A stretch of 64,000 bases of DNA from Aestuariimicrobium sp. p3-SID1156 (GTDB lineage: Bacteria; Actinomycetota; Actinomycetes; Propionibacteriales; Propionibacteriaceae). Within the stretch, counting starts at the first letter, position 1. Every line of letters begins with the position of its first letter. Shown one piece after another: positions 1-64,000 of this stretch. The notes under the pieces are model-generated. The model made no database searches. It had not been told where the DNA came from and worked only from the letters and a program-made list of their open reading frames with translations. Made by a program: the position numbers and the translations under genes. Location: the NCBI RefSeq assembly GCF_025144225.1, contig NZ_JALXXB010000003.1, positions 124,001 to 188,000 of the forward strand. The letters run 5' to 3'.

Positions 1-303
1 GTTGCGCAGCGGCACGGACTCGGTGGAGGTGATCGCCTGGAGCACACCGGCAGGGTTGTCGTTGGACTCATCCGTGTGTCCCACGACAAGGCGGGTCGGC
101 GTGACCACCATCAGGGAGAGGTGCCGGTGCACCTCTTCAGCCATGAAGGTGGCCTCGTGGTGGACCAGGTGGGTCCGGACGGGTTCCTCCCCCAGGGCGA
201 GTTCGATCGACTCGGACACCAGCTCGGGGAAGAAGCCGCACCCGATGATGCTTCGACGCACCTCGTCGGGCAGTGAGGAGGGTCGAATGGAGGGCTGCTG
301 CAC
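1..303 (-). CDS. DUF5998 family protein, N-terminal part
   Basis: The first 101 codons of a minus-strand gene run off the left edge. The reading begins at a GTG (complement of 301-303) and gives LPDEVRRSIIGCGFFPELV, then VRTHLVHHEATF and TPTRLVVGHTDE, which I recognise as the actinobacterial DUF5998 family. Members have no established biochemical role. An AGGA lies about 8 nt upstream of the GTG. The gene is divergent from the phosphatase at 363. The family call is by memory of conserved motifs; the start codon is less certain. Confidence 0.7.
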   Translation of the reverse strand, partial: MQQPSIRPSSLPDEVRRSIIGCGFFPELVSESIELALGEEPVRTHLVHHEATFMAEEVHRHLSLMVVTPTRLVVGHTDESNDNPAGVLQAITSTESVPLRN

Positions 304-348
304 CGTGCCATCCTGCCACATTTCCCCAGTCGGACGGCCTGCACCCAC

Positions 349-354
349 TAGTCT
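349..354 (+). promoter_or_regulatory. Putative -10 hexamer TAGTCT, leaderless start
   Basis: TAGTCT lies 8 nt before the ATG at 363, fitting the TANNNT-close-to-start pattern seen at many genes of this window and implying a leaderless or nearly leaderless mRNA. Inferred from spacing only. Confidence 0.4.
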
Positions 355-362
355 TCCGGCAC

Positions 363-1508
363 ATGAGCAATCGCCCCTTTGTCGGTGCCCGACTCGAGGA
401 GACCTGGACGCGCTGGCTGGCCCACCGGCTGCGACGGCGTGGCTGGGTCGAGACCGTCGTGGGCTATGCAGGTTACGGCACCTCGACGCAGGTGCGGGTG
501 CTGGGGCGCGTGACCCTGAGCCCCGACCGCCCCCGCTCGGACCTGATGCGTGCCGCCGACGACCTGCTGCGCCAGCGCGGCTGGAAGAACTTCGCGGCCG
601 TCGCTCTGGGGCGCCACACGGTGACCGTCACCATCGGGGACGCCCCCATCGATGTGCAGACCGACCGTTCGGGCTACATCGACGTGCGGGTCAAAAACCT
701 CGATCTTCCTCCGGGCTGGCACGAGATCTCCATGCAGACCAAGGACTCCAAGCCGATCAAGGTACCCATCCAGGTGGTCGGTGATGAAGAAACCTTTGGT
801 CTCATCAGCGACATCGACGACACGATCATCTCCACCTGGCTGCCGCGACTGTTCATCGCTGCCTGGAACTCCTTCGTGGCCACCGAGCAGGCCCGCCAGT
901 CGGTGCCCGGCATGGCACGCATGTACCAGAAGATCCTCCAGGACCACCCGGGCGCGCCGGTCATCTACGTGTCCACCGGGGCCTGGAACACCTACCCCTT
1001 CCTGCGCCGCTTCATCAAGCGCCACGGCTACCCGCAGGGCACGATGCTGCTCACGGACTGGGGACCGACCAACACCGGCTGGTTCCGCTCCGGGCCCGAG
1101 CACAAGCGGCTCTCGCTGCGCGAACTGGCCCGCGACTTCCCCCACATCCGCTGGCTGTTGGTGGGTGATGACGGCCAGCACGACCCCATGCTCTACCGCG
1201 AGTTCGCCGACCTGCAGCCCGACAAGGTGCGGGTCATCGCGATCCGCCAGCTGACCATGGCCCAGCAGGTGCTGGCCCACGGCACCACCACCGTGCTGGG
1301 CGACCCCAATGACGTCCAGTTCCACCCCGACGACGCCCCCGAGGTCCGCGCGCCCGACGGCGACGCCCTCCACCCCAAGCTCGTCGAGGCCCTGGCCGCC
1401 GAGCAGCGGGACCAGGACCGCCGGGACGCGGAGACGACCCAGAATCGGAAAGCCGAGGAGCCCGAGGTGGTGGAGGAGCCCGAGGTGCTGCAGGGGCCCG
1501 AGTCCTGA
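363..1508 (+). CDS. App1-type phosphatase domain protein (DUF2183)
   Basis: This 381-aa protein contains SDIDDTIIST near residue 155, the DxDxT signature of the HAD-like catalytic domain of the App1 phosphatidate phosphatase family (DUF2183). A downstream LLVGDDGQHDP block fits the later acidic motif. The family hydrolyses phosphate esters, in yeast phosphatidate; the bacterial substrate is unknown. The N-terminal ~140 residues form a separate beta-rich region, and the last ~50 are charged, with a repeated EEPEV tract. The ATG at 363 is preferred over an upstream GTG at 273 because a -10-like hexamer sits just before it. No signal peptide is seen. Confidence 0.8.
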   Translation: MSNRPFVGARLEETWTRWLAHRLRRRGWVETVVGYAGYGTSTQVRVLGRVTLSPDRPRSDLMRAADDLLRQRGWKNFAAVALGRHTVTVTIGDAPIDVQTDRSGYIDVRVKNLDLPPGWHEISMQTKDSKPIKVPIQVVGDEETFGLISDIDDTIISTWLPRLFIAAWNSFVATEQARQSVPGMARMYQKILQDHPGAPVIYVSTGAWNTYPFLRRFIKRHGYPQGTMLLTDWGPTNTGWFRSGPEHKRLSLRELARDFPHIRWLLVGDDGQHDPMLYREFADLQPDKVRVIAIRQLTMAQQVLAHGTTTVLGDPNDVQFHPDDAPEVRAPDGDALHPKLVEALAAEQRDQDRRDAETTQNRKAEEPEVVEEPEVLQGPES

Positions 1509-1635
1509 GCCTTCGTCGCGGGGACGGAACAGGCCTGCGGCGCGCCGGTTTCGCCCTGCCCACGCGAGTTGGGAGACTAGGGCGTTGGACGCGCAACTCC
1601 TGGCGTCCCCGAGATGAAGGGAACTGGCGCACCAG

Positions 1636-4242
1636 ATGACCGACCAGCCGATGATCGAGGAGGACGACGAGCGCATCATCGACGTCGACGTGACGGCGGA
1701 GATGGAGTCGAGCTTCCTCGAGTACGCGTACTCGGTCATCTACTCCCGTGCACTGCCCGATGCACGTGACGGCCTCAAGCCGGTGCAGCGACGAATCCTC
1801 TACTCGATGGACCAGATGGGCATCCGCCCCGATCGCGGGCATGTGAAGTGCGCCCGCGTGGTGGGTCAAGTCATGGGTGTGCTGCACCCGCACGGCGACA
1901 ACGCCATCTACGACGCTCTGGTGCGAATCGCCCAGCCGTGGGCGATGCGCCTGCCGCTGGTCGATGGGCACGGCAACTTCGGTTCTTTGGACGCCGGCCC
2001 GGCGGCGATGCGCTACACCGAGTGCCGGATGGACCTCCCCGCGACGGCGATGACCCAGGGTCTGGATGAGGACACTGTTGACTTCCGGCCCAATTACGAC
2101 GGCAAGGAGACCGAGCCGGTCGTGCTCCCGGCCGCGATCCCCAACCTGCTCGTCAACGGTGCCGCCGGCATCGCGGTGGGCATGGCGACCAACATCGCCC
2201 CGCACAACCTCGTCGAGGTCGTTCAGGCGTGCAAGCACCTGCTCAAACACCCCAACGCCACGCTGGAGACCATCACCCGCTTCATCCCCGGACCTGACCT
2301 GCCCACCGGCGGAACGATCGTGGGCCTGTCCGGCATCCAGGACGCCTACGCGACCGGACGCGGCAGCTTCCGCATCCGGGCGACCGCCCGCATCGAGCAG
2401 GTCGGCCCGCGCCGCAAGGGCATCGTGGTCACCGAGCTGCCCTACATGGTCGGCCCGGAGAAGATCATCGAGCAGATCAAGACGCTGGTCCAGAACAAGA
2501 AGGTCACCGGCATCAGCGACATCAAGGACCTCACAGACCTCAACCACGGCACCCGCCTGGTGATCGAGGTCAAGAACGGCATCAACCCCGAGGCCCTACT
2601 GCAGCAGTTGTACAAGCTGACCAAGCTGGAGGACTCCTTCGCGATCAACTCCGTGGCGCTGGTGGAGGGACAGCCGCGGACGATGACCCTGAAGGAGATG
2701 CTGGACGTCTACCTCGGCCACCGCCTTGAGGTCGTCACCCGCCGAACCCGCTTCCAGCTGGGAAAGGCCTCCGAGCGGCTGCACCTGGTCGAGGGCCTGC
2801 TGCTGGCCATCCTCGACATCGACGATGTCATCGCCATCGTGCGATCCTCCGATGATTCCGCCGAGGCGCGGACCCGGCTGATGGAGGCCTTCGAGCTGTC
2901 CGAGGCCCAGGCCAACCACATCCTCGACATGCAGCTGCGCCAGCTGACCAGGCTATCCTCGATCCGATTGGAGGCCGAGCGCGACGAACTCAGGCAGCGC
3001 ATCGCCCGGCTCACCGAGATCCTCGAGAACGACGACGTGCTGCGCAGCGTGGTGGCCGATGAGCTGACCGAGGTGGCACAGAAGTACGGCACACCGCGGC
3101 GCACGGTCCTGCTGGAAGGCTCGGGGGAGACTGCGGCCAAGGTGCCGACGACCGCGGCTGACCTGGAGATCGCTGACGGACCCTGTTGGGTGCTGATGAG
3201 CTCGGCCGGACTGATGGCACGGATCGACACCGCCGAGGCACTGCCCCACGGCGGCTCCCGGGTCAGCCACGACGTGATCGTGGCAGCGATTCGGTCCACC
3301 ACGCGGGGAGAGTTCGGTGTGCTCACCAACCTGGGGCGGGTGCTCCGATCTTCGGCCGTCGACCTCCCCACGGTCCCCCTGACCGCCAATGCGCCCTCGT
3401 TGAAGGGTGGCTCGCGGGCGAAGGAACTGTTCACCTTCGAGAAGGGTGAGCGCGCGATCGGACTCACCTCCCTCGGCGTAGGCGCGTCCGGGCTGGCTGT
3501 GGGCACCGCCCAGGGCGTGGTCAAGCGAGTCAACCCCGAGATGATGAACCGGGACTCCTGGGAGTACATCCGCCTGGAGCCGAAGGACGAGGTGGTCGGG
3601 GCCGTCGAGCTGGCTGATGAGGACAGCGAGCTCACCTTCATCACGACGGACGCCCAGCTGCTCCACTTCCCCGCAGGTTCGGTGCGGCCGCAGGGTCGCG
3701 CCGGTGGCGGCGTGGCCGGCATCCGGCTGGGGTCGGGAGCGCGGGCGATCTGGTTCGGCCCCGCCCGCGAGGGGGACGTGGTGGTGACCGTCTCGGGAAG
3801 TTCTGAGGTGCCTGCAGGCTCCCAGAGCGGGATGGTCAAGGTCACCCCATTCACCGAGTACCCGGGCAAGGGGCGCGGCACCGGAGGCATCCGCTGCCAC
3901 AAGTTCCTCAAGGGCGAAGACGTCCTGCTGCTGGGCTGGGCGGGTGCTCCCCCGGCGGTCGCTGCCGCCGCCTCGGGCTCGGCGATCGACCTGCCCCCCG
4001 CGACCGGCAAGCGCGACGGTTCCGGGACGCCCGCAGCCCAGCCCATCGCCGCAGTGTCCAGCAGGGCGATTGCTGCCTCGGAGGCACGCGTGGCACCTGC
4101 GAGCTCGGAGGCGTCCCGGGCCGCAGCGGGGGTCGACCCGACCCCTGGCGAGGATGCCCCAGCTGAGGACTTCGACGAGGACTCTAAAGTGGAGACTCAG
4201 CCCGCTGTTGATGACGCAGGATCGCAAGCCACATTGCTGTGA
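1636..4242 (+). CDS. parC: DNA topoisomerase IV subunit A
   Basis: This 868-aa type IIA topoisomerase A subunit starts with a conserved acidic leader followed by [20 protein letters not shown]. The breakage-reunion domain includes [15 protein letters not shown] and the catalytic tyrosine at about residue 127 ([10 protein letters not shown]), next to GHGNFGS. The C-terminal beta-pinwheel carries degenerate repeats from about residue 510, and the tail from about 770 is Ala/Ser-rich. It should form an A2B2 enzyme with ParE (minus strand, 7447-9525), a few genes away, to decatenate daughter chromosomes. The separate A and B genes and this N-terminus resemble the actinobacterial ParC-like subunit more than GyrA. 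GyrA cannot be wholly excluded, since the second gyrase pair lies outside the window. Confidence 0.88.
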
Positions 4243-4273
4243 GAGTTGAACTTCCTTTGACTTCGGAGTGCCC

Positions 4274-4861
4274 ATGACGCCAAATGCGTGGTTTACAACC
4301 ATCGGTGCCGCGGTGTTGGCTTGTGCGGCAGCGTTTCAGGCTCAGATTGACCTCGCTAATGCATGGGCGTGGCAGCGCCAAGCGGCGCGGCTTGACCCGC
4401 AGAACACGAAGGCTGCGCGACGTCGCCAGTCGTGGCCGACCGCCGAGGGCTATGAGAGCCCTGGCCTGCTGCCGTGGATTCCTTCCTCAGTCCACGCGCA
4501 AATCGGGGCTAAGAGTCTCAACTCTGGGGGCTGGATGCTGGTGTCGTACGGATCAACGCTGACGTTCGCTGGAAGCCTCCCCGCCCCTACGTGGGCTCTG
4601 TTCTTGGCCGCTTTGGGCATATTCCTGTTCGCCGTGCTTTTGGCTACTTGGCTAACGCGCCAACTATCGCGTGAAGGCGAGATGGATTGCAATCTCGCCT
4701 TCGTGCGAACGTACGGCTTTGGAAGATTCAACGCGCGGCTCGAGGAAGCCGAGTCGAGCAAGTTCTTTCGTCGAGCGGGTAACTACTTTGGGAGGATGCT
4801 GCGCAATTCCGCCTTGGTGGTTCTCGCGCCGTGGCGTCTGAGGCGCAGCATTCAGGACTGA
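4274..4861 (+). CDS. Hypothetical two-segment membrane protein with AT-richer codons
   Basis: I do not recognise this 195-aa protein. It has a hydrophobic segment near the N-terminus (TTIGAAVLACAAAFQA) and a second around residues 110-130 (LFLAALGIFLFAVLLATWLT), with a basic C-terminal tail rich in Arg. An ATG at 4274 or a GTG at 4268 could start it; a clear Shine-Dalgarno is not evident. Codon choice differs from its neighbours, with many A/T third positions (aat, ttt, aca, gct, caa, cta). That suggests recent acquisition. It lies 31 bases after parC and 55 before the carbonic anhydrase. Confidence 0.55.
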   Translation: MTPNAWFTTIGAAVLACAAAFQAQIDLANAWAWQRQAARLDPQNTKAARRRQSWPTAEGYESPGLLPWIPSSVHAQIGAKSLNSGGWMLVSYGSTLTFAGSLPAPTWALFLAALGIFLFAVLLATWLTRQLSREGEMDCNLAFVRTYGFGRFNARLEEAESSKFFRRAGNYFGRMLRNSALVVLAPWRLRRSIQD

Positions 4862-4903
4862 GGACGAGGGGACGTGCAGACACGCCCCCCAGTGCGTTGG
4901 CCG

Positions 4904-4909
4904 TAGAGT
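4904..4909 (+). promoter_or_regulatory. Putative -10 hexamer TAGAGT, leaderless start
   Basis: TAGAGT ends 7 nt before the ATG at 4917 and supports that start over the in-frame GTG at 4908, which lies inside the hexamer region. Confidence 0.4.
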
Positions 4910-4916
4910 GTCCCCC

Positions 4917-5417
4917 ATGGGTGACTTTGACGACCTGCTGGAGAGGAACAAGACCTACGCCGAGACCTTCACCGAGGGCGGCTTCGACGGCATCGCGCAG
5001 GCCGGGGTCCTAGTGATCACGTGCATGGACTCGCGCATCGAGCCGCTGAGCATGCTCGGCCTCAAGCTCGGGGACGCGAAGATCCTGCGCACCCCCGGTG
5101 GTCGGGTCACCCCGGACGCCATCGTCGGGTGCATCCTGGGAGTGCACCTGCTCAACGTGGATCGCATCATGGTTGTCCCCCACACCCGCTGCGCGATGGC
5201 AAGCGGCACCGACCAGCAGATTGCCGACAAGGTGCTCACCAAGGATGGCACCGACATCCGCGGCATGACCCTGGGCGCCTCTCCCGACCAGGCCAGCGCC
5301 GTCAACTTCGACGTGCGTGCGCTGCGCAGCCACCCGCTCATCACCGGCTTCGCCACCGTGGGCGGGTTCATCTACGACGTGGACTCCGGGCTCCTGGAGG
5401 AGATCACGATCGCCTGA
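4917..5417 (+). CDS. Beta-class carbonic anhydrase
   Basis: This 166-aa cytosolic enzyme interconverts CO2 and bicarbonate. Zinc ligands follow the beta-class pattern: Cys36 in the CMDSR motif (with the Asp38-Arg40 dyad), then His89 and Cys92 in VPHTRC. The RTPGGRVTPDAI segment matches the conserved core. The length is typical of the small actinobacterial beta class. The gene is convergent with thpR, whose stop lies 6 bases away. The start is chosen by the adjacent -10-like hexamer. Confidence 0.9.
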   Translation: MGDFDDLLERNKTYAETFTEGGFDGIAQAGVLVITCMDSRIEPLSMLGLKLGDAKILRTPGGRVTPDAIVGCILGVHLLNVDRIMVVPHTRCAMASGTDQQIADKVLTKDGTDIRGMTLGASPDQASAVNFDVRALRSHPLITGFATVGGFIYDVDSGLLEEITIA

Positions 5418-5423
5418 GGCAGC

Positions 5424-5993
5424 TCAGCGGGCTCCTCGGACCACCGCGAGGGGCCAGCGACCCACGACCTCATAACGGCGCTCGGCCAGGTGCGACTCAA
5501 TCAGCACCAACTCCTGGGCGGTCCAGGACCAGCCCGGGAAGGAATCCACGATCCGCACCCATGAGGTCGCTTCCGTGCCGCGATGGGTACGGGCCAGGGT
5601 GAGGTGACCGGTGTAGCGTGCGCCATCCGCACTGGTTCCGGCCCTGGTGGCAGCATTGCGGCAGCGTTGGGCCAGGGCTTCCAGTTCCTGTGCGCCCTGT
5701 GTCACGCCCAGCGCCAGGATGCGTGCTCGGCTGGGGTCCGGGAAGCAGACGGTTCCCGCCAGACGGATGTCGAAGGCGGGGGTGGCCGCAGCCGCCTCGG
5801 CGAGCAGTTCGTCAAGGGGTTCGCGGGCGCGTTCGGGCACCGAGGCCATGAACGCGGTGGTGACATGCCAGTTCTCCATCGGCGTCCAGCGCCACGTTCC
5901 CGACCCCGCGGCCCGGCGTGGTTGGAGATGCGCGTCGATCCGCTCCAGGACGTCGAGCGGGGGCAGGACTGCGGAGAACAGGCGTGCGGTCAT
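5424..5993 (-). CDS. thpR: RNA 2',3'-cyclic phosphodiesterase (2H phosphoesterase)
   Basis: This 189-aa protein has the two HxTx motifs of the 2H phosphoesterase superfamily, WHVTTAF near residue 43 and GHLTLAR near residue 128. They form the symmetric active site of ThpR/LigT enzymes, which open 2',3'-cyclic phosphates to 2'-phosphates and can ligate tRNA halves in vitro. The start is placed at the ATG at 5993 because a TAGGGT hexamer sits 6 nt upstream; a GTG at 5999 is the alternative. It is followed on the same strand by the carbonic anhydrase's convergent end. Confidence 0.85.
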   Translation of the reverse strand: MTARLFSAVLPPLDVLERIDAHLQPRRAAGSGTWRWTPMENWHVTTAFMASVPERAREPLDELLAEAAAATPAFDIRLAGTVCFPDPSRARILALGVTQGAQELEALAQRCRNAATRAGTSADGARYTGHLTLARTHRGTEATSWVRIVDSFPGWSWTAQELVLIESHLAERRYEVVGRWPLAVVRGAR

Positions 5994-5999
5994 GGCCAC

Positions 6000-6005
6000 A
6001 CCCTA
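6000..6005 (-). promoter_or_regulatory. Putative -10 hexamer TAGGGT of thpR
   Basis: On the minus strand TAGGGT lies 6 nt before the ATG at 5993, consistent with a leaderless transcript. Confidence 0.4.
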
Positions 6006-6027
6006 CGTGCCCCCTCCCGGCGTGGGG

Positions 6028-7404
6028 CTAGACGGTGGCCCGCCGGTTCGGTCGGACCATGAGCATCGCGACCAGGCCGACCAGCAGCACCATCACGATG
6101 CCCAGGATCCCCCAGTACTGGGTGTTCTCCCGTCCGGTCAGGGACGCACCTAGGCTGATGGAGAGGCCGAAGAGGGTCGGGGCGAGGAAGGAGATGGCGC
6201 GTCCGGTGGTGGCGTAGAGGCCGAAGATCTCACCGCTGCGCCCGGCCGGGATGATGCGGGCGAGGTAGCTCCGGGCCGCTGACTGTGCCGGACCGACGAA
6301 CATGCACATGATCAGGCCGAGGCTCCAGAACACCTTCGGGCCGCCGTCGTGGAGCGCGAAGACCCCCACACCGCAGGCGATCAGGCCAACCAGGGACCCC
6401 AGGATGACCGTGCGCGGACCCAGAACGTCGTCCAGCAGGCCCGAGGCGATGGTGGCCAGGCCGGCAACGATGTTGGCGGCGGCACCGAAGATGATCACGC
6501 TGCCGGCGGTGAAGCCGAAGGTGCTGGTGGCGATCACCGCACCGAAGGAGAACACGCCGGCCAGACCGTCGCGGAAGAGCGCCGAGGCGATCAGGAACCA
6601 GAACAGCTCCCGCTGCTCGTGCCAGAGCCCCTTGATGGTGCCGAACACGTCGCGGTAGGCGCTGACGATGCTGACCGGGCGCCGCTCGCTGCGGACCTGC
6701 TCCCGGTCGCGGATGACCAGGAAGGTCGGGATGGTGAACAGCAGCGTCCAGGCGGCACAGACGAGCATGCCGTACCGCACGTCGAGCCCGTTCTCGAGCG
6801 TGTCGGGGGCGATGAGGGTGACGTAGATGAGCAGGAGCACCACGATGCCACCCATGTAGCCCATCCCCCAGCCCAGCCCCGAGACGCGTCCGACGTTCCT
6901 CGGGGAGGCCACCTGCTCGATGGTGGCGTTGTAGTTGACGCCGGCAAGTTCGCTGATGATCGAGCCGATGCCCAGCAGCGCGAGACCCGGCCAGAGCCAC
7001 TTCGGGTCGGGTGCGACGAAGAACAGGGACGCCGAGATGGCCACCAGTGCCCAGGTCTGCCACCGCAGATTGCGCACGGTATGACCGGAGCGATCCGCCC
7101 GCTGGCCAAGTACCGGCGCGAGGAGGGCGACGATGACGCCGGCGATCGCGGTGGAGGTGGACAATGCCAGGGCCGGGGTGTTTCCGGCTCCGAAGCTTGA
7201 CGAGGTGATGTAGACCGCGAAGACGAAGGTGGTGATGACGGTGGCGAAGGGCTGGGTGCCCCAGTCCCACAGCGCCCAGGCCATGACGCGACCGGGACGG
7301 CTCGGAGGTGCCGCCTCGAGGGCGGTGACCTCCGGCAACTCGTGGGAAGGGCCGGCGTCAGTGGAGGCCGGCTTGGGGGGCTGGCCGAAGTGGGGGCTGC
7401 TCAC
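6028..7404 (-). CDS. MFS transporter, UMF1/Atg22-like family
   Basis: This 458-aa integral membrane protein has about twelve hydrophobic segments. After a ~40-residue cytoplasmic leader comes AWALWDWGTQPFATVITTFVF, the signature start of the UMF1 (Atg22-like) branch of the major facilitator superfamily. The APVLGQRADRSGHT loop fits the MFS loop 2-3 motif. Substrates of bacterial members are not established. It starts with GTG at 7404, with a -10-like TAGTGT 7 nt upstream. It follows parE on the same strand with a 42-base gap but probably has its own promoter. Confidence 0.85.
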   Translation of the reverse strand: MSSPHFGQPPKPASTDAGPSHELPEVTALEAAPPSRPGRVMAWALWDWGTQPFATVITTFVFAVYITSSSFGAGNTPALALSTSTAIAGVIVALLAPVLGQRADRSGHTVRNLRWQTWALVAISASLFFVAPDPKWLWPGLALLGIGSIISELAGVNYNATIEQVASPRNVGRVSGLGWGMGYMGGIVVLLLIYVTLIAPDTLENGLDVRYGMLVCAAWTLLFTIPTFLVIRDREQVRSERRPVSIVSAYRDVFGTIKGLWHEQRELFWFLIASALFRDGLAGVFSFGAVIATSTFGFTAGSVIIFGAAANIVAGLATIASGLLDDVLGPRTVILGSLVGLIACGVGVFALHDGGPKVFWSLGLIMCMFVGPAQSAARSYLARIIPAGRSGEIFGLYATTGRAISFLAPTLFGLSISLGASLTGRENTQYWGILGIVMVLLVGLVAMLMVRPNRRATV

Positions 7405-7411
7405 CCGCTGA

Positions 7412-7417
7412 ACACTA
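7412..7417 (-). promoter_or_regulatory. Putative -10 hexamer TAGTGT of the MFS gene
   Basis: On the minus strand TAGTGT lies 7 nt before the GTG at 7404. This is the leaderless spacing seen elsewhere in the window. Confidence 0.35.
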
Positions 7418-7446
7418 GGGCCAACGGGTGAACATTGGGCAACGAC

Positions 7447-9525
7447 TCACGCGTCGATGGTCTCCGTGTCGATCTGGTAGGCGCCGTCGATGATGAACTC
7501 CTTGCGCGGGGCGACGTCATTACCCATCAGCATCTCGAACACCCGCTCGGCGGCCTCGGCCTCGTCCACAGTGATGCGGCGCAGGGTGCGGTGCTTGGGG
7601 TCCATGGTGGTCTCCTTGAGTTGGGAGGCGTCCATCTCGCCCAGGCCCTTGTAGCGCTGCGGCTCCTTGAATGACTGGCCGCGCTTGGTGAGCTCGGCCA
7701 GCTTCCGCTGGTACTCGGCATCGGAGTAGGTGTAGATGTACTTGTCGTAACCGCGCTTGGGCTTGACCAGCTCGAACCGGTGCAGCGGCGGGACAGCCGA
7801 GTAGACCCGGCCCGCTTCGACCATGGGGCGCATGTACTTGAAGAAGAGTGTGGCGAGCAGGCAACGGATGTGGGCACCGTCGCTGTCGGCGTCCGCCATG
7901 AAGATGATCTTGCCGTAGCGCGCGGAGTCGAGGTCGAAGGTGCGCCCCGAGCCGCCGCCGACGACCTGGATGATGCTGGCGCACTCGGCGTTCTTGAGCA
8001 TGTCGGCCACCGAGGCCTTCTGCACGTTGAGAATCTTGCCCCGGATCGGCAGCAGCGCCTGGAACTCCGAGTTGCGGGCCACATTGGCGGTGCCCAGGGC
8101 CGAGTCGCCCTCCACGATGAACAGCTCGGTGGCGTCGGTGTCGGAGCTGCGGCAGTCCTTCAGCTTCGGGGGCAACGAGGAGGACTCCAGCGCAGTCTTG
8201 CGGCGCTGGTTCTCCTTGTGGACGCGGGCAGCCACGCGGGCCCGACCGGCATTGGCGACCTTCTCCATCACGGTGCGGGCTACGGTCTTGACTGCAGGCT
8301 TGGTGGAGGTCAGCCAGTCGGTGACCTCCTGCTCGACGGTACGGGCCACCAGCCGGCGTACGGGTGGGGTGCCGAGTACCTCCTTGGTCTGGCCCTCGAA
8401 CTGGGGTTCGGCCAGCCGCACGGTGACCACAGCTGTCATCCCCTCCAGGACGTCGTCGCGGACAACCTCCTCCCCTGACTTGAGGATGCGGGAGTTGCCC
8501 ATCACCGTGGCGAAGGCCTTGGTGATGCCCTGCTCGAAACCTGAGACATGGGTGCCGCCCTTGGGGGTGGCGACGACGTTCACGAACGAACGCTCGACGG
8601 TGTCGTAGGAGTTGGTCCAGCACAGGGCGATGTCGATGTCGAGGTCACGGTCGACGTCAGTGGGGGTCATGGCGCCGTTCTGGTCCAACATGGGGACGGT
8701 TTCGGTGAAGGAGCCGGTCCCCTGGAGCCGCATCACCTCCGAGACCTTCTCCCCCGGTGCCAGGTAGTCGCAGAACTCGCTGATGCCGCCATCGTGCTGG
8801 AAAATCTCACTCACCGGTTCCCCCGGATGGCGCTGGTCCGCGATCTCCAGCCGTAGCCCGGGGACAAGGAAGCTGGTCTGTCGGGCGCGGTTGAGCAGGT
8901 GCTCCAGGGAGAGTTCGGCGTCCTTGAGGAAGATCTGGCGGTCGGGCCAGTAGCGCACCCGCGTGCCGGTCACCCCCCGCTTGGCCCTACCCACCTCACG
9001 GACGCCGGGCTGAGGGGTGAACGGGGCCTCGGGCCCCTCGCCGTCGAAGACACCGGGCACGCCACGACGGAAGGAGACCTCATAGACCTTGGAGTTGCGG
9101 TCGACCTGGACGTCGAGTCGGGAGCTGAGGGCATTGACCACTGAGGCACCGACGCCGTGGAGGCCGCCGGTGGCGTTGTAGGTCCCCGAGCCGAACTTGC
9201 CGCCGGCGTGAAGCTTGGTGAAGACGACCTCGATGCCGCTCAGACCGGTGCGCGGCTCCTTGTCGACGGGGATGCCACGGGCCTGGTCGGCCACCTCGAC
9301 CGAGCCATCGGCCCTCAGCGAGACGGTGATCAGGTTGCCGTACCCGGCCAGGGCCTCGTCGACGGAGTTGTCGATGATCTCCCACAGGCAATGCATCAAC
9401 CCCTTGGTGTCCGTGGACCCGATGTACATCGCCGGGCGCTTCCGCACGGCCTCGAGTCCCTCCAGCACCAGCAGGTGCTTGGCCTCGTAGTCTCGTCCCT
9501 GGTTCTGCGCCTTGATCTGTGCCAC
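7447..9525 (-). CDS. parE: DNA topoisomerase IV subunit B
   Basis: This 692-aa ATPase subunit pairs with ParC. The GHKL fold shows the N-box EIIDNSVDEALAGYG near residue 50, then DQARGIPVD and GGLHGVGASVVNALS. The C-terminal TOPRIM domain has VEGDSALG and DADSDGAHIRCL for metal-dependent cleavage, and PLHRFELVKPKRG leads to the tail. The length fits ParE/GyrB without an inserted E. coli-type domain. The start is the GTG at 9525 (complement), giving the N-terminus (M)AQIKAQNQGRDYEAKHLLVLEG. It lies in the same neighbourhood as parC, on the opposite strand. Confidence 0.88.
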   Translation of the reverse strand: MAQIKAQNQGRDYEAKHLLVLEGLEAVRKRPAMYIGSTDTKGLMHCLWEIIDNSVDEALAGYGNLITVSLRADGSVEVADQARGIPVDKEPRTGLSGIEVVFTKLHAGGKFGSGTYNATGGLHGVGASVVNALSSRLDVQVDRNSKVYEVSFRRGVPGVFDGEGPEAPFTPQPGVREVGRAKRGVTGTRVRYWPDRQIFLKDAELSLEHLLNRARQTSFLVPGLRLEIADQRHPGEPVSEIFQHDGGISEFCDYLAPGEKVSEVMRLQGTGSFTETVPMLDQNGAMTPTDVDRDLDIDIALCWTNSYDTVERSFVNVVATPKGGTHVSGFEQGITKAFATVMGNSRILKSGEEVVRDDVLEGMTAVVTVRLAEPQFEGQTKEVLGTPPVRRLVARTVEQEVTDWLTSTKPAVKTVARTVMEKVANAGRARVAARVHKENQRRKTALESSSLPPKLKDCRSSDTDATELFIVEGDSALGTANVARNSEFQALLPIRGKILNVQKASVADMLKNAECASIIQVVGGGSGRTFDLDSARYGKIIFMADADSDGAHIRCLLATLFFKYMRPMVEAGRVYSAVPPLHRFELVKPKRGYDKYIYTYSDAEYQRKLAELTKRGQSFKEPQRYKGLGEMDASQLKETTMDPKHRTLRRITVDEAEAAERVFEMLMGNDVAPRKEFIIDGAYQIDTETIDA

Positions 9526-9574
9526 CCCGCGAGATTACAAGCCGGCCCCGACAATTCCGACCCGGCACGCGAGC

Positions 9575-9604
9575 GGCCCCGCACCAGGTGGTCGGTGCGG
9601 GGCC
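9575..9604 (-). terminator. Hairpin terminator after the DUF7455 gene
   Basis: Perfect 11-bp arms (GGCCCCGCACC and its complement) enclose an 8-nt loop between parE and the minus-strand gene ending at 9633. There is no U-tract, as is usual for high-GC actinobacteria. Confidence 0.7.
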
Positions 9605-9632
9605 TCTCGGTAGGGGTCTGGGTTCGCTGGGA

Positions 9633-9827
9633 TCAGTGCAGGCGCGCGGTTTCGTCCTGGATCTTCAGGGCGACCTGCTGCAGCTTGTCCTGGTGTGCGC
9701 GACCATGGTGCGCGCAGAACAACAGCTGTCCGCCGCTGTTGAGGGTGACACGCAGGTAGGCCTGGGCGCCGCAACGATCGCAGCGATCCGATGCGTCAAG
9801 GGTGCTTTCCACAGTGCTGGTGCTCAT
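9633..9827 (-). CDS. DUF7455-like small zinc-binding protein
   Basis: This 64-aa protein has a CDRCGAQAY motif and a C-terminal FCAHHGR motif, a compact Cys/His cluster suited to one zinc ion. I recognise it as the actinobacterial DUF7455 family, which has no known function. The ATG at 9827 is chosen because GAGAGG lies about 8 nt upstream; an extension to 9893 lacks such a site. It is followed by a strong hairpin, so it is probably monocistronic. Confidence 0.75.
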   Translation of the reverse strand: MSTSTVESTLDASDRCDRCGAQAYLRVTLNSGGQLLFCAHHGRAHQDKLQQVALKIQDETARLH

Positions 9828-9932
9828 CGGTGGCCTCTCTTTGCTAGGTGCTTCGATCAGTACAACGCCACGGCGTCGACCTTTGTTCCCCACGGTAGGC
9901 CATGGGGCAAACGAAATCGTGGACGCGCCGGA

Positions 9933-10952
9933 TCAGCGCGCCTGCAGGTCGGCATCCCGGAGGGCGGCCAGGGTGTCGAGCCGGGTCTGGACGTCGTGCG
10001 TGGTCGCGGTGAGCATGAGCTCCTGGATGCCGGTGCGGTCGATGAGATGCTGCAGTCCCTCCGCCACGACGTCGGCGGTGCCGACGAACTTGGTGGCAGG
10101 CAGGTGCGCCAGCATCTGTTCCTCCAGCGGGGAGAGCTGGCGACGAGCCGCCTCCTCCGGCGAGATCACGGGGGTCAGCCGGTTGGTGCGCAGGGCCAGG
10201 GCCATCTGCTTGGCCGGTCCGGCCAGCCACTCCGCCTGTTCGGCGGTGTCGGCGGTGATGGCGCTGGTGCAAATCATCGCGTACGGCTCGGACAGCACCG
10301 GCGAGGGCTGGAACCGGGCGCGGTAGGCCTCCACCACCTGCACCTCGTCCATCTGCCCGAAGTGGTGTGCGTAGCAGTACCGCAGCCCCAACATGCCGGC
10401 GAGCTGGGCCGAGTAGCCCGAGCTGCCGAGCAGCCAGACCTCGGGCTGGGTGTCACCGGGGGCCGGCGTCGCCTTGAGAGTGGCCGACATCGGCTCCTCG
10501 AGACGATTGTCACCCAGCCAGCTCATGAGTTCGAGGACGTGCTGGGGGAACTCCTCGGCGCCCAGGCCGTCGGTGCTGCGTCGCAGGGCGGCCGCAGTGC
10601 GCTGGTCGGTGCCGGGCGCTCGCCCCAGCCCCAGATCGATGCGCCCGGGGTAGAGCGCCTCGAGCAATGCGAACTGCTCGGCGACCACATACGGGGCATG
10701 GTTGGGCAGCATGACCCCGCCGGAGCCGACGCGAATGCGGGAGGTGTTCGCGCCCAGGGCGGCGATGATGACCGGCGGGTTGGTCGAGGCCACCGCAGGC
10801 ATGTTGTGGTGTTCGGCGACCCAGAATCGCTGATAGCCGAGTTCATCGGCCGCCTGGGCGAGCCGGATGGAGCGGTGGAGCGCATCCCGGGTCGTGGACC
10901 CCTCCGTGACAGTGGCGAGGTCGAGGACTGAGAGTGGGATGGAAGTGCTCAT
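9933..10952 (-). CDS. LLM-class flavin-dependent oxidoreductase
   Basis: This 339-aa protein of the bacterial luciferase-like monooxygenase superfamily shows SVLDLATVTEGST at the N-terminus, then RFWVAEHHNMPAVAST, VGSGGVMLPNHAPYVVAEQF and GRIDLGLGRAPGTD. These are hallmarks of the single-subunit group next to alkanal monooxygenase alpha chains. It would use reduced flavin and O2 on an unknown substrate. The ATG at 10952 begins the conserved N-terminus, so an upstream extension to 11036 was not accepted. Confidence 0.85.
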   Translation of the reverse strand: MSTSIPLSVLDLATVTEGSTTRDALHRSIRLAQAADELGYQRFWVAEHHNMPAVASTNPPVIIAALGANTSRIRVGSGGVMLPNHAPYVVAEQFALLEALYPGRIDLGLGRAPGTDQRTAAALRRSTDGLGAEEFPQHVLELMSWLGDNRLEEPMSATLKATPAPGDTQPEVWLLGSSGYSAQLAGMLGLRYCYAHHFGQMDEVQVVEAYRARFQPSPVLSEPYAMICTSAITADTAEQAEWLAGPAKQMALALRTNRLTPVISPEEAARRQLSPLEEQMLAHLPATKFVGTADVVAEGLQHLIDRTGIQELMLTATTHDVQTRLDTLAALRDADLQAR

Positions 10953-11046
10953 ACTGGGTCCAACCCGCGCGTGGGCCGGACTATTCCCAGCGAGGCCTCC
11001 ACTCGTCCGTCGAAAGGGTGTTCGTCGCAGCGCCATGATCCACGGA

Positions 11047-11562
11047 TCAGAGGCCGCGGACCATCCTTACCTCGGTGTGACCCTCCAGGGCTCCGCCCAT
11101 GTCGCGACGCTCGCCGTCGAGCTCGAAGCCATGGCGCCGATAGAAGGCGACGGCGCGGTCATTGCCCTCCATCACCCACAGGTAGGCCGGTGCATCCCCG
11201 ATGGTCATCTCCAGGAGTCGATCGGCGATGCCGGAGCCCTTGGCGACGTCCAGCAGGTAGATCATGGTGAGCTCCAGCGGGGTGGGGGCGTTCAGGTCGC
11301 GGCCCACCGCCGCATTGGAAACGCCCACGATCTCGGAGTCGTTGGCGGTGTCCACCACGATCCAGAAGTAGGCGCCGGCGCGCACCTGCTCCTGCCAGTA
11401 GTCGGCAGTGCGGGTGGCCGCTGCCTCGATCAGGTCGAGCGCCTCGTCGGGCAGTGGGTAGGTCTCGCGCCAGGCCGCCGCCTTCATGCGCGCAGCGTCC
11501 AGCAGCTGCTCCACGGCGGCCTGCTTGATCCGGAAACGTCCGGGCTCTGCCAACGGCTTCAT
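11047..11562 (-). CDS. GNAT family N-acetyltransferase
   Basis: This 171-aa protein has the Gcn5-related fold. A central strand ends in LTMIYLLDVAKGSGIADRLLEM, where the acetyl-CoA pyrophosphate loop would normally read Q/RxxGxG/A. Near the C-terminus, AVAFYRRHGFELDGERR is the classic GNAT beta-6/alpha-4 signature. The substrate is unknown. It starts one base after the sigA stop on the same strand, so the two may be cotranscribed. Confidence 0.85.
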   Translation of the reverse strand: MKPLAEPGRFRIKQAAVEQLLDAARMKAAAWRETYPLPDEALDLIEAAATRTADYWQEQVRAGAYFWIVVDTANDSEIVGVSNAAVGRDLNAPTPLELTMIYLLDVAKGSGIADRLLEMTIGDAPAYLWVMEGNDRAVAFYRRHGFELDGERRDMGGALEGHTEVRMVRGL

Positions 11563-11563
11563 G

Positions 11564-13087
<1,524 letters not shown>

Positions 13088-13266
13088 AGGGTGCCTCTCG
13101 AGTCGAAAATCCTGATCAGGGCACAGCCAAGCCAGCGGTTGTCAATGCCTCCGCACCATTCTGCCATGACCGCCAAATCACCGACAACGACCATTGCCGT
13201 GCGCGACCCTGCCCGATCCTGTTCCCGGCCGACGCCGATGAGGGGACCTGCAACCGACGAGACGGA

Positions 13267-13272
13267 TAGGGT
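13267..13272 (+). promoter_or_regulatory. Putative -10 hexamer TAGGGT of the S9 peptidase
   Basis: TAGGGT ends 7 nt before the GTG at 13280 and decides that start over the GTG at 13271, which overlaps the hexamer. Confidence 0.4.
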
Positions 13273-13279
13273 GACCGAT

Positions 13280-15439
13280 GTGCCTGATCGCGATTCCGTC
13301 CTGACTCCTCCTGTTGCCGACCGACGCCCCGTCGAGCGCACCCACCATGGCGACACCTTCGTCGACCCCTATGAGTGGCTGCGCGACAAGGAGAATCCCG
13401 AAGTGATCAGTCTCCTCGAGGCCGAGAACGCGTACGCCGAGGGCCAGACTGCCCACCTGGCGGGCCTGCGGGCGTCCCTGTTTGACGACTACAAGGCGCG
13501 CACCCAGGAGACCGACCTGAGCGTGCCCAGCTATGAGACCCACACGACCGGCCAGGCCTACTGGTACTACTCACGCACCATCGAGGGCAAGGACTACCCG
13601 CTGTGGTGCCGCGTGCCGGCCAGCAGCCAGGACGAGGTGCCCGACTTGACCGGCGGGTCGCTGCCCGGCGAACAGGTCCTGCTCGATGGCAATGTCGAGG
13701 CCGAGGGCGAGAAGTTCTTCTCGCTGGGCGCCCTGGAGGTCTCCCCCGACGGTTCGCGGTTGCTCTGGGCCGTCGACAATTCCGGTGACGAACGCTACGA
13801 CGTGAAGCTGCGCCAGCTGGCCGATGGTTCGACCACGTCGATCCAGCGCGGCATCGCCGCCAATGTCACCTTCGGCAATGACGAGTGGCTCTTCTACACC
13901 ACCGTGGATGAGGCCTGGCGCCCCCACCAGGTCTGGCGCCACCGTCTGGGCAGTGACCCGGCCTCCGACGCGCTGGTCCACCAGGAGGATGACGAACGCT
14001 TCTGGCTGTGGGTGGGCACCTCACGCGACCGTTCCTGGGTCGTGCTCACCCTCGGCTCCAAGCTGACCGGTGAGGCTCGACTGGTACCCACCGCGGACCC
14101 GACCGCCACCCCGCGCCTCGTCACCCCCCGACGCGAGGGGTTGGACTACCAGGTCGAGGCCACCGCCGAGCGTCTGTGGATCATCCACAACGACCGACAC
14201 CCCGATTTCGAGCTGGCCTGCGCCCCGATCTCCGATGGTGAGGTCGCAGCCCCCTTCGACACCTGGGTGTCGGTGCTCGAACCCCGACCGGGTGAGCGCA
14301 TCAGCGAGGTCGAAGCCTATGCCGACCACGTGGTGGTCGAGGGACGCCGAGAGGGTCTGCCTGCGGTCTGGATTGCCCCCGCCAGCGATCCGGCGTCGGC
14401 TGAACCCCTCGCCTTCGAGGAGCCACTGTACGAGGTGTCCTCCTCGGCGCATGCAGACTTCACCACCGACCGGATCCGCCTGAACTACACCTCCATGGTC
14501 ACCCCGCACCAGGTACGGGAGGTGCGCCTGGACACCGGTGTGCAGACGGTCCTGAAGCAGACCCCGGTGCTCGACCACCCACGCTTTGGCCCCTACAACC
14601 CGGCCGACTACGTGCAGGAACGGGCATGGGCCACGGCAGGCGATGGCACCCGCATCCCGTTGTCGATCGTGCGCAGGGCGACCACGCCCGTCGACGCCAG
14701 CGCTCCCCTGGTGCTCTACGGCTACGGCTCCTATGAGGCGTCGATGCCCATCCGGTTCTCGGTGCCGAGGCTGAGCCTGCTCGACCACGGCTTCATCTAC
14801 GTGATCACCCACATCCGTGGTGGCGGCGAGATGGGGAGGGCCTGGTACGAGGAGGGGAAGCTGCTCGCCAAGACCAACACCTTCACCGACTTCGTCGATT
14901 CCGCCCGCTGGCTGGTCGACAACGGCTGGACCAGCCCGGACCGCATGGTGGCCGAAGGCGGCTCGGCCGGAGGACTCCTCATGGGCGCCGTGGCCAATCT
15001 GGCCCCCGAGCTGTTCGCGGGCGTCCATGCGGCGGTGCCGTTCGTGGACGCGCTCACCACGATTCTCAACCCCGACCTGCCGCTCACAGTCACCGAATGG
15101 GAGGAGTGGGGCAACCCGCTGGAGGACGCCGAGGTGTACGCCTACATGAAGTCGTACTCGCCGTACGAGAACCTGCGTGAGGTGGCCTATCCGGCGATCC
15201 TGGCCACGACCGGGCTCAACGACACCCGCGTCTACTACGTGGAACCGCTCAAGTGGGTCCAGGAGCTGCGCCGCACCAGCCACTGGGGTGGACAGAACCC
15301 GATCCTGCTGCGCACCGAAATGGTGGCGGGACATGCCGGCGTCACCGGACGTTACGAGAAGTGGCGCGAGCTGGCCTGGGAGATGGCGTGGATCATTGAT
15401 CGCGGTGGCCGAGGCAGAGCAGAGGGAGTTCAGTCCTGA
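13280..15439 (+). CDS. S9 family prolyl oligopeptidase (oligopeptidase B-like)
   Basis: This ~719-aa cytosolic serine peptidase begins with TPPVADRRPVERTHHGD and VDPYEWLRD, the usual entry to protease II/oligopeptidase B. A seven-bladed beta-propeller fills the middle. The C-terminal alpha/beta-hydrolase domain carries GGSAGG with the nucleophile near Ser562, and the catalytic His lies in GHAGVTGRYEKW. It should cleave short peptides after basic residues. The open frame continues far upstream through the sigA antisense, but that part is a shadow; the start follows the -10-like hexamer. No signal peptide is seen. Confidence 0.88.
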   Translation: MPDRDSVLTPPVADRRPVERTHHGDTFVDPYEWLRDKENPEVISLLEAENAYAEGQTAHLAGLRASLFDDYKARTQETDLSVPSYETHTTGQAYWYYSRTIEGKDYPLWCRVPASSQDEVPDLTGGSLPGEQVLLDGNVEAEGEKFFSLGALEVSPDGSRLLWAVDNSGDERYDVKLRQLADGSTTSIQRGIAANVTFGNDEWLFYTTVDEAWRPHQVWRHRLGSDPASDALVHQEDDERFWLWVGTSRDRSWVVLTLGSKLTGEARLVPTADPTATPRLVTPRREGLDYQVEATAERLWIIHNDRHPDFELACAPISDGEVAAPFDTWVSVLEPRPGERISEVEAYADHVVVEGRREGLPAVWIAPASDPASAEPLAFEEPLYEVSSSAHADFTTDRIRLNYTSMVTPHQVREVRLDTGVQTVLKQTPVLDHPRFGPYNPADYVQERAWATAGDGTRIPLSIVRRATTPVDASAPLVLYGYGSYEASMPIRFSVPRLSLLDHGFIYVITHIRGGGEMGRAWYEEGKLLAKTNTFTDFVDSARWLVDNGWTSPDRMVAEGGSAGGLLMGAVANLAPELFAGVHAAVPFVDALTTILNPDLPLTVTEWEEWGNPLEDAEVYAYMKSYSPYENLREVAYPAILATTGLNDTRVYYVEPLKWVQELRRTSHWGGQNPILLRTEMVAGHAGVTGRYEKWRELAWEMAWIIDRGGRGRAEGVQS

Positions 15440-15593
15440 GCCTGAACCCAGAACGTTTCCGGGGCCACGTGTACGACCGCGGTCTGACCCATTTCAGCTC
15501 TCCGCATACTTCGGGCCCGGATCGACGCACAGGAGAATCATTTCCACGCCCGAAGCGTTGTACAGGGTGTAGCAACGCAGGAGAGGTAGTCAA

Positions 15594-16520
15594 TTGGAAA
15601 CCAAGCAGCGTTATCGCTCCACAGATGGCATTGACGGCAAGGACTCGGTCGGTCAGTACCTGGAGGCCATTGCTCGCACGCCACTGCTGAGCGCCGCCGA
15701 CGAGGTCGAACTCGCCCGCCGCATCGAGGTGGGCGTCTTCGCCCAGGCCATCATCGACGGCGTGGTCACGACGAGGGTGACGGCAACCGAGGAGGAGCTC
15801 CGGGAGCTGGCCGTTGACGGCGAGGCCGCCATGCAGCACTTCATCCGGGCCAACCTCCGACTGGTCGTCTCGATCGCCCGCAAGTACAACCGGGCCCCGA
15901 TGCCGATGCTGGACCTCGTCCAGGAGGGCAACACCGGCCTGATTCGTGCGGTGGAGAAGTTCGACTACACCAAGGGCTTCAAGTTCTCGACCTATGCCAC
16001 CTGGTGGGTGCGCCAGGCGATCAGCCGCGGCATCGCCCAGCAGGGACGCATCGTGCGCCTGCCCGTGCACGTCGCTGAGCAGGTGAACCAGGTCTCGGCC
16101 GCCCGTCGCAACCTGGAGCGTGAACTGGGCCGCGAGCCCGAGATCGCCGAGATCGCCACTGAACTGCAGCTCGAGCCCGAGCGTGTGGTGGAACTGATCC
16201 GTTACTCCCGTGAGCACATCAGCCTTGATGCGCCCGTGGACGAGGATGGCGACACCAGCCTGGGCGACCTGATCGCCCGTGACGTCACCCCCGGCCCCGA
16301 TGCCGTGGTGTTGGACGCCGAGGACATGTCCGCCCTGGAGGAAATGCTCTCCGACCTGGACGAGCGCTCCGCCGACGTCGTCCGTCGCCGCTACGGGCTG
16401 GTGGATGGTCGCCAGGCCAAGCTCGCCGACATCGGTGCGGTCTGGGGGATCACCGCCGAGCGGGTGCGCCAGATCGAGCGCAGCGCGCTGGCCCAGCTGC
16501 GCACCACCACTGCAGCCTGA
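15594..16520 (+). CDS. sigB: Primary-like sigma factor (SigB type, group 2)
   Basis: This 308-aa sigma-70 factor lacks the long N-terminal extension of SigA. It has a short region 1.2 (DSVGQYLEAIARTPLLSAADEVELARRIE), region 2 with NLRLVVSIARKYNRAPMPMLDLVQEG and STYATWWVRQAISRG, region 3, and region 4.2 ending GITAERVRQIERSALAQLR. Such non-essential primary-like factors run stress and stationary-phase genes in actinobacteria. The start is TTG at 15594, supported by AGGAGAGG 8 nt upstream. It lies downstream of the peptidase with a 154-base gap holding no other gene, and ends at a shared hairpin. Confidence 0.9.
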   Translation: METKQRYRSTDGIDGKDSVGQYLEAIARTPLLSAADEVELARRIEVGVFAQAIIDGVVTTRVTATEEELRELAVDGEAAMQHFIRANLRLVVSIARKYNRAPMPMLDLVQEGNTGLIRAVEKFDYTKGFKFSTYATWWVRQAISRGIAQQGRIVRLPVHVAEQVNQVSAARRNLERELGREPEIAEIATELQLEPERVVELIRYSREHISLDAPVDEDGDTSLGDLIARDVTPGPDAVVLDAEDMSALEEMLSDLDERSADVVRRRYGLVDGRQAKLADIGAVWGITAERVRQIERSALAQLRTTTAA

Positions 16521-16536
16521 GCCTCCGAGACGAACC

Positions 16537-16568
16537 ACAGGGGACGCCCACAGCTGGGCGTCCCCTGT
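16537..16568. terminator. Bidirectional hairpin terminator, sigB/tesB
   Basis: Two perfect 14-bp arms (ACAGGGGACGCCCA and complement) with loop CAGC lie between the convergent sigB and tesB genes. Confidence 0.85.
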
Positions 16569-16599
16569 CGTTGTCTGCGGTCATGGCGTCGAACGGGCG

Positions 16600-17541
16600 T
16601 CACAGTGCACGGTTGGCGACCGGCTCATCGACCAGACGCAGCAGGCCCTCCTGGCAGACCGAGGACGCCATCGCCCCGTGCTGGAAGATCCGGCCCGAGG
16701 AGAAGCCGCGCGCAGCGGAGGCCGAGGGCGAGATCTGGTCATGCAGAAGCCACTGGTCGGCCTTGATGGGTCGGTGGAACCACATGGCGTGGTCCACGGA
16801 GGCAGCCTGCAGGTTGGGAGCAAGGATCGGCACCTGATGTGGGATGGTCGCCACGCTCAGAATGGTGAGGTCGCTGATGTAGGCAGCCAGGGACTGGTGC
16901 AGGCGCACGTCATCGGGCAATTCGGCGGCCACCCTCACCCACACGCGCATGTGTGAGGAGTGCGAGTCGCTGCCCACGCTGCCCGAGTCACCGGCATAGC
17001 GGACGTCGAGGCCTCGCCAGGCGATCCACTGCTCGGCGCCACCGCCGAAACGATCGCGCAATACCTCGGCCATGGTGGGGCAGTCCTCCGGACCGGGGGT
17101 GCCCCCGGGCACCTTGTCAGAATGCTCGAAGCCGGACTCGGTGATGTGGTGGCTGCTGGTGAGGGTGAACATCAGCTTCTCGTCCTGGTAGGCATTCACC
17201 CGGCGTTGGCTGAAGGAACGCGCATCGCGGGTACCCTCGACCTTGTAGGTGATCGGCTTGGCATTGCTGCCGGGGCGCAGGAAGTAGCAGTGGAAGGAGT
17301 GACAGCTCCGGTCCTCCCCCACGGTCCGCGAGGCCGCCATCAGTGCCTGGGCCAGCACCTGCCCACCGAAGGTTCGCTGGTTCTCCCGCTCGGTCCCGGC
17401 ATGGACCGATGGGTCCGCGAAGATGTAGTCCTCGGTCTGGTGCAGGGTGAGCATGCGGACGAGTTCGTCAGCCTGCTCCGCGGTGGACGTGGGGGCGGGG
17501 TTCCGGTGGACGGGATTCAGGGCGTCAGGATCAGTGGTCAC
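16600..17541 (-). CDS. tesB: Acyl-CoA thioesterase II
   Basis: This 313-aa double-hotdog thioesterase hydrolyses medium- and long-chain acyl-CoA. The first hotdog shows RTFGGQVLAQALMAASRTV and SFHCYFLRPG; the second shows AAYISDLTILSV, DHAMWFHRPIKADQWLLHD and ARGFSSGRIFQHGAMASSVCQEGL. The acidic residue of the catalytic triad is expected in the YISD segment. It starts with GTG at 17541 after a ~20-residue leader. It is convergent with sigB. Confidence 0.9.
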   Translation of the reverse strand: MTTDPDALNPVHRNPAPTSTAEQADELVRMLTLHQTEDYIFADPSVHAGTERENQRTFGGQVLAQALMAASRTVGEDRSCHSFHCYFLRPGSNAKPITYKVEGTRDARSFSQRRVNAYQDEKLMFTLTSSHHITESGFEHSDKVPGGTPGPEDCPTMAEVLRDRFGGGAEQWIAWRGLDVRYAGDSGSVGSDSHSSHMRVWVRVAAELPDDVRLHQSLAAYISDLTILSVATIPHQVPILAPNLQAASVDHAMWFHRPIKADQWLLHDQISPSASAARGFSSGRIFQHGAMASSVCQEGLLRLVDEPVANRAL

Positions 17542-17633
17542 CTGCCCACCTTGGCATGCAGAGGGGGTTCGGCGGCCCGCGAGGGCTGGCGTCCCTCACA
17601 GCGAGACGCGCCGCGTCCCTGACCACGCGCCTC

Positions 17634-20600
17634 TCAGCGCAGTTTCGTGATGGCTGTGCGGACGCGCTTGGGGGAAATGGGCACTGAGGCCCGCAGCTGC
17701 TGGGCGAACAGGCTGATGCGTAGCTCTTCGAGGAGGAAGGCGACCTCCTCCACGGTAGCAGGGAGCGGGCCCTCAGGCTGGGCATCGACCAGATCGGCGT
17801 ACTCGGCTTCCAGATCCTCGATCACCTCCAGGTTCTGGGCGTCCCTGTTCGGGTTGCCGCGCCAGGCAGCCACCCGGAGGGCCATGCCCTTTACGTAGCG
17901 CGGCAGGTGCTGGTACCAGGGGTCCGGCGTGGCCGAGATGAAGTGTGGGAAGACCAGGTTCGCGAGCTGTTGTTCCAGGTCGAGCCGGATCGGGCTGCCT
18001 GCCGGCAGGGTTTCGATCGCCTCCAGCGCGTCCAGGCGCTGGGTGAGAGTCTGCGCGGCGATGCTGACCACCTGCTTCATCCGATCGGCCTGGCCCTGTC
18101 GCACCTCGAGTGCCAGCCGTTGGTAGGCCTCCTGGGTGCGGATCGAGGCCAGGTCGGGGTCAATGGCCCGGGCCAGGGCGTCGACCGCCTTGAGTCGGGC
18201 ATCTGCGAGCAGGGCGGGCACGTTCAGGTATGGCGAATGGGCCAGCGCGACCTTCTCGATGTTGGGCAGGTGGGAGACCACCCAGTTGGTCGGGTCGGGG
18301 TTGGTGAGCACCAGCAGGCGCCTGACTCCCCTGCTGTGCGAGGTGGTCTGTCGCTGGGGACTGTCGAGGACGACCAGCCCCACGCTGGATCCCTCGTCGG
18401 CCAACGCCGGGTAGCCGATGGCGTCCGCACCCCCGCGAGAGAGTTTCCGCTCGCGGGGGATCTCGCCGAAGGTCCAGTCGGTCTGGCCGGTGACCCGCTG
18501 ACTGGAGGCTGCCCTGGTGAGCACCTTGCTGACCTGACCGGCCAGCAGTTCACGCAGCGACGAGAAGTCCTTGGTGGCCTGCTTCGGGGTGCCCTCCCCC
18601 ACGACCTGGAAGGAGACCTGCAGGTGCGCGGGGACCGCGCTCGGGTTCCAGTCCGCCGGCTCCACGATCTCGCCGGTCAGCGCCCGCAGCGCACGACCCA
18701 GCTCGTCGGCGAAACGACGGGAGCGGTCGGGCTGGTTGGCGGCCAACCAGCCGAGCGCACGGTGGGCATGGTCGGGGGCGGGCACGAAGTTGCGCCGCAC
18801 CCCCTTCGGCAGCGATCGGATCAGCTCGGTGGCCAACTCGTGGCGCAGTCCGGGCACCTGCCAGCTGAACGGTTCGGCGGTGAGCTGGTTGATCTGCGCC
18901 AGCGGGATCGTCACGGTCACCCCGTCATGCCCCGACCCGGGGTCGAAGACGTAGGTCACCGGGAGTTCCAGACCGTTGACGTCCCAGTGGTCGGGGAACT
19001 CGCTGGCGTCCGGGCCCTCGACTTCATCACGCATCAGGTCAGCCAGGGTCAAGTCGAGCAGGTGGGGCTTGTCGAGGCGCCGCCACCAGGCGTCGAAGGT
19101 GGCGCCGGAATACACCTCGGAGGGGATCCGGCGGTCGTAGAAGTCGTAGATCGTCTGGTCATCAACGAGCAGGTCGCGTCGTCGGGTGCGCTCCTCGAGG
19201 GCCTCGGCCTCCTCGCGCACTGCCGCGTTGTGCGCTGCGAAGGGGTGGCGGGTGGCCCAGCCCCCTCCGACCAGCCCCTGGCGCAGGAAGATCTGGCGCG
19301 CCTCGGCAGGATGGAGGCGTCCATAGTCGACGCGGCGGTCGGCGATGATCGGGACGCCGTAGAGCGAGACCTTCTCGTAGGCCACCACAGAGGCGGAGCT
19401 GGAGGACCAGTGCGGTTCGGAGTAATGGGACTTCAGCGCGTGGCCGCCCACCTGCTCGATCCAGTCGGCGTTGATCTCGGCGACCGTGCGCGCCCACAGC
19501 CGGGTGGTCTCGACGAGCTCGACGGCCATGACCAGCGGCGGGTTGACGCGGGCGAGCGCAGAGCCCGGGTTGATCGCGAAACGAGCATTGCGGGCACCGA
19601 TGTACTCGCGCGGCCCGGGACGCCGCGAGTTCCGGCCACCCTGCTTTCCTGGTGCGGGCTTGGTTTCGCGCACGTCCAGCAGGCCAACGTGCGAGAGCAG
19701 GCCGGAGAGGATCGCCGTCAGCACGGCGCTGCCGGGCGCGGCATCGCGATTGCGCTTCCAGTCCAGTTCCTTGCCGATGTCGCGCAGCTGGGCGTTGAGG
19801 TCCTCCCATTCGCGCACGCGCAGGAAGTTGATGAACTCCTCACGGCAGAGGCGACGGAAGGCGTTGCCGGACAGGCTGGCGCGGCGGTCCTGCAGGTAGC
19901 GCCACAGTCGCAGGATGGCGAGGACATCGCCGCCCTCGGCGGGTCGCGGGGAGGTGTCCTCCTTGCGGGTGTTGGTGTGGGCGGTGTGCCGCAGCGGCTG
20001 GCGCTGATCGGTTCGCTCGTCGGGCTCCTGGAGGGCCGGCACCTCAGTGTGGAAACGGGCGTGCAGGGCGTCGGCCTGCTGCCGGTGCTCGGCGGGCCGT
20101 TCGCGCACATCGGGGATGGCGAGCGCGGCGACGATGACCTGGACTTCGGCCAGGCAGTTCAGGCGTTCGGCCTCGACCAGCATGCGTGCCAACCGCGGAT
20201 CGACGGGGATCCGAGCCAGCTGGTGGCCGACGTGGGTGAGCCGCACGTCCTGGCGGTGGCCCGGCTTGAGTGCCCCGAGTTCCTCCAGCAGGCGGATGCC
20301 GTCGTTGATCTGGGAGGAGTCCGGCGCCTCCACGAAGGGGAAGTTCTGGATCGCACCCAGACGGGCCTGGGCCATCTGGAGGATCACCGAGGCGAGGTTG
20401 GTGCGCAGGATCTCCGGTTCGGTGAACTCGGGGCGGCTGAGGAAGTCCTCCTCCGAGTAGAGCCGGATGCAGATGCCGGGAGCGACGCGTCCGCAGCGTC
20501 CGGCGCGCTGGTTGGCGCTGGCCTGGCTGACCGGTTCGATGGGCAGGCGCTGCACCTTGGTGCGGGCGGAATAGCGCGAAATGCGGGCCGTGCCCGGGTC

Positions 20601-21524
20601 GATGACGTAGCGGATCCCGGGCACCGTCAGCGAGGTCTCGGCGACATTGGTGGCCAGTACCACGCGACGCCCCTGGTGGGCCTGGAAGACCCGGCTCTGT
20701 TCGGCAGCAGACAGGCGTGCATAGAGGGGCAGGACGTCCAGGTCGGGCAGTTTCATGCCGGCGATGGCCTCGGCGGCGTCACGGATCTCGCGCTCCCCGG
20801 AGAGAAAGACCAGGACATCGCCAGGTCCGGCAGCCATCAGTTCGGTGAGGGCGGAGCAGATCGCCGCGTTCTGGTCTGCGTCCTCGTGGGCGTCATCGCC
20901 GCCCATCGGTCGATAGCGCAGCTCGACCGGGTAGGTGCGCCCTGACACCTCGACGATCGGGGCGTTGTCGAAGTGCTCGCTGAAGCGGGCGGTGTCGATG
21001 GTGGCGGAGGTGATCAGGACCTTGAGGTCGGGGCGACGTGCGAGCAGCTGCTTCAGGTAGCCGAGTAGAAAGTCGATGTTGAGGCTGCGTTCGTGCGCCT
21101 CGTCGATGATGATCGTGTCATAGCGGCGCAGGTCACGATCGTGGGTGATCTCGGCCAGCAGCACACCGTCGGTCATCAGCGTCAGCTGGGTGTCCCGGGT
21201 CGACTTGCGGGTGAACCGGACGCGGTAGCCGACCTCATGGCCGAGTTCGACGTGCATCTCCTCGGCGATGCGTTCGGCCACCGAGCGGGCGGCGATGCGG
21301 CGTGGCTGGGTGTGGGCGATGCGGTGGCGTCCGAGCTGGAGGGCGATCTTGGGCAGCTGAGTGGTCTTGCCAGAGCCGGTCTCACCGGCCACCACGACGA
21401 CCTGGTGGTCGCGGATCAGGTCGGCGATCTCCTCGACGTGGGCGCTGATCGGCAGGGCCGGGTCGAACTCGATGACAGGCCCGGACTCACTGCTGGGGCG
21501 GGGCCGGCTGCTCTGTTCGCTCAT
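17634..21524 (-). CDS. hrpA: ATP-dependent RNA helicase HrpA
   Basis: This 1296-aa DEAH-box helicase has Walker A GETGSGKTT (Lys near residue 53), motif Ia TQPRRIAARSVA, the DEAH box IIIDEAHERSLN, motif III TSATID and motif VI QRAGRCGRVAPG, followed by helicase-associated and OB-fold regions. The long C-terminal extension ending in the DUF3418 region is typical of HrpA rather than HrpB. In E. coli HrpA rescues collided ribosomes and processes mRNA. A -10-like TAGGCT sits 9 nt before the ATG. No frame disruption is seen. Confidence 0.92.
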   Translation of the reverse strand: MSEQSSRPRPSSESGPVIEFDPALPISAHVEEIADLIRDHQVVVVAGETGSGKTTQLPKIALQLGRHRIAHTQPRRIAARSVAERIAEEMHVELGHEVGYRVRFTRKSTRDTQLTLMTDGVLLAEITHDRDLRRYDTIIIDEAHERSLNIDFLLGYLKQLLARRPDLKVLITSATIDTARFSEHFDNAPIVEVSGRTYPVELRYRPMGGDDAHEDADQNAAICSALTELMAAGPGDVLVFLSGEREIRDAAEAIAGMKLPDLDVLPLYARLSAAEQSRVFQAHQGRRVVLATNVAETSLTVPGIRYVIDPGTARISRYSARTKVQRLPIEPVSQASANQRAGRCGRVAPGICIRLYSEEDFLSRPEFTEPEILRTNLASVILQMAQARLGAIQNFPFVEAPDSSQINDGIRLLEELGALKPGHRQDVRLTHVGHQLARIPVDPRLARMLVEAERLNCLAEVQVIVAALAIPDVRERPAEHRQQADALHARFHTEVPALQEPDERTDQRQPLRHTAHTNTRKEDTSPRPAEGGDVLAILRLWRYLQDRRASLSGNAFRRLCREEFINFLRVREWEDLNAQLRDIGKELDWKRNRDAAPGSAVLTAILSGLLSHVGLLDVRETKPAPGKQGGRNSRRPGPREYIGARNARFAINPGSALARVNPPLVMAVELVETTRLWARTVAEINADWIEQVGGHALKSHYSEPHWSSSSASVVAYEKVSLYGVPIIADRRVDYGRLHPAEARQIFLRQGLVGGGWATRHPFAAHNAAVREEAEALEERTRRRDLLVDDQTIYDFYDRRIPSEVYSGATFDAWWRRLDKPHLLDLTLADLMRDEVEGPDASEFPDHWDVNGLELPVTYVFDPGSGHDGVTVTIPLAQINQLTAEPFSWQVPGLRHELATELIRSLPKGVRRNFVPAPDHAHRALGWLAANQPDRSRRFADELGRALRALTGEIVEPADWNPSAVPAHLQVSFQVVGEGTPKQATKDFSSLRELLAGQVSKVLTRAASSQRVTGQTDWTFGEIPRERKLSRGGADAIGYPALADEGSSVGLVVLDSPQRQTTSHSRGVRRLLVLTNPDPTNWVVSHLPNIEKVALAHSPYLNVPALLADARLKAVDALARAIDPDLASIRTQEAYQRLALEVRQGQADRMKQVVSIAAQTLTQRLDALEAIETLPAGSPIRLDLEQQLANLVFPHFISATPDPWYQHLPRYVKGMALRVAAWRGNPNRDAQNLEVIEDLEAEYADLVDAQPEGPLPATVEEVAFLLEELRISLFAQQLRASVPISPKRVRTAITKLR

Positions 21525-21533
21525 GACCGGTCC

Positions 21534-21539
21534 AGCCTA
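21534..21539 (-). promoter_or_regulatory. Putative -10 hexamer TAGGCT of hrpA
   Basis: On the minus strand TAGGCT lies 9 nt before the ATG at 21524. Confidence 0.35.
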
Positions 21540-21603
21540 GTCGTTGGGGCAAGGACCCACCCCGGGGTCCTTCCGACCGGCGCCTTGCTTTTGACGAAGG
21601 AGG

Positions 21604-22479
21604 TCAGGCGGAGTGCACGATCATCAGGGGCGCCTGCGCGTGGGCCATGACCGCGCGGCTGAGCCCACCGATGGCGATGCCCAAGCCCTTGGGCGGCCTC
21701 ATTCCGAGCACCAACAGGTCCACATCCCGCGAGAGGTCCACCATGCGATCCACCGGATCGCCGGGGGCCACCAGGATGTGGACCGGGTGGGCAGGATCGG
21801 GTCCGATGACGCGAGCGACCATCTCGTCGATGGCTTCCCGACCTGCGGTCAGCAATTCCCGCTGCGCGTCGTCGGTGAGTCGGTAGCCACCGAACATGCC
21901 CACCGGTACCGGCGGCTGGATGTGGGTGACCACCAGGGTGGCCTCGCGCACCTGCGCCTCCCGCCAGGCCGCGGCGAGGGTGTGGTCACTGCGGCCATCG
22001 CTGTCGACGCCGACGGCGATGCGGCCATGGCGGCGGGTCTCGTGGGGGTTGGACGCGGCCGAGATGACCACAATCGGGCAGCGGGCCACGGCGGCGAGGG
22101 AGGCCGAGGTGGAGCCCACGAACATGCGTTCCAAACCGCTCAACCGTCGGCGTCCCACGACCAGGCGCAGGGCCCCCTCACTGGCGTGGGACAGGACGCT
22201 GGTGGCGTTGCCGACCATGACGTCAGAGCGGATGCGGTCGGCGGGCAGGCCGAGCGCCTGGGCGGCCGTGACCGCCTCGGCGGTCCACTCGCGGCCGACC
22301 TGCTCCATCACGGCAGCGTCCTGCACGACCCCCCAGGCGCCGGCCATCACCGCATCGTCGACGGCATGGACTAGGTGCAGGGTGGCGCCGGTGAGCAGGC
22401 ACGCGCGGGTGGCGTACTCGACGGCCCGCAGCCCATCGGCGGAGCCGTCAACGCCGGCCACAATCCGTTCCTCAGACAT
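21604..22479 (-). CDS. Universal stress protein, tandem UspA domains
   Basis: This 291-aa protein has two UspA folds. The first begins ERIVAGVDGSADGLRAVEYA and ends near LVVGRRRLSGLERMFVGS; the second begins RIAVGVDSDGRSDHTLAAA and ends LLVLGMRPPKGLG. The G-2x-G-9x-G(S/T) nucleotide-binding pattern is clearest in the first half (VGRRRLSGLERMFVGSTS). Such proteins are induced by hypoxia and stationary phase in actinobacteria. Four bases separate it from the upstream flavin-type gene on the same strand, so they form a likely two-gene stress operon. Confidence 0.88.
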   Translation of the reverse strand: MSEERIVAGVDGSADGLRAVEYATRACLLTGATLHLVHAVDDAVMAGAWGVVQDAAVMEQVGREWTAEAVTAAQALGLPADRIRSDVMVGNATSVLSHASEGALRLVVGRRRLSGLERMFVGSTSASLAAVARCPIVVISAASNPHETRRHGRIAVGVDSDGRSDHTLAAAWREAQVREATLVVTHIQPPVPVGMFGGYRLTDDAQRELLTAGREAIDEMVARVIGPDPAHPVHILVAPGDPVDRMVDLSRDVDLLVLGMRPPKGLGIAIGGLSRAVMAHAQAPLMIVHSA

Positions 22480-22482
22480 GGA

Positions 22483-22893
22483 TCACACCCCTTCCGGGCG
22501 CGAGACTGTGCGTCCACTCACCGATCGCGGACGAATGGCCAGCGCAAGGCTCCGCTCACCCGAGGCCCACGGCCGTAGCCCAGCGGCGAGCTCGGGCTCA
22601 CAGTTCTCGACACGACCCTCGACGACGAGACTCCACCCCACGCCGGTCTCGATGTCGAGGTCATCAAGCTCGAAGACGACGTCCTGACCGATGAGATTCG
22701 CCAATGAGGAGGCGGGCGAGGTGCGGAAGACAATCCGCCCCTCGATCCAGGCGTAGGTGATGGGCAGCACCATGAGGCGGGGTCCGGTGAACGCGATCCG
22801 ACCGATCACACCCTCGTGGAGGAGGGCGTAGCACTCCGACTCCTCCAGCACTCCGAATGCGCCGGGATCCGTGCTCTCGCTGGTCATCATCAA
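22483..22893 (-). CDS. Pyridoxamine 5'-phosphate oxidase-like (split-barrel) protein
   Basis: This 136-aa protein starts with a short acidic leader, then GVIGRIAFTGPRLMVLPITYAW and GRIVFRTSPASSL, and ends with WSLVVEGRVEN. It matches the small flavin-reductase-like split-barrel proteins often found next to universal stress proteins in actinobacteria. Members bind FMN or F420, but the cofactor cannot be told here. Three successive ATG codons are possible starts; GGAGGG precedes them at suitable spacing. It precedes the Usp gene by 4 bases. Confidence 0.8.
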   Translation of the reverse strand: MMMTSESTDPGAFGVLEESECYALLHEGVIGRIAFTGPRLMVLPITYAWIEGRIVFRTSPASSLANLIGQDVVFELDDLDIETGVGWSLVVEGRVENCEPELAAGLRPWASGERSLALAIRPRSVSGRTVSRPEGV

Positions 22894-22950
22894 CCCTCCG
22901 TCGGTGGTCCCCCCAGTCTATGCACGCGCGTTCGGAACGGGCACCGGGGA

Positions 22951-23886
22951 TCAGGCCGGGTCGCTGAACGTGGTGCGTCCCCGCAGCTTCTCGGCCAGGA
23001 GCTCGTCAATCTCGTCGACCAGTCGATTGAAGTCCTCCACGGCCTGGTGGAGGTGGGCGGGCACGAAGGGCTTGGCCGGCAGCGATGTGCTGACCAGGAC
23101 CCGGTCGCGGTGGAGGGCGAATCGCCCGCGCCGTGCCTCCACGTTCAGGTCGTTCAGCACCTCTGTCGCGCGGGACCGGCCCTCCACGTCGTGCACGATC
23201 GGGGAGAACAGGACCACCTCGTCGGCCTGCGGGCTGGTGCGCACGAAGACCATGCCCGAGCCGACACGAATGGTGATGTCACCATCAGCATCGCGGACCG
23301 GTGGATGGCCGTAGAGGTGGCTGAACTCCTCGGCGACCAGTTCGTCGAGGTGGGCGCGGTCGCGCGGCATCACGGCGACCAGTTCACGGCCCGACAGCGG
23401 GGTCGGCGACACGGCCGCGCTGGTTTCGCCGGCGGTCGGGTCGTCAGCAGCGCCCTCGAGGGTGAGCACTTCGGCCAGCTGGTCGGGGGCCAGGAAGACA
23501 GGATGCTGGACGCCCACGATGTTCCACAGCGTGTCGGTGGCCAGCGCGGCCAAGGTCGGGGCGTCCTCCTGGTCGGCGATTCGCCAGAAGCACTCGGTGC
23601 CCGGGCGTGGACGCTCCCAGCCAGCGCCCACCAGCGCCTCGCACTCCCTGTCGGTGAACAGCCTGTGTCGCTGACCGGAGGTGCAGGGGCAGGCTTCCAT
23701 CATGACCCGATCAGGCTCCCCCTCGAGGTGGGTGAACCTGATGAAGGGTGCGGGCTCGGTGCTGCTGGTGCCGAGGGTCAGGCTGTCCCCGTCGTCGATG
23801 ACGGAGACCACCTCGGCCAGGCGGTCGGTGAACTCCTCCCAGGCGCTGGCAATGCTGCGGTCGATGTCGAACTCGGGACTGTCCAT
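22951..23886 (-). CDS. TY-Chap/YbjN-like domain protein
   Basis: This 311-aa cytosolic protein has an N-terminal half (WEEFTDRLAEVVSVIDDGDSL to RFTHLEGEPDRVMMEA) and a C-terminal half (LVAEEFSHLYGHPPVRDADG to VEDFNRLVDEIDELL). They resemble the actinobacterial T3SS-chaperone/YbjN-like peptide-binding domains. No enzymatic motif is present. The ATG at 23886 is used instead of an upstream extension that reads only Gly-rich sequence. The precise subfamily call is from memory and moderate. Confidence 0.6.
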   Translation of the reverse strand: MDSPEFDIDRSIASAWEEFTDRLAEVVSVIDDGDSLTLGTSSTEPAPFIRFTHLEGEPDRVMMEACPCTSGQRHRLFTDRECEALVGAGWERPRPGTECFWRIADQEDAPTLAALATDTLWNIVGVQHPVFLAPDQLAEVLTLEGAADDPTAGETSAAVSPTPLSGRELVAVMPRDRAHLDELVAEEFSHLYGHPPVRDADGDITIRVGSGMVFVRTSPQADEVVLFSPIVHDVEGRSRATEVLNDLNVEARRGRFALHRDRVLVSTSLPAKPFVPAHLHQAVEDFNRLVDEIDELLAEKLRGRTTFSDPA

Positions 23887-23958
23887 CAGGCGGCCACCTC
23901 CACCCTCACCCAACCACAACGGCCGGTCTCCCTCAAGGACGCGGCACGGTCGGCGCTG

Positions 23959-23997
23959 AGGTGGGTGCCAGAGGTGGGTGTCAGAGGTGGGTGTCAG
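23959..23997. repeat. Three 13-bp tandem direct repeats
   Basis: The unit AGGTGGGTGYCAG occurs three times head to tail; the last copy contains the stop codon of the AEC transporter gene. One base differs in the first copy. Confidence 0.85.
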
Positions 23998-24935
23998 TGC
24001 ACCAGCGCAGAGAACAACGCCACGGTGGGTAGCGAGGCGATGGTGGTGATGAAGACGGCGTCCCTGACCAGGACCACGCCACGGCCGTAGCGGGAGGCCC
24101 AGACGAAGACGTTCTGCGCGGTGGGCAGCCCGGCCAGCACCACCACCGCAAGGGTCGTGGGACCGGGCAGCTGGAAGGCAACCGCCAGACCCCAGGCGAT
24201 CAGTGGGTGGACCAGCAGCTTGATGCCCACCGCCAGCGCGGTCTGCGGCGCATCAGGTCCCTTGCCCGGCAGTGGCCCGGTACGCAGTGACATGCCGAAG
24301 GCCAACAGCATGCCGGGGATCGAGAGGGCGGCCAGGAGTTCCAGGGGAGGGGACAGGACGGTCGGCACCCGCAGACCCAGCACGTTGACCACCAGCCCCG
24401 CCAGTGTCCCCACCGTCATGGGGTTCCGGAACGGGAGGGACACATAGGCCCACGGGCTGCGGGAGGCCGGGGCGCCGCTGTTCAGGTCGGCGTCCAGGAG
24501 ACTGAGTGCCAGCGGCTGCAGGACACCCACCTGCAGCAGGAGGACCGGGGCCACCCAGCTCGCGTCCTTGAGGACGAAGGCGGCGATCGGCAGGCCCAGG
24601 TTGGCAGCGTTCACGTAGCAGGCGCAGGCAGTCCCCAGCACCAGCTCTGGGCGTCCGAGGGATTGACTCGCGCGCAGGAGCGTGGACGCCAGGAGGAGGT
24701 GGAGAAGTCCGGCGGAGCAGGTCGCCAGCACGGTGACGATCACGTTCTCGGAAAAGACACGGCCAAGGTCTGCCTTCGCGAGCATCAGGAAGAGCAGGGC
24801 TGGGGACCCGACGAAGAAGCTCACGCGGGAGAGGGTGTCCTGGGCGCGTTCGTCGAGGATGCGCCGGTCGGCGAGCACCCAGCCGACCCCGATGACCATC
24901 CAGATGGTCGCGAAGCCGTTGAGTACATCCCGCAC
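23994..24935 (-). CDS. AEC (auxin efflux carrier) family transporter
   Basis: This 313-aa membrane protein has about ten hydrophobic segments in two repeats. N-proximal ATIWMVIGVGWVLADRRIL and ACACYVNAANLGLPIAAFVL, with the C-terminal GLPTAQNVFVWASRYGRG, are characteristic of AEC permeases. These export or import small organic acids; the substrate is unknown. It starts with GTG at 24935 and has a TATGCT hexamer 6 nt upstream. It is divergent from the DUF2853 gene. Confidence 0.88.
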   Translation of the reverse strand: MRDVLNGFATIWMVIGVGWVLADRRILDERAQDTLSRVSFFVGSPALLFLMLAKADLGRVFSENVIVTVLATCSAGLLHLLLASTLLRASQSLGRPELVLGTACACYVNAANLGLPIAAFVLKDASWVAPVLLLQVGVLQPLALSLLDADLNSGAPASRSPWAYVSLPFRNPMTVGTLAGLVVNVLGLRVPTVLSPPLELLAALSIPGMLLAFGMSLRTGPLPGKGPDAPQTALAVGIKLLVHPLIAWGLAVAFQLPGPTTLAVVVLAGLPTAQNVFVWASRYGRGVVLVRDAVFITTIASLPTVALFSALVH

Positions 24936-24941
24936 CGGGCC

Positions 24942-24947
24942 AGCATA
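24942..24947 (-). promoter_or_regulatory. Putative -10 hexamer TATGCT of the AEC gene
   Basis: On the minus strand TATGCT lies 6 nt before the GTG at 24935. Confidence 0.4.
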
Positions 24948-25061
24948 GGCGGCGGGGCCCCTGACAGCGTTTCACCACCCTTCCAGCCGCAGGTGGTGGG
25001 CTCTAGGCTTGGCCGTACAGGGTTCGGCACAGGGCCGGATCCGCAGGTGAAAGGGTGATCC

Positions 25062-25379
25062 ATGGCTGATCACGCAGCGGCCATCAAGAAGTACGCTCCA
25101 CAGGCTGACGACGACGTCATCGCCTCCATGCTTCGCACCTATGCTCTGGTGCTCTCCAAGCCCGACTCGGCCGTGGTGGCCCTCGGGGACGCGACCGAAC
25201 GCGAGACCGTGAAGACCAACTTCCTGAAGAAGAAGCTGGGCATCACCGACGAGGCCGCCATGGATGCGGCCCTCGCCGAGGTTGACGCTGCCATGAAGGG
25301 TGACCGCCACAAGTCACGGGTGGCCGTCTACTACCTGCTCGCAGAGAAGTTCAACAAGCTGGACGTGTTCGGCAAGTGA
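25062..25379 (+). CDS. DUF2853 family protein
   Basis: This 105-aa protein contains the full DUF2853 pattern: AIKKYAPQADDDVIASML, TVKTNFLKKKLGIT and SRVAVYYLLAEKF. It is a small helical protein without known function. GAAAGG lies about 8 nt before the ATG. It is followed within 30 bases by a strong terminator and then by the left boundary of the mobile island. In an empty site it would be convergent with nrdJ. Confidence 0.9.
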   Translation: MADHAAAIKKYAPQADDDVIASMLRTYALVLSKPDSAVVALGDATERETVKTNFLKKKLGITDEAAMDAALAEVDAAMKGDRHKSRVAVYYLLAEKFNKLDVFGK

Positions 25380-25406
25380 TCGACTGACCGCCTGTTCGCC
25401 CTACGG

Positions 25407-25441
25407 CAGAGGCCGCCGCCCCGAGGGGACGGCGGCCTCTG
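25407..25441 (+). terminator. Hairpin terminator of the DUF2853 gene
   Basis: Perfect 12-bp arms (CAGAGGCCGCCG and complement) lie 28 bases after the stop codon. This is the last clearly host-type feature before the island. Confidence 0.85.
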
Positions 25442-25464
25442 TGTTGCTCGGGGCCGATCAGCTG

Positions 25465-25498
25465 CCAGTTCTCATCCAGTTGTCGTTCCAGTTCTCAC
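25465..25498 (+). repeat. Left-end repeats of the Tn7-like element
   Basis: Two TTCTCA(T/C) units 23 bp apart flank a GTTGTCGTTCC segment. The reverse complement of each unit matches the GTGAGA units of the right boundary. Bases 25475-25498 recur exactly at 42152-42175. They are inferred to be transposase-binding sites. Confidence 0.65.
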
Positions 25499-25505
25499 TT
25501 GCCTG

Positions 25506-27806
25506 TCACTGCGCTTGGACTGAGTTGGTCACACCGTAGACGAGGGTGTCCAGTGCGTCGCGGAACGCTTGGGGGTCAGCGAGCAGGGCACGTGGCTCGT
25601 CGGACAGCTTGAGGTCCCGGCTGATCCTGCGCATAGCGTCCAGCACGCTGTCGGCCTCTGCTGCGTCACGTGGGAGTTGCGCTTCGATGCCCTCCAGCAG
25701 CGCGGTGGCTTCGTTCTTGCGGATGGCGTTCGGGTGGTCCCGCACGAAGTTCTTGCGAAGCCGTTTGAGGATGGTCGAAATCTTCGCGTGGGCGTGGTCG
25801 CGCATGGCCTCGCGCTGCTTCTGTTCGATCACTGCCAGGAGCGGTCGGAAGTTCTCGTACAACTCGCTCTGGATCTTCTTGGTTGCCTCCTTGTCCAGAG
25901 CGAGGTCGATGACGCTTCGCGCGAAGGCGACCTTGTCGAGCCCCAACGGTCGCGTGAGCCCGGCGCTCGTGCTGGCATCTTTCGATGCGGCCTGCAGCCG
26001 TTTGAACAGCTTCTGCCCCGCCTCGGCTTTGACGGGCTTCCATGCTGCACAGAACTTCTCTGCGTCCTGTCGTGAGAGGACGGTCTTTGCGAGTTGCTGG
26101 ACGGCGTCGTTGGCGAGGGAGATGGGGATGAGGTCTTCCAGTTCCTCGATCCCTTCTCGGTCGTCACCTTCGTCGGTCGCGGCGACGGTGAACACGAGAG
26201 AGTCGGGCAGGAGTCCCTCCATGTCGCGGATCGCCTCGGCTGCATCCAGTCCGTCCTTGTCGTTGTCGACGAGGACGAGGACGGCGGGTTTGTCCTCATC
26301 GCGGCCTCGTGCGAGGTAGGCCATGTAAGGAACGTTCCCTGACCCGCCGCAGGGGACGAGGGTGAGCGTGTTCAGGTCGAGAGCGTTGCCGTTGGGCGCG
26401 ATCTTGCGGGCGACGGAGCTTGCGCCTGCGAGGAGGACCGGGTCGGCTTGGCCCTCCACCAGCAGGTTGCAGGCGCTGATGAACGTCGTTTCTGCGACGA
26501 ACCCACCCAGAGCGGTACGCAGTGGCTCGTAGTGGTTACGTCCTGCGTTCTTGACTACCCGCGTGCCTTCCTCGCCCTCGCCTTTCTCCAACACGCGGAT
26601 GCGCTCGGCGTGATTCTTGTCGATCAGGAACGGTGAATGGGTCACGTAGACGACCTGCACGGGGTCGCTGTCGTCTTCTGGGTGAGCGAATGCCTCGAAG
26701 ATGCGCAGGAGGTCTTGTTGGCCCGAGTTGGACAGGAACGCGTCTGGCTCGTCCATGAGCAGCAGCAAACCCTCCTCGTCCGGGTCGTGGGACAGGTACT
26801 GGACGAAGTAGCTGAGGAAGTACTTCAGCCCTTGGCTTCGTTCCTTGAACGTGTAGTCGCTTCCGGTGCGGTCGCGGATCGTGAACACGAGATCGAAGTC
26901 CCGCAGGCGCAGACGGAGGGCGAAGTCCGTGTCTTGTGTCCACCAGCGCTTGAAGTTCAGGGAATCCGCGAGCTTCTGGTTCATCTTGTCCACCAGCGCC
27001 TCGGCGTAACCCTCTGAGGTGTGGACCGCGGTCTTCAGTTCCGCGAACTCGCCTTCGGTGATCCCAGCCACGTCCGTGAGCAGGCGGCGGGCGAGTTCCC
27101 ACTGCCCGAGCAGTTCGTCGTCGGGGTTCTCATCTGGCCCGTCGTAGGTTGGGCGGTTCGCCCCGGAGGCCGCCGCTTCCAGCGATTCGGGGTGTTCACG
27201 GACCCAACGCATACGGTCCAGCCATGCCGGCCGGGTGCGGCTCTTGCTGTTCTGCTCCCCAGCGAGGTAGGCGATCTCGATGCTGTCCGGCAAGGGGATG
27301 CGAGCGTCGATGCGGAACGACTTCGGCAGCACAACGGTAGAGGGCAACGCCTCCAACTCTTCGCTCTCATCACCCACGTAGACAACCACCCGGTCATGGA
27401 AGCGGAACAAATGGAACGACTCGAAGTCAGCCAGTTCCCAGTCTTTGATGCCTGCGACGGCGGCACGTTCCTCATCGGTCAGGTCTACGAACTCGCCCCC
27501 GAACTCGGGCAGGTCGGGTGCGTCGTCCTCGTTGAACTCAGTGGAGTACCGGCAGAAGTCCTCCTTACCAGCACCTTCGCCCGTCAGTAGCGCTTCGATC
27601 GCGTACAACAACTGGCTCTTTCCGGCCTCGTTCGCGCCGACCACCGTTGTCACGTCGGACTCCAGAGGGATACGCACGAACGGGAAGAACTTGCTGTCCT
27701 CCCCCAGTTCGTCCCACGCGTCCGGCTCCGCCCCGTCGCGGCTCTTGCGCAGGTAGTCGAAGTTGAAGGACCGGAAGAACCGGATGTACAGCGTCTTGAG
27801 TCTCAT
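25506..27806 (-). CDS. OLD-family ATPase/TOPRIM nuclease
   Basis: This 766-aa protein has an N-terminal SMC/ABC-like ATPase with Walker A GANEAGKSQ (Lys63), a signature-like FKERSQGLKYF, Walker B LLLLMDEPDAFLS and an H-loop YVTHSPFLID. A C-terminal TOPRIM nuclease follows, with LLVEGQADPVLLAG and VLVDNDKDG as the conserved Glu and DxD blocks. This is the class 1 OLD architecture shared by phage P2 Old, GajA and AriA, which degrade nucleic acid or act on anti-phage triggers. No UvrD-like GajB or reverse transcriptase neighbour is present, so Gabija or a retron is not supported. Its stop lies 8 bases from the element's left-end repeat. Defence is inferred. Confidence 0.85.
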   Translation of the reverse strand: MRLKTLYIRFFRSFNFDYLRKSRDGAEPDAWDELGEDSKFFPFVRIPLESDVTTVVGANEAGKSQLLYAIEALLTGEGAGKEDFCRYSTEFNEDDAPDLPEFGGEFVDLTDEERAAVAGIKDWELADFESFHLFRFHDRVVVYVGDESEELEALPSTVVLPKSFRIDARIPLPDSIEIAYLAGEQNSKSRTRPAWLDRMRWVREHPESLEAAASGANRPTYDGPDENPDDELLGQWELARRLLTDVAGITEGEFAELKTAVHTSEGYAEALVDKMNQKLADSLNFKRWWTQDTDFALRLRLRDFDLVFTIRDRTGSDYTFKERSQGLKYFLSYFVQYLSHDPDEEGLLLLMDEPDAFLSNSGQQDLLRIFEAFAHPEDDSDPVQVVYVTHSPFLIDKNHAERIRVLEKGEGEEGTRVVKNAGRNHYEPLRTALGGFVAETTFISACNLLVEGQADPVLLAGASSVARKIAPNGNALDLNTLTLVPCGGSGNVPYMAYLARGRDEDKPAVLVLVDNDKDGLDAAEAIRDMEGLLPDSLVFTVAATDEGDDREGIEELEDLIPISLANDAVQQLAKTVLSRQDAEKFCAAWKPVKAEAGQKLFKRLQAASKDASTSAGLTRPLGLDKVAFARSVIDLALDKEATKKIQSELYENFRPLLAVIEQKQREAMRDHAHAKISTILKRLRKNFVRDHPNAIRKNEATALLEGIEAQLPRDAAEADSVLDAMRRISRDLKLSDEPRALLADPQAFRDALDTLVYGVTNSVQAQ

Positions 27807-27842
27807 GTTCCGCCTATCTCGTCAGCCACGTTTGGTCGGCTG

Positions 27843-27858
27843 AGATCAGGCTATCGAC
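27843..27858 (-). promoter_or_regulatory. Promoter motif shared by the OLD nuclease and hsdM
   Basis: Minus-strand GTCGATAGCCTGATCT lies 36 nt upstream of the OLD start. It recurs with one change 17 nt upstream of hsdM (35822-35837). The inner TAGCCT could be the -10. Confidence 0.5.
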
Positions 27859-27880
27859 TCGCCCTGACAAACCTGCCTGG

Positions 27881-28345
27881 CTACTCCTTCAGGCCGTCGC
27901 TGTCGTCGTCGTCATCCAGCGGGCGGAGCATGTCCAGGTACTCGTCGTCGGTCATGTCCGGTGCCCACACGTCACCGGACACGTGATGCAGCCACTGGTC
28001 ACGCTCCTGCCAGTCCAGCCCGTGCGGGGAGTCCAGCTCCCGCAGCGCGTCGAAGTCGGCGGGCACGTACGTGGTTGAGTCGTCCGTGTCTGCGGGGTTC
28101 CATTCGTGCGCAGCCCACCACTCCTCCAACGACACCCCAGCCGGGATGGTGAGGTGAGTCCCATCCGCGATCAGATGCCTGTTCCCCGCGCCGTCCGTCC
28201 ATGTCGTGGTCGGCTGCGTCTCGGGGCAGGTCGCGCATTGCTCCCACCGCACCATGTCCCCCGTGGCGCGGTTCCCGAGGGTGATGATCTCGTGGACATG
28301 CCCGCCGCTTGGGGCGGCTTCCACCGGGGTGTCATGTCCGAGCAC
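27881..28345 (-). CDS. Hypothetical cargo protein
   Basis: I do not recognise this 154-aa protein. It contains a CATCPET Cys pair, aromatic-rich EEWWAAHEWNPAD and a very acidic C-terminal tail with five consecutive Asp. No membrane segment is seen. The GTG at 28345 is chosen because a palindromic promoter-like sequence sits immediately upstream; the frame stays open to 28513, but that would translate the palindrome. It lies upstream of the OLD nuclease gene on the same strand with a 74-base gap. Confidence 0.55.
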   Translation of the reverse strand: MLGHDTPVEAAPSGGHVHEIITLGNRATGDMVRWEQCATCPETQPTTTWTDGAGNRHLIADGTHLTIPAGVSLEEWWAAHEWNPADTDDSTTYVPADFDALRELDSPHGLDWQERDQWLHHVSGDVWAPDMTDDEYLDMLRPLDDDDDSDGLKE

Positions 28346-28351
28346 CAGTCG

Positions 28352-28375
28352 ACCATAGCGTCCTAGATATAGGAC
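28352..28375 (-). promoter_or_regulatory. Palindromic promoter/operator, copy 1
   Basis: On the minus strand GTCCTA-TATC-TAGGAC is a perfect inverted repeat followed by a CTATGG. A near copy (21 of 24 bases) lies upstream of tnsA at 37031-37054. It is a probable shared operator overlapping a -10. Confidence 0.55.
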
Positions 28376-28424
28376 GGCACCATTCCCATGCGGCGTCCAG
28401 CTGTGCTGAGTCGAACGGAGCGAT

Positions 28425-28841
28425 TCACTCGGTCGCTGCGCGTTTGGCCGCGCATACGCTACGGCTGATCTCCTCGGCTCGGGCTTCGGTAACGAGACTG
28501 GAACACAACACACGCTCGTCGCCAGTGTCGGTCACGATAACTAGCATCGTCCCGGTGCGTGCTTGTGCTGGGTCGCGAACCAGTCGAGCGCCGCGCACCG
28601 ATGTCCACGGGATACGTCGGGTTCCGAAGCGCTGCAGCACGAGAGCATCTCCATCGGCCCACACGCCCGAGTACCAAAGGCTGAGGCCCACCCGTACGGC
28701 AACCACACCAACGGTCACGGGAATGGCGACCAGCGGAAACACAACCAGAGGCAGTTCCCCCACGATCACGCTCGCCAGCAACCCGAAGGTGAAGAACCCC
28801 GTCACGGCCACAGACATGAGCGTCCACACGACCGCGAACAC
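28425..28841 (-). CDS. Small membrane protein with PH-like domain
   Basis: This 138-aa protein has two N-terminal transmembrane segments (VVWTLMSVAVTGFFTFGLLA and LPLVVFPLVAIPVTVGVVAV) followed by a soluble part reading GDALVLQRFGTRRIPWTSVRGARLV. That is the pattern of bacterial PH-domain (DUF2581-like) membrane proteins. Function is unknown. It sits alone among the cargo genes, so a role in the nearby defence genes cannot be claimed. No clear Shine-Dalgarno was seen before the start. Confidence 0.6.
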   Translation of the reverse strand: MFAVVWTLMSVAVTGFFTFGLLASVIVGELPLVVFPLVAIPVTVGVVAVRVGLSLWYSGVWADGDALVLQRFGTRRIPWTSVRGARLVRDPAQARTGTMLVIVTDTGDERVLCSSLVTEARAEEISRSVCAAKRAATE

Positions 28842-28970
28842 GCGGACGATGGCAGGGGGCCGTTACAGCTCGGTCACGATCGGGACACTGTCACGGGGAG
28901 CATGACGTTTCCCTAACGCCCAGCAGTAGGAAGGGTCCGAGCGAGAGGGACCGTCCTACGATTCTGGCTG

Positions 28971-30161
28971 CTACTTCTTGTGCATAGCGCTCCACGCGAC
29001 CAGGCCCACTGCGATCGTCAAAGCACGGACAGCGTTGGCTTTCGTGAACTTCTGTGGCGCGGCCGCGTGGATTGTCCCGTTTCTGGAGTAGAGCGGTGAG
29101 TTGTTCGGTGTCTGGTACGCAGCAGCGAGCGGGGCGTGGACCCCGGACTCGAAAAGGTCGTCCAGGCTGTCGCTATCGAGCAGATCCTTCTCGTCCTTCA
29201 CCAGCGTCTTAGCGTAGGTCACCGCTTTGCCGGCCTTGCCTGCGGCTTGGCTTATGGCCGTGTCCCACACGGCTGTGCTGAGCGCTTGGCTCGCAGCGGG
29301 ATAGCCGCCACGGAGCGCCGCGACAGCCTCCATGAGTAACGTCGCCAGCCCGGTCAGTGCGGGCTTGGTCTCGATGACTTTCCCGAGCACGCCCTCGAAG
29401 TAGGCCCAGTCCGGTTCAGCGAACCCTGCTAGCAGCTCGTCCACTTTCTGTTGGTCGGTGTCGGCGGCGAGCACTTCACGGACGCGTTCGGGTGAGAGCG
29501 CATAGAAGACACCAAGCTTGTGCGGGACAGCTAGGAGCGCGAGTTTGAGCAGGTCGGTGACGCTCAGTCCGCGGACGTTCTCTGGGACCCGTCGTTCGAT
29601 GTTCTCCCGCAGACGGGAGATCAGGTCTGGGTCAACCTGTAGCGACTGTTGCAGCCGCTCAACGATGCGTCTGACGTTCTCATCAAGGTCCGGCTTCGTT
29701 GCCGCGAGGATTCCCTTGGCGAGTTGCGCATAACTCTCCGACAGGTCCTTGTTCAGCTTCGCGAACGACGCGTCGAATGTCAGGCGAGGGAGGCGCTGGT
29801 ACACGTCCAACGCGGGGAACCCACGCGCGGCCTGCCGGGCGATCTCGGCGTATCTGTCGTTCATGGTCGGCATGTTCTGCAGGATGCGCCGGATCTCGGC
29901 CTGCGGGAACGCGCTGGCCCGGGCTGCCATGTCTTGGATGGCGCGGAGCTGCGCCGGAGGTATGCCTGACGGGTTTCGCCGTTTCGGTTCCGGGGCTACG
30001 TCGCCCTGGTCGTTCTTCGACCCATCCCCGCGGGTCTTCTCGCCTTCCGCGTCGGCATCGTCAGACGTTGCGAAAGCGTCAGATTCGTCCTTACCGTCAC
30101 TCGGCACGGGCGACTCCTCGCCTTCCAGGTTCTCCCCGTTGGCGCCGTCAGCGTCGTTCAT
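28971..30161 (-). CDS. Fourth gene of the type I R-M operon, putative tail-anchored protein
   Basis: I do not recognise this 396-aa protein. The first ~65 residues are acidic and low complexity (many Asp, Glu, Ser). The middle is helical (RRILQNMPTMNDRYAEIARQA, LRENIERRVPENVRGLS). The extreme C-terminus, RALTIAVGLVAWSAMHKK, is hydrophobic with a basic end, as in a tail anchor. Its ATG lies 2 bases after the hsdR stop, so translation is coupled to the R-M operon. It might be an auxiliary defence effector or a control factor; nothing in the sequence decides this. Confidence 0.7.
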   Translation of the reverse strand: MNDADGANGENLEGEESPVPSDGKDESDAFATSDDADAEGEKTRGDGSKNDQGDVAPEPKRRNPSGIPPAQLRAIQDMAARASAFPQAEIRRILQNMPTMNDRYAEIARQAARGFPALDVYQRLPRLTFDASFAKLNKDLSESYAQLAKGILAATKPDLDENVRRIVERLQQSLQVDPDLISRLRENIERRVPENVRGLSVTDLLKLALLAVPHKLGVFYALSPERVREVLAADTDQQKVDELLAGFAEPDWAYFEGVLGKVIETKPALTGLATLLMEAVAALRGGYPAASQALSTAVWDTAISQAAGKAGKAVTYAKTLVKDEKDLLDSDSLDDLFESGVHAPLAAAYQTPNNSPLYSRNGTIHAAAPQKFTKANAVRALTIAVGLVAWSAMHKK

Positions 30162-30163
30162 GG

Positions 30164-33100
30164 TCAGTAGTTCTCTCTGACGTACGCGTAGGCGTGGTCG
30201 AACAGGTCGCCTGTGAGCGGGAGGGCGTACTTCTTCAGGACGGAGCGGAGTTCCTTGCGGACGGTCCGGTCCCCGGACTGGTTCTCCGCCCACCCGGAGT
30301 AGGAAACCTGTTTGACGATGGTGTCAATGTCGTGCACCACATCATCGACGACGACGGGGGTGCCGTCTGGTTTGTATTCGTTCACGATCTGGGTGAGCGC
30401 GCCAATGTTCGGGTCAAGCAGATGCGCCGCCTGGTCCAGTTGACCGTCCGCTTCCAACCGCTCAGCCTTCACCGCCGTTTTCGCTACGTCGAGGGCCTTT
30501 TTCAGGAACTCGACGCTGTCGGCGGCGGACTGCACGGCCTGCTGGCGGAGCTTTTCGATCTGTTCTGCGAGGGTGCCGTAGACGGGGTGCCCGTTGGAGG
30601 CGTGGAGGCGTTTCTTGATGCGCGCGTCGATCGTGTCCAGCACCTCGTCCAGCGTGATCGGCTGCTTCGCGTAGTCCCGGTCGGGGTCAAGGTCAAGGGT
30701 GCCTTGCTCAGCGAGTTTGCGGAGCGCGTCGATGCTGTCCGGGTCAACGATCACTTCCTCCAGCCCGGTGCCGGTGACGGCGACGTTGGTGATGTGCCCG
30801 TGCACGAGCGCGAGTGTTTTCGCGCCCAACCTGTGCCAAAGCAACGCGTCGGAGACCTTCGACGGGCGGGACGCCTCATAGACTTGGGCGAGCCATTTGT
30901 AGTCGGCCTCGTGCGGTTTCAGGTCGTCATGGGGCCACAGGAACTCCCACAGGGTTTGCACGGCGGTGAACTCGCGTGCGTACGCGTCCCGCTGAGTTGT
31001 GTCTTTCACGCGTTCAAGCGCGGCGGACAGCGCGTCGTAGGAATGGTCGGTCCGGTCGATCCCGTCGAACCGGGCCAGACACGCGGCGAGTTTCGTGGTG
31101 AACTCCGCTGCGAGGGTGTTCACGTCCACGGGTCGTTTCCCGCCCGCTTCCGGGTCCGCGGCCTTCAACGCTTGCGCGATCTGGTTGCCCACACCGATGT
31201 AGTCCACGACCAGGCCGTTGTTCTTCTCCTGCCCCGTGACCGGGTTCGTGTACCTGCGGTTCGTGCGGGTGATCGCTTGGAACAGCGTGTGCCGACGCAA
31301 CGGCTTATCCAGATACAGGACCTGCTCAATCGGTGCGTCGAACCCGGTGAGCAGTTTCGCGGTCACGACCAGCAGCGTCGGCTCCACTGCGGGTTTGTTG
31401 AACCGGGCTTTGATGTCCGCTTCCTGCTGCCGCGTCAACGCATACTTGGCCCACTCGGCAGGGTCGTCCTTCCCGCCCGCGGTCATTACCACCGCTGTCC
31501 CGTATGGCAGGCCGCGCTCGCCGATGAGCCGGTTCAGTTCGGTCTCGTACGCGACAACGAGTTCACGGTCGTAGGCGACGACTTGGCCTTTCATGCCGAG
31601 CGGGGCGACCTTCGCTTCGTAGTGGTCGAGAATGTCGCCACACACAGCGGCGACCCGGTCCGGGTTGAGCAGGAGCGTTTTCACGTGTGCTGCCCGACCG
31701 GCGAGCACGTCGCGTTCCTCGTCGGTGAGGTTCTCCTCGTTCGCGAACTCATCGAACGCTTGGTCGAGCGCGTCCTTGTCCAAATGCCAGTTGATCAGGC
31801 GGGTTTCCACATGCACAGGCACGGATGCGCCGTCCACGATGGAACGCTCCATGCTGTACGTGTTCAACACGCTGCCGGGGTCGGCCTCGTGACCGAACAG
31901 TTTGAACGTGTTCTTGTCCTTGTCCGAGATAGGCGTACCTGTCAGGCCGAAGAACCGGGCGTTCGGGAGAGCGGCCCGCATGAGATCCCCGAGCTGGCCT
32001 TCTTGGGTGCGGTGCGCCTCGTCAACCATGACGATGATGTTGTCCCGGTCGTTCAGGACACCGGCGTCCTCGAACCGGAAGATCGTGGTCACCACAATCC
32101 CGCGTTTGTCGTCGGTGAGCGCTTTCGTGAGCTCCGCCTTCGACCCCGCGACCGTGAGCCGGGGCAGGCCCACGGTGCGGAACTGCCGCTCCACCTGCTC
32201 GACCAAGTCGAGCCGGTCGAGCACGACCAGCACGGTCGGCCCGCCCACGTTGTCGTCGTTGAGGAGCATGAGCGCCGCGAACCCCATGAGCAGGGTCTTA
32301 CCCGTGCCCTGGTAGTGCCAGATGAGGCCCTTCTGGCCCCCGTCGAGCACGCGCTGGTGGATCGCCTCCGCGGCCTCCACTTGCGGGTACCTGGGGATGA
32401 GCTTGCGCTTCCCACCGTCCGGGGTTGCCTCAAACAGCGTGAAGTCCCGCAGGATCGACAACACCCGCGCTGGCGTCAACAGCAACTCCACGGAGCGTCT
32501 GACCCGCGGCATCCCGTCCAAGTAGTACGGGTCCTGTGTGGACCCCCACATGAGCCAATGCTCGCCCGGTTGCCCGACCGCGCCGTAATGGAACTCCTTC
32601 CCGTCCGTCGCCGCGCACAGCACGTTCGGAGCGAAGAACGTCGGCCCCTCCACGCTGTACACGTTCGCAATGTCCCGTGCCCCGTTCAACCACGACACCG
32701 ACGAGTTCACCGGGGTCTTCGTCTCGATCACGACCAGCGGGATGCCGTTCACCCACAACACCACGTCATAGCGACGCTCCCGACCGGGCGGCCCGAACGT
32801 CACCTCATCGGAGACCACAAAGTCGTTCTCGCCCAGCTTCTCGAAGTCGATCAGCCGCAACGGAACGTACTTGTCCGTGCCGACGTACTTGACCGTGTGA
32901 TCCCCACGCAACAGGGTCACCATCGCCTCGTTCGCAGGCACCAGCCCATCCGTCGCCGCCGCGAGCACCCGTGCGCGGATCTCCGGCAGCACCTCATCCA
33001 CACGTTCGGGGAACCCGTGCAGGTCGTTGTTCAGGACCTCCAACGCTTCAATGAGCGTGTCCTCCACGATCACGTCCGTGCGCTCACGAGCGAGCTTGTC

Positions 33101-33187
33101 CCCCGGCACGTACGTCCACCCCAGCTCAACCAGCCGCTCCACAAGCCACGCCTGCACGGTGCGTACCTCTGAGAATCCCTTGCTCAT
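30164..33187 (-). CDS. hsdR: Type I restriction endonuclease, R subunit
   Basis: This 1007-aa subunit has an N-terminal PD-(D/E)xK nuclease (RRYDVVLWVNGIPLVVIETKT, with the Asp and the ExK pair). The SF2 translocase motor has Walker A YQGTGKTLLM, the DEAH box VMVDEAHR, motif III GLTGTPI and motif VI QAITRTNRRY. In complex with HsdM and HsdS it cuts unmodified foreign DNA after translocation. The ATG overlaps the hsdS stop by ATGA, and the TGA is 2 bases before the next gene, so the operon is hsdM-hsdS-hsdR-orf. Confidence 0.93.
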   Translation of the reverse strand: MSKGFSEVRTVQAWLVERLVELGWTYVPGDKLARERTDVIVEDTLIEALEVLNNDLHGFPERVDEVLPEIRARVLAAATDGLVPANEAMVTLLRGDHTVKYVGTDKYVPLRLIDFEKLGENDFVVSDEVTFGPPGRERRYDVVLWVNGIPLVVIETKTPVNSSVSWLNGARDIANVYSVEGPTFFAPNVLCAATDGKEFHYGAVGQPGEHWLMWGSTQDPYYLDGMPRVRRSVELLLTPARVLSILRDFTLFEATPDGGKRKLIPRYPQVEAAEAIHQRVLDGGQKGLIWHYQGTGKTLLMGFAALMLLNDDNVGGPTVLVVLDRLDLVEQVERQFRTVGLPRLTVAGSKAELTKALTDDKRGIVVTTIFRFEDAGVLNDRDNIIVMVDEAHRTQEGQLGDLMRAALPNARFFGLTGTPISDKDKNTFKLFGHEADPGSVLNTYSMERSIVDGASVPVHVETRLINWHLDKDALDQAFDEFANEENLTDEERDVLAGRAAHVKTLLLNPDRVAAVCGDILDHYEAKVAPLGMKGQVVAYDRELVVAYETELNRLIGERGLPYGTAVVMTAGGKDDPAEWAKYALTRQQEADIKARFNKPAVEPTLLVVTAKLLTGFDAPIEQVLYLDKPLRRHTLFQAITRTNRRYTNPVTGQEKNNGLVVDYIGVGNQIAQALKAADPEAGGKRPVDVNTLAAEFTTKLAACLARFDGIDRTDHSYDALSAALERVKDTTQRDAYAREFTAVQTLWEFLWPHDDLKPHEADYKWLAQVYEASRPSKVSDALLWHRLGAKTLALVHGHITNVAVTGTGLEEVIVDPDSIDALRKLAEQGTLDLDPDRDYAKQPITLDEVLDTIDARIKKRLHASNGHPVYGTLAEQIEKLRQQAVQSAADSVEFLKKALDVAKTAVKAERLEADGQLDQAAHLLDPNIGALTQIVNEYKPDGTPVVVDDVVHDIDTIVKQVSYSGWAENQSGDRTVRKELRSVLKKYALPLTGDLFDHAYAYVRENY

Positions 33188-34332
33188 GCTGCTCCTTGGT
33201 CGGTTCCCCATCCGGGCGCCAGAGTCGCGCTGACGATGGCCTCTCTAACGCGGCCCAGCGCCTCACGTTCTGCAAACAGAGCGCGCGCGTGCTGACGCGT
33301 TGCCGCCAGGGCGCCCTCAAGAACGTCGCCTGCCGTCAGCCATGAGGGCATTGACATGCTTCCAACGAGCTTGAGATTCAGGGAAGGAACCGCGCCGGAT
33401 TGCACGTAGTCACTGAGGTATAGAACCTCCAAGCAGGCCAACAACTCCTCCGGTGAGACGCCGGGGCGAGGTGTAACCACGATGTGGTTCTCGTCCACCG
33501 CCGCGTCAACGTCGAGGATGCGTTTTTTCTCCGTGAGCACCGCAGCCCCGACGCGGGGAAAGACAACCGAGCCGAGCGGGGCTACACGCCCGCCGAGCCG
33601 AACAATCTCCGTGGAATCCAGTTGAGTGGCGGCAGCGGTGTACCCGAACAAGTTCTTGGCCGTGGTCATGTCCGCAATCTTGAACCAAGATACCGAGCCG
33701 GTGCGGCGCCCTTGCACAGCCTTTGGGAGACTCTTGCCCTGCGTGACGGATGCCAAGGAGCCGAGCGGTATCCGGTCGCACCCCGCCGATTGGGATGCTA
33801 CGAGCGACCTGCGGAGTTTGGCTAAGTGACTGCTCTCGTCAGACAGGGTGGCTTGGTGCTCACTCACAGCGTCCAGGCGAGCACCGAGCTTCGCGATTTC
33901 CTCGGTCTCAGGCGCTCGCAGACGGATCGTGAGAATGTCGCGTGCAGCAGTGCGGGGCATCCTGCTGCCTGTGCTGACCGCCACCGCGTGCTGGATTACA
34001 TGGTCCGAGCTGAGCAGGGTGTGCAGGAAGCGGCTGGAAACGCCCTGTCGAGGTCGAAACACCAGAATCTCGGGAGAACAGAACCCCGCCCTGTCGGCAA
34101 CTGCCACCTTGCGCAGGTAGGGCCTCAGCCGCCCGAACAGCACGTCGCCAGCCTCGAAGGGAACGACGGTCCCCGTTGTGTCGCGCGCCTCGCCCCAGGC
34201 CGCGGGAACGTCCAACTTGGACGCCAGGTGCTCCAAGCCCAGATACGGCGCGTCGGTCGGAGGATCGGACCGTTTCGCTGAGACGAGTTCAGCCATGTCT
34301 GCGATCGAGACGGCTTCGCTTGCACAGCTCAT
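33184..34332 (-). CDS. hsdS: Type I R-M specificity subunit
   Basis: This 382-aa protein has two target-recognition halves. The first contains YLGLEHLASKLDVP and GDVLFGRLRPYLRKV; the second contains LGSLASVTQGKSL, SWFKIADMTTAKN and GSVVFPRVGAAVLTEKK. Coiled segments at about residues 155-180 and at the C-terminus set the distance between half-sites. The two halves recognise the two parts of a bipartite DNA target. ATGA overlaps join it to both hsdM and hsdR. The halves are dissimilar, so the target is probably asymmetric. Confidence 0.9.
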   Translation of the reverse strand: MSCASEAVSIADMAELVSAKRSDPPTDAPYLGLEHLASKLDVPAAWGEARDTTGTVVPFEAGDVLFGRLRPYLRKVAVADRAGFCSPEILVFRPRQGVSSRFLHTLLSSDHVIQHAVAVSTGSRMPRTAARDILTIRLRAPETEEIAKLGARLDAVSEHQATLSDESSHLAKLRRSLVASQSAGCDRIPLGSLASVTQGKSLPKAVQGRRTGSVSWFKIADMTTAKNLFGYTAAATQLDSTEIVRLGGRVAPLGSVVFPRVGAAVLTEKKRILDVDAAVDENHIVVTPRPGVSPEELLACLEVLYLSDYVQSGAVPSLNLKLVGSMSMPSWLTAGDVLEGALAATRQHARALFAEREALGRVREAIVSATLAPGWGTDQGAA

Positions 34333-35804
34333 TTCGTCCCGTACGCGCTCAGGACGGCCTGAAGGTGGGCGTCTGTGTCGACACGGACTTCACGAGCGAT
34401 CGAGTATTCGGCAAGCGCCTCCTCCACCGATGGGACTTCATCTTCCGCTCTCTCCAAGTACCGTCCAGGGTTGAGGTCGCAACCATTCGCCAGAATCTCC
34501 GCTAACGGAACAACGCGACTTCGAACCTGTTGCGCCTCCCCACGTTGTCCGAACGCTTTCAGCACGTCGTCGACGTTCTGGTCGGACAGTTGGTTCTGGT
34601 TCCTGCCCCTTTCGTACAGCGATGCGGCATCAACGAACAGGACGTGACCAGCGTCCTCCGTCGATTTATCGGCGCGGAACAGCAGAAGGCAGGCGGGGAT
34701 CGTCGTTGAGTAGAAGAGGTTGGGCGCCAGGACGATTACCGCTTCCAACATGTCCTGCTTCACGATGCAGGTGCGTATGGCAGCCTCCGCTTGGCGGAAG
34801 AGCACGCCGTGCGGCATCACCACGCCCACTCGACCGCGGTCTCGCGACGTTGACGCCAGCATGTGCTGAATCCACGCCCAGTCACCAAAGCCTGCGGGTG
34901 GTACCCCGCAGAACGCACGAGGGTCCGACGCCCATGTCTCGTGACCCCAGTTCGTGAGGGAAAAGGGCGGGTTGGCGATGACCACATCGAACTGGCTGAG
35001 CGACCCGTCAGGGTTGCGGAGCGCGGGTTGGCGGAGGGTGTCGCCGCGGGCGATTTTGAAGTCCTCAATGTCGTGCAGGAACAGGTTCATGCGCGCGATC
35101 GCGGACGTGGTGAGGTTCACCTCTTGCCCGTACAGGCGCAGCGTGCGGGTGTCCCCGCCGTCCTCACGGACGGTGTTGATCGTCTCCACGAGCATCCCGC
35201 CGGTCCCGCAGGCGGGGTCGTACACGGACTCGCCGGGTTGCGGGTCAAGCAAGCGGACGAGAAGTTTCACGACCTGGCGTGGGGTGAAGAACTCGCCCGC
35301 TTTCACACCGGACTGGTCTGCGAAGTTCTTCAGCAGGTATTCGTAGGCTTGGCCGAGCATGTCGTGGGTGACTTCGTCGGGGTTGAGGACGAGCCCGTCG
35401 AACGCGCTGATGAGGTTCACGAGCGCGTGCTCGGGGAGCCGGTCCTTGTTGCCCCAGGATGCGTCTCCGAAGATGCCCGCGAGCGTGTCAGGGTTGGCTT
35501 GCTGGATGCGGCCGAGCGCGGTGTTGATCTTCGCGCCAAGGTTGCTGGTCGCTTTGGTCACCTGGTCCCAGTGGGTGCCGTCAGGGACGGTGAAGCGGTG
35601 GAAGTCGGCTTCGACTTCGGGGTCCACGTCCGGGCCGTACTCGGCGACTGCTTGGTTGCGTTCCCACGTGTACGTGTCGCTGATCCACTTCCAGAACAGC
35701 ATGGGGAACACGTAGGTCTTGAAGTCTGCTGGTTCGACCGGCCCGCGGAGCGCGTTCGCTGCGGCCCAGAGCCGTGTTTCGAGCTCGGGCAGGGTGATCG
35801 TCAT
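34329..35804 (-). CDS. hsdM: Type I R-M adenine methyltransferase subunit
   Basis: This 491-aa N6-adenine methyltransferase has an N-terminal helical domain (ELETRLWAAANALRG), SAM-binding motif I DPACGTGGML and catalytic motif IV ANPPF. It methylates the host recognition site and forms M2S with HsdS. The ATG at 35804 is selected because the family usually begins MTITLPELE-like and because the conserved promoter motif lies just upstream. An ATG at 35864 would place that motif inside the gene. Confidence 0.93.
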   Translation of the reverse strand: MTITLPELETRLWAAANALRGPVEPADFKTYVFPMLFWKWISDTYTWERNQAVAEYGPDVDPEVEADFHRFTVPDGTHWDQVTKATSNLGAKINTALGRIQQANPDTLAGIFGDASWGNKDRLPEHALVNLISAFDGLVLNPDEVTHDMLGQAYEYLLKNFADQSGVKAGEFFTPRQVVKLLVRLLDPQPGESVYDPACGTGGMLVETINTVREDGGDTRTLRLYGQEVNLTTSAIARMNLFLHDIEDFKIARGDTLRQPALRNPDGSLSQFDVVIANPPFSLTNWGHETWASDPRAFCGVPPAGFGDWAWIQHMLASTSRDRGRVGVVMPHGVLFRQAEAAIRTCIVKQDMLEAVIVLAPNLFYSTTIPACLLLFRADKSTEDAGHVLFVDAASLYERGRNQNQLSDQNVDDVLKAFGQRGEAQQVRSRVVPLAEILANGCDLNPGRYLERAEDEVPSVEEALAEYSIAREVRVDTDAHLQAVLSAYGTK

Positions 35805-35821
35805 GGTGTTCCCGTTCACGT

Positions 35822-35837
35822 AGGTCAGGCTATCGAC
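35822..35837 (-). promoter_or_regulatory. Promoter motif shared by hsdM and the OLD nuclease
   Basis: Minus-strand GTCGATAGCCTGACCT matches the motif upstream of the OLD gene at 15 of 16 positions and lies 17 nt before the hsdM ATG. Confidence 0.5.
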
Positions 35838-35911
35838 CGTGAACGTATCGGCCGGGACCGACATTCACGGACGGCCAGCCGCACAGGCCGTGACCGCGGA
35901 CCGGGGTTGGG

Positions 35912-36379
35912 TTAGGTCTGGGGTCGGCGGGTGCGTCCTCGGTTGGGGTTGTACCGGGATGGGCCGCGCGGTGTGTTCGCTCTCTCGACCGGGCGGAGGG
36001 TTTGACGGAGCGCCCCGCCCGCGTCAAGGAGTTCATCGGCGGCGAGCCCGAGACGGCGTAGGTCGTTCGCACGGATTGCGTCCCGTACGGCGTCCTCGGC
36101 TTTGCGGACGGTGGCGAGGGCAGCAGCGACTTCCTTGACTTGGTTGGGGGTGAGGTACGCACCGGGGTAGAACGCGGCAGGGCGCGGCTCGTACGGCTCG
36201 GGCACGGGGAGGGGTTTCCCGTCCTTGCGGGCGCGTTCGACGCGTTTATGGTGGCGTTTCTGGTGGGCACGCCGGGCGCGGGTGTGCGCGGCGCAGTACG
36301 TGCTGCCAGGTGCGGGCCAGACGTTCGGCATTCCGGTGTCGCGGCAGTCGGGGCAGCGGCCCCCATCGGGGTACGTCAC
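35912..36379 (-). CDS. Hypothetical protein with N-terminal Cys/His cluster
   Basis: I do not recognise this ~155-aa protein. Near the N-terminus are CPDCRDTG and, 18 residues on, YCAAHTRARRAHQKRHHKR, which together could bind one zinc ion. A strongly basic stretch follows, then a helical segment (VRKAEDAVRDAIRANDLRRLG). A DNA- or RNA-binding role is plausible but unproven. The start is a GTG at 36379 or a TTG at 36400; no good ribosome-binding site favours either. A long inverted repeat covers its upstream region. Confidence 0.55.
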   Translation of the reverse strand: MTYPDGGRCPDCRDTGMPNVWPAPGSTYCAAHTRARRAHQKRHHKRVERARKDGKPLPVPEPYEPRPAAFYPGAYLTPNQVKEVAAALATVRKAEDAVRDAIRANDLRRLGLAADELLDAGGALRQTLRPVERANTPRGPSRYNPNRGRTRRPQT

Positions 36380-36391
36380 GGCACTCGCTGG

Positions 36392-36525
36392 TGGCGACAA
36401 AGTGACGACATGACTTTCGTGTGGGGCATGGGTTCACCCTTGGTTTGACGCTCCTGACAACCCGATACCTACCGCTAACCGACACGAAGCGTCAAGGGTT
36501 CGCGCATGTCGTCATTTTGTCGCCA
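36392..36525. repeat. Long imperfect inverted repeat
   Basis: The outer arms are 21 nt (36392-36412 and 36505-36525, 20 matches), built around TGGCGACAAA and TGACGACATG. Inner arms of about 7 nt (ACCCTTG and TGACGCT, with complements at 36488-36499) share the same dyad. It fills the intergenic space upstream of the Cys/His gene. Confidence 0.8.
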
Positions 36526-36620
36526 TCGAGCTGTCCGTCCGGTTCGCGATCGTCGATGGCATGACGAACACGCAGAACTTCAACAGGAGGAACCGCACAC
36601 CAGGCGGTCAGCCGATGCGC

Positions 36621-36944
36621 CTAGTTGGTGGGGTTGTGTCCGGGCCAGAGGGCGGTGTTGAGCGCGACTTCCAGGCGGGCAACGGCGCGGGTGTCCGGCC
36701 AACGGTTCCCGTGCTGGATCACTTGGACGGTACCGACGCCAATGCCGGCGAGTTTCGCGACCGCACGAGCGGACAGCCCACGTTCGGCCATGACCGTTGT
36801 GAGCGTGGCGGCGAGCTGGCGGACCTTCTCCGCAGCGGGGTCTGGACTGACCCCTTCGGGCCAGTTCGGCAGGCCGTCGTTGGGCGCGGCACGCAGCGGG
36901 AGGGTTCTCTCCCGTGGCGTCGACGCGTTGGTCTGCTCACTCAC
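36621..36944 (-). CDS. XRE-type helix-turn-helix regulator
   Basis: This 107-aa protein has a C-terminal HTH (LTTVMAERGLSARAVAKLAG, then GVGTVQVIQHGNRWPDT) preceded by a ~45-residue Pro-rich leader. The GTG at 36944 has AAGGTGG about 5 nt upstream and is preferred over 36992. The gene is divergent from tnsA, and the 119-base space between them holds a palindromic operator. Control of the transposition operon is a reasonable inference. Confidence 0.75.
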   Translation of the reverse strand: MSEQTNASTPRERTLPLRAAPNDGLPNWPEGVSPDPAAEKVRQLAATLTTVMAERGLSARAVAKLAGIGVGTVQVIQHGNRWPDTRAVARLEVALNTALWPGHNPTN

Positions 36945-37030
36945 GTGGACCACCTTACGGAGGTGGGCGGACGAGGTGGCCCGTCCGTTCATGTTGGGAC
37001 TTGCGTCCGGAGGAGACGGGACGGGAGGGT

Positions 37031-37054
37031 GTCCTATATCTCGGACACTATGGG
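37031..37054 (+). promoter_or_regulatory. Palindromic promoter/operator of the tns operon, copy 2
   Basis: GTGTCC-TATATCTC-GGACAC (arms from 37029) is a dyad overlapping a TATATC-like -10. It ends just before the GGGAGG ribosome-binding site of tnsA and matches the copy at 28352-28375. Confidence 0.55.
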
Positions 37055-37063
37055 AGGTTTTGG

Positions 37064-37762
37064 ATGCCCGTCAGCCTCGTACACGATCCACAAGAACTAC
37101 TCACCCTGCATGGTCCACCCGACGACGGAACAGCCATGAACGGGTCCCTGTACGACCTCGGCATCCCCTACCCCATCTGGGACAACCAACCCACCCCAGC
37201 GCAAGCGTCCGCCCGGACCGCGACACGGCAAGGCCGGCAAGTTCACGCGACCATCGCCAGGCTCGCGCCCCTCATCCCCTACACCGGGGAGGACGACGAC
37301 CTCATCGAAGCCGCCGTGGCCGTGTTCGTCGCCGGTCGCGAGAACGGGAACCTGCGTCGTGCCCGCATCCGCGTGTCCGGGCTCGTCCGCCAATACCTGC
37401 GCCTCTACCTGCCCCACACAGCCTCGTTCCAAGGATCTGAGGTGCCCGCACGGGGTGGCCGCGCTGACCTGCTCTGGTCCCACCCCGTCGCGGGCTGGTT
37501 CTACGACGAACTGAAAACCACCCAAGGGCATGATCCGCTCACCGCTGCCGTGCTCGCCCAAGTGGACCGGTATGTCGACGCAGGCATTGACTGCTTCGGG
37601 GACTCGTTCACGGGTGTCCGGCTCATCACCTTGGGTCAACGTTCCGAGTCGCGGATCATCCGCCCGACCGGCGAAGTCGCGCCATTGTTCGGCTCCGAAC
37701 TCGACCCCGCCAACCTGACAACCGAGCACGGGACGAACTCCAGCGTTGGGGGTGGCCTGTGA
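37064..37762 (+). CDS. tnsA: TnsA-like transposase endonuclease subunit
   Basis: This 232-aa protein has a restriction-like catalytic core. RGGRADLLW supplies Asp135, and FYDELKTTQG supplies Glu149 and Lys151, giving D-(13)-ExK, comparable to D114-(15)-QxK of Tn7 TnsA. A conserved Glu in GEDDDLIEAAVAVF could be the additional acidic residue. TnsA cuts the 5' ends of the element so that transposition is cut-and-paste. GGGAGG lies 8 nt before the ATG. The stop overlaps tnsB by GTGA. Confidence 0.75.
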   Translation: MPVSLVHDPQELLTLHGPPDDGTAMNGSLYDLGIPYPIWDNQPTPAQASARTATRQGRQVHATIARLAPLIPYTGEDDDLIEAAVAVFVAGRENGNLRRARIRVSGLVRQYLRLYLPHTASFQGSEVPARGGRADLLWSHPVAGWFYDELKTTQGHDPLTAAVLAQVDRYVDAGIDCFGDSFTGVRLITLGQRSESRIIRPTGEVAPLFGSELDPANLTTEHGTNSSVGGGL

Positions 37763-39422
37763 CCGCGCATGTAGCCACCGACTCCGTGGAAGCGGCAGTA
37801 GACCAGCTCGTCCGTCTCGGCATCGGATCAGCCACGTTCACCGACCATGTGAAGCAAGTCGCGGAACGTCACGGCGTGACCGAACGCACCGTCTACCGCT
37901 GGCTCGCCGCCCGCCCCGCCAACACCACTGACGACCAGGCCGCCGCCCCTGTGGACGACGCGGAAACCGTGGACGAACTCATCCACGGGCACGGCGAACC
38001 CGAACCGATCAGTGTCCCGCCTCGCCGGTCCCGTTTCGAGATCGACACCCTCCACTTGGCCGTCTACGCCCACTGCCGAGACGCGCACACCACATGGAGC
38101 CTGCTCACCCGGAAAGGAATCGTTGACGTGTCCTACCCCACGTTCATGCGCGCCATCCAGCGCACTGACCCCGCCCGTGTCGCCGGAGCCCTTGAGGGCT
38201 ACCAAGGGCTGGTGCGGAACCGTCAGTACCTGCGCCGTGTCGCCCCGCACCGCAACCACACCCTTCACGCCGACCACACCGACGCTGACGTGTGGGTCAT
38301 CGCTGACCATCGCAGCAGCACCCCCATCAGGCCGGGCCTGACCGTCACCACAGACGGTTACTCCGGCCTGATTCACGCGTTCCTGTGGCCGACCCGCCCG
38401 ACCGGAGAAATGGTCGCCGCCGCCCTGATCGAAACCGCCGCGAAGCACGACTACCACGGGATCACGCTCGGCGGTGTGCCCGAACAGTTGGTCGTGGACA
38501 ACGGCGGGGAGAACCTTGCTGGTGTTGTTACCGACGCCGCCAAGAAGCTCGGCTGGATCATCAGTCCCTCCGCGCCGTATAGCTCGTGGATGAACGGGAA
38601 AGCCGAACGCGCCGTCCAGCTCGTCAACGACCGCCTCTCAGCGCGAGCGCCCGGTTACCTGCACGGCGGCGTCACCCGTGAACGGCAGCGCCGGTTGTGG
38701 CGAACCTTCGCAAGGACGCGGACCCGGAACGCATGTGGAGCATGGCAACGCTGCAGGCCGCGCTCACCGAAGTGGTAGACGAAATCAACACGACCATTCG
38801 TGTTGAGCGGCTGGGCGGGATGACCCGGTTGGAGGCGTACGCCGCAGACCCGACCGAGCAGCGTTTCGTCTCCGAAGCTGAACTGCGGGACGCGATGCTC
38901 AGCCCCAGCAAGCACACGTACATGGTCACCAAGAGCGGCATCCAGTTCGGCAAAGCCCACTACGTCTTACCTGGCGCGCACGTCGGCAAGCGGTACCGCA
39001 TTCGGCATCTGCCCGCGGGCCGCGACTTCATTGAGGTGTTCACCAAGGACGACGAATACGTCGGTCGGGCATGGCGGGTGGATCGTCTCTCCGAGCAGGA
39101 GCATCGCGCGTTCATGGACGCCCGCTCGGAGGTGGAGCGGGAGAACCGCGCGATCACCGCTGGCGCTGTCCACTTCCGCAACCGCGTCGCAGCGTCCGCG
39201 AAACGCCTCGACACCCTCGCAGGCGGCCCCGACCTGGACACCGACACGGACGACGTGGTGCTCCCCGATCCGGTCCCCGCACCCAAGCGTGGCCGCAAAC
39301 GCCGCACCAAGCCCAACACGGGCAAGGACAACACCGCGAAGGCTACGGAGCCTGCCTTGACCGACTCCCTCGACTTGGGGGCGCTCACCGAAATGTTCGG
39401 TGACACGCTCCCCGGCGGGTAG
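37759..39422 (+). pseudogene. tnsB: TnsB-like DDE transposase, frame broken near 38700
   Basis: The first frame (from GTG at 37759) encodes an N-terminal HTH (VAERHGVTERTVYRWLAAR) and an rve core with Asp172 (HADHTD), Asp247 (VVDNGGE) and Glu283 (NGKAERA), a D,D(35)E site. The conserved reading then moves to the -1 frame, open from 38682, giving NLRKDADPERMWSMATLQ, LGGMTRLEAYAADP and a Mu-type C-terminal beta-barrel, ending 39422. Adding one G after 38700 fuses the two as RRLWANLRKD. A one-base deletion or sequencing error is most likely; no slippery heptamer is present. The separate downstream piece could start at GTG 38697 but would be a catalytically empty fragment. Confidence 0.8.
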
Positions 39423-39440
39423 CAAGAAAGGACACCTGTT

Positions 39441-40193
39441 ATGGCACTCACGAACCGAGCCCAGATACCCCTGTCAGCGCTGCTGCCCGGCACACCGACG
39501 AGTACCCCGTCGTTCGCGGCAGCGCACGTGAAGATGCGCGCCGTCGCCGCGTCACGCCGGATCATGGCGATCGACGGACAGCCAGGCACTGGCAAGTCCA
39601 CATGCGCGGTCTACACCGCTGACGTGGAGAAGGTCCCGGCGGCTGTCGTCACCATGACCCACCGGCCCGCGCCGTTGGACGTGCTCCGCTACACCTACCA
39701 GGCCGTGGCAGGCGGACCAGCCCCAGAGGGAAGCCATTACGCGCTCGGGAACGAAGTGCGTGACCTGCTCGCCGACTGGAAGGGCATCCTCGTCATTGAC
39801 GAGTTGCAGAACTGCAAGGCCAACGCCCTTCAAGAGCTCGTCTGGTTGCATGAGACAACCCAAGGCGCGTTCACGCTCGTGGTCGTCGGTTCAGGCGTGC
39901 ACGCCGCGTTGCATCAGTACCCGCAACTGCGTTCACGGGTCATGGCGTTCGCCACGTTTGAACGCCTCAAAGGCGACCACGTGCTCACCGCAGCCCGCCA
40001 CCTGCACCCCGGATTGGTGGGCACGCCCGGTCGGGAGATTCACCGCCATGACGCGTTGTTCGCTCACGGTCTCATGCGTGACTGGGCTACAACGGCGACG
40101 TGGTTGCGGGCGTTGGGCGTGAACGACCGGACTGTCACAGCGGAGGATCTGGCGGCTGTCCGGGCGGCGATCAGCGCAGGTGATGCAGCATGA
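39441..40193 (+). CDS. tnsC: TnsC/TniB-like AAA+ ATPase
   Basis: This 250-aa ATPase has Walker A GQPGTGKST (Lys52), Walker B ILVIDELQN (Asp120-Glu121) and a sensor-1 region LVVVGSGVHAAL. It resembles the MuB/TniB/TnsC regulators that polymerise on target DNA and recruit the transposase. It starts 18 bases after tnsB, with GAAAGG 8-9 nt before the ATG, and its stop overlaps the next gene by ATGA. The short N-terminus fits TniB more than Tn7 TnsC. Confidence 0.82.
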   Translation: MALTNRAQIPLSALLPGTPTSTPSFAAAHVKMRAVAASRRIMAIDGQPGTGKSTCAVYTADVEKVPAAVVTMTHRPAPLDVLRYTYQAVAGGPAPEGSHYALGNEVRDLLADWKGILVIDELQNCKANALQELVWLHETTQGAFTLVVVGSGVHAALHQYPQLRSRVMAFATFERLKGDHVLTAARHLHPGLVGTPGREIHRHDALFAHGLMRDWATTATWLRALGVNDRTVTAEDLAAVRAAISAGDAA

Positions 40194-40840
40194 GCGCCCG
40201 CTTGTTCCTCGTCCCGAATGAGGTTACGTCTGCGCTGGCGCGTGACAGGCGTGGCCCTGACGACGGGCTGCTCATCATCACCGCCAGGCCGCACCGCAAC
40301 CAGTACGCCCTGCACATGGATCTGCTGGCTGGTTTGGGCGCACGTGATGACGTGTTCTGCGCGTCGAAGAAGCCCGGCCCGGAACGTGAACTCATGCTGC
40401 TCCAGTCATGGATCGTCGCCCACCGCATCCGGCTGGTCGTTGTCGCGCACGCGGACATGATCCCCATGCCGCAATGGTTCGGCCCTGTCACCGACGCGGT
40501 GGAAGCCGCTGGGGCGGTCCTCGCACTCGTCTGTGACGACGACATCGACCCTGCTCGCATAGCCGCGTGGCTGGACTCCGTTGAGGGGATCAGCGGCGAC
40601 GTCAACGACCTACAAGCGCTCCTGCCCGCATCCGCCCCGCACCCCGTGACCGAACCGGACGTTGGCCCTCCCAACGACACGGACGACTTCCCTGTGTTGC
40701 TGCCGCAGGCCGCGTTCTACCTGTTCCGTGCCCGCTGCCGCGACCTGCTCCCCGTGAACGAGTTCGAGCAAGTCGACGCCCTGTACCGGGAAGCTTTCAC
40801 CCTCTTCCTGACATGCCCGACCCGACAGCGGACAGGGTAG
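40190..40840 (+). CDS. Transposition-operon protein of unknown function
   Basis: I do not recognise this 216-aa protein. Successive hydrophobic strands (GLLIITARP, RLVVVAHADMI, GAVLALVCDDDID) alternate with helices, as in a Rossmann or P-loop fold, but no Walker A is present. A degenerate paralogue of the upstream ATPase is one possibility. It overlaps tnsC by 4 bases and the next gene by 28, so it is a core part of the operon. Confidence 0.65.
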   Translation: MSARLFLVPNEVTSALARDRRGPDDGLLIITARPHRNQYALHMDLLAGLGARDDVFCASKKPGPERELMLLQSWIVAHRIRLVVVAHADMIPMPQWFGPVTDAVEAAGAVLALVCDDDIDPARIAAWLDSVEGISGDVNDLQALLPASAPHPVTEPDVGPPNDTDDFPVLLPQAAFYLFRARCRDLLPVNEFEQVDALYREAFTLFLTCPTRQRTG

Positions 40841-41403
40841 GGGCGCAGATCGTCGCCTCTGCGGCGTCGTTCACGTGCGCAGGGCAGGCATACACGTTCG
40901 TTCGCGCGGCGCAGGCGGCGTTGTTCACACGAGGGCTGCGGCTACGCGTTCACATCGATCCGTTGCTGCGCGCGGTCCGTGACGATGAACACCGGCCCGC
41001 CACCCCAGCAGAGCTGAAGGCGATGCGTGCCTACCGGGAACCGTGGATTCCGGTAGCCGCAGTGGTCCGCAACATGGAGTTGGAGTTCCTCAACATGAAG
41101 AACATGAAGCTCCGCAACGTCGACGAAGAAGGCCGTTACACCCAGCGTGGCCTGAATCGCGGCGTCCCAGACGGAGCCCGCGTGCTTCTCCGCGCCCAAC
41201 GCCACCTGCGCATCCTTGAAGGAGCCGGACCAGATGATCGGTTCCTCACCCAAGACTCCACCGCTATCGCGGAAGCGTTCCGTCGCGTGAAGATCGACCT
41301 GAACCTGCCCGGCATCCAGAACCAACGCCGCCCGGTGGACAACACATGGCAGGACAAACTCCGCATAGGCGTGCTGCCCCTTGCCGGACGTGATACCCCA
41401 TGA
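40813..41403 (+). CDS. Possible inactive tyrosine-recombinase-like target selector
   Basis: The order of elements in this 196-aa protein recalls a tyrosine recombinase. TPAELKAMRAYREP precedes a segment ending ELEFLNMKNMKLRNVDEEG, at the place of the usual SELLxLxWxDID. Then come GVPDGARVLLRAQRHLR, GPDDRFLTQ and AIAEAFRRVKIDLNLPGI. The catalytic Arg is not evident, and the HxLR, H/W and Tyr elements are absent. TnsF of Tn6022-like elements is an inactivated tyrosine recombinase that chooses comM, so a selector role is attractive. The similarity is judged by eye. The last codons overlap the next gene by ATGA. Confidence 0.55.
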   Translation: MPDPTADRVGAQIVASAASFTCAGQAYTFVRAAQAALFTRGLRLRVHIDPLLRAVRDDEHRPATPAELKAMRAYREPWIPVAAVVRNMELEFLNMKNMKLRNVDEEGRYTQRGLNRGVPDGARVLLRAQRHLRILEGAGPDDRFLTQDSTAIAEAFRRVKIDLNLPGIQNQRRPVDNTWQDKLRIGVLPLAGRDTP

Positions 41404-42098
41404 GCCGATCCGTTCAGCGCGTGAACGTGGACAAGATCCGTGACGCCTACCATCGGCTCGGGCTAACCGAACGCGAACTGCAACGCCGCGCCGGACTCGG
41501 CGCGGGCGCGACCCGCAGCGTCCTCCTGAACGGGCATATTCACGCCACCACGTCCCTCGCCCGCGTCCGACGATTCATCAACGAACTCGGCCTCACCTGG
41601 GGCGACCTGCTCGATGACCCGCAACCGGAAACACCAACCGTCTACCTGGACCCGACCGACCGGCAAGCAGCCCTCGCACGCCTCATCACCACCAGCAAAG
41701 GGGCCGTGTCCCTAGACCATCTCGCTGTCGTTTTCGGTGTCACCATCGCGGACATTCGAGCGGATCTCGACACCCTCGCAGCGCCTCTCGCTGCGCTCGG
41801 GTTCCGCCTGATCCACACCGAAGACTGCAGCGTCATCCTCAACCGAGGGAAAGACCCCAACGCCGACGACGCCGCAAAACGCCTCGCCTTCCTTCGTGAC
41901 GCCGAAGCGGACCTGAACGTCAGCGCAACACGCACCCTCTACCGTGCCTACGCCGACACGCTCTCCACCCGCGAGCTCGGCAACAACGACCGAGTCCAAG
42001 TCGGCATGCTCGTCAACCGCGGAGCACTCCAACCGCCGACCCCCAACCATCGCGCGGCCCTCACCAACGACACCCGCTACTGCCTGACGATCGACTGA
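41400..42098 (+). CDS. Double helix-turn-helix protein of the transposition operon
   Basis: This 232-aa protein starts with a XRE-like HTH (KIRDAYHRLGLTERELQRRAG, ARVRRFINELGLTWGDLL). After a linker comes a winged-helix-like segment (LARLITTSKGAVSLDHLAVVF, VTIADIRADLDTLAAPLAALG). The C-terminus contains a helical ATRTLYRAYADTLSTREL. It may bind target or end DNA, or act as operon regulator. It is the last gene before a hairpin and the right-end repeats. Confidence 0.65.
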   Translation: MSRSVQRVNVDKIRDAYHRLGLTERELQRRAGLGAGATRSVLLNGHIHATTSLARVRRFINELGLTWGDLLDDPQPETPTVYLDPTDRQAALARLITTSKGAVSLDHLAVVFGVTIADIRADLDTLAAPLAALGFRLIHTEDCSVILNRGKDPNADDAAKRLAFLRDAEADLNVSATRTLYRAYADTLSTRELGNNDRVQVGMLVNRGALQPPTPNHRAALTNDTRYCLTID

Positions 42099-42115
42099 CC
42101 CCATAGACGGCAACA

Positions 42116-42142
42116 CCCCGGCCCGCACGAAGCGGACCGGGG
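42116..42142 (+). terminator. Hairpin terminator of the tns operon
   Basis: Arms of 11 bp (CCCCGGCCCGC against GCGGACCGGGG, one mismatch) with a 5-nt loop lie 18 bases after the last gene of the operon. Confidence 0.7.
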
Positions 42143-42144
42143 AA

Positions 42145-42175
42145 GTTGTCGTCCAGTTGTCGTTCCAGTTCTCAC
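42145..42175 (+). repeat. Internal direct copy of the left-end repeat
   Basis: Bases 42152-42175 are identical to 25475-25498 (24 nt) and have the same orientation. An additional AGTTGTCGTCC unit precedes them. The orientation is opposite to that expected for a right end. Confidence 0.85.
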
Positions 42176-42230
42176 CAGCCGCCCAGGCCGGTGAACCCTT
42201 CTCCCACAACGGGTTTCACCCTGTCGTGAA

Positions 42231-42309
42231 GTGAGAATCCACTGACATTTACGTGAGAATCCACTGACATTTGGTGAGATTCTGGCGACTTTTCAGTGAG
42301 AACTTGCTT
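42231..42309 (+). repeat. Right-end array of four GTGAGA repeats
   Basis: Units begin at 42231, 42253, 42274 and 42296 (spacing 22, 21, 22). The first two share GTGAGAATCCACTGACATTT exactly, the third reads GTGAGATTCTGGCGACTTTT and the fourth GTGAGAACTTGCTT. This matches the tandem ~22-bp TnsB sites at a Tn7 right end. The array stops at the nrdJ stop codon. Confidence 0.75.
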
Positions 42310-45203
42310 CAGCTGCAGCCACTGGTGGCTCCGCAGCCCTCGCAGGCGTAGCAGGAGCCCGAGGGGCGCATCTTGGTCCCGCAGGTCATGCACAGCGGGG
42401 CGTCGACCGACATTCCGGTCAGCTCCTCCATGAGTTCGGCGCTGGTGTGGGCCTCGGACTTATGGGGTGCGGCCGGGCCGTCGACCGGGGCAGCGTCCAC
42501 CAGGGCGGGCTGCTGAGGCCCGGCCTGGTCGAAATTGCGGTTGTCGACCTCGTCGTTCTTGAGTTGCTCAGCCTCCGGCATCTGGGCCTCGTCCTCCTCG
42601 GAGAGGTAGCGGCCGGTCTCGACGTAGCGGGCACGCTCGGCGGCGGTGTAGATGCCGAGTTCGGACCGCTCGTCAAAGGACAGGTAGTCGAGGGCAAGGC
42701 GTCGGAAGACGTAGTCGATCAGCGACTGGGCGATGCGGATGTCCGCGTCATCAGTCATACCGGCCGGCTCGAACTTCATGTTGGTGAACTTTTGGACATA
42801 GGTCTCCAGCGGCACGCCGTACTGCAGTGCGACCGAGATCGCCAGGGAGAAGGCGTCCATGACCCCGGCCAGGGTGGAACCCTGCTTGCCGAGCTTGAGG
42901 AAGATCTCACCGATGTCACCGTTCTCGTAGCTGGACGAGGTCAGGTAACCCTCGGCCCCGCCCACGGAGAAGGAGGTCGTGCGGGAGGAACGCGACTTGG
43001 GCAGGCGGCGGCGGCGAGGACGGTACTCGATGCGCACCTCAGGAGTCGGCGCGGGCGAAGCGGCCTGCTCGGCAGGCTTGTCCCCGGTTGTCTTCTTGCC
43101 ATCGGACAGTGGCTGGCCGACCTTGCAATTGTCGCGGTAGACGGCCAAGGCCTTCAGGCCCATCTTCCAGCCCTGCATGTAGACGTCGGCGATGTCCTCC
43201 ACCGTGGCGGTCTCGGGCAGGTTGACGGTCTTGGAGATCGCACCGGACAGGAAGGGCTGCACGGCGGCCATCATGCGGACGTGCCCCATCGGGGCGATGA
43301 AACGACGACCCATGGCGGTGTCGAAGACCTCGTAGTGCTCGGGCTTGAGTCCGGGCGCGTCCACGACGTGTCCGTGCTCGGCGATGTAGGCCACGATCGC
43401 CTCAGCGGTTTCGGTGGCGTAACCGAGGTTCTTCAGGGCGCGTGGAACGGTCTGGTTGACGATCTGCATGGAGCCGCCGCCGACCAGCTTCTTGAACTTG
43501 ACCAGCGAGAAGTCCGGCTCAATGCCGGTGGTGTCGCAGTCCATCATGAAGCCGATGGTTCCGGTGGGGGCGAGCAGGGATGCCTGGGCGTTGCGGAAGC
43601 CGTTCTCCTCCCCCAGCTCGACCACCTTGTCCCATTCCTGCTTGGCGGCATCCAGGATTCCGCTGTCCAGATCGTTGAGGGTGTTCACTCCACCGTTGGC
43701 GTCCCGGTGCATGCGCATGACGCGCTTGTGGGCGTCAGCATTGCGGGCGTAGCCGGCGTAGGGACCGACGACAGCGGCGAGCTCGGCCGAGCGACGGTAG
43801 GCGGCGCCGGTCATCAGGGAGGTGATGGCCGCAGCCAGGACCTGACCACCCTCGGAGTCGTAGCCCTTGCCCAGGGCCATCAGCAGGGCACCGAGGTTGG
43901 CGTAACCGATGCCGAGCTGGCGGTAGTCACGGGTGGTCTGGGTGATCGACTCGGTCGGGAAGTCGGCGAAGCAGATGGAGATGTCCATCGCGGTGATGAT
44001 CAGTTCGACGGCCTTGGTGAAGCGCTCGACGTCGAAGGTGTCGTCGTCGTTGAGGAACTTCAGCAGGTTCAGGCTTGCCAGGTTGCAGGAGGAGTTGTCC
44101 AGGCTCATGTACTCCGAGCAGGGGTTGGACGCGGTGATGCGGCCAGTCTCGGGGTTGGTGTGCCAGTCGTTGATGGTGCTGTCGTACTGCAGTCCGGGGT
44201 CGGCGCACTCCCAGGCGGCCGTGGCGATCTTGGTGAACAGGTCCTTGGCCTGGATCTCCTCGATGACCGAGCCGTCGGTGCGCGAGGTGAGGCCGAAGGT
44301 GGTGTCGTCCTCGACGGCCTTCATGAACTCATCCGACACCCGGACCGAGTTGTTGGCGTTCTGGTACTGGACCGAGGTGATGTCCTTGCCGCCGAGGTCC
44401 ATGTCGAAGCCGGCATCGCGCAGGGCGCGGATCTTGTCCTCCTCGCGCGCCTTGGTCTGGACGAACTCCTCGATGTCGGGGTGGTCGACGTCGAGGACGA
44501 CCATCTTGGCCGCGCGGCGGGTGGCGCCACCGGACTTGATGGTGCCGGCCGAGGCGTCGGCGCCACGCATGAAGGACACGGGGCCGGAGGCGGTGCCCCC
44601 GGAGCTCAGGAGTTCCTTGGAGGAGCGGATCCGGGACAGGTTGAGGCCGGCACCAGACCCGCCCTTGAAGATGAAGCCCTCCTCCTTGTACCAGTTCAGG
44701 ATCGAGTCCATCGAGTCATCCACCGACAGGATGAAGCAGGCCGAAACCTGCTGGGGGCTCTGGGTTCCCACGTTGAACCACACCGGGGAGTTGAAGCTGA
44801 AGTACTGGTGGGCGAGCATCCAGGTCAGTTCGTGCTCGAAGATCTCCGCATCCTCGTCGGTGGCGAAGTAGCCGTGCTCCACCCCGGCGCGGGTGTAGGT
44901 CTTGACGACGCGGTCAATCAGGGTCTTCAGGCTGTCCTCACGCGCGGGGGTGCCCACCGCGCCACGGAAGTACTTGGTGGTGACGATGGTGGAGGCATTG
45001 AGGCTCCAGAAGTCGGGGAACTCGACGCCACGCTGCTCGAAGACGGTCTCACCGGACTTCCAGTTGGTCTGGACGACGTCGCGCTTCTCCCAGCTGATCT
45101 CGTCATAGGGGTGCACGCCGGGGGTGGTGAACACTCGCTCGATCGTCAGCCCTCCGCGCTTGCGGTTGCTGGTGCGGCGCGCCGTCCGCGTTGTCTCGGT
45201 CAT
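42309..45203 (-). CDS. nrdJ: Class II (B12-dependent) ribonucleotide reductase
   Basis: This 964-aa adenosylcobalamin-dependent reductase makes deoxyribonucleotides. The barrel shows SFNSPVWFNVG, QVSACFILSVDDSMDSI, KGGSGAGLNLSRIRS, NPCSEYMSLDNSSCNLASLNL and TGTIGFMMDCDTTGIEPD. The TSCPD-type domain (MKFEPAGMTDDADIRIAQSL) follows, and the cysteine-rich tail ends MTCGTKMRPSGSCYACEGCG. The ATG at 45203 is used; a longer frame overlaps nrdR and is not accepted. nrdR lies 94 bases upstream on the same strand. The mobile element abuts its stop codon. Confidence 0.93.
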   Translation of the reverse strand: MTETTRTARRTSNRKRGGLTIERVFTTPGVHPYDEISWEKRDVVQTNWKSGETVFEQRGVEFPDFWSLNASTIVTTKYFRGAVGTPAREDSLKTLIDRVVKTYTRAGVEHGYFATDEDAEIFEHELTWMLAHQYFSFNSPVWFNVGTQSPQQVSACFILSVDDSMDSILNWYKEEGFIFKGGSGAGLNLSRIRSSKELLSSGGTASGPVSFMRGADASAGTIKSGGATRRAAKMVVLDVDHPDIEEFVQTKAREEDKIRALRDAGFDMDLGGKDITSVQYQNANNSVRVSDEFMKAVEDDTTFGLTSRTDGSVIEEIQAKDLFTKIATAAWECADPGLQYDSTINDWHTNPETGRITASNPCSEYMSLDNSSCNLASLNLLKFLNDDDTFDVERFTKAVELIITAMDISICFADFPTESITQTTRDYRQLGIGYANLGALLMALGKGYDSEGGQVLAAAITSLMTGAAYRRSAELAAVVGPYAGYARNADAHKRVMRMHRDANGGVNTLNDLDSGILDAAKQEWDKVVELGEENGFRNAQASLLAPTGTIGFMMDCDTTGIEPDFSLVKFKKLVGGGSMQIVNQTVPRALKNLGYATETAEAIVAYIAEHGHVVDAPGLKPEHYEVFDTAMGRRFIAPMGHVRMMAAVQPFLSGAISKTVNLPETATVEDIADVYMQGWKMGLKALAVYRDNCKVGQPLSDGKKTTGDKPAEQAASPAPTPEVRIEYRPRRRRLPKSRSSRTTSFSVGGAEGYLTSSSYENGDIGEIFLKLGKQGSTLAGVMDAFSLAISVALQYGVPLETYVQKFTNMKFEPAGMTDDADIRIAQSLIDYVFRRLALDYLSFDERSELGIYTAAERARYVETGRYLSEEDEAQMPEAEQLKNDEVDNRNFDQAGPQQPALVDAAPVDGPAAPHKSEAHTSAELMEELTGMSVDAPLCMTCGTKMRPSGSCYACEGCGATSGCS

Positions 45204-45297
45204 GGCTGTCCCCTCATGTGGTGATGGCATATTTCGTGATGGGTCTGGTGCTGGTGTCAGTGGCGTCCGACTGCTCGGTGAGCAATCAGGACGCTGG

Positions 45298-45762
45298 TCA
45301 GATGCTGCCCGCAGGGTCTGACATTTCTTGCAGGCGTTGGATCTCGGCGATGAAGTCATCGACGGACTGGTAGTGGTTGTAGACGGACGCGAAGCGGAGG
45401 TAGGCGACGGCGTCCAGTTCGCCCAGCGGGCCGAGGATGGCGACCCCCACGTCCTGCGCGGGGATTTCGGAGACTCCGCTGGCGCGCAGTGCATCCTCCA
45501 CGCTCTGGCCCAGCTTGGCCAGGTCGGCGTCAGTGACCGGTCGGCCTTTGCAGGCTTTGCGGACGCCGGCGATGACCTTCTCACGGTTGAACGGCTCGAT
45601 GGCACCACTCTTCTTGACCACCATGAGCTGGATCTGTTCCAGGGTGGTGAAACGGCGCTCGCAGCTCTGGCACTGTCGCCGGCGACGGATGCTCGAGCCA
45701 TCCTCACTGACCCGCGAATCAAGCACCCGGGAGTCGGTGTGACGGCAGTACGGACAGTGCAT
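45298..45762 (-). CDS. nrdR: Ribonucleotide reductase repressor NrdR
   Basis: This 154-aa regulator begins [17 protein letters not shown] with a zinc ribbon (CPYC and CQSC) containing RRRRQC and RRFTTLE, then an ATP-cone ([21 protein letters not shown]). It represses ribonucleotide reductase genes in response to dATP/ATP. The ATG at 45762 is clear from the conserved N-terminus. It is cotranscribed with nrdJ in likelihood. The upstream region holds clustered DnaA-box-like motifs. Confidence 0.95.
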
Positions 45763-45786
45763 CGCGATCTCCCTCCGGTGCCGGAC

Positions 45787-45838
45787 TGTGGACAGCCTGT
45801 GGATGACATGTGGACCAACAACCACTACCTGTGGACGA
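45787..45838 (-). promoter_or_regulatory. Cluster of four DnaA-box-like 9-mers upstream of nrdR-nrdJ
   Basis: TGTGGACAG (45787), TGTGGATGA (45798), TGTGGACCA (45809) and TGTGGACGA (45830) begin at intervals of 11, 11 and 21 bases, all in one orientation. All share TGTGGA with the complement of the TTRTCCACA consensus. They lie 25-76 nt before the nrdR start. Confidence 0.5.
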
Positions 45839-45852
45839 ACCACAGCCGTGTA

Positions 45853-45885
45853 ACTACTAGATGTGGGAAACACTAGGTCCCCCCA
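45853..45885 (-). promoter_or_regulatory. Candidate NrdR box pair
   Basis: Two CTAG-centred motifs (ACTACTAGATGTGGGA and ACACTAGGTCCCCCC) lie 16 bases apart. Only partial agreement with the ACACWATATATWGTGT consensus is seen, so the call is tentative. Confidence 0.3.
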
Positions 45886-45983
45886 CCCCAAGGGTCAAGC
45901 CTCGTGGGCGGGAGCGGTCCACGCCGAGAGCGAACACTCCGTGGTGACCAGCAGGAACGCGGCGAAAAATATGTGACACGCCC

Positions 45984-46430
45984 TCAGGCGAGGTTGCGCA
46001 CCGCCATGAAGGCAAGGCTTGCCACTCCAGCAACCAGGTAGATCCTGTTCTGGGAGACCCGCCAGGACCGGGGCCAGCGGAGTCGCGGGCCGCCGATCAA
46101 CTCCCCCGCCCAGAAGAGCGTCACGACGACCATCAGGATGCCGGCGACAAAGAGCATTGGATTCCAATGGAAGGCCGCCACCGGGTGGCCGCCCAAGAGG
46201 CTCGCGACCATACGCGTGCCACCGCAGAACGGGCAGTAAATCCCGAATTTGATCAGCCCGCAGGAGATACCGAGGCCGGTGACCTTGTAGACCAGCCCCA
46301 CCCCCAGCAGCGCCATCGCGGTCTCCCCCATCCGGCGAAGGCCAGCTTGGGGAGTGAACTCGGGCTGCTGCACGGCGACCTGCGGGATGGCTGACACGCC
46401 TTCCAGTATGGCGGCACCGACACCAGTCAC
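45984..46430 (-). CDS. DUF2752 family membrane protein
   Basis: This ~148-aa protein has the DUF2752 signature CPFCGGTRMVASLLGGHPVAAFHWNP between transmembrane segments, with further helices (LFVAGILMVVVTLFWAGEL and IYLVAGVASLAFMAV). Function is unknown. The start is uncertain; a GTG at 46430 is used, and the frame is open further upstream to 46574 into the promoter region of the RDD gene. It is divergent from the RDD protein gene. Confidence 0.75.
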   Translation of the reverse strand: MTGVGAAILEGVSAIPQVAVQQPEFTPQAGLRRMGETAMALLGVGLVYKVTGLGISCGLIKFGIYCPFCGGTRMVASLLGGHPVAAFHWNPMLFVAGILMVVVTLFWAGELIGGPRLRWPRSWRVSQNRIYLVAGVASLAFMAVRNLA

Positions 46431-46563
46431 AGGCACTTGGCGTGACTTGGTGTTGATCAGGTGCGCCGCGTCGGACACAAACGCCACCCCCAGCCGATAG
46501 GTTGTGTCGAGGTCAGGCCACCAGCCGGGCGGCCGCCGAACCCGAACAACCGTGGAGAGCGTA

Positions 46564-47409
46564 ATGAGCAACAACTGGAATGACCCGAACGCACCCCAGG
46601 GTGGCGAGCCCTGGAACCAGAACCCGAACCAGGACTGGAACCAGCCGAAGGACCCGGCGCAGGACGGCGGAGCCCACCAGCCGCAGCACGGCTGGAACCA
46701 GACCCACCAGCCCGAGAACCAGCCCTGGGAGCAGTCGCAGTCCAGCGCATGGGACCAGCCGCAGCACGCCCCTCAGAACGCGTGGGACCAGCCCCAGTCC
46801 GCGCAGAGCGCGTGGGACCAACCCCAGGCGAACCCGGGGGGATGGGACCAGCCCCAGCAGGGATACGCTGCCCCGGGTGGTTACCAGCCCGGCCCAGTGG
46901 GATACCCCGCCGCTGGCGCCCCGATGGTCGGTATGGGCCCCGGCGGCCTGCCCCTGGCGAGCTGGGGCAAGCGTGTGCTCGGTTACCTCCTTGACTGGCT
47001 GCCCTTCGGTGTTGTCAGTTTCGTGATCGGTCTCGCGACCGGCGCCACCACGACGAGCACTGGCCCCAACGGCGCCTCCATCGACTACACGGCTACCGCC
47101 ACGGACAATCTCCTCGGCAACCTGGTCAACATCGCCGGCATCCTGATCCTGTCCTACGTGGCCTCCAAGACCGGCCAGACCTGGGGTCGCAAGATCATGA
47201 AGACCCAGCTCGTCAGTGAGACCGGCGAACCCATCAGCTTCGGCATGAACATCGTGCGCTACGTCGCACACGCCCTTGACACCATCGCCTGCTTCATCGG
47301 CTGGCTGTTCCCCCTGTGGGACAAGAACCGCCAGACCTTCGCCGACAAGATCATGAAGACCTACGTGCTGGACGTGTCCCAGAGCGGACCGATCAACGTC
47401 AAGCACTGA
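46564..47409 (+). CDS. RDD family membrane protein with Gln/Pro/Trp-rich N-terminus
   Basis: This 281-aa protein has a cytoplasmic N-terminal region of about 110 residues with imperfect repeats of AWDQPQ and WNQP. A RDD domain follows, with three or four transmembrane segments (SWGKRVLGYLLDWLPFGVVSF, LVNIAGILILSYVAS, ALDTIACFIGWLFPLWD). The function of RDD proteins is mostly unknown; some are ion antiporters. GGAGAG lies before the ATG. A strong hairpin follows the gene. Confidence 0.85.
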   Translation: MSNNWNDPNAPQGGEPWNQNPNQDWNQPKDPAQDGGAHQPQHGWNQTHQPENQPWEQSQSSAWDQPQHAPQNAWDQPQSAQSAWDQPQANPGGWDQPQQGYAAPGGYQPGPVGYPAAGAPMVGMGPGGLPLASWGKRVLGYLLDWLPFGVVSFVIGLATGATTTSTGPNGASIDYTATATDNLLGNLVNIAGILILSYVASKTGQTWGRKIMKTQLVSETGEPISFGMNIVRYVAHALDTIACFIGWLFPLWDKNRQTFADKIMKTYVLDVSQSGPINVKH

Positions 47410-47430
47410 TGACTGACTGACCTGTTGAAC

Positions 47431-47460
47431 GCTGGGCCCCGTCGAAAGACGGGGCCCAGC
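47431..47460 (+). terminator. Hairpin terminator with GAAA tetraloop
   Basis: Perfect 13-bp arms (GCTGGGCCCCGTC and complement) with a GAAA loop lie 21 bases after the RDD gene and before the convergent small gene. Confidence 0.9.
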
Positions 47461-47478
47461 GTCGTTGTCGAGGGTGAC

Positions 47479-47841
47479 TCAGATGAGTCCTGCGCCGATG
47501 GCCCAGAAGCCCTGGATCACCACGGCAAAGGTGACCAGGAGGAGCGCCCCGAAGCCGACCATGATGGCCAGCAGAGCTCGATCATCGAGAGTCGCCCGCG
47601 GACGAACGACAGCGGCACTGGGACGGGTGCCACGTGCGGGAGCCTGCACCCGGCACGCCGCAGCGGGAGGGCGTTGCAGCGGCGACGGGGCATGACGCGA
47701 CGAGGTGGCGGGCCCGCCCTGATTCAGGATGCGGGGGCGTCCATGCCCAGCGGCCCGCACCGAGGATGAGGTGGCCGAACGCACGGCGCGAGATGAGCGG
47801 GCCCGTGCAACCTGCCCGAAGTCGGTGGTGATGGCGCTCAT
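47479..47841 (-). CDS. Small membrane protein divergent from lexA, likely SOS-controlled
   Basis: This 120-aa protein has a basic, Ala/Arg/Ser-rich N-terminal region of about 85 residues and a C-terminal transmembrane segment (LLAIMVGFGALLLVTFAVVI). GAAGGAG lies 5 nt before the ATG. Two LexA-type boxes are in its upstream region. The position, divergent from lexA, is where actinobacteria such as Corynebacterium (divS) and Mycobacterium (Rv2719c) keep SOS cell-division inhibitors. No LysM or other recognisable domain follows the membrane segment, so this might be a short or truncated version. Confidence 0.65.
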   Translation of the reverse strand: MSAITTDFGQVARARSSRAVRSATSSSVRAAGHGRPRILNQGGPATSSRHAPSPLQRPPAAACRVQAPARGTRPSAAVVRPRATLDDRALLAIMVGFGALLLVTFAVVIQGFWAIGAGLI

Positions 47842-47888
47842 GACAGCTCCTTCTGTGTTGCCGCCCATGCATCCCATGGTGCGGTTTA

Positions 47889-47900
47889 GAACGTTCGTTC
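47889..47900. promoter_or_regulatory. LexA SOS box 1
   Basis: GAAC-GTTC-GTTC matches the actinobacterial GAAC-N4-GTTC site exactly and lies 48 nt before the start of the divergent small gene. Confidence 0.75.
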
Positions 47901-47933
47901 GAGTCGACTGTAGCGTGGGTCGCTTCGTGAATC

Positions 47934-47945
47934 AAACAGTTGTTC
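47934..47945. promoter_or_regulatory. LexA SOS box 2
   Basis: AAAC-AGTT-GTTC, followed by GA, deviates from GAAC-N4-GTTC at one base. It lies between the two divergent genes. Confidence 0.6.
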
Positions 47946-48051
47946 GAGGTTCGAGTGGCGCCCCTGTTCGCGCCACCGGGAAGAGCACATCAGCCCCCAC
48001 TGACAAAACTTGCAAGGGTCCTGACCCGTTCGGCGACACGCGCGGAGCAGG

Positions 48052-48067
48052 TCGAACAAACGTTTGA
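48052..48067. promoter_or_regulatory. LexA SOS box 3 (lexA autoregulation)
   Basis: TCGAAC-AAAC-GTTTGA is a near-palindromic GAAC-N4-GTTY site. It overlaps the -35 of lexA. Confidence 0.75.
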
Positions 48068-48092
48068 ATGAAGGTGTTCGATTCGGTAGGCT
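48064..48092 (+). promoter_or_regulatory. lexA promoter
   Basis: TTGAAT (48064-48069) and TAGGCT (48087-48092) are separated by 17 nt. The -10 ends 6 nt before the ATG, implying a leaderless mRNA under SOS-box control. Confidence 0.6.
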
Positions 48093-48098
48093 GCTCCC

Positions 48099-48920
48099 AT
48101 GGCCGAAGATGACAGCTCCCCCCGTCGCGCTCAGAAGCCGCGCCGAGCCGCCGCCCCCTCCAAGCGACGGGTGGGGCGGCCCTCCAACGCAGAGATCGCC
48201 GCAGAACTTGGCAACCTGATCCCCATGCCGGACGGGCCCTCGGACCTGGATGGCCTCACGCCCCGGCAGCGGCGGGTGCTGGAAGTCATTCGGGATGCGG
48301 TGGCCACGAATGGCTATCCACCCAGCATTCGTGAGATGGGGGAGGCTGCCGGGCTCGCGAGCCCCTCGAGCGTCTCGCACCAGCTCAAGGCGCTGGAGGC
48401 CAAAGGGTTCATCCGGCGCGATCCGAATCGCCCCCGTGCCCTCGAGGTCCACCTCCCTGCCTCCATGGCCGTTCAGCCAGGCCCCAAACGCCCCCACGTG
48501 GTTGAGACCGATGTCGACGAAACGGGCATCTACGATGCCAACCCCACCGGCGTGGCCGTGCCCATGGTGGGCCGTATCGCCGCCGGAGGCCCGATTCTCG
48601 CGGAGGAACAGGTCGAGGACGTCTTCGCGCTCCCCAAGCAGCTGGTCGGCGACGGGGTCCACTTCATGCTCGAGGTCAAGGGCGACTCCATGATCGACGC
48701 CGCGATCTGCGAGGGCGACTGGGTCGTGGTCCGCCAGCAGGAGACTGCCGTGAACGGCGACATCGTCGCAGCCCTGCTCGACAATGAAGCGACTGTCAAG
48801 ACCTTCCGCCGCAAGGACGGCCAGGTGTGGCTGCTCCCCCACAACCCGGCCTACTCACCGATTGACGGAACCTACGCCTCCATCATGGGCAAGGTCGTCG
48901 CAGTGATCCGCAAGGTCTGA
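48099..48920 (+). CDS. lexA: LexA repressor
   Basis: This 273-aa SOS repressor has an extra ~45-residue basic N-terminus ([16 protein letters not shown]). The HTH follows ([40 protein letters not shown]). The self-cleavage site is Ala162-Gly163 (RIAAGGP), with Ser197 (GDSM) and Lys234 (ATVKTF) as the catalytic dyad. All elements needed for RecA-stimulated cleavage are present; recA itself lies at the right edge of the window. Three SOS boxes precede the gene. Confidence 0.95.
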
Positions 48921-48923
48921 CGC

Positions 48924-50954
48924 TCAGGCGCGGTTCTCCTGGAGCCGACGAAGGGCCTGTACCGCCACCTCACGGTCAGCGGTCACCCAGAAGTCAGGCA
49001 TCGACGAGCGCAGGAACGAGCCATAGCGAGCAGTCACGAGCCGGGGGTCGAGGACTGCCACGACTCCCCTGTCGGTGGATCGTCGGATGAGCCGGCCGCT
49101 CCCCTGCGCCAGCAACAGCCCCGCGTGGGCCGCCGCCACCGCCATGAAGCCGTTGCCGCCGGCCTCGGCCACCGCCTGCTGGCGCGCCTGCATCAGCGGG
49201 TCATCGGGCCGCGGGAACGGGATCTTGTCCATGATCACCAGTTCACAGGTGTCACCCGCCACGTCAATGCCCTGCCACAGTGAGAGGGTTCCGAACAGGC
49301 TCGCCCCAGGGTCTGCGATGAACCGGGCCGTGAGGTCGGAGAGCTGTGAGTCGCCCTGGCAGAGAATGGTCAGGTTCGGCAGCTGCGCCCGCACATATCG
49401 TGCTGCCTCCTCGGCATTGCGCTGGGACGCGAACAGACCCAGCGTCCGGCCGCCAGCCGCCCAGACCAACTCAGCTACCTCTGCCAGCAGCTCAGGCGCC
49501 ATGCCATCGCGCCGGGGCTTGGGTAGGCCCGCTCCCACGTACAGGATCCCCTGGCGCCGGTAGTCGAAGGGCGAGCCCACGTCCACCCCCGCCCAGTTGA
49601 ACAGTTCATCCTCGGTCTCCGGCTCGGCTGCTGTGGAATCCACCCGCTCCTTGCGGCTCAGACCCACGGTCGCGGCCACGTTGTCGAAGTCGCCGCCGAT
49701 CTTCAGGGTGGCCGAGGTCAGCACCACGGGGGTCTCGGCGAACACCTTCTCTCGCATCAGGCCGGCGACCGACAACGGAGCCACGTGGGCCCAGCGTCCG
49801 GATCGTTCACGCTCGCTGATCCAGACCACGTCGGTGGCCCTGAGCGCGGCCAGCCGCTCGGCGATGTCGAAGACCTCCTTCACGGCTGCCGCAGTCTGGG
49901 ACCTCTCGGCATCGTCCCCGGACACTTCCTGCCGGGACTCACCCTTGCCAGTGAGCTTCGAGACCGCCGCCCTGGCAGCGTCGCGCACCTGCTCGAAGGC
50001 GCGCAGTGCCGGGCCGTCTTCCGTGACACGTCCGACCTCGCTGTCTGCAAGCCCCTTCTCCAGGCCCTCGCCTGCCTCGAGCAAGTCCACGCCCGTGTCG
50101 TCATCCAGCCACGGGAGGGCTCGTCGAGCGGTGCGCTCCACGATCTGCGGGCTCAACTCACTGCTCGCTGCTCCCGTGACACGCGAGACCAGGTCATGGG
50201 CCTCGTCGATGATGACCGCGCCGTGCTCGGGCAGGACTGTGCCGCCGTGCATGGCGTTGATGGCCAGGAGCGCATGGTTGGTGACCACCAGGTCCGCGGC
50301 CCGGGCGCGCTCCCGTGACCCCTCGACGAGACATTCAGCCCCGTAGGGGCAGCGCTGCGTGCCCAGGCATTCTCGAACGGGGATCGAGACCTGTGCCCAC
50401 GCAGCCGGAGTGTGCGGTGGCGCGTCGTCGCGGTCGGCGAGCTCTCTGGCGGCCACCTGTTCCTCGACCCATTCGCGCAGCATGACGACCTCACCGCCCA
50501 ACGCCGAGGCGGCATCGGCCCCTCGGGTGGCCTTCGCGAGCTCGGTGCCGCCGATGAGGGCGTCCTGCTCCTCACCGAGGCCCTCGCGGGCACGGTAGAG
50601 GCAGGCGTAGTTCGTGCGACCCTTCACAATGGCGGCCTTCGGTCGCACACCGGTGACCTCCTCCACCGCGTCGAGCGCTACGGGAATGTCCTTGGTGGCC
50701 AGCTGTGCCTGCAGTGCCAGGGTCGCCGTGGCCACGACCACCCGGTCCCCGCCCTCGGCCAGGTGCGTCAGCGCAGGAGCGAGGTAACCCAAGGACTTCC
50801 CGGTGCCGGTGCCAGCCTGGATGAGGCCGTGGGTGCCGGTGGTCAGACTGTCACGGATGGCGTCGGCCATCTGCTGCTGGCCCTCACGCGGCTGCCCGCC
50901 GAGGACGCCGACAGCGGCCGCGAGCACATCGCGATGTCGTTGGGAGTTCGCCAC
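48924..50954 (-). CDS. dinG: DinG-family ATP-dependent DNA helicase
   Basis: This 676-aa SF2 helicase of the XPD/DinG group has Walker A QAGTGTGKSLGYLAPAL near residue 45, DEAH-type VIIDEAHDLVSRV and C-terminal QGSGRLIRRSTDRG. Four Fe-S-type cysteines are plausible in the segment around NYACLYRARE, RECLGTQRCPYGAECL. It unwinds 5'-3' and resolves R-loops and D-loops in E. coli. The start is GTG at 50954 with TAGGGT 6 nt upstream. It is convergent with lexA, three bases apart, so antisense overlap is likely. Confidence 0.88.
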   Translation of the reverse strand: MANSQRHRDVLAAAVGVLGGQPREGQQQMADAIRDSLTTGTHGLIQAGTGTGKSLGYLAPALTHLAEGGDRVVVATATLALQAQLATKDIPVALDAVEEVTGVRPKAAIVKGRTNYACLYRAREGLGEEQDALIGGTELAKATRGADAASALGGEVVMLREWVEEQVAARELADRDDAPPHTPAAWAQVSIPVRECLGTQRCPYGAECLVEGSRERARAADLVVTNHALLAINAMHGGTVLPEHGAVIIDEAHDLVSRVTGAASSELSPQIVERTARRALPWLDDDTGVDLLEAGEGLEKGLADSEVGRVTEDGPALRAFEQVRDAARAAVSKLTGKGESRQEVSGDDAERSQTAAAVKEVFDIAERLAALRATDVVWISERERSGRWAHVAPLSVAGLMREKVFAETPVVLTSATLKIGGDFDNVAATVGLSRKERVDSTAAEPETEDELFNWAGVDVGSPFDYRRQGILYVGAGLPKPRRDGMAPELLAEVAELVWAAGGRTLGLFASQRNAEEAARYVRAQLPNLTILCQGDSQLSDLTARFIADPGASLFGTLSLWQGIDVAGDTCELVIMDKIPFPRPDDPLMQARQQAVAEAGGNGFMAVAAAHAGLLLAQGSGRLIRRSTDRGVVAVLDPRLVTARYGSFLRSSMPDFWVTADREVAVQALRRLQENRA

Positions 50955-50960
50955 CGCACC

Positions 50961-50966
50961 ACCCTA
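50961..50966 (-). promoter_or_regulatory. Putative -10 hexamer TAGGGT of dinG
   Basis: On the minus strand TAGGGT lies 6 nt before the GTG at 50954. Confidence 0.4.
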
Positions 50967-51044
50967 GCCCGCTCCCCGGAGGGGAAGACGAGCCTGTGGA
51001 CAACGCCCTGCCGGGGCACCCCGAGGCCTGGCCCCCAGCGACGT

Positions 51045-52532
51045 TCAGCGCAGGTACTCGGCGAAATCGCTGGCCAGGTCCGGGTGCACGTGGGCGACCA
51101 GTTCTGTGCCCTCGTTGGTGTGGTCCAGGCTGTCGATGGTCCCCAACCGGTGCACCTTGTCCAGGAGATCGCCGCGGGAATAGGGCACCAGTGCCCGCAC
51201 CTCCACCTCCGGCTGCGGCAGCCTCTGCTCGGTGACCGCCCGCAGGTCACGGATGCCCTCGCCTGTTCGCGCCGACACGAAGAGCGCGTCGGGGAACTGC
51301 GACCGCAGCATGGTGAGCATCTCGTCCTCGGCGGCATCAATCTTGTTGATCACCAGCTGTTCCGGGCGCTCCGCTGCCCCGATCTCCGAGAGCACCCCGC
51401 GCACCGCGTTGATCTGGCCCACCGGGTCGGGGTCCGAACCATCGACCACATGCAGCAGGAGGTCCGCCTGGACCGACTCCTCCAGGGTCGAGGCGAAGGC
51501 CTCGACCAGATCATGTGGGAGGTGCCGAATGAATCCGACCGTGTCGGTCAGCGTGAACACCCGGCCATCGCTGGTCTCGGTGCGTCGGGTCGTCGGGTCC
51601 AGGGTCGCGAAAAGTGCGTTCTCGACGAGCACGCCGGCGCTGGTGAGCCGGTTCAACAGGGAGGACTTCCCGGCATTGGTGTAACCGACGATCGCCACCG
51701 AGGGGACGCGATTGCGCACGCGGTCGGCACGCTTGGTCGCTCGGGTCGACTCCATCTCCCGCAGCCGCCCACGCAACTGCGCGATGCGGGAGTTGATGCG
51801 CCGCCGGTCGGTCTCGATGCGGGTTTCACCGGGGCCTCGACCGCCGATACCGACCCCACCGCCGGCCTGGCCACCGGCCTGCCGGGACAGGTTGCCGCCC
51901 CAACCGCGCAGTCGCTGCTTGAGGTAGTTCAACTGTGCGAGTTCGACCTGGGTCTTGCCCTCCACGCTCTTGGCATGCTGGGCGAAGATGTCGAGGATCA
52001 GCGCGGTGCGGTCGACGACCTTGACCTTGACGCGGTCCTCCAGATTCCTCAACTGCGCGGCTTCCAGTTCGCCATCGCAGATGACGGTGTCGGCTCCGGT
52101 CGCGATGACGACCTCACGGAGCTCATCCACCTTGCCGCGTCCGATGAAGGTCGCCGGATCCGGCTTCTGGCGGCGCTGTACGAGGGCCTCGAGCACCTGA
52201 GAGCCCGCCGTCTCGGCCAGCATCTTCAACTCGGTCACCGCGTTCTCCACGTCCTGCTCGGTTCCAGAGGTCCACACGCTCACCAAGACGACGCGTTCCA
52301 GCTTCAGTTCGCGGTACTCGACCTCGGAGATGTCCTCCAGCTGGGTGGACATGCCGGCCACACGTCGCAGCGAGAGTCGGGCGGCCAGGTCCAGCTGGTC
52401 ACCGTCGTAGTCAGCCTCGTCCTCCGGGTCGGCCTGGCCCCAGGGTTCCACGAAGTCGTCGTCGACCTCATCCTCGAGGTATCGCTGGCGGTCGTACAGG
52501 GAGGGGGCGTTGTCGCTCAGGGCATCACTCAT
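51045..52532 (-). CDS. hflX: Ribosome-associated GTPase HflX
   Basis: This 495-aa GTPase has an N-terminal HflX domain (VWTSGTEQDVENAVTELK, PATFIGRGKVDEL), a Gly-rich RQAGGQAGGGVGIGGRGPGE linker, then G1 GYTNAGKSSLLN, G3 DTVGFIRHLP and G4 NKID. HflX splits stalled ribosomes under stress. It follows dapF on the same strand with a 75-base gap. The acidic N-terminal extension of about 50 residues is longer than in E. coli. Confidence 0.93.
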   Translation of the reverse strand: MSDALSDNAPSLYDRQRYLEDEVDDDFVEPWGQADPEDEADYDGDQLDLAARLSLRRVAGMSTQLEDISEVEYRELKLERVVLVSVWTSGTEQDVENAVTELKMLAETAGSQVLEALVQRRQKPDPATFIGRGKVDELREVVIATGADTVICDGELEAAQLRNLEDRVKVKVVDRTALILDIFAQHAKSVEGKTQVELAQLNYLKQRLRGWGGNLSRQAGGQAGGGVGIGGRGPGETRIETDRRRINSRIAQLRGRLREMESTRATKRADRVRNRVPSVAIVGYTNAGKSSLLNRLTSAGVLVENALFATLDPTTRRTETSDGRVFTLTDTVGFIRHLPHDLVEAFASTLEESVQADLLLHVVDGSDPDPVGQINAVRGVLSEIGAAERPEQLVINKIDAAEDEMLTMLRSQFPDALFVSARTGEGIRDLRAVTEQRLPQPEVEVRALVPYSRGDLLDKVHRLGTIDSLDHTNEGTELVAHVHPDLASDFAEYLR

Positions 52533-52607
52533 CGTCGTTCAAGACTGCCATCCTGGACGCCTGCGCACCAGCGAATTCCGCTTCCGGCGCAGCCGTCGCG
52601 GTATCCA

Positions 52608-53450
52608 TCACTCGACAGAGGGCCGATCCGGCAGCTGGAGCTCGCCCCGAGCCACGACCATCGCCGGGCCGCGCAGCGTGGCCTCAGCCCCCTGCAGGGT
52701 CACGTGCAGGACGCCACCAGCGACGTCGACCCGGTACTCCCCGTCACCTGTTCCAGCTGCAGCTGCGTGGGCTGCCGCAGTCGCGACGGTACCGGTGCCG
52801 CACGACAGTGTTTCCCCCACACCCCGTTCATGGACCCGCATCGCGAGGTGGTGGTCATCGGCAACTTCCATGAACTCGACGTTGACACCTTCGGGAAAGG
52901 CGTCAACCGGACTCCACGTCGGGGCCTGGCTGAGGTCGAGCTCATTGACCCTGACCCCCGGCGGCAGCATCACCACGGCGTGCGGGTTGCCGACATCGAC
53001 CTTGCGCGCAGGCCAGGTGTCCCGCCCCAGCGTCACCTCCACCGGATCATCGAGGAGTCTGACGATCCCCATCTGCGTGGAGACGCTGCCGTCGGCGTGC
53101 AGGTGGAGGTTGCGCAGTCCGGCACGCGTGCCGATCTGCACATCGGGTCCCTCGGCGAGGTCGTTGTCGACCAAATAGCGAGCGAACAGCCGCGTGCCGT
53201 TTCCGCACATCTCTGCGATGGAGCCGTCCGCATTGCGGTAGTCCATGAACCAGAGTTCTGGGTCACCGTCCCAGTCGGGCATGTGTTCGCTCTTGACGGC
53301 GCGCAGCAGCCCGTCGGCGCCGATGCCACCGTGCCGATCACAGATGAGCCGCACATCCTCCACCGAGAGCGGAGTCGTGTCGTGGCGGTCGACCAGCACG
53401 ACGAAGTCGTTGAGCGTGGCATGGCCCTTGGTGAAGTTGATGCTGCGCAT
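52608..53450 (-). CDS. dapF: Diaminopimelate epimerase
   Basis: This 280-aa enzyme converts LL- to meso-diaminopimelate for lysine and peptidoglycan. The two catalytic cysteines are in EMCGNGTR (near residue 88) and LSCGTGTVA (near 217). GHATLNDFVVL at the N-terminus matches the substrate-binding start. A TAGTCT hexamer lies 6 nt before the ATG and overlaps the end of miaA. Use of DAP agrees with an actinobacterial wall. Confidence 0.92.
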   Translation of the reverse strand: MRSINFTKGHATLNDFVVLVDRHDTTPLSVEDVRLICDRHGGIGADGLLRAVKSEHMPDWDGDPELWFMDYRNADGSIAEMCGNGTRLFARYLVDNDLAEGPDVQIGTRAGLRNLHLHADGSVSTQMGIVRLLDDPVEVTLGRDTWPARKVDVGNPHAVVMLPPGVRVNELDLSQAPTWSPVDAFPEGVNVEFMEVADDHHLAMRVHERGVGETLSCGTGTVATAAAHAAAAGTGDGEYRVDVAGGVLHVTLQGAEATLRGPAMVVARGELQLPDRPSVE

Positions 53451-53456
53451 GTACTC

Positions 53457-53462
53457 AGACTA
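53457..53462 (-). promoter_or_regulatory. Putative -10 hexamer TAGTCT of dapF
   Basis: On the minus strand TAGTCT overlaps the miaA stop codon and ends 6 nt before the dapF ATG. Confidence 0.45.
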
Positions 53463-54380
53463 CTGGTCCGGTCGAGACGCGATCTGGCGCACCAGTCCCT
53501 CGGCGTCCACCCCGGCCGGGCGCCATTCGATGCGGTGGTCACGGCGATACCACCCGAGTTGCTTGCGGGCAAAGCGGCGGGTCGCGATCTTCACGTCCTC
53601 GCGCGCCTGATCGAGACTGCAACGGCCGTCCAGCGCGTCCAGCACCTGTCGATAGCCGATCGCACGGGAAGCAGTACGACCCTCCCGCAGGCCCCGTGGC
53701 AGCAGCGACTGGACCTCCTCGACCAGACCGTCGCGCCACATCTGGTCGACCCGCTCATTGATTCGGGCATCCATGACGTCTCGTTCCAACTCCAGGCCGA
53801 TGGTCCGCACGTTTTCCAGCGCGTAGGTCCAGGTCGGCAGCGTGGGCCGCAGGTCCTGCTGCAGGTCGAGCAGCTCCAGAGCTCGAACGATGCGGCGGCC
53901 ATTGCCGGGAATGATCTCGGCGGCAGCCCCGGGAGCGCGACGGGCCAGTTCGTCGTGCAGGGCCTCCGGCCCACGCTCGGCGAGCTGCTGGTCCCAATGC
54001 GCCCGGACGCGGGGATCCGTGCCGGGGAAGTCGAACACATCGGTGATCGCCCTGCTGTACAGGGCCGAACCACCCACCAGGATCGGAACCACGCCGGCGG
54101 TCCGCAGTTCGTGGATCACACCGCGTGCCAGCCCTTGGAATTCCGCCACCGAGGCGGTGTCGGTGACGTCCATGATGTCGACCAGGTGGTGTCGCACACC
54201 ACGACGTTCAGCGAGGGTGGGTTTGGCCGTTCCGATGTCCATGCCGCGATAGACCAGCATCGAGTCCGCATTGACAACGTCTGCGGGTTGCCCACGGTCT
54301 GCCAGACGCAGGGCCAGGTCGATGGCCAGCCCGGATTTGCCGCTGGCAGTGGGTCCGATGAGTTGGATCAGGGGCAGCAC
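53460..54380 (-). CDS. miaA: tRNA dimethylallyltransferase
   Basis: This 306-aa enzyme prenylates A37 of tRNAs reading UNN codons. P-loop GPTASGKSGLA, NADSMLVYRGMDIGTAKPT, HHLVDIMDV and the tRNA-binding RAIGYRQVLD are conserved. A GTG at 54380 starts the conserved sequence; a GTG at 54398 is possible. Its product i6A is the substrate of MiaB, encoded nearby. It precedes dapF with 9 bases between, a common actinobacterial order. Confidence 0.92.
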   Translation of the reverse strand: MLPLIQLIGPTASGKSGLAIDLALRLADRGQPADVVNADSMLVYRGMDIGTAKPTLAERRGVRHHLVDIMDVTDTASVAEFQGLARGVIHELRTAGVVPILVGGSALYSRAITDVFDFPGTDPRVRAHWDQQLAERGPEALHDELARRAPGAAAEIIPGNGRRIVRALELLDLQQDLRPTLPTWTYALENVRTIGLELERDVMDARINERVDQMWRDGLVEEVQSLLPRGLREGRTASRAIGYRQVLDALDGRCSLDQAREDVKIATRRFARKQLGWYRRDHRIEWRPAGVDAEGLVRQIASRPDQ

Positions 54381-54518
54381 CCGGCCATTCTGCCTGACCG
54401 TGCACGGGCCACGGCCGTGAGTCGGGAACCTCGAACTTGCGCGAACGGCTGACACGGTTACGTCCCCTCGGAAAGACTGGGACACATCTCACCCACACAC
54501 ACGAAAGGGGACGTACCC

Positions 54519-54734
54519 ATGGGAATCATGGATTCCGTCAAGGACGCCTTCAACGACGGCGAGAACAACGATCACATCGAGCGCGCCAAGGACGTGGCGA
54601 ACCAGCACGAGGACAAGATCGACGCCGGCGTCGATCGCGCCGGCGACCTGCTTGACGACCGCACCGGTGGCCGCTTCGAGAGCCACGTCGACAAGGGCCA
54701 GGACGTCATCCAGGACAAGACCGGCAACCTCTGA
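54519..54734 (+). CDS. MT0933-like antitoxin family protein (orphan)
   Basis: This 71-aa hydrophilic, charged protein reads MGIMDSVKDAFNDGENND, then HEDKIDAGVDRAGDLLDDRTGG and ends HVDKGQDVIQDKTG, the pattern of the MT0933-like antitoxin family. AAGGGGAC precedes the ATG. No toxin gene is adjacent on either side, which is usual for this family, so an antitoxin role is doubtful and a stress-related role is as likely. A perfect hairpin follows the gene. Confidence 0.8.
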   Translation: MGIMDSVKDAFNDGENNDHIERAKDVANQHEDKIDAGVDRAGDLLDDRTGGRFESHVDKGQDVIQDKTGNL

Positions 54735-54758
54735 TCCCGGCCCCCTGACGGGACAGAC

Positions 54759-54787
54759 GATGCCCGGCCGATCGTCGGCCGGGCATC
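54759..54787. terminator. Hairpin terminator, antitoxin-like gene/miaB
   Basis: Perfect 13-bp arms (GATGCCCGGCCGA and complement) with loop TCG lie between convergent genes and can serve both. Confidence 0.85.
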
Positions 54788-54813
54788 ATCGTGTCCAGGA
54801 CCCGAACTCCCGC

Positions 54814-56271
54814 TCAGGCCCGACGGGTGGGCATCCCCAGGCTGACGCCGGGTGCAGCGGGGGGAGCCTCGTGACGCGCCTGCCAGGCGTCCCCTCCGCG
54901 CGTGCGACGCAGGGAGAGCAACCCACCATCCGCGTTCAGGTGGTGCGGGGCCGCATGGGTGACCTCGACCAGGGCGATGTCTCCCGGGCGTGGGATCTGG
55001 TCCCCCACCACCGCCACGTGGACGAGCCGGTTGTCGCGGGAACGACCGCTGAGACGCCGGGTTTCGGCGTCCTTTCGGCCCTCACCGGTCGCGAACATGA
55101 CCTCGACCTGCTGGCCGACGAGCTTCTTGTTCTCCTGCCAGGAGATGTCATTGACCAGCTCGATGAGCCGGTCGTAGCGCTCCTGGACCACCGCCTTGGG
55201 CACCTGGTCGTCCATGGTGGCTGCCGGGGTGCCGGGACGGATGGAGTACTGGAAAGTGAAGGCGCTGGCGAACCGGCTGGCCTCGACGACTCGCATCGTC
55301 TCCAGGAAGTCCTGCTCGGTCTCCCCGGGGAACCCGACGATGATGTCGGTGGAGATCGCAGCATCGGGGATTGCGGCCCGCACGCGGTCGAGGATGCCCA
55401 GGAACTTCTCCGAGCGGTAGGAGCGTCGCATCGCCTTGAGGACACGATCCGACCCTGACTGCAGCGGCATGTGCAGCTGGGGCATCACATTGGGGGTCTC
55501 GGCCATGGCCTCGATGACATCGTCGGTGAAGGCCGCAGGATGGGGCGAGGTGAAACGGACACGCTCCAGACCCTCAATCTCACCGCAGGATCTCAGCAGT
55601 TTCGCGAAGGCACCGCGGTCGCCGAACTCGACGCCATAGGAGTTCACGTTCTGGCCCAACAGGGTGATCTCCTGGACCCCTTCTGAGACCAACGTCTCAA
55701 TCTCGCGCAGGATGTCACCGGGGCGCCGGTCGGTCTCCTTGCCACGCAGCGCTGGAACGATGCAGAAGGTGCAGGTGTTGTTGCAGCCGACGCTGATGGA
55801 CACCCAGGCGGCGTAGGCCGATTCGCGGCGAGTCGGCAGGTTGCTGGGGAAGGTCTGCAAGGCCTCCACGATCTCGACCTGGCTGGCCTCCTCGATGCGA
55901 GCACGCTCCAGGAGGACTGGAAGGGAGCCGACATTGTGGGTGCCGAAGACAACGTCCACCCAGGGGGCCTTCTTGACGATGGTGTCGCGGTCCTTCTGCG
56001 CCATGCAACCACCCACGGCGATCTGCATGCCGGGACGCGTGGCCTTCACCGAGGCGATGTGGCCGAGATTGCCGTAGAGGCGGTTGTCGGCGTTCTCTCG
56101 CACGGCACAGGTGTTGAACACCACCAGGTCAGCCTCGGAGCCCTCGTCCCCACGGACGTAGCCGGCATCCTCCAGCAGGCCCGAGATGCGTTCGGAGTCA
56201 TGCACGTTCATCTGGCAGCCGTAGGTGACGACCTGGTACGTGCGCGCGGGAGCGAGGATGGCGTTGGTCAT
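54814..56271 (-). CDS. miaB: tRNA-2-methylthio-N6-dimethylallyladenosine synthase
   Basis: This 485-aa radical-SAM methylthiotransferase adds the methylthio group to i6A37 of tRNA. The N-terminal cluster cysteines are in [24 protein letters not shown] and VGGCMAQ; the radical-SAM motif is [10 protein letters not shown]; a C-terminal TRAM domain follows ([11 protein letters not shown] to [14 protein letters not shown]). It acts after MiaA. A TAGAAT hexamer sits 9 nt before the ATG. Confidence 0.94.
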
Positions 56272-56280
56272 GATGCGGGG

Positions 56281-56286
56281 ATTCTA
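56281..56286 (-). promoter_or_regulatory. Putative -10 hexamer TAGAAT of miaB
   Basis: On the minus strand TAGAAT lies 9 nt before the ATG at 56271. Confidence 0.35.
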
Positions 56287-56322
56287 GTTCGGCCCCCCGG
56301 CCCGCTCCCAATCCGAACAACC

Positions 56323-56328
56323 TAGGCT
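56323..56328 (+). promoter_or_regulatory. Putative -10 hexamer TAGGCT, leaderless start
   Basis: TAGGCT ends 6 nt before the ATG at 56335. Confidence 0.45.
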
Positions 56329-56334
56329 TGGTCC

Positions 56335-57234
56335 ATGGACGACAGCGCTGTTGCCGAATGGACCATCTCCTCCGAACCGCTCTCCGCGACCCTCACTCGA
56401 CGGGGCGCCTTCATCCGGTCCCTGCGTCATGGGGATCGTGAGATCCTCAGCAGCTTTGAGCCGGGCACCACGCCGATCATGATGGACGGTGCCCAGCTCC
56501 TGCCCTGGCCGGGTCGCATCGCCAACGGCCGCTATGACTGGCAGGGCACCGTGCAGGAGCTGCCCATCACCGAACCGGAGCGCCACAATGCCATCCACGG
56601 CCTGGCCCACCGGCTCGACTGGGAGCTCGTGGATCACTCGACCGATCGCTTGGCCCTCGGCGTCCACCTGGAACCGCAGCCAGGCTGGCCCGGTGACGTC
56701 CGGGTGAGCCTCACCGCAACGCTCGACGAGCGCACCCTCACCATCGTGGTGGAGGTCGAGAACGTGGGGGCGGAGGAGATCCCCTTCGGTTATGGAGCCC
56801 ATCCCTATGTTCGGCTGGGCGGGGCGCCGAGGGCGGAGTGGGAGGTCGAGGCCCCCTTCGCCGACGTGCTGCTGGTGGACCATGATCGTCTCCTGCCCCT
56901 CGAGTTGGGCCGCGTGGACGACCCCGGCAATCCCCTCCCCGACCTCCGCATCCGCCAGCACCTGGGCCACACCCACCTCGACCACGCGTTCACCGCTCCC
57001 GGAGAGCACCCCTGGAAGGTGAGGGTGAGTCATCAGGACATGGCAGTGACGATCTCGTCCCCGGACATGGACTGGGTGCAGCTCTACACCCCCAAGGACG
57101 CGTCCCTACTGGCCATCGAGCCGATGTCGGTCGGAGCCGATGCCTTCAACGGCGGTCCGGGGGCCAAGGGCCTGCGCCACCTCGCACCGGGCCAGCGGAC
57201 AGACTTCAGCTGGTCGCTCACCGTCGAGGGCTGA
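56335..57234 (+). CDS. Aldose 1-epimerase family protein
   Basis: This 299-aa galactose-mutarotase-fold protein contains LLPWPGRIANGRYDWQG, HNAIHGLAHRLDWEL (first catalytic His), PFGYGAHPYVRL (second His) and LAIEPMSVGADAFNGG (catalytic Glu). It interconverts alpha- and beta-anomers of hexoses; the exact sugar is not evident. It is divergent from miaB. Its start is chosen by the adjacent -10-like hexamer. Confidence 0.88.
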   Translation: MDDSAVAEWTISSEPLSATLTRRGAFIRSLRHGDREILSSFEPGTTPIMMDGAQLLPWPGRIANGRYDWQGTVQELPITEPERHNAIHGLAHRLDWELVDHSTDRLALGVHLEPQPGWPGDVRVSLTATLDERTLTIVVEVENVGAEEIPFGYGAHPYVRLGGAPRAEWEVEAPFADVLLVDHDRLLPLELGRVDDPGNPLPDLRIRQHLGHTHLDHAFTAPGEHPWKVRVSHQDMAVTISSPDMDWVQLYTPKDASLLAIEPMSVGADAFNGGPGAKGLRHLAPGQRTDFSWSLTVEG

Positions 57235-57362
57235 GCGTCGGGTCAGCACATCCGTCCCCTGTGGGTCAGCGCGTACTCAGAGAGGTCGGCGCTGCGGAGA
57301 AGTTCGTGCAACATTCCGGCAACACCATCACCGAACGGTTCCCACGAGGCCGCAAGTGCCCC

Positions 57363-57368
57363 TAGTCT
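57363..57368 (+). promoter_or_regulatory. Putative -10 hexamer TAGTCT of gluA
   Basis: TAGTCT ends 7 nt before the ATG at 57376 and supports the long N-terminus. Confidence 0.45.
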
Positions 57369-57375
57369 GCACCCC

Positions 57376-58278
57376 ATGACCGAGAGCACCCGCGTCGACA
57401 ATTCCGTCGCCAATACCGTCGAGACGCAGCCCGGCGCCACTTCTGTCGCAGACCCTGATGGTGTCGCGCCTGACAGCGTGGCCCCCGACAACGTCGTGCC
57501 GGACCCTGAGAAGGCAGCTCGCCCGCAGCGCGCGGGGAACGTGGGCGAGCCGCTGGTCGTCATCGAGCATGTCGACAAGTACTTCGGCGACAACCACGTG
57601 CTCAAGGACATCAACCTGACCGTCCACCAGGGCGAGGTGGTGGTGGTCCTGGGGCCCTCCGGCTCCGGAAAGTCAACCCTCTGCCGCACCATCAACCGCC
57701 TGGAGACCATCGAAGGGGGCAGCATCTCGATCGACGGGAAGAAGCTGCCCGAGGAGGGCAAGGCGCTCGCTCGTCTGCGTGCCGATGTCGGCATGGTCTT
57801 CCAGTCGTTCAACCTCTTCGCCCACAAGACCATCCTCGGCAACGTCACCCTGGGCCCGATCAAGGTGCGCAAGGTGAACGCCACAAAGGCCGAAGAAGCC
57901 GGCATGAAGCTGCTCGACCGAGTGGGGGTGGCCAATCAGGCACACAAGTACCCGGCGCAGCTGTCCGGCGGCCAGCAGCAGCGCGTAGCGATCGCACGCG
58001 CCCTGGCGATGGACCCGAAGGTCATCCTCTTCGACGAGCCGACATCGGCTCTGGACCCCGAAATGGTCAACGAGGTTCTCGACGTCATGATCAGCCTCGC
58101 CAACCAGGGCATGACCATGGTCGTGGTCACCCACGAGATGGGCTTCGCCCGCAAGGCGGCCGACCGCGTCGTGTTCATGGCCGACGGAGAAATCGTCGAG
58201 GAGGCCTCCCCCGAGGAGTTCTTCACCAACCCCAAGAGCAGCAGGGCCAAGGACTTCCTGTCCAAGATCCTGCACTGA
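57376..58278 (+). CDS. gluA: Glutamate/polar amino-acid ABC transporter, ATP-binding subunit
   Basis: This 300-aa ATPase energises the GluBCD importer. Walker [11 protein letters not shown]-loop [12 protein letters not shown], signature LSGGQQQR, Walker [14 protein letters not shown] and H-loop VTHEMGF are intact. About 55 residues of Ala/Asp/Pro-rich sequence precede the conserved start [12 protein letters not shown], an unusual extension for this family that is retained because the upstream -10 hexamer favours the ATG at 57376. It leads the gluABCD operon. Confidence 0.9.
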
Positions 58279-58341
58279 ACGACTGTCCACCCAAACCCCT
58301 GACAGCCTGCCCAACGCTGACAGAAAGCCAGAGAGGTCATC

Positions 58342-59148
58342 ATGAAGTTCACCAAGTTCGCAGCCGCCGCCACCGGCGCCGTGCTCGCCCTCAGCCTCAC
58401 CGCCTGTGGCGGCGGCGACAAGGCCGATGACAAGATCGCCATCGGCATCAAGTTCGACCAGCCCGGTCTCGGGCAGAAGGTCGGCGGCAACTACGAAGGC
58501 TTCGACGTCGAGGTGGCCAAGTACGTGGCCAAGGAGCTGGGCTACAGCGAGGACAAGATCGAGTTCAAGGAGTCCCCCTCCCCCCAGCGCGAGAACCTGA
58601 TCATGACCGGGCAGGTCAAGCTCATCTTCGCCACCTACTCGATCACCGACTCCCGCAAGGAGAAGATCTCCTTTGGCGGTCCCTACTTCATCGCCGGCCA
58701 GGACCTGCTCGTCAAGAACGACTCCGACATCACCTCTGTTGACGGCCTGAAGGGCAAGAAGCTGTGTTCGGTCACCGGATCCACGTCGGCCACCAAGGTC
58801 AAGGAGAAGGTGCCCGGCGTGCAGCTGCAGGAGTTCGACACCTACTCCAAGTGTGTGGACGCCCTGGCCAATGGTTCGATCGATGCCGTCACCACCGACG
58901 ATGTGATCCTGGCCGGCTTCGCCGCCCAGGACGCCTACAAGGGCAAGCTCAAGGTGGTGGGCGCGCCCTTCAGTGAGGAGCGCTACGGCGTGGGCCTCAA
59001 GAAGGGTGACAAGGAGCTGTGCGAGAAGGTCAACACCGCCATCAAGAAGATGATCGACAGCGGTGAGTGGACGAAGGCCCTGGAGAAGACCGTCGGACCG
59101 TCGGGCTACAAGGCTCCGACCCCTCCGGCCCAGGATGCTTGCGCCTGA
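58342..59148 (+). CDS. gluB: Glutamate/polar amino-acid ABC transporter, binding lipoprotein
   Basis: This 268-aa lipoprotein has a signal peptide ending in the lipobox LTAC (Cys22). The family-3 solute-binding fold follows ([64 protein letters not shown]). It captures the amino acid outside the membrane. AGAGAGG precedes the ATG. A strong hairpin follows, before gluC. Confidence 0.9.
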
Positions 59149-59164
59149 TCCCACCCTCGGTGAG

Positions 59165-59200
59165 GGGGCCGGCACCGTCAGAGTCGACGGTGTCGGCCCC
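59165..59200 (+). terminator. Intercistronic hairpin between gluB and gluC
   Basis: Arms of 15 bp with one G-T wobble (GGGGCCGGCACCGTC against GACGGTGTCGGCCCC) surround a 6-nt loop. It may act as an attenuator or mRNA-end stabiliser, giving more binding protein than permease. Confidence 0.65.
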
Positions 59201-59277
59201 GCCCCTCGCAGATCCCTGGGCGACCCGACGACACCAGGGACCGCGTCCGCCCTGCAGCCACGACAGAGAGAAGGAAC

Positions 59278-59964
59278 ATGCTGAGCGAAATGTTTGAGCT
59301 CGTCAAGGAGTTCAACGTCCTCCAGGCCTTCGGCTACACCATCCTGCTCACCGTGTGCTCGGCCCTGGGCGCCTTCATCATCGGCGTGGTCGTTGCCATC
59401 CTGCGCGTGAGCCCCGTACCCGCCCTGCGCCTGTTCGGCACCGCCTACGTGAACCTGGTCCGCAACACGCCGCTCACGATCATCATCTTCTTTTGTATCT
59501 CGGGCCTGATGCTGGCCATGAACTGGTACCTGCTGCCGGACGCCGCCAGCCTCAACTGGCAGAACTTCGTCTGGGCGGTCGTGGGCCTGTCCGTCTACCA
59601 CGCCGCCTTCGTGGCCGAGGCCGTACGTTCGGGCATCAACACGGTGCCGCTGGGCCAGGCCGAAGCCGCCCGCGCCGTCGGCCTGCCCTTCGTCGGCACC
59701 ATCCGTGAGGTCATCCTGCCCCAGGCCATGCGTGGCGCCATCGCCCCCCTGGGCAACACGCTGATCGCCCTGACCAAGAACACCACCGTGGTCGCCACCG
59801 TGGTCGCACTGGAGGCCTCTGCCGTGATGAAGAAGATGATCGAGGACCGTCCCGACATGCTGTACCTGACCTTCTTCATCTTCGCCCTCGGCTTCGTCCT
59901 GCTCACCCTGCCCGTCGGCGTCCTGTTCACGCGCCTGTCCAAGAAGCTGGCGGTGGCTCGATGA
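59278..59964 (+). CDS. gluC: Glutamate/polar amino-acid ABC transporter, permease 1
   Basis: This 228-aa permease has five or so transmembrane segments. It carries the HisMQ/GlnP EAA motif (VYHAAFVAEAVRSGINTVPLG then GQAEAARAVGLPFVGT) that contacts GluA. GAGAAGG lies before the ATG. It overlaps gluD by ATGA. Confidence 0.9.
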   Translation: MLSEMFELVKEFNVLQAFGYTILLTVCSALGAFIIGVVVAILRVSPVPALRLFGTAYVNLVRNTPLTIIIFFCISGLMLAMNWYLLPDAASLNWQNFVWAVVGLSVYHAAFVAEAVRSGINTVPLGQAEAARAVGLPFVGTIREVILPQAMRGAIAPLGNTLIALTKNTTVVATVVALEASAVMKKMIEDRPDMLYLTFFIFALGFVLLTLPVGVLFTRLSKKLAVAR

Positions 59965-60854
59965 GCGTCAACAACGTCTCGGTCATCTTTGACGCCCCCG
60001 GCCCGCGCGGTCGAGCGCTGGGACGTGCGATCGGCGCGATCGGCATCCTGCTGTGCATCGGACTGGGTGCCCTGGCGGTCTGGTTGCTGCGGGGCCAGCT
60101 GCTCAACTGGGATCTCTGGAAGATCTTCCTGGAGCCCGACACCTGGCGCTACTACATCCTGGACGGTCTCAAGAACACGCTCATGGCCGCCGCACTGGCT
60201 GTGGTCTGCGCCGGCATCTTCGGCCTGTTCTTCGGCATGGCCCGGCTCAACCACCTGCCTGTCATCAACATCCCCGCCGGAATTGTGGTGGAGTTCTTCC
60301 GCGCCGTGCCGGTGCTGATGATGATGCTGTTCGCGTACTACTTCCTGCTCTACCAGGCCAGCGGCTTGGTGGCACCGGAGTACGTGCCCGTAGTAGCCGT
60401 GGTGGCCGGCCTCACCTTCTACAACGGTTCGGTGCTGGCGGAACTGATTCGCTCCGGGGTCCATGCATTGCCCCGAGGGCAGCGCGAGGCCGGTATGGCG
60501 ATCGGCATGTCGCGACGTCAGACGCTGCGCGAGATCCTGCTGCCCCAGGCCATCACCGCGATGCTCCCTTCGCTGCTGAGCCAGCTGGTGGTCATCCTCA
60601 AGGACACCGCCTTGGGCTACATCGTCACCTACAACGAGTTGCTGCGAGCCGTCCAGACCCGCTTCTCCAGCGGCGGTGTACTGGTGGCGCTGATCTTCTG
60701 CGCCGCCCTCTACATCATCATCAACTACGGGCTCACCCTGCTCGCGTCGTGGGTCGAGCGGCGCATCCGCGTGCGCCGCGCCGGCAGGTCGGTGGGTGTC
60801 GGTCTGGTGCCGGTTCCCGGTACGGCTAACACCAACATCCGTCCGGACGCCTGA
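59961..60854 (+). CDS. gluD: Glutamate/polar amino-acid ABC transporter, permease 2
   Basis: This 297-aa permease pairs with GluC. The N-terminus is longer (RALGRAIGAIGILLCIGLGAL as first membrane segment), then DGLKNTLMAAALAVV and the EAA motif ELIRSGVHALPRGQREAGMA. The C-terminal tail after the last helix is basic (VERRIRVRRAGR). The ATG overlaps the gluC stop. A terminator follows within 40 bases. Confidence 0.9.
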   Translation: MSVNNVSVIFDAPGPRGRALGRAIGAIGILLCIGLGALAVWLLRGQLLNWDLWKIFLEPDTWRYYILDGLKNTLMAAALAVVCAGIFGLFFGMARLNHLPVINIPAGIVVEFFRAVPVLMMMLFAYYFLLYQASGLVAPEYVPVVAVVAGLTFYNGSVLAELIRSGVHALPRGQREAGMAIGMSRRQTLREILLPQAITAMLPSLLSQLVVILKDTALGYIVTYNELLRAVQTRFSSGGVLVALIFCAALYIIINYGLTLLASWVERRIRVRRAGRSVGVGLVPVPGTANTNIRPDA

Positions 60855-60890
60855 GCGAGCGGCTCTCGACTCCTTCACCGACGCGCACGG

Positions 60891-60918
60891 CAGCGCCCCG
60901 GCCTCGGCCGGGGCGCTG
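60891..60918. terminator. Hairpin terminator, gluD/rny
   Basis: Perfect 13-bp arms (CAGCGCCCCGGCC and complement) around a minimal loop lie between the convergent gluD and rny. Confidence 0.85.
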
Positions 60919-60927
60919 CGTCGTCCG

Positions 60928-62589
60928 TCAGCGTGCCACTGCAGTGGCGCGGGATTCCCGCACCACGGTCACCCGGATCTCGCCGGGGTAGGTCAGTTCA
61001 TGTTCGACAGACTGAACAACGTCGCGGGCGATGGCACGAGCAGCAGCGTCGTCCACCTCGTCGGGCAACACCATGATGCGCAGCTCACGACCGGCCTGCA
61101 TCGCGTAGGCCCGGTCCACGCCGGGCTGGTCCATGGCGATCTGCTCGAGGCGTTCCAGGCGTCGGACGTGCGCTTCCAGGGATTCTCGGCGAGCTCCGGG
61201 GCGGGACCCGGAGATGGCGTCGGCAGCCTGGACGAGCAGGGCCTCGACGGTCTCCGGCTCGATCTCGTTGTGGTGGGCAGCCACGGCATGGACAACGTCC
61301 TCGTCCTCGCCGTGCCGACGAAGGAGGTCGGCACCGATCTGCGCGTGCGGGCCCTCCACCTCATGCGTGAGCGCCTTGCCGATGTCGTGGAGTAACGCCG
61401 CGCGTCGCGACGTGGTGGGGTCGAGGCCCAACTCGGCGGCCATCATGGCAGCGAGATGGGCACACTCCAGGCTGTGGCGCAGGACGTTCTGGCCATAGCT
61501 GGTCCGGTACTGCAAACTGCCCAGGACGGGGAGCAGTTCGGGGGCGAGGTCAGTGATGCGCACCTCGGCGAGGGCATCCTCGGCGGCCCGCAGGACCCGT
61601 TCCTCCACCTGGCGGATGCTGCGCTCGTGAACCTCCTCGATGTGCGAGGGGTGGATCCGCCCGTCGGCGACCAGGGCTTCCAGGGTCACCCTCGCCGTTT
61701 CGCGTCGTACCGGGTCGAAGCTGGAAATGAGCACTGTCTCCGGGGTGTCATCGATGAGGACGTTGACGCCGGTGATCTGCTCGAAGGTGCGAATGTTGCG
61801 ACCCTCCCGGCCGATGATGCGGCCCTTCATCTCCTCCGAGGGCAACATCACTGCGGTCACCACGGAGTCGGCAGTCTGCTCGGCGGCCAGGCGCTGGATG
61901 GCGGTCACGATGATCCGTCTGGCCACTGCGTCGGCTTCAGTACGAGATTTCCGCTCGACATCGCGGACCAGTCGGGCTGATTCCAGGCGGGCGCTGTGTT
62001 CGGCGCGATGGAGGACCTCGTCTCGCGCCTGTGCGGAATCCATCCCCGCGATGCGCTCCAGCTCCTGGGACGCACGGCGCATGCTGTCGGCCAGCTCCTG
62101 CCGCTCGGACTCGGCCTGCGCCCGCTCACGTTGGAGGTCGAGCCGCTGTCGTTCGATCTCGGACTGTTTGTCGTCCAGCCGGTCGGCTCGCCGCGCCAGG
62201 ACCTCATCACGGGCGGAGAGTTGCGCGTGGAGGGTGCGGAGCTCGTCGCGCTCGGCACGAGCGGCGTCAGCCCTGGTCTCCACCTCAGTCGCGCGGGCCA
62301 CCAGTCGCTGCTCACGGTCATCGAGCTGCCGAACACGATCGGACAACTGTTCGTCTCGCCGGTCGAGCTCACCCCGAAGCACATCGAGCGCCTGCTCCTG
62401 GCCGGCCAACTCACCTTCACGCCGGGCGAGCTCTTCTTCCCGCTGAAGAAGGGCCTCAGTGCCGTCATGCAGCGCAGCCGCCTCGACACCTGTGGTCACC
62501 TGACGCTGCTGGAGGGTGCGTGCCACCCACACCAGCGCCAAAAGCGTCAGGCCGAGGAGGACGATGATGAGTAGTTCGCCGGGACCCAT
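60928..62589 (-). CDS. rny: Ribonuclease Y
   Basis: This 553-aa membrane-anchored endoribonuclease starts with a transmembrane helix (LLIIVLLGLTLLALVWVA), then a long coiled coil rich in Arg/Glu (about residues 45-220). A KH domain follows (MLPSEEMKGRIIGREGRNIR), then an HD domain with ALLHDIGKALTHEV. It initiates mRNA decay. A TAGGGT hexamer 6 nt upstream overlaps the recX stop, so it may have its own promoter. Actinobacteria commonly use RNase E/J, so RNase Y here is of some note. Confidence 0.92.
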   Translation of the reverse strand: MGPGELLIIVLLGLTLLALVWVARTLQQRQVTTGVEAAALHDGTEALLQREEELARREGELAGQEQALDVLRGELDRRDEQLSDRVRQLDDREQRLVARATEVETRADAARAERDELRTLHAQLSARDEVLARRADRLDDKQSEIERQRLDLQRERAQAESERQELADSMRRASQELERIAGMDSAQARDEVLHRAEHSARLESARLVRDVERKSRTEADAVARRIIVTAIQRLAAEQTADSVVTAVMLPSEEMKGRIIGREGRNIRTFEQITGVNVLIDDTPETVLISSFDPVRRETARVTLEALVADGRIHPSHIEEVHERSIRQVEERVLRAAEDALAEVRITDLAPELLPVLGSLQYRTSYGQNVLRHSLECAHLAAMMAAELGLDPTTSRRAALLHDIGKALTHEVEGPHAQIGADLLRRHGEDEDVVHAVAAHHNEIEPETVEALLVQAADAISGSRPGARRESLEAHVRRLERLEQIAMDQPGVDRAYAMQAGRELRIMVLPDEVDDAAARAIARDVVQSVEHELTYPGEIRVTVVRESRATAVAR

Positions 62590-62595
62590 GGACCC

Positions 62596-62601
62596 ACCCT
62601 A
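62596..62601 (-). promoter_or_regulatory. Putative -10 hexamer TAGGGT of rny
   Basis: On the minus strand TAGGGT starts at the recX stop codon and ends 6 nt before the rny ATG. Confidence 0.4.
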
Positions 62602-63108
62602 GTCGTGGCCCTCCACGAGAACCTCGCGGAGCACCCGTTCCACCACCTCGTAGCCGTAGCCACGGCGCCCCAGCGCACCTGCGAGCCGACGCCTCTGGAC
62701 CGGCGGTTCCAGAGATGCCAAGGTGCGCATCTTCTTCCTCGCCAGCTCCAGGGCGGCTTCCAGCTCGTCCTCACTGCTGACGGCATTGGTGGCGTCATCG
62801 ATGAGGTCCCGGTCTATGCCCTTGCGCCGCAGTTCCTCGCGCAGCGCACGTCGGGATGAGCCACGCGTGCGTTGTCGTGATGCGACCCATTGCCGCGCGA
62901 AATCCTCATCGTTGACGAGGTTGACTTCGGTGAAACGATCGAGGAGGTGTTCGGTGAGATCGGGGTCGACTCCTTTGGCCTCCAGCGCCTGCTCCAGCTC
63001 GGCCCGGCTGTGGGGACGCAGGGACAGCTTGCGCAGGAGCACCTCACGAGCCTTCTCCTCCAGCTGCAGGGGAGAAGGCTCGCTGGGTGCTTGCTTGCCG
63101 TCAGCCAT
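62599..63108 (-). CDS. recX: RecA regulator RecX
   Basis: This 169-aa protein has three-helix repeats typical of RecX (ARQWVASRQRTRGSSRRALREELRRKGI, and C-terminal ALGRRGYGYEVVERVLREV). It binds RecA filaments and limits their activity. It begins 2 bases after the recA stop and is surely cotranscribed. The ATG follows a GAGG-like site inside the recA end. Confidence 0.93.
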   Translation of the reverse strand: MADGKQAPSEPSPLQLEEKAREVLLRKLSLRPHSRAELEQALEAKGVDPDLTEHLLDRFTEVNLVNDEDFARQWVASRQRTRGSSRRALREELRRKGIDRDLIDDATNAVSSEDELEAALELARKKMRTLASLEPPVQRRRLAGALGRRGYGYEVVERVLREVLVEGHD

Positions 63109-63110
63109 CC

Positions 63111-64000
<890 letters not shown>

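Follow-up and report, generated by a model that had tools for sequence, protein, structure and literature searches.

The locus raises two questions: whether the island of tnsABC-like genes that ends at the nrdJ stop codon is a transposon that selects this site, and which protein would select it. "The window" is the whole 64-kb stretch of DNA that was analysed. Tn7, with which such an island invites comparison, carries TnsABC and TnsD and inserts at glmS; this needed gene is left intact, the orientation is fixed, the ends carry repeat arrays and the target duplication is 5 bp.

A sequence-only reading had placed the island between the terminator behind a DUF2853 gene and the nrdJ stop codon (42309-42311, minus strand), with a right-end repeat array reaching this stop. 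Both features are seen in the window. The limits that it gave (25465..42309) are slightly displaced: according to the junction sequences, the island is one TnsABC transposon of 16,846 bp (25463-42308). The left junction reads ...GGGGCCGA TCAGC / TGCCAGTTCTCATCC and the right junction ...GTGAGAACTTGCT / TCAGC TGCAGCC, TCAGC being the 5-bp target duplication. The CAGCTG reported at the left boundary does recur there, but it corresponds to this duplication followed by the TG end of the element itself. TCAGC consists of the nrdJ stop codon (TCA on the plus strand) and GC. The right copy supplies the stop codon, so nrdJ is intact; the left copy remains beside the displaced host hairpin. Repeat-array ends and a 5-bp duplication are found, as in Tn7-like elements. 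The array contains a pair of identical 20-mers plus a third, degenerate copy, and ends at the stop codon; the right terminus is CT, versus CA in 19 of 23 elements. The left-end consensus (up to three mismatches) occurs once in the window, and the island appears to be one insertion. All features are given in the table below.

Features of the element and of its host flanks in the window. Positions are those of the whole stretch; a point indicates that no strand applies.
Feature	Position	Strand	Evidence
DUF2853 gene, host flank outside the element	25062..25379	+	Pfam PF11015 8.1e-27
Host hairpin, probable terminator	25407..25441	.	Inverted repeat; in the empty site would sit just behind nrdJ
Left target-site duplication TCAGC	25458..25462	.	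Junction, ends of relatives, consensus scan
Left end, three short boxes (TGCCAGTTCTCATCC, AGTTGTCGTTCC, AGTTCTCAC)	25463..25498	+	0 mismatches versus left-end consensus
Cargo: AAA ATPase with OLD-like TOPRIM domain (GajA/OLD-like)	25506..27806	-	Pfam AAA_15 4.8e-11, OLD-like_TOPRIM 0.0014; PADLOC GajA 6.3e-15
Cargo: 440-aa ORF	28971..30293	-	No family match in Pfam, PADLOC
Cargo: hsdR	30164..33211	-	Pfam, PADLOC
Cargo: hsdS	33184..34332	-	PADLOC Specificity_I 2.8e-36
Cargo: hsdM	34329..35864	-	N6_Mtase 1.4e-95
tnsA-like PD-(D/E)XK endonuclease gene	36914..37762	+	Invariant E, D, ExK, Q in 13 aligned sequences; Pfam PDDEXK_1 in 2/13
tnsB, two reading frames (37759-38778, 38697-39422)	37759..39422	+	One ORF in relatives
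tnsC, MuB-like AAA+ ATPase	39441..40193	+	Pfam AAA_22 4.5e-11; MuB 2.9e-7
g56, proposed target selector, two frames (40190-40840, 40813-41403)	40190..41403	+	One protein of ~390-411 aa in relatives
g7, 232 aa, second candidate selector or regulator	41400..42098	+	XRE-type HTH + tandem winged helices
G+C-rich hairpin within the right end, putative substitute terminator for nrdJ	42116..42142	.	Read from sequence
Left-end-like block within the right end	42144..42180	+	89% to 25467-25503, direct orientation
Right-end array, ~21-bp TnsB-type sites	42231..42308	-	Junction sequence, repeats, relatives
Right target-site duplication TCAGC, with nrdJ stop codon	42309..42313	.	Junction sequence, relatives
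nrdJ, target gene, intact	42309..45221	-	Ribonuc_red_lgC 3.6e-149, TSCPD 3.2e-11

A terminator scan requiring a T tract returned nothing for the right-end hairpin. Blocks similar to the left-end-like block also occur in the right ends of two other elements (G001, G042). An inverted repeat (21 nt, 95% complementary, 92 nt apart; 36392-36412 / 36505-36525) lies near an XRE-type ORF.

The left-side cargo includes a type I restriction system. The right side is an operon of tnsA, tnsB, tnsC, g56 (ORFs g5 and g6 in the window) and g7, in this order, transcribed toward nrdJ. tnsB and g56 are each a single ORF in most relatives; their frame breaks in the window result either from decay or from an assembly error. 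Because both are broken, the window copy has probably lost the ability to move by itself.

TnsB was identified by profile (PDB TnsB, 2.4e-32) as a DDE transposase whose catalytic set (D167, D242, E278) is invariant in 11 aligned sequences. TnsC is by sequence a MuB-like AAA+ protein (MuB, 2.9e-7) with a P-loop in 40 of 46 sequences, as expected of a TnsC ATPase. TnsA, assigned as such from its PD-(D/E)XK residues, has weak Pfam support and gave weak matches only in a sequence search of the PDB; it was detected at 20 of the 25 nrdJ loci described below. Where it accompanies TnsB, cut-and-paste transposition is likely.

A TnsC search of a protein collection gave 21 relatives, and a scan of genome contigs gave nine loci (L001-L009). 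Convergent nrdJ follows in six of these (L001, L002, L005-L008), including L008, which lacks tnsA and tnsB; nrdJ is not reached in L003, L004 breaks off before it and L009 is a questionable fragment. Further genomes, taken by family and class, gave matches in at least 8/186, 15/112, 12/294 and 16/394, lower bounds obtained with 6 to 24 candidates scored per genome. Low-scoring genomes (G733, G890, G858, G676, G662) were left out of the flank set. After addition of flanks, nrdJ was reached at 24 loci, or 25 with the window. The right-end array, read by eye, touches the nrdJ stop codon at 23 of these 25 loci, window included (exceptions: G042, G574); insertion is thus at the identical base pair and in the same orientation in several families. 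Automatic array detection was too noisy and was dropped.

Left ends give the same picture. Among 47 loci (1,706,074 bases, both strands), all 13 left ends with up to two mismatches are preceded by TCAGC; seven matches have three mismatches, and none follows TCAGC. The consensus had been built partly from TCAGC-led ends, and the pattern without TCAGC was therefore run on 298 whole genomes. It gave 41 matches, versus 14 for the reversed pattern; 16 of the 41 are preceded by TCAGC. Six additional ends after TCAGC were found (G008, G003, G233, G286 and two in G004). Of the remaining 25, all but one look fortuitous; the exception, in G291, resembles a true end. In the 38 kb inward of the latter, neither a window-protein match nor a matching right end was found.

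An empty site was found in G207, which aligns to the joined flanks of the 19,869-bp element of G221 (bases 7 to 800, 82%) with TCAGC present once and the element absent; immediately ahead of TCAGC, G207 lacks 19 bases of the query. This near-full alignment is unique among 112 genomes. Five others (G206, G197, G247, G255, G300) align from bases 414-416 to 800, starting at the hairpin and crossing the junction. The nrdJ 3′ region was matched in 174 of the 186 genomes of one actinobacterial family; among the best 30 of these 174, a hairpin (stem of at least 7) lies within 80 bp of the nrdJ stop codon in 24. This is the anatomy given by joining the window flanks. By comparison, then, insertion at the nrdJ stop codon generates the TCAGC duplication and pushes the host hairpin to the far side of the element. 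The sequence-only reading had proposed targeting to nrdJ and, for its verification, empty-site comparison and mapping of the gene at the right end in actinobacterial relatives. The arrays, the left ends and the empty site, which comes from relatives and not from the window's species, bear the proposal out. So does the mapping: the window's TnsC clade (support 0.98) has 16 members, all but one of which (15) were assigned to nrdJ. Across the whole TnsC tree, 28 of 48 rows were assigned to nrdJ by hand and 20 were not. The assignments of G004 and G153 and G003a in this tree were made via a split contig or a tandem junction; within the window's clade, G004 is placed by a split contig, G003a by a tandem junction and G042 solely by its left-end TCAGC. 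Homing to nrdJ is considered almost certain.

Copies at unrelated sites, or an island built by several insertions, had been named as findings that would speak against this. The window island appears to be a single insertion, but at several loci separate insertions form tandem arrays. By eye, G003 shows a right end, then TCAGC, then the apparent left end of another element, and the left flanks of the elements of G550, G292, G276, G286 and G003 resemble right ends belonging to additional elements. In other clades, elements with this gene set occupy other sites, each in one genome, the gene being named from its translation: an array lies just behind dnaB in L080 (G148, contig 7) and touches the stop codon of a transglycosylase-like gene in L094 (G569). 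G376, a member of the window's clade, is not at nrdJ; no left end was found on searching 20 kb upstream and a further 20 kb downstream, and a scan for inverted repeats identified no credible ends for G376 or G208. These related clades, G376 and the tandem arrays limit the claim of nrdJ as target. Untargeted insertion, in which a neutral position downstream of a needed gene would simply be tolerated, would account for the related clades at other gene ends and for G376 and G291; the shared base pair and orientation in several families and the tandem arrays at the same site make it scarcely credible.

In G233 (L320, contig 18), 1.36 kb separate a left end from a right end at nrdJ, and nothing between them matches a window protein; this is likely a non-autonomous derivative. 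In L191 (G146), an element-like array abuts an nrdJ stop codon whose context is TCAAC and not TCAGC. Distant TnsC relatives (L105, L107; G917, G647) are identical copies lying ~13 kb or less from both ends of the largest contigs. Among phage records the sole match was short and lay in the nrdJ part; plasmid records had none; 151 pattern matches in viral contigs included no relative.

The usual target selector of Tn7-like elements was searched for by sequence profile. TniQ (PF06527) has no match inside any element in 23 host genomes; in 22 of these it exceeds the cut-off nowhere, and in one the matches lie outside the element. Pfam scans of the window element gave no TniQ/TnsD either. The elements would thus be TnsABC transposons working like Tn7 and lacking TniQ as far as sequence searches reach; the parallel with Tn7 drawn earlier stands for behaviour and fails for the selector. 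Operation without TniQ is considered probable.

Two operon genes are candidates for the role. The N-terminal part of g56 matches TnsC in profile comparison with a larger alignment (E 2.5e-4), a first comparison with the whole protein having been non-significant; this TnsC/MuB-like domain has no P-loop. The second domain is tyrosine-recombinase-like by hhalign pairing and has no conserved tyrosine after residue 330 in 74 sequences. A box I pattern tried for this assignment fitted just 6 of 27 recombinases and was set aside. TnsC and MuB are the top structural matches of g56; its best Foldseek E is 0.0048, with nothing under 0.001 in the PDB or the viral set, and a sequence search of the PDB gave no match. 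g7 (~230 aa in relatives) has ScpB and HTH proteins as top structural matches and weak matches only in the PDB sequence search. In the tree of the g6 domain, 12 nrdJ elements form one clade (0.96), whereas in the g7 tree they do not; this contrast is modest evidence against g7 as the protein that reads nrdJ.

In the proposed mechanism, TnsB would bind both ends, the left at its three boxes and the right at its array; TnsA would cut the other strand and the MuB-like TnsC would bridge to the target. The recombinase-like domain of g56, and not TniQ, would read the conserved DNA encoding the NrdJ C-terminus, its P-loop-less domain would dock with TnsC, and g7 may assist or regulate. That g56 is the DNA reader is somewhat favoured. 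A family homing to the nrdJ 3′ end with these roles for g56 and g7 is regarded as probable; confidence is set no higher because TnsA was detected at 20 of the 25 loci and because of the best Foldseek E of g56. An even chance is given to the broader proposal of a TniQ-free branch of TnsABC transposons in which a one-protein selector (dead TnsC-like AAA+ plus dead tyrosine recombinase) reads 3′ ends of conserved genes, nrdJ here and dnaB and more in other clades, insertion at the nrdJ stop codon being such that the target duplication rebuilds it.

The main competitor changes the roles within the same transposon: g7, the last operon gene, with three DNA-binding-type domains, would read nrdJ, and g56 would merely regulate TnsC or resolve intermediates. 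This is rather unlikely, since the two domains of g56, TnsC-like and recombinase-like, are what an adaptor would be expected to have, XRE-type HTH proteins often act as regulators and the two trees differ as above. That g56 or g7 conceals a divergent TniQ, which would make this a conventional Tn7-like element at a novel site, is improbable: the top structural matches are TnsC/MuB for g56 and ScpB and HTH proteins for g7, and PF06527 has no match inside an element. TniQ is not among the listed structural matches of either protein; the aligner covers only part of each model and TniQ proteins diverge strongly, which speaks for this reading. The kinship of g56 with tyrosine recombinases, and the identical short repeat at both ends, would suit a site-specific island placed at nrdJ by a tyrosine recombinase, TnsABC being carried along as passenger and TCAGC being the crossover repeat. 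Against an active recombinase stands the lack of a conserved tyrosine in g56; the TnsB-type arrays, the mostly TG..CA termini and a repeat of just 5 bp, the length duplicated by Tn7, make this very improbable.

The preferred reading, with g56 as reader, can be set beside known systems. The nrdJ elements share with Tn7 the TnsA/B/C set, the end repeat arrays, the 5-bp duplication and the fixed orientation behind a needed, intact gene; they differ in the target, in insertion at the stop codon itself, in an operon read toward the target gene, in a MuB-like TnsC and in that no TniQ/TnsD was found. MuB of phage Mu is the only transposition ATPase matched by the TnsC profile in the PDB at E 0.01; unlike Mu, the elements have a TnsA-like gene and a fixed target, and Pfam scans of the window element gave no phage genes. 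TniQ/TnsD is described as ubiquitous in the Tn7 branch (Faure 2023, PMC10293859) and as present in 73-97% per clade (Benler 2021, PMC8649781). The closest published idea found for g56 is TnsF of Tn6022 (PMC10293859), in which an inactivated tyrosine-recombinase domain was tested as target selector; TnsF acts together with a short TniQ, bears zinc fingers at its N-terminus and directs insertion inside comM. g56 has a comparable domain without the catalytic tyrosine, for which selection is proposed. It carries a TnsC-like domain instead of zinc fingers (no Cys among the columns conserved at 90% in 74 sequences), and the nrdJ elements have neither a TniQ partner that was found nor a comM target, and spare the target gene. 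Clade 2 Tn7-like transposons are described in Benler 2021 (PMC8649781) as Actinobacteria-dominated, without experimental characterisation and often with tyrosine resolvases; the nrdJ elements resemble them in these respects. The terms "nrd" and "ribonucleotide" are absent from the main text of that paper. The earlier supposition that no nrdJ-targeting Tn7-like family had been described agrees with the literature searched (mostly non-subscription papers, main texts), in which no Tn7-like element tied to nrdJ or ribonucleotide reductase was found.

The nrdJ stop codon adds a safe-harbour site used with base-pair precision. A candidate TniQ-free selector makes the coupling of Tn7-type transposases to new DNA readers directly testable. 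The target is common, and a means of placing large cargo at a defined site would be of use in actinobacteria; the cargo of the window element includes a restriction system and a GajA/OLD-like gene.
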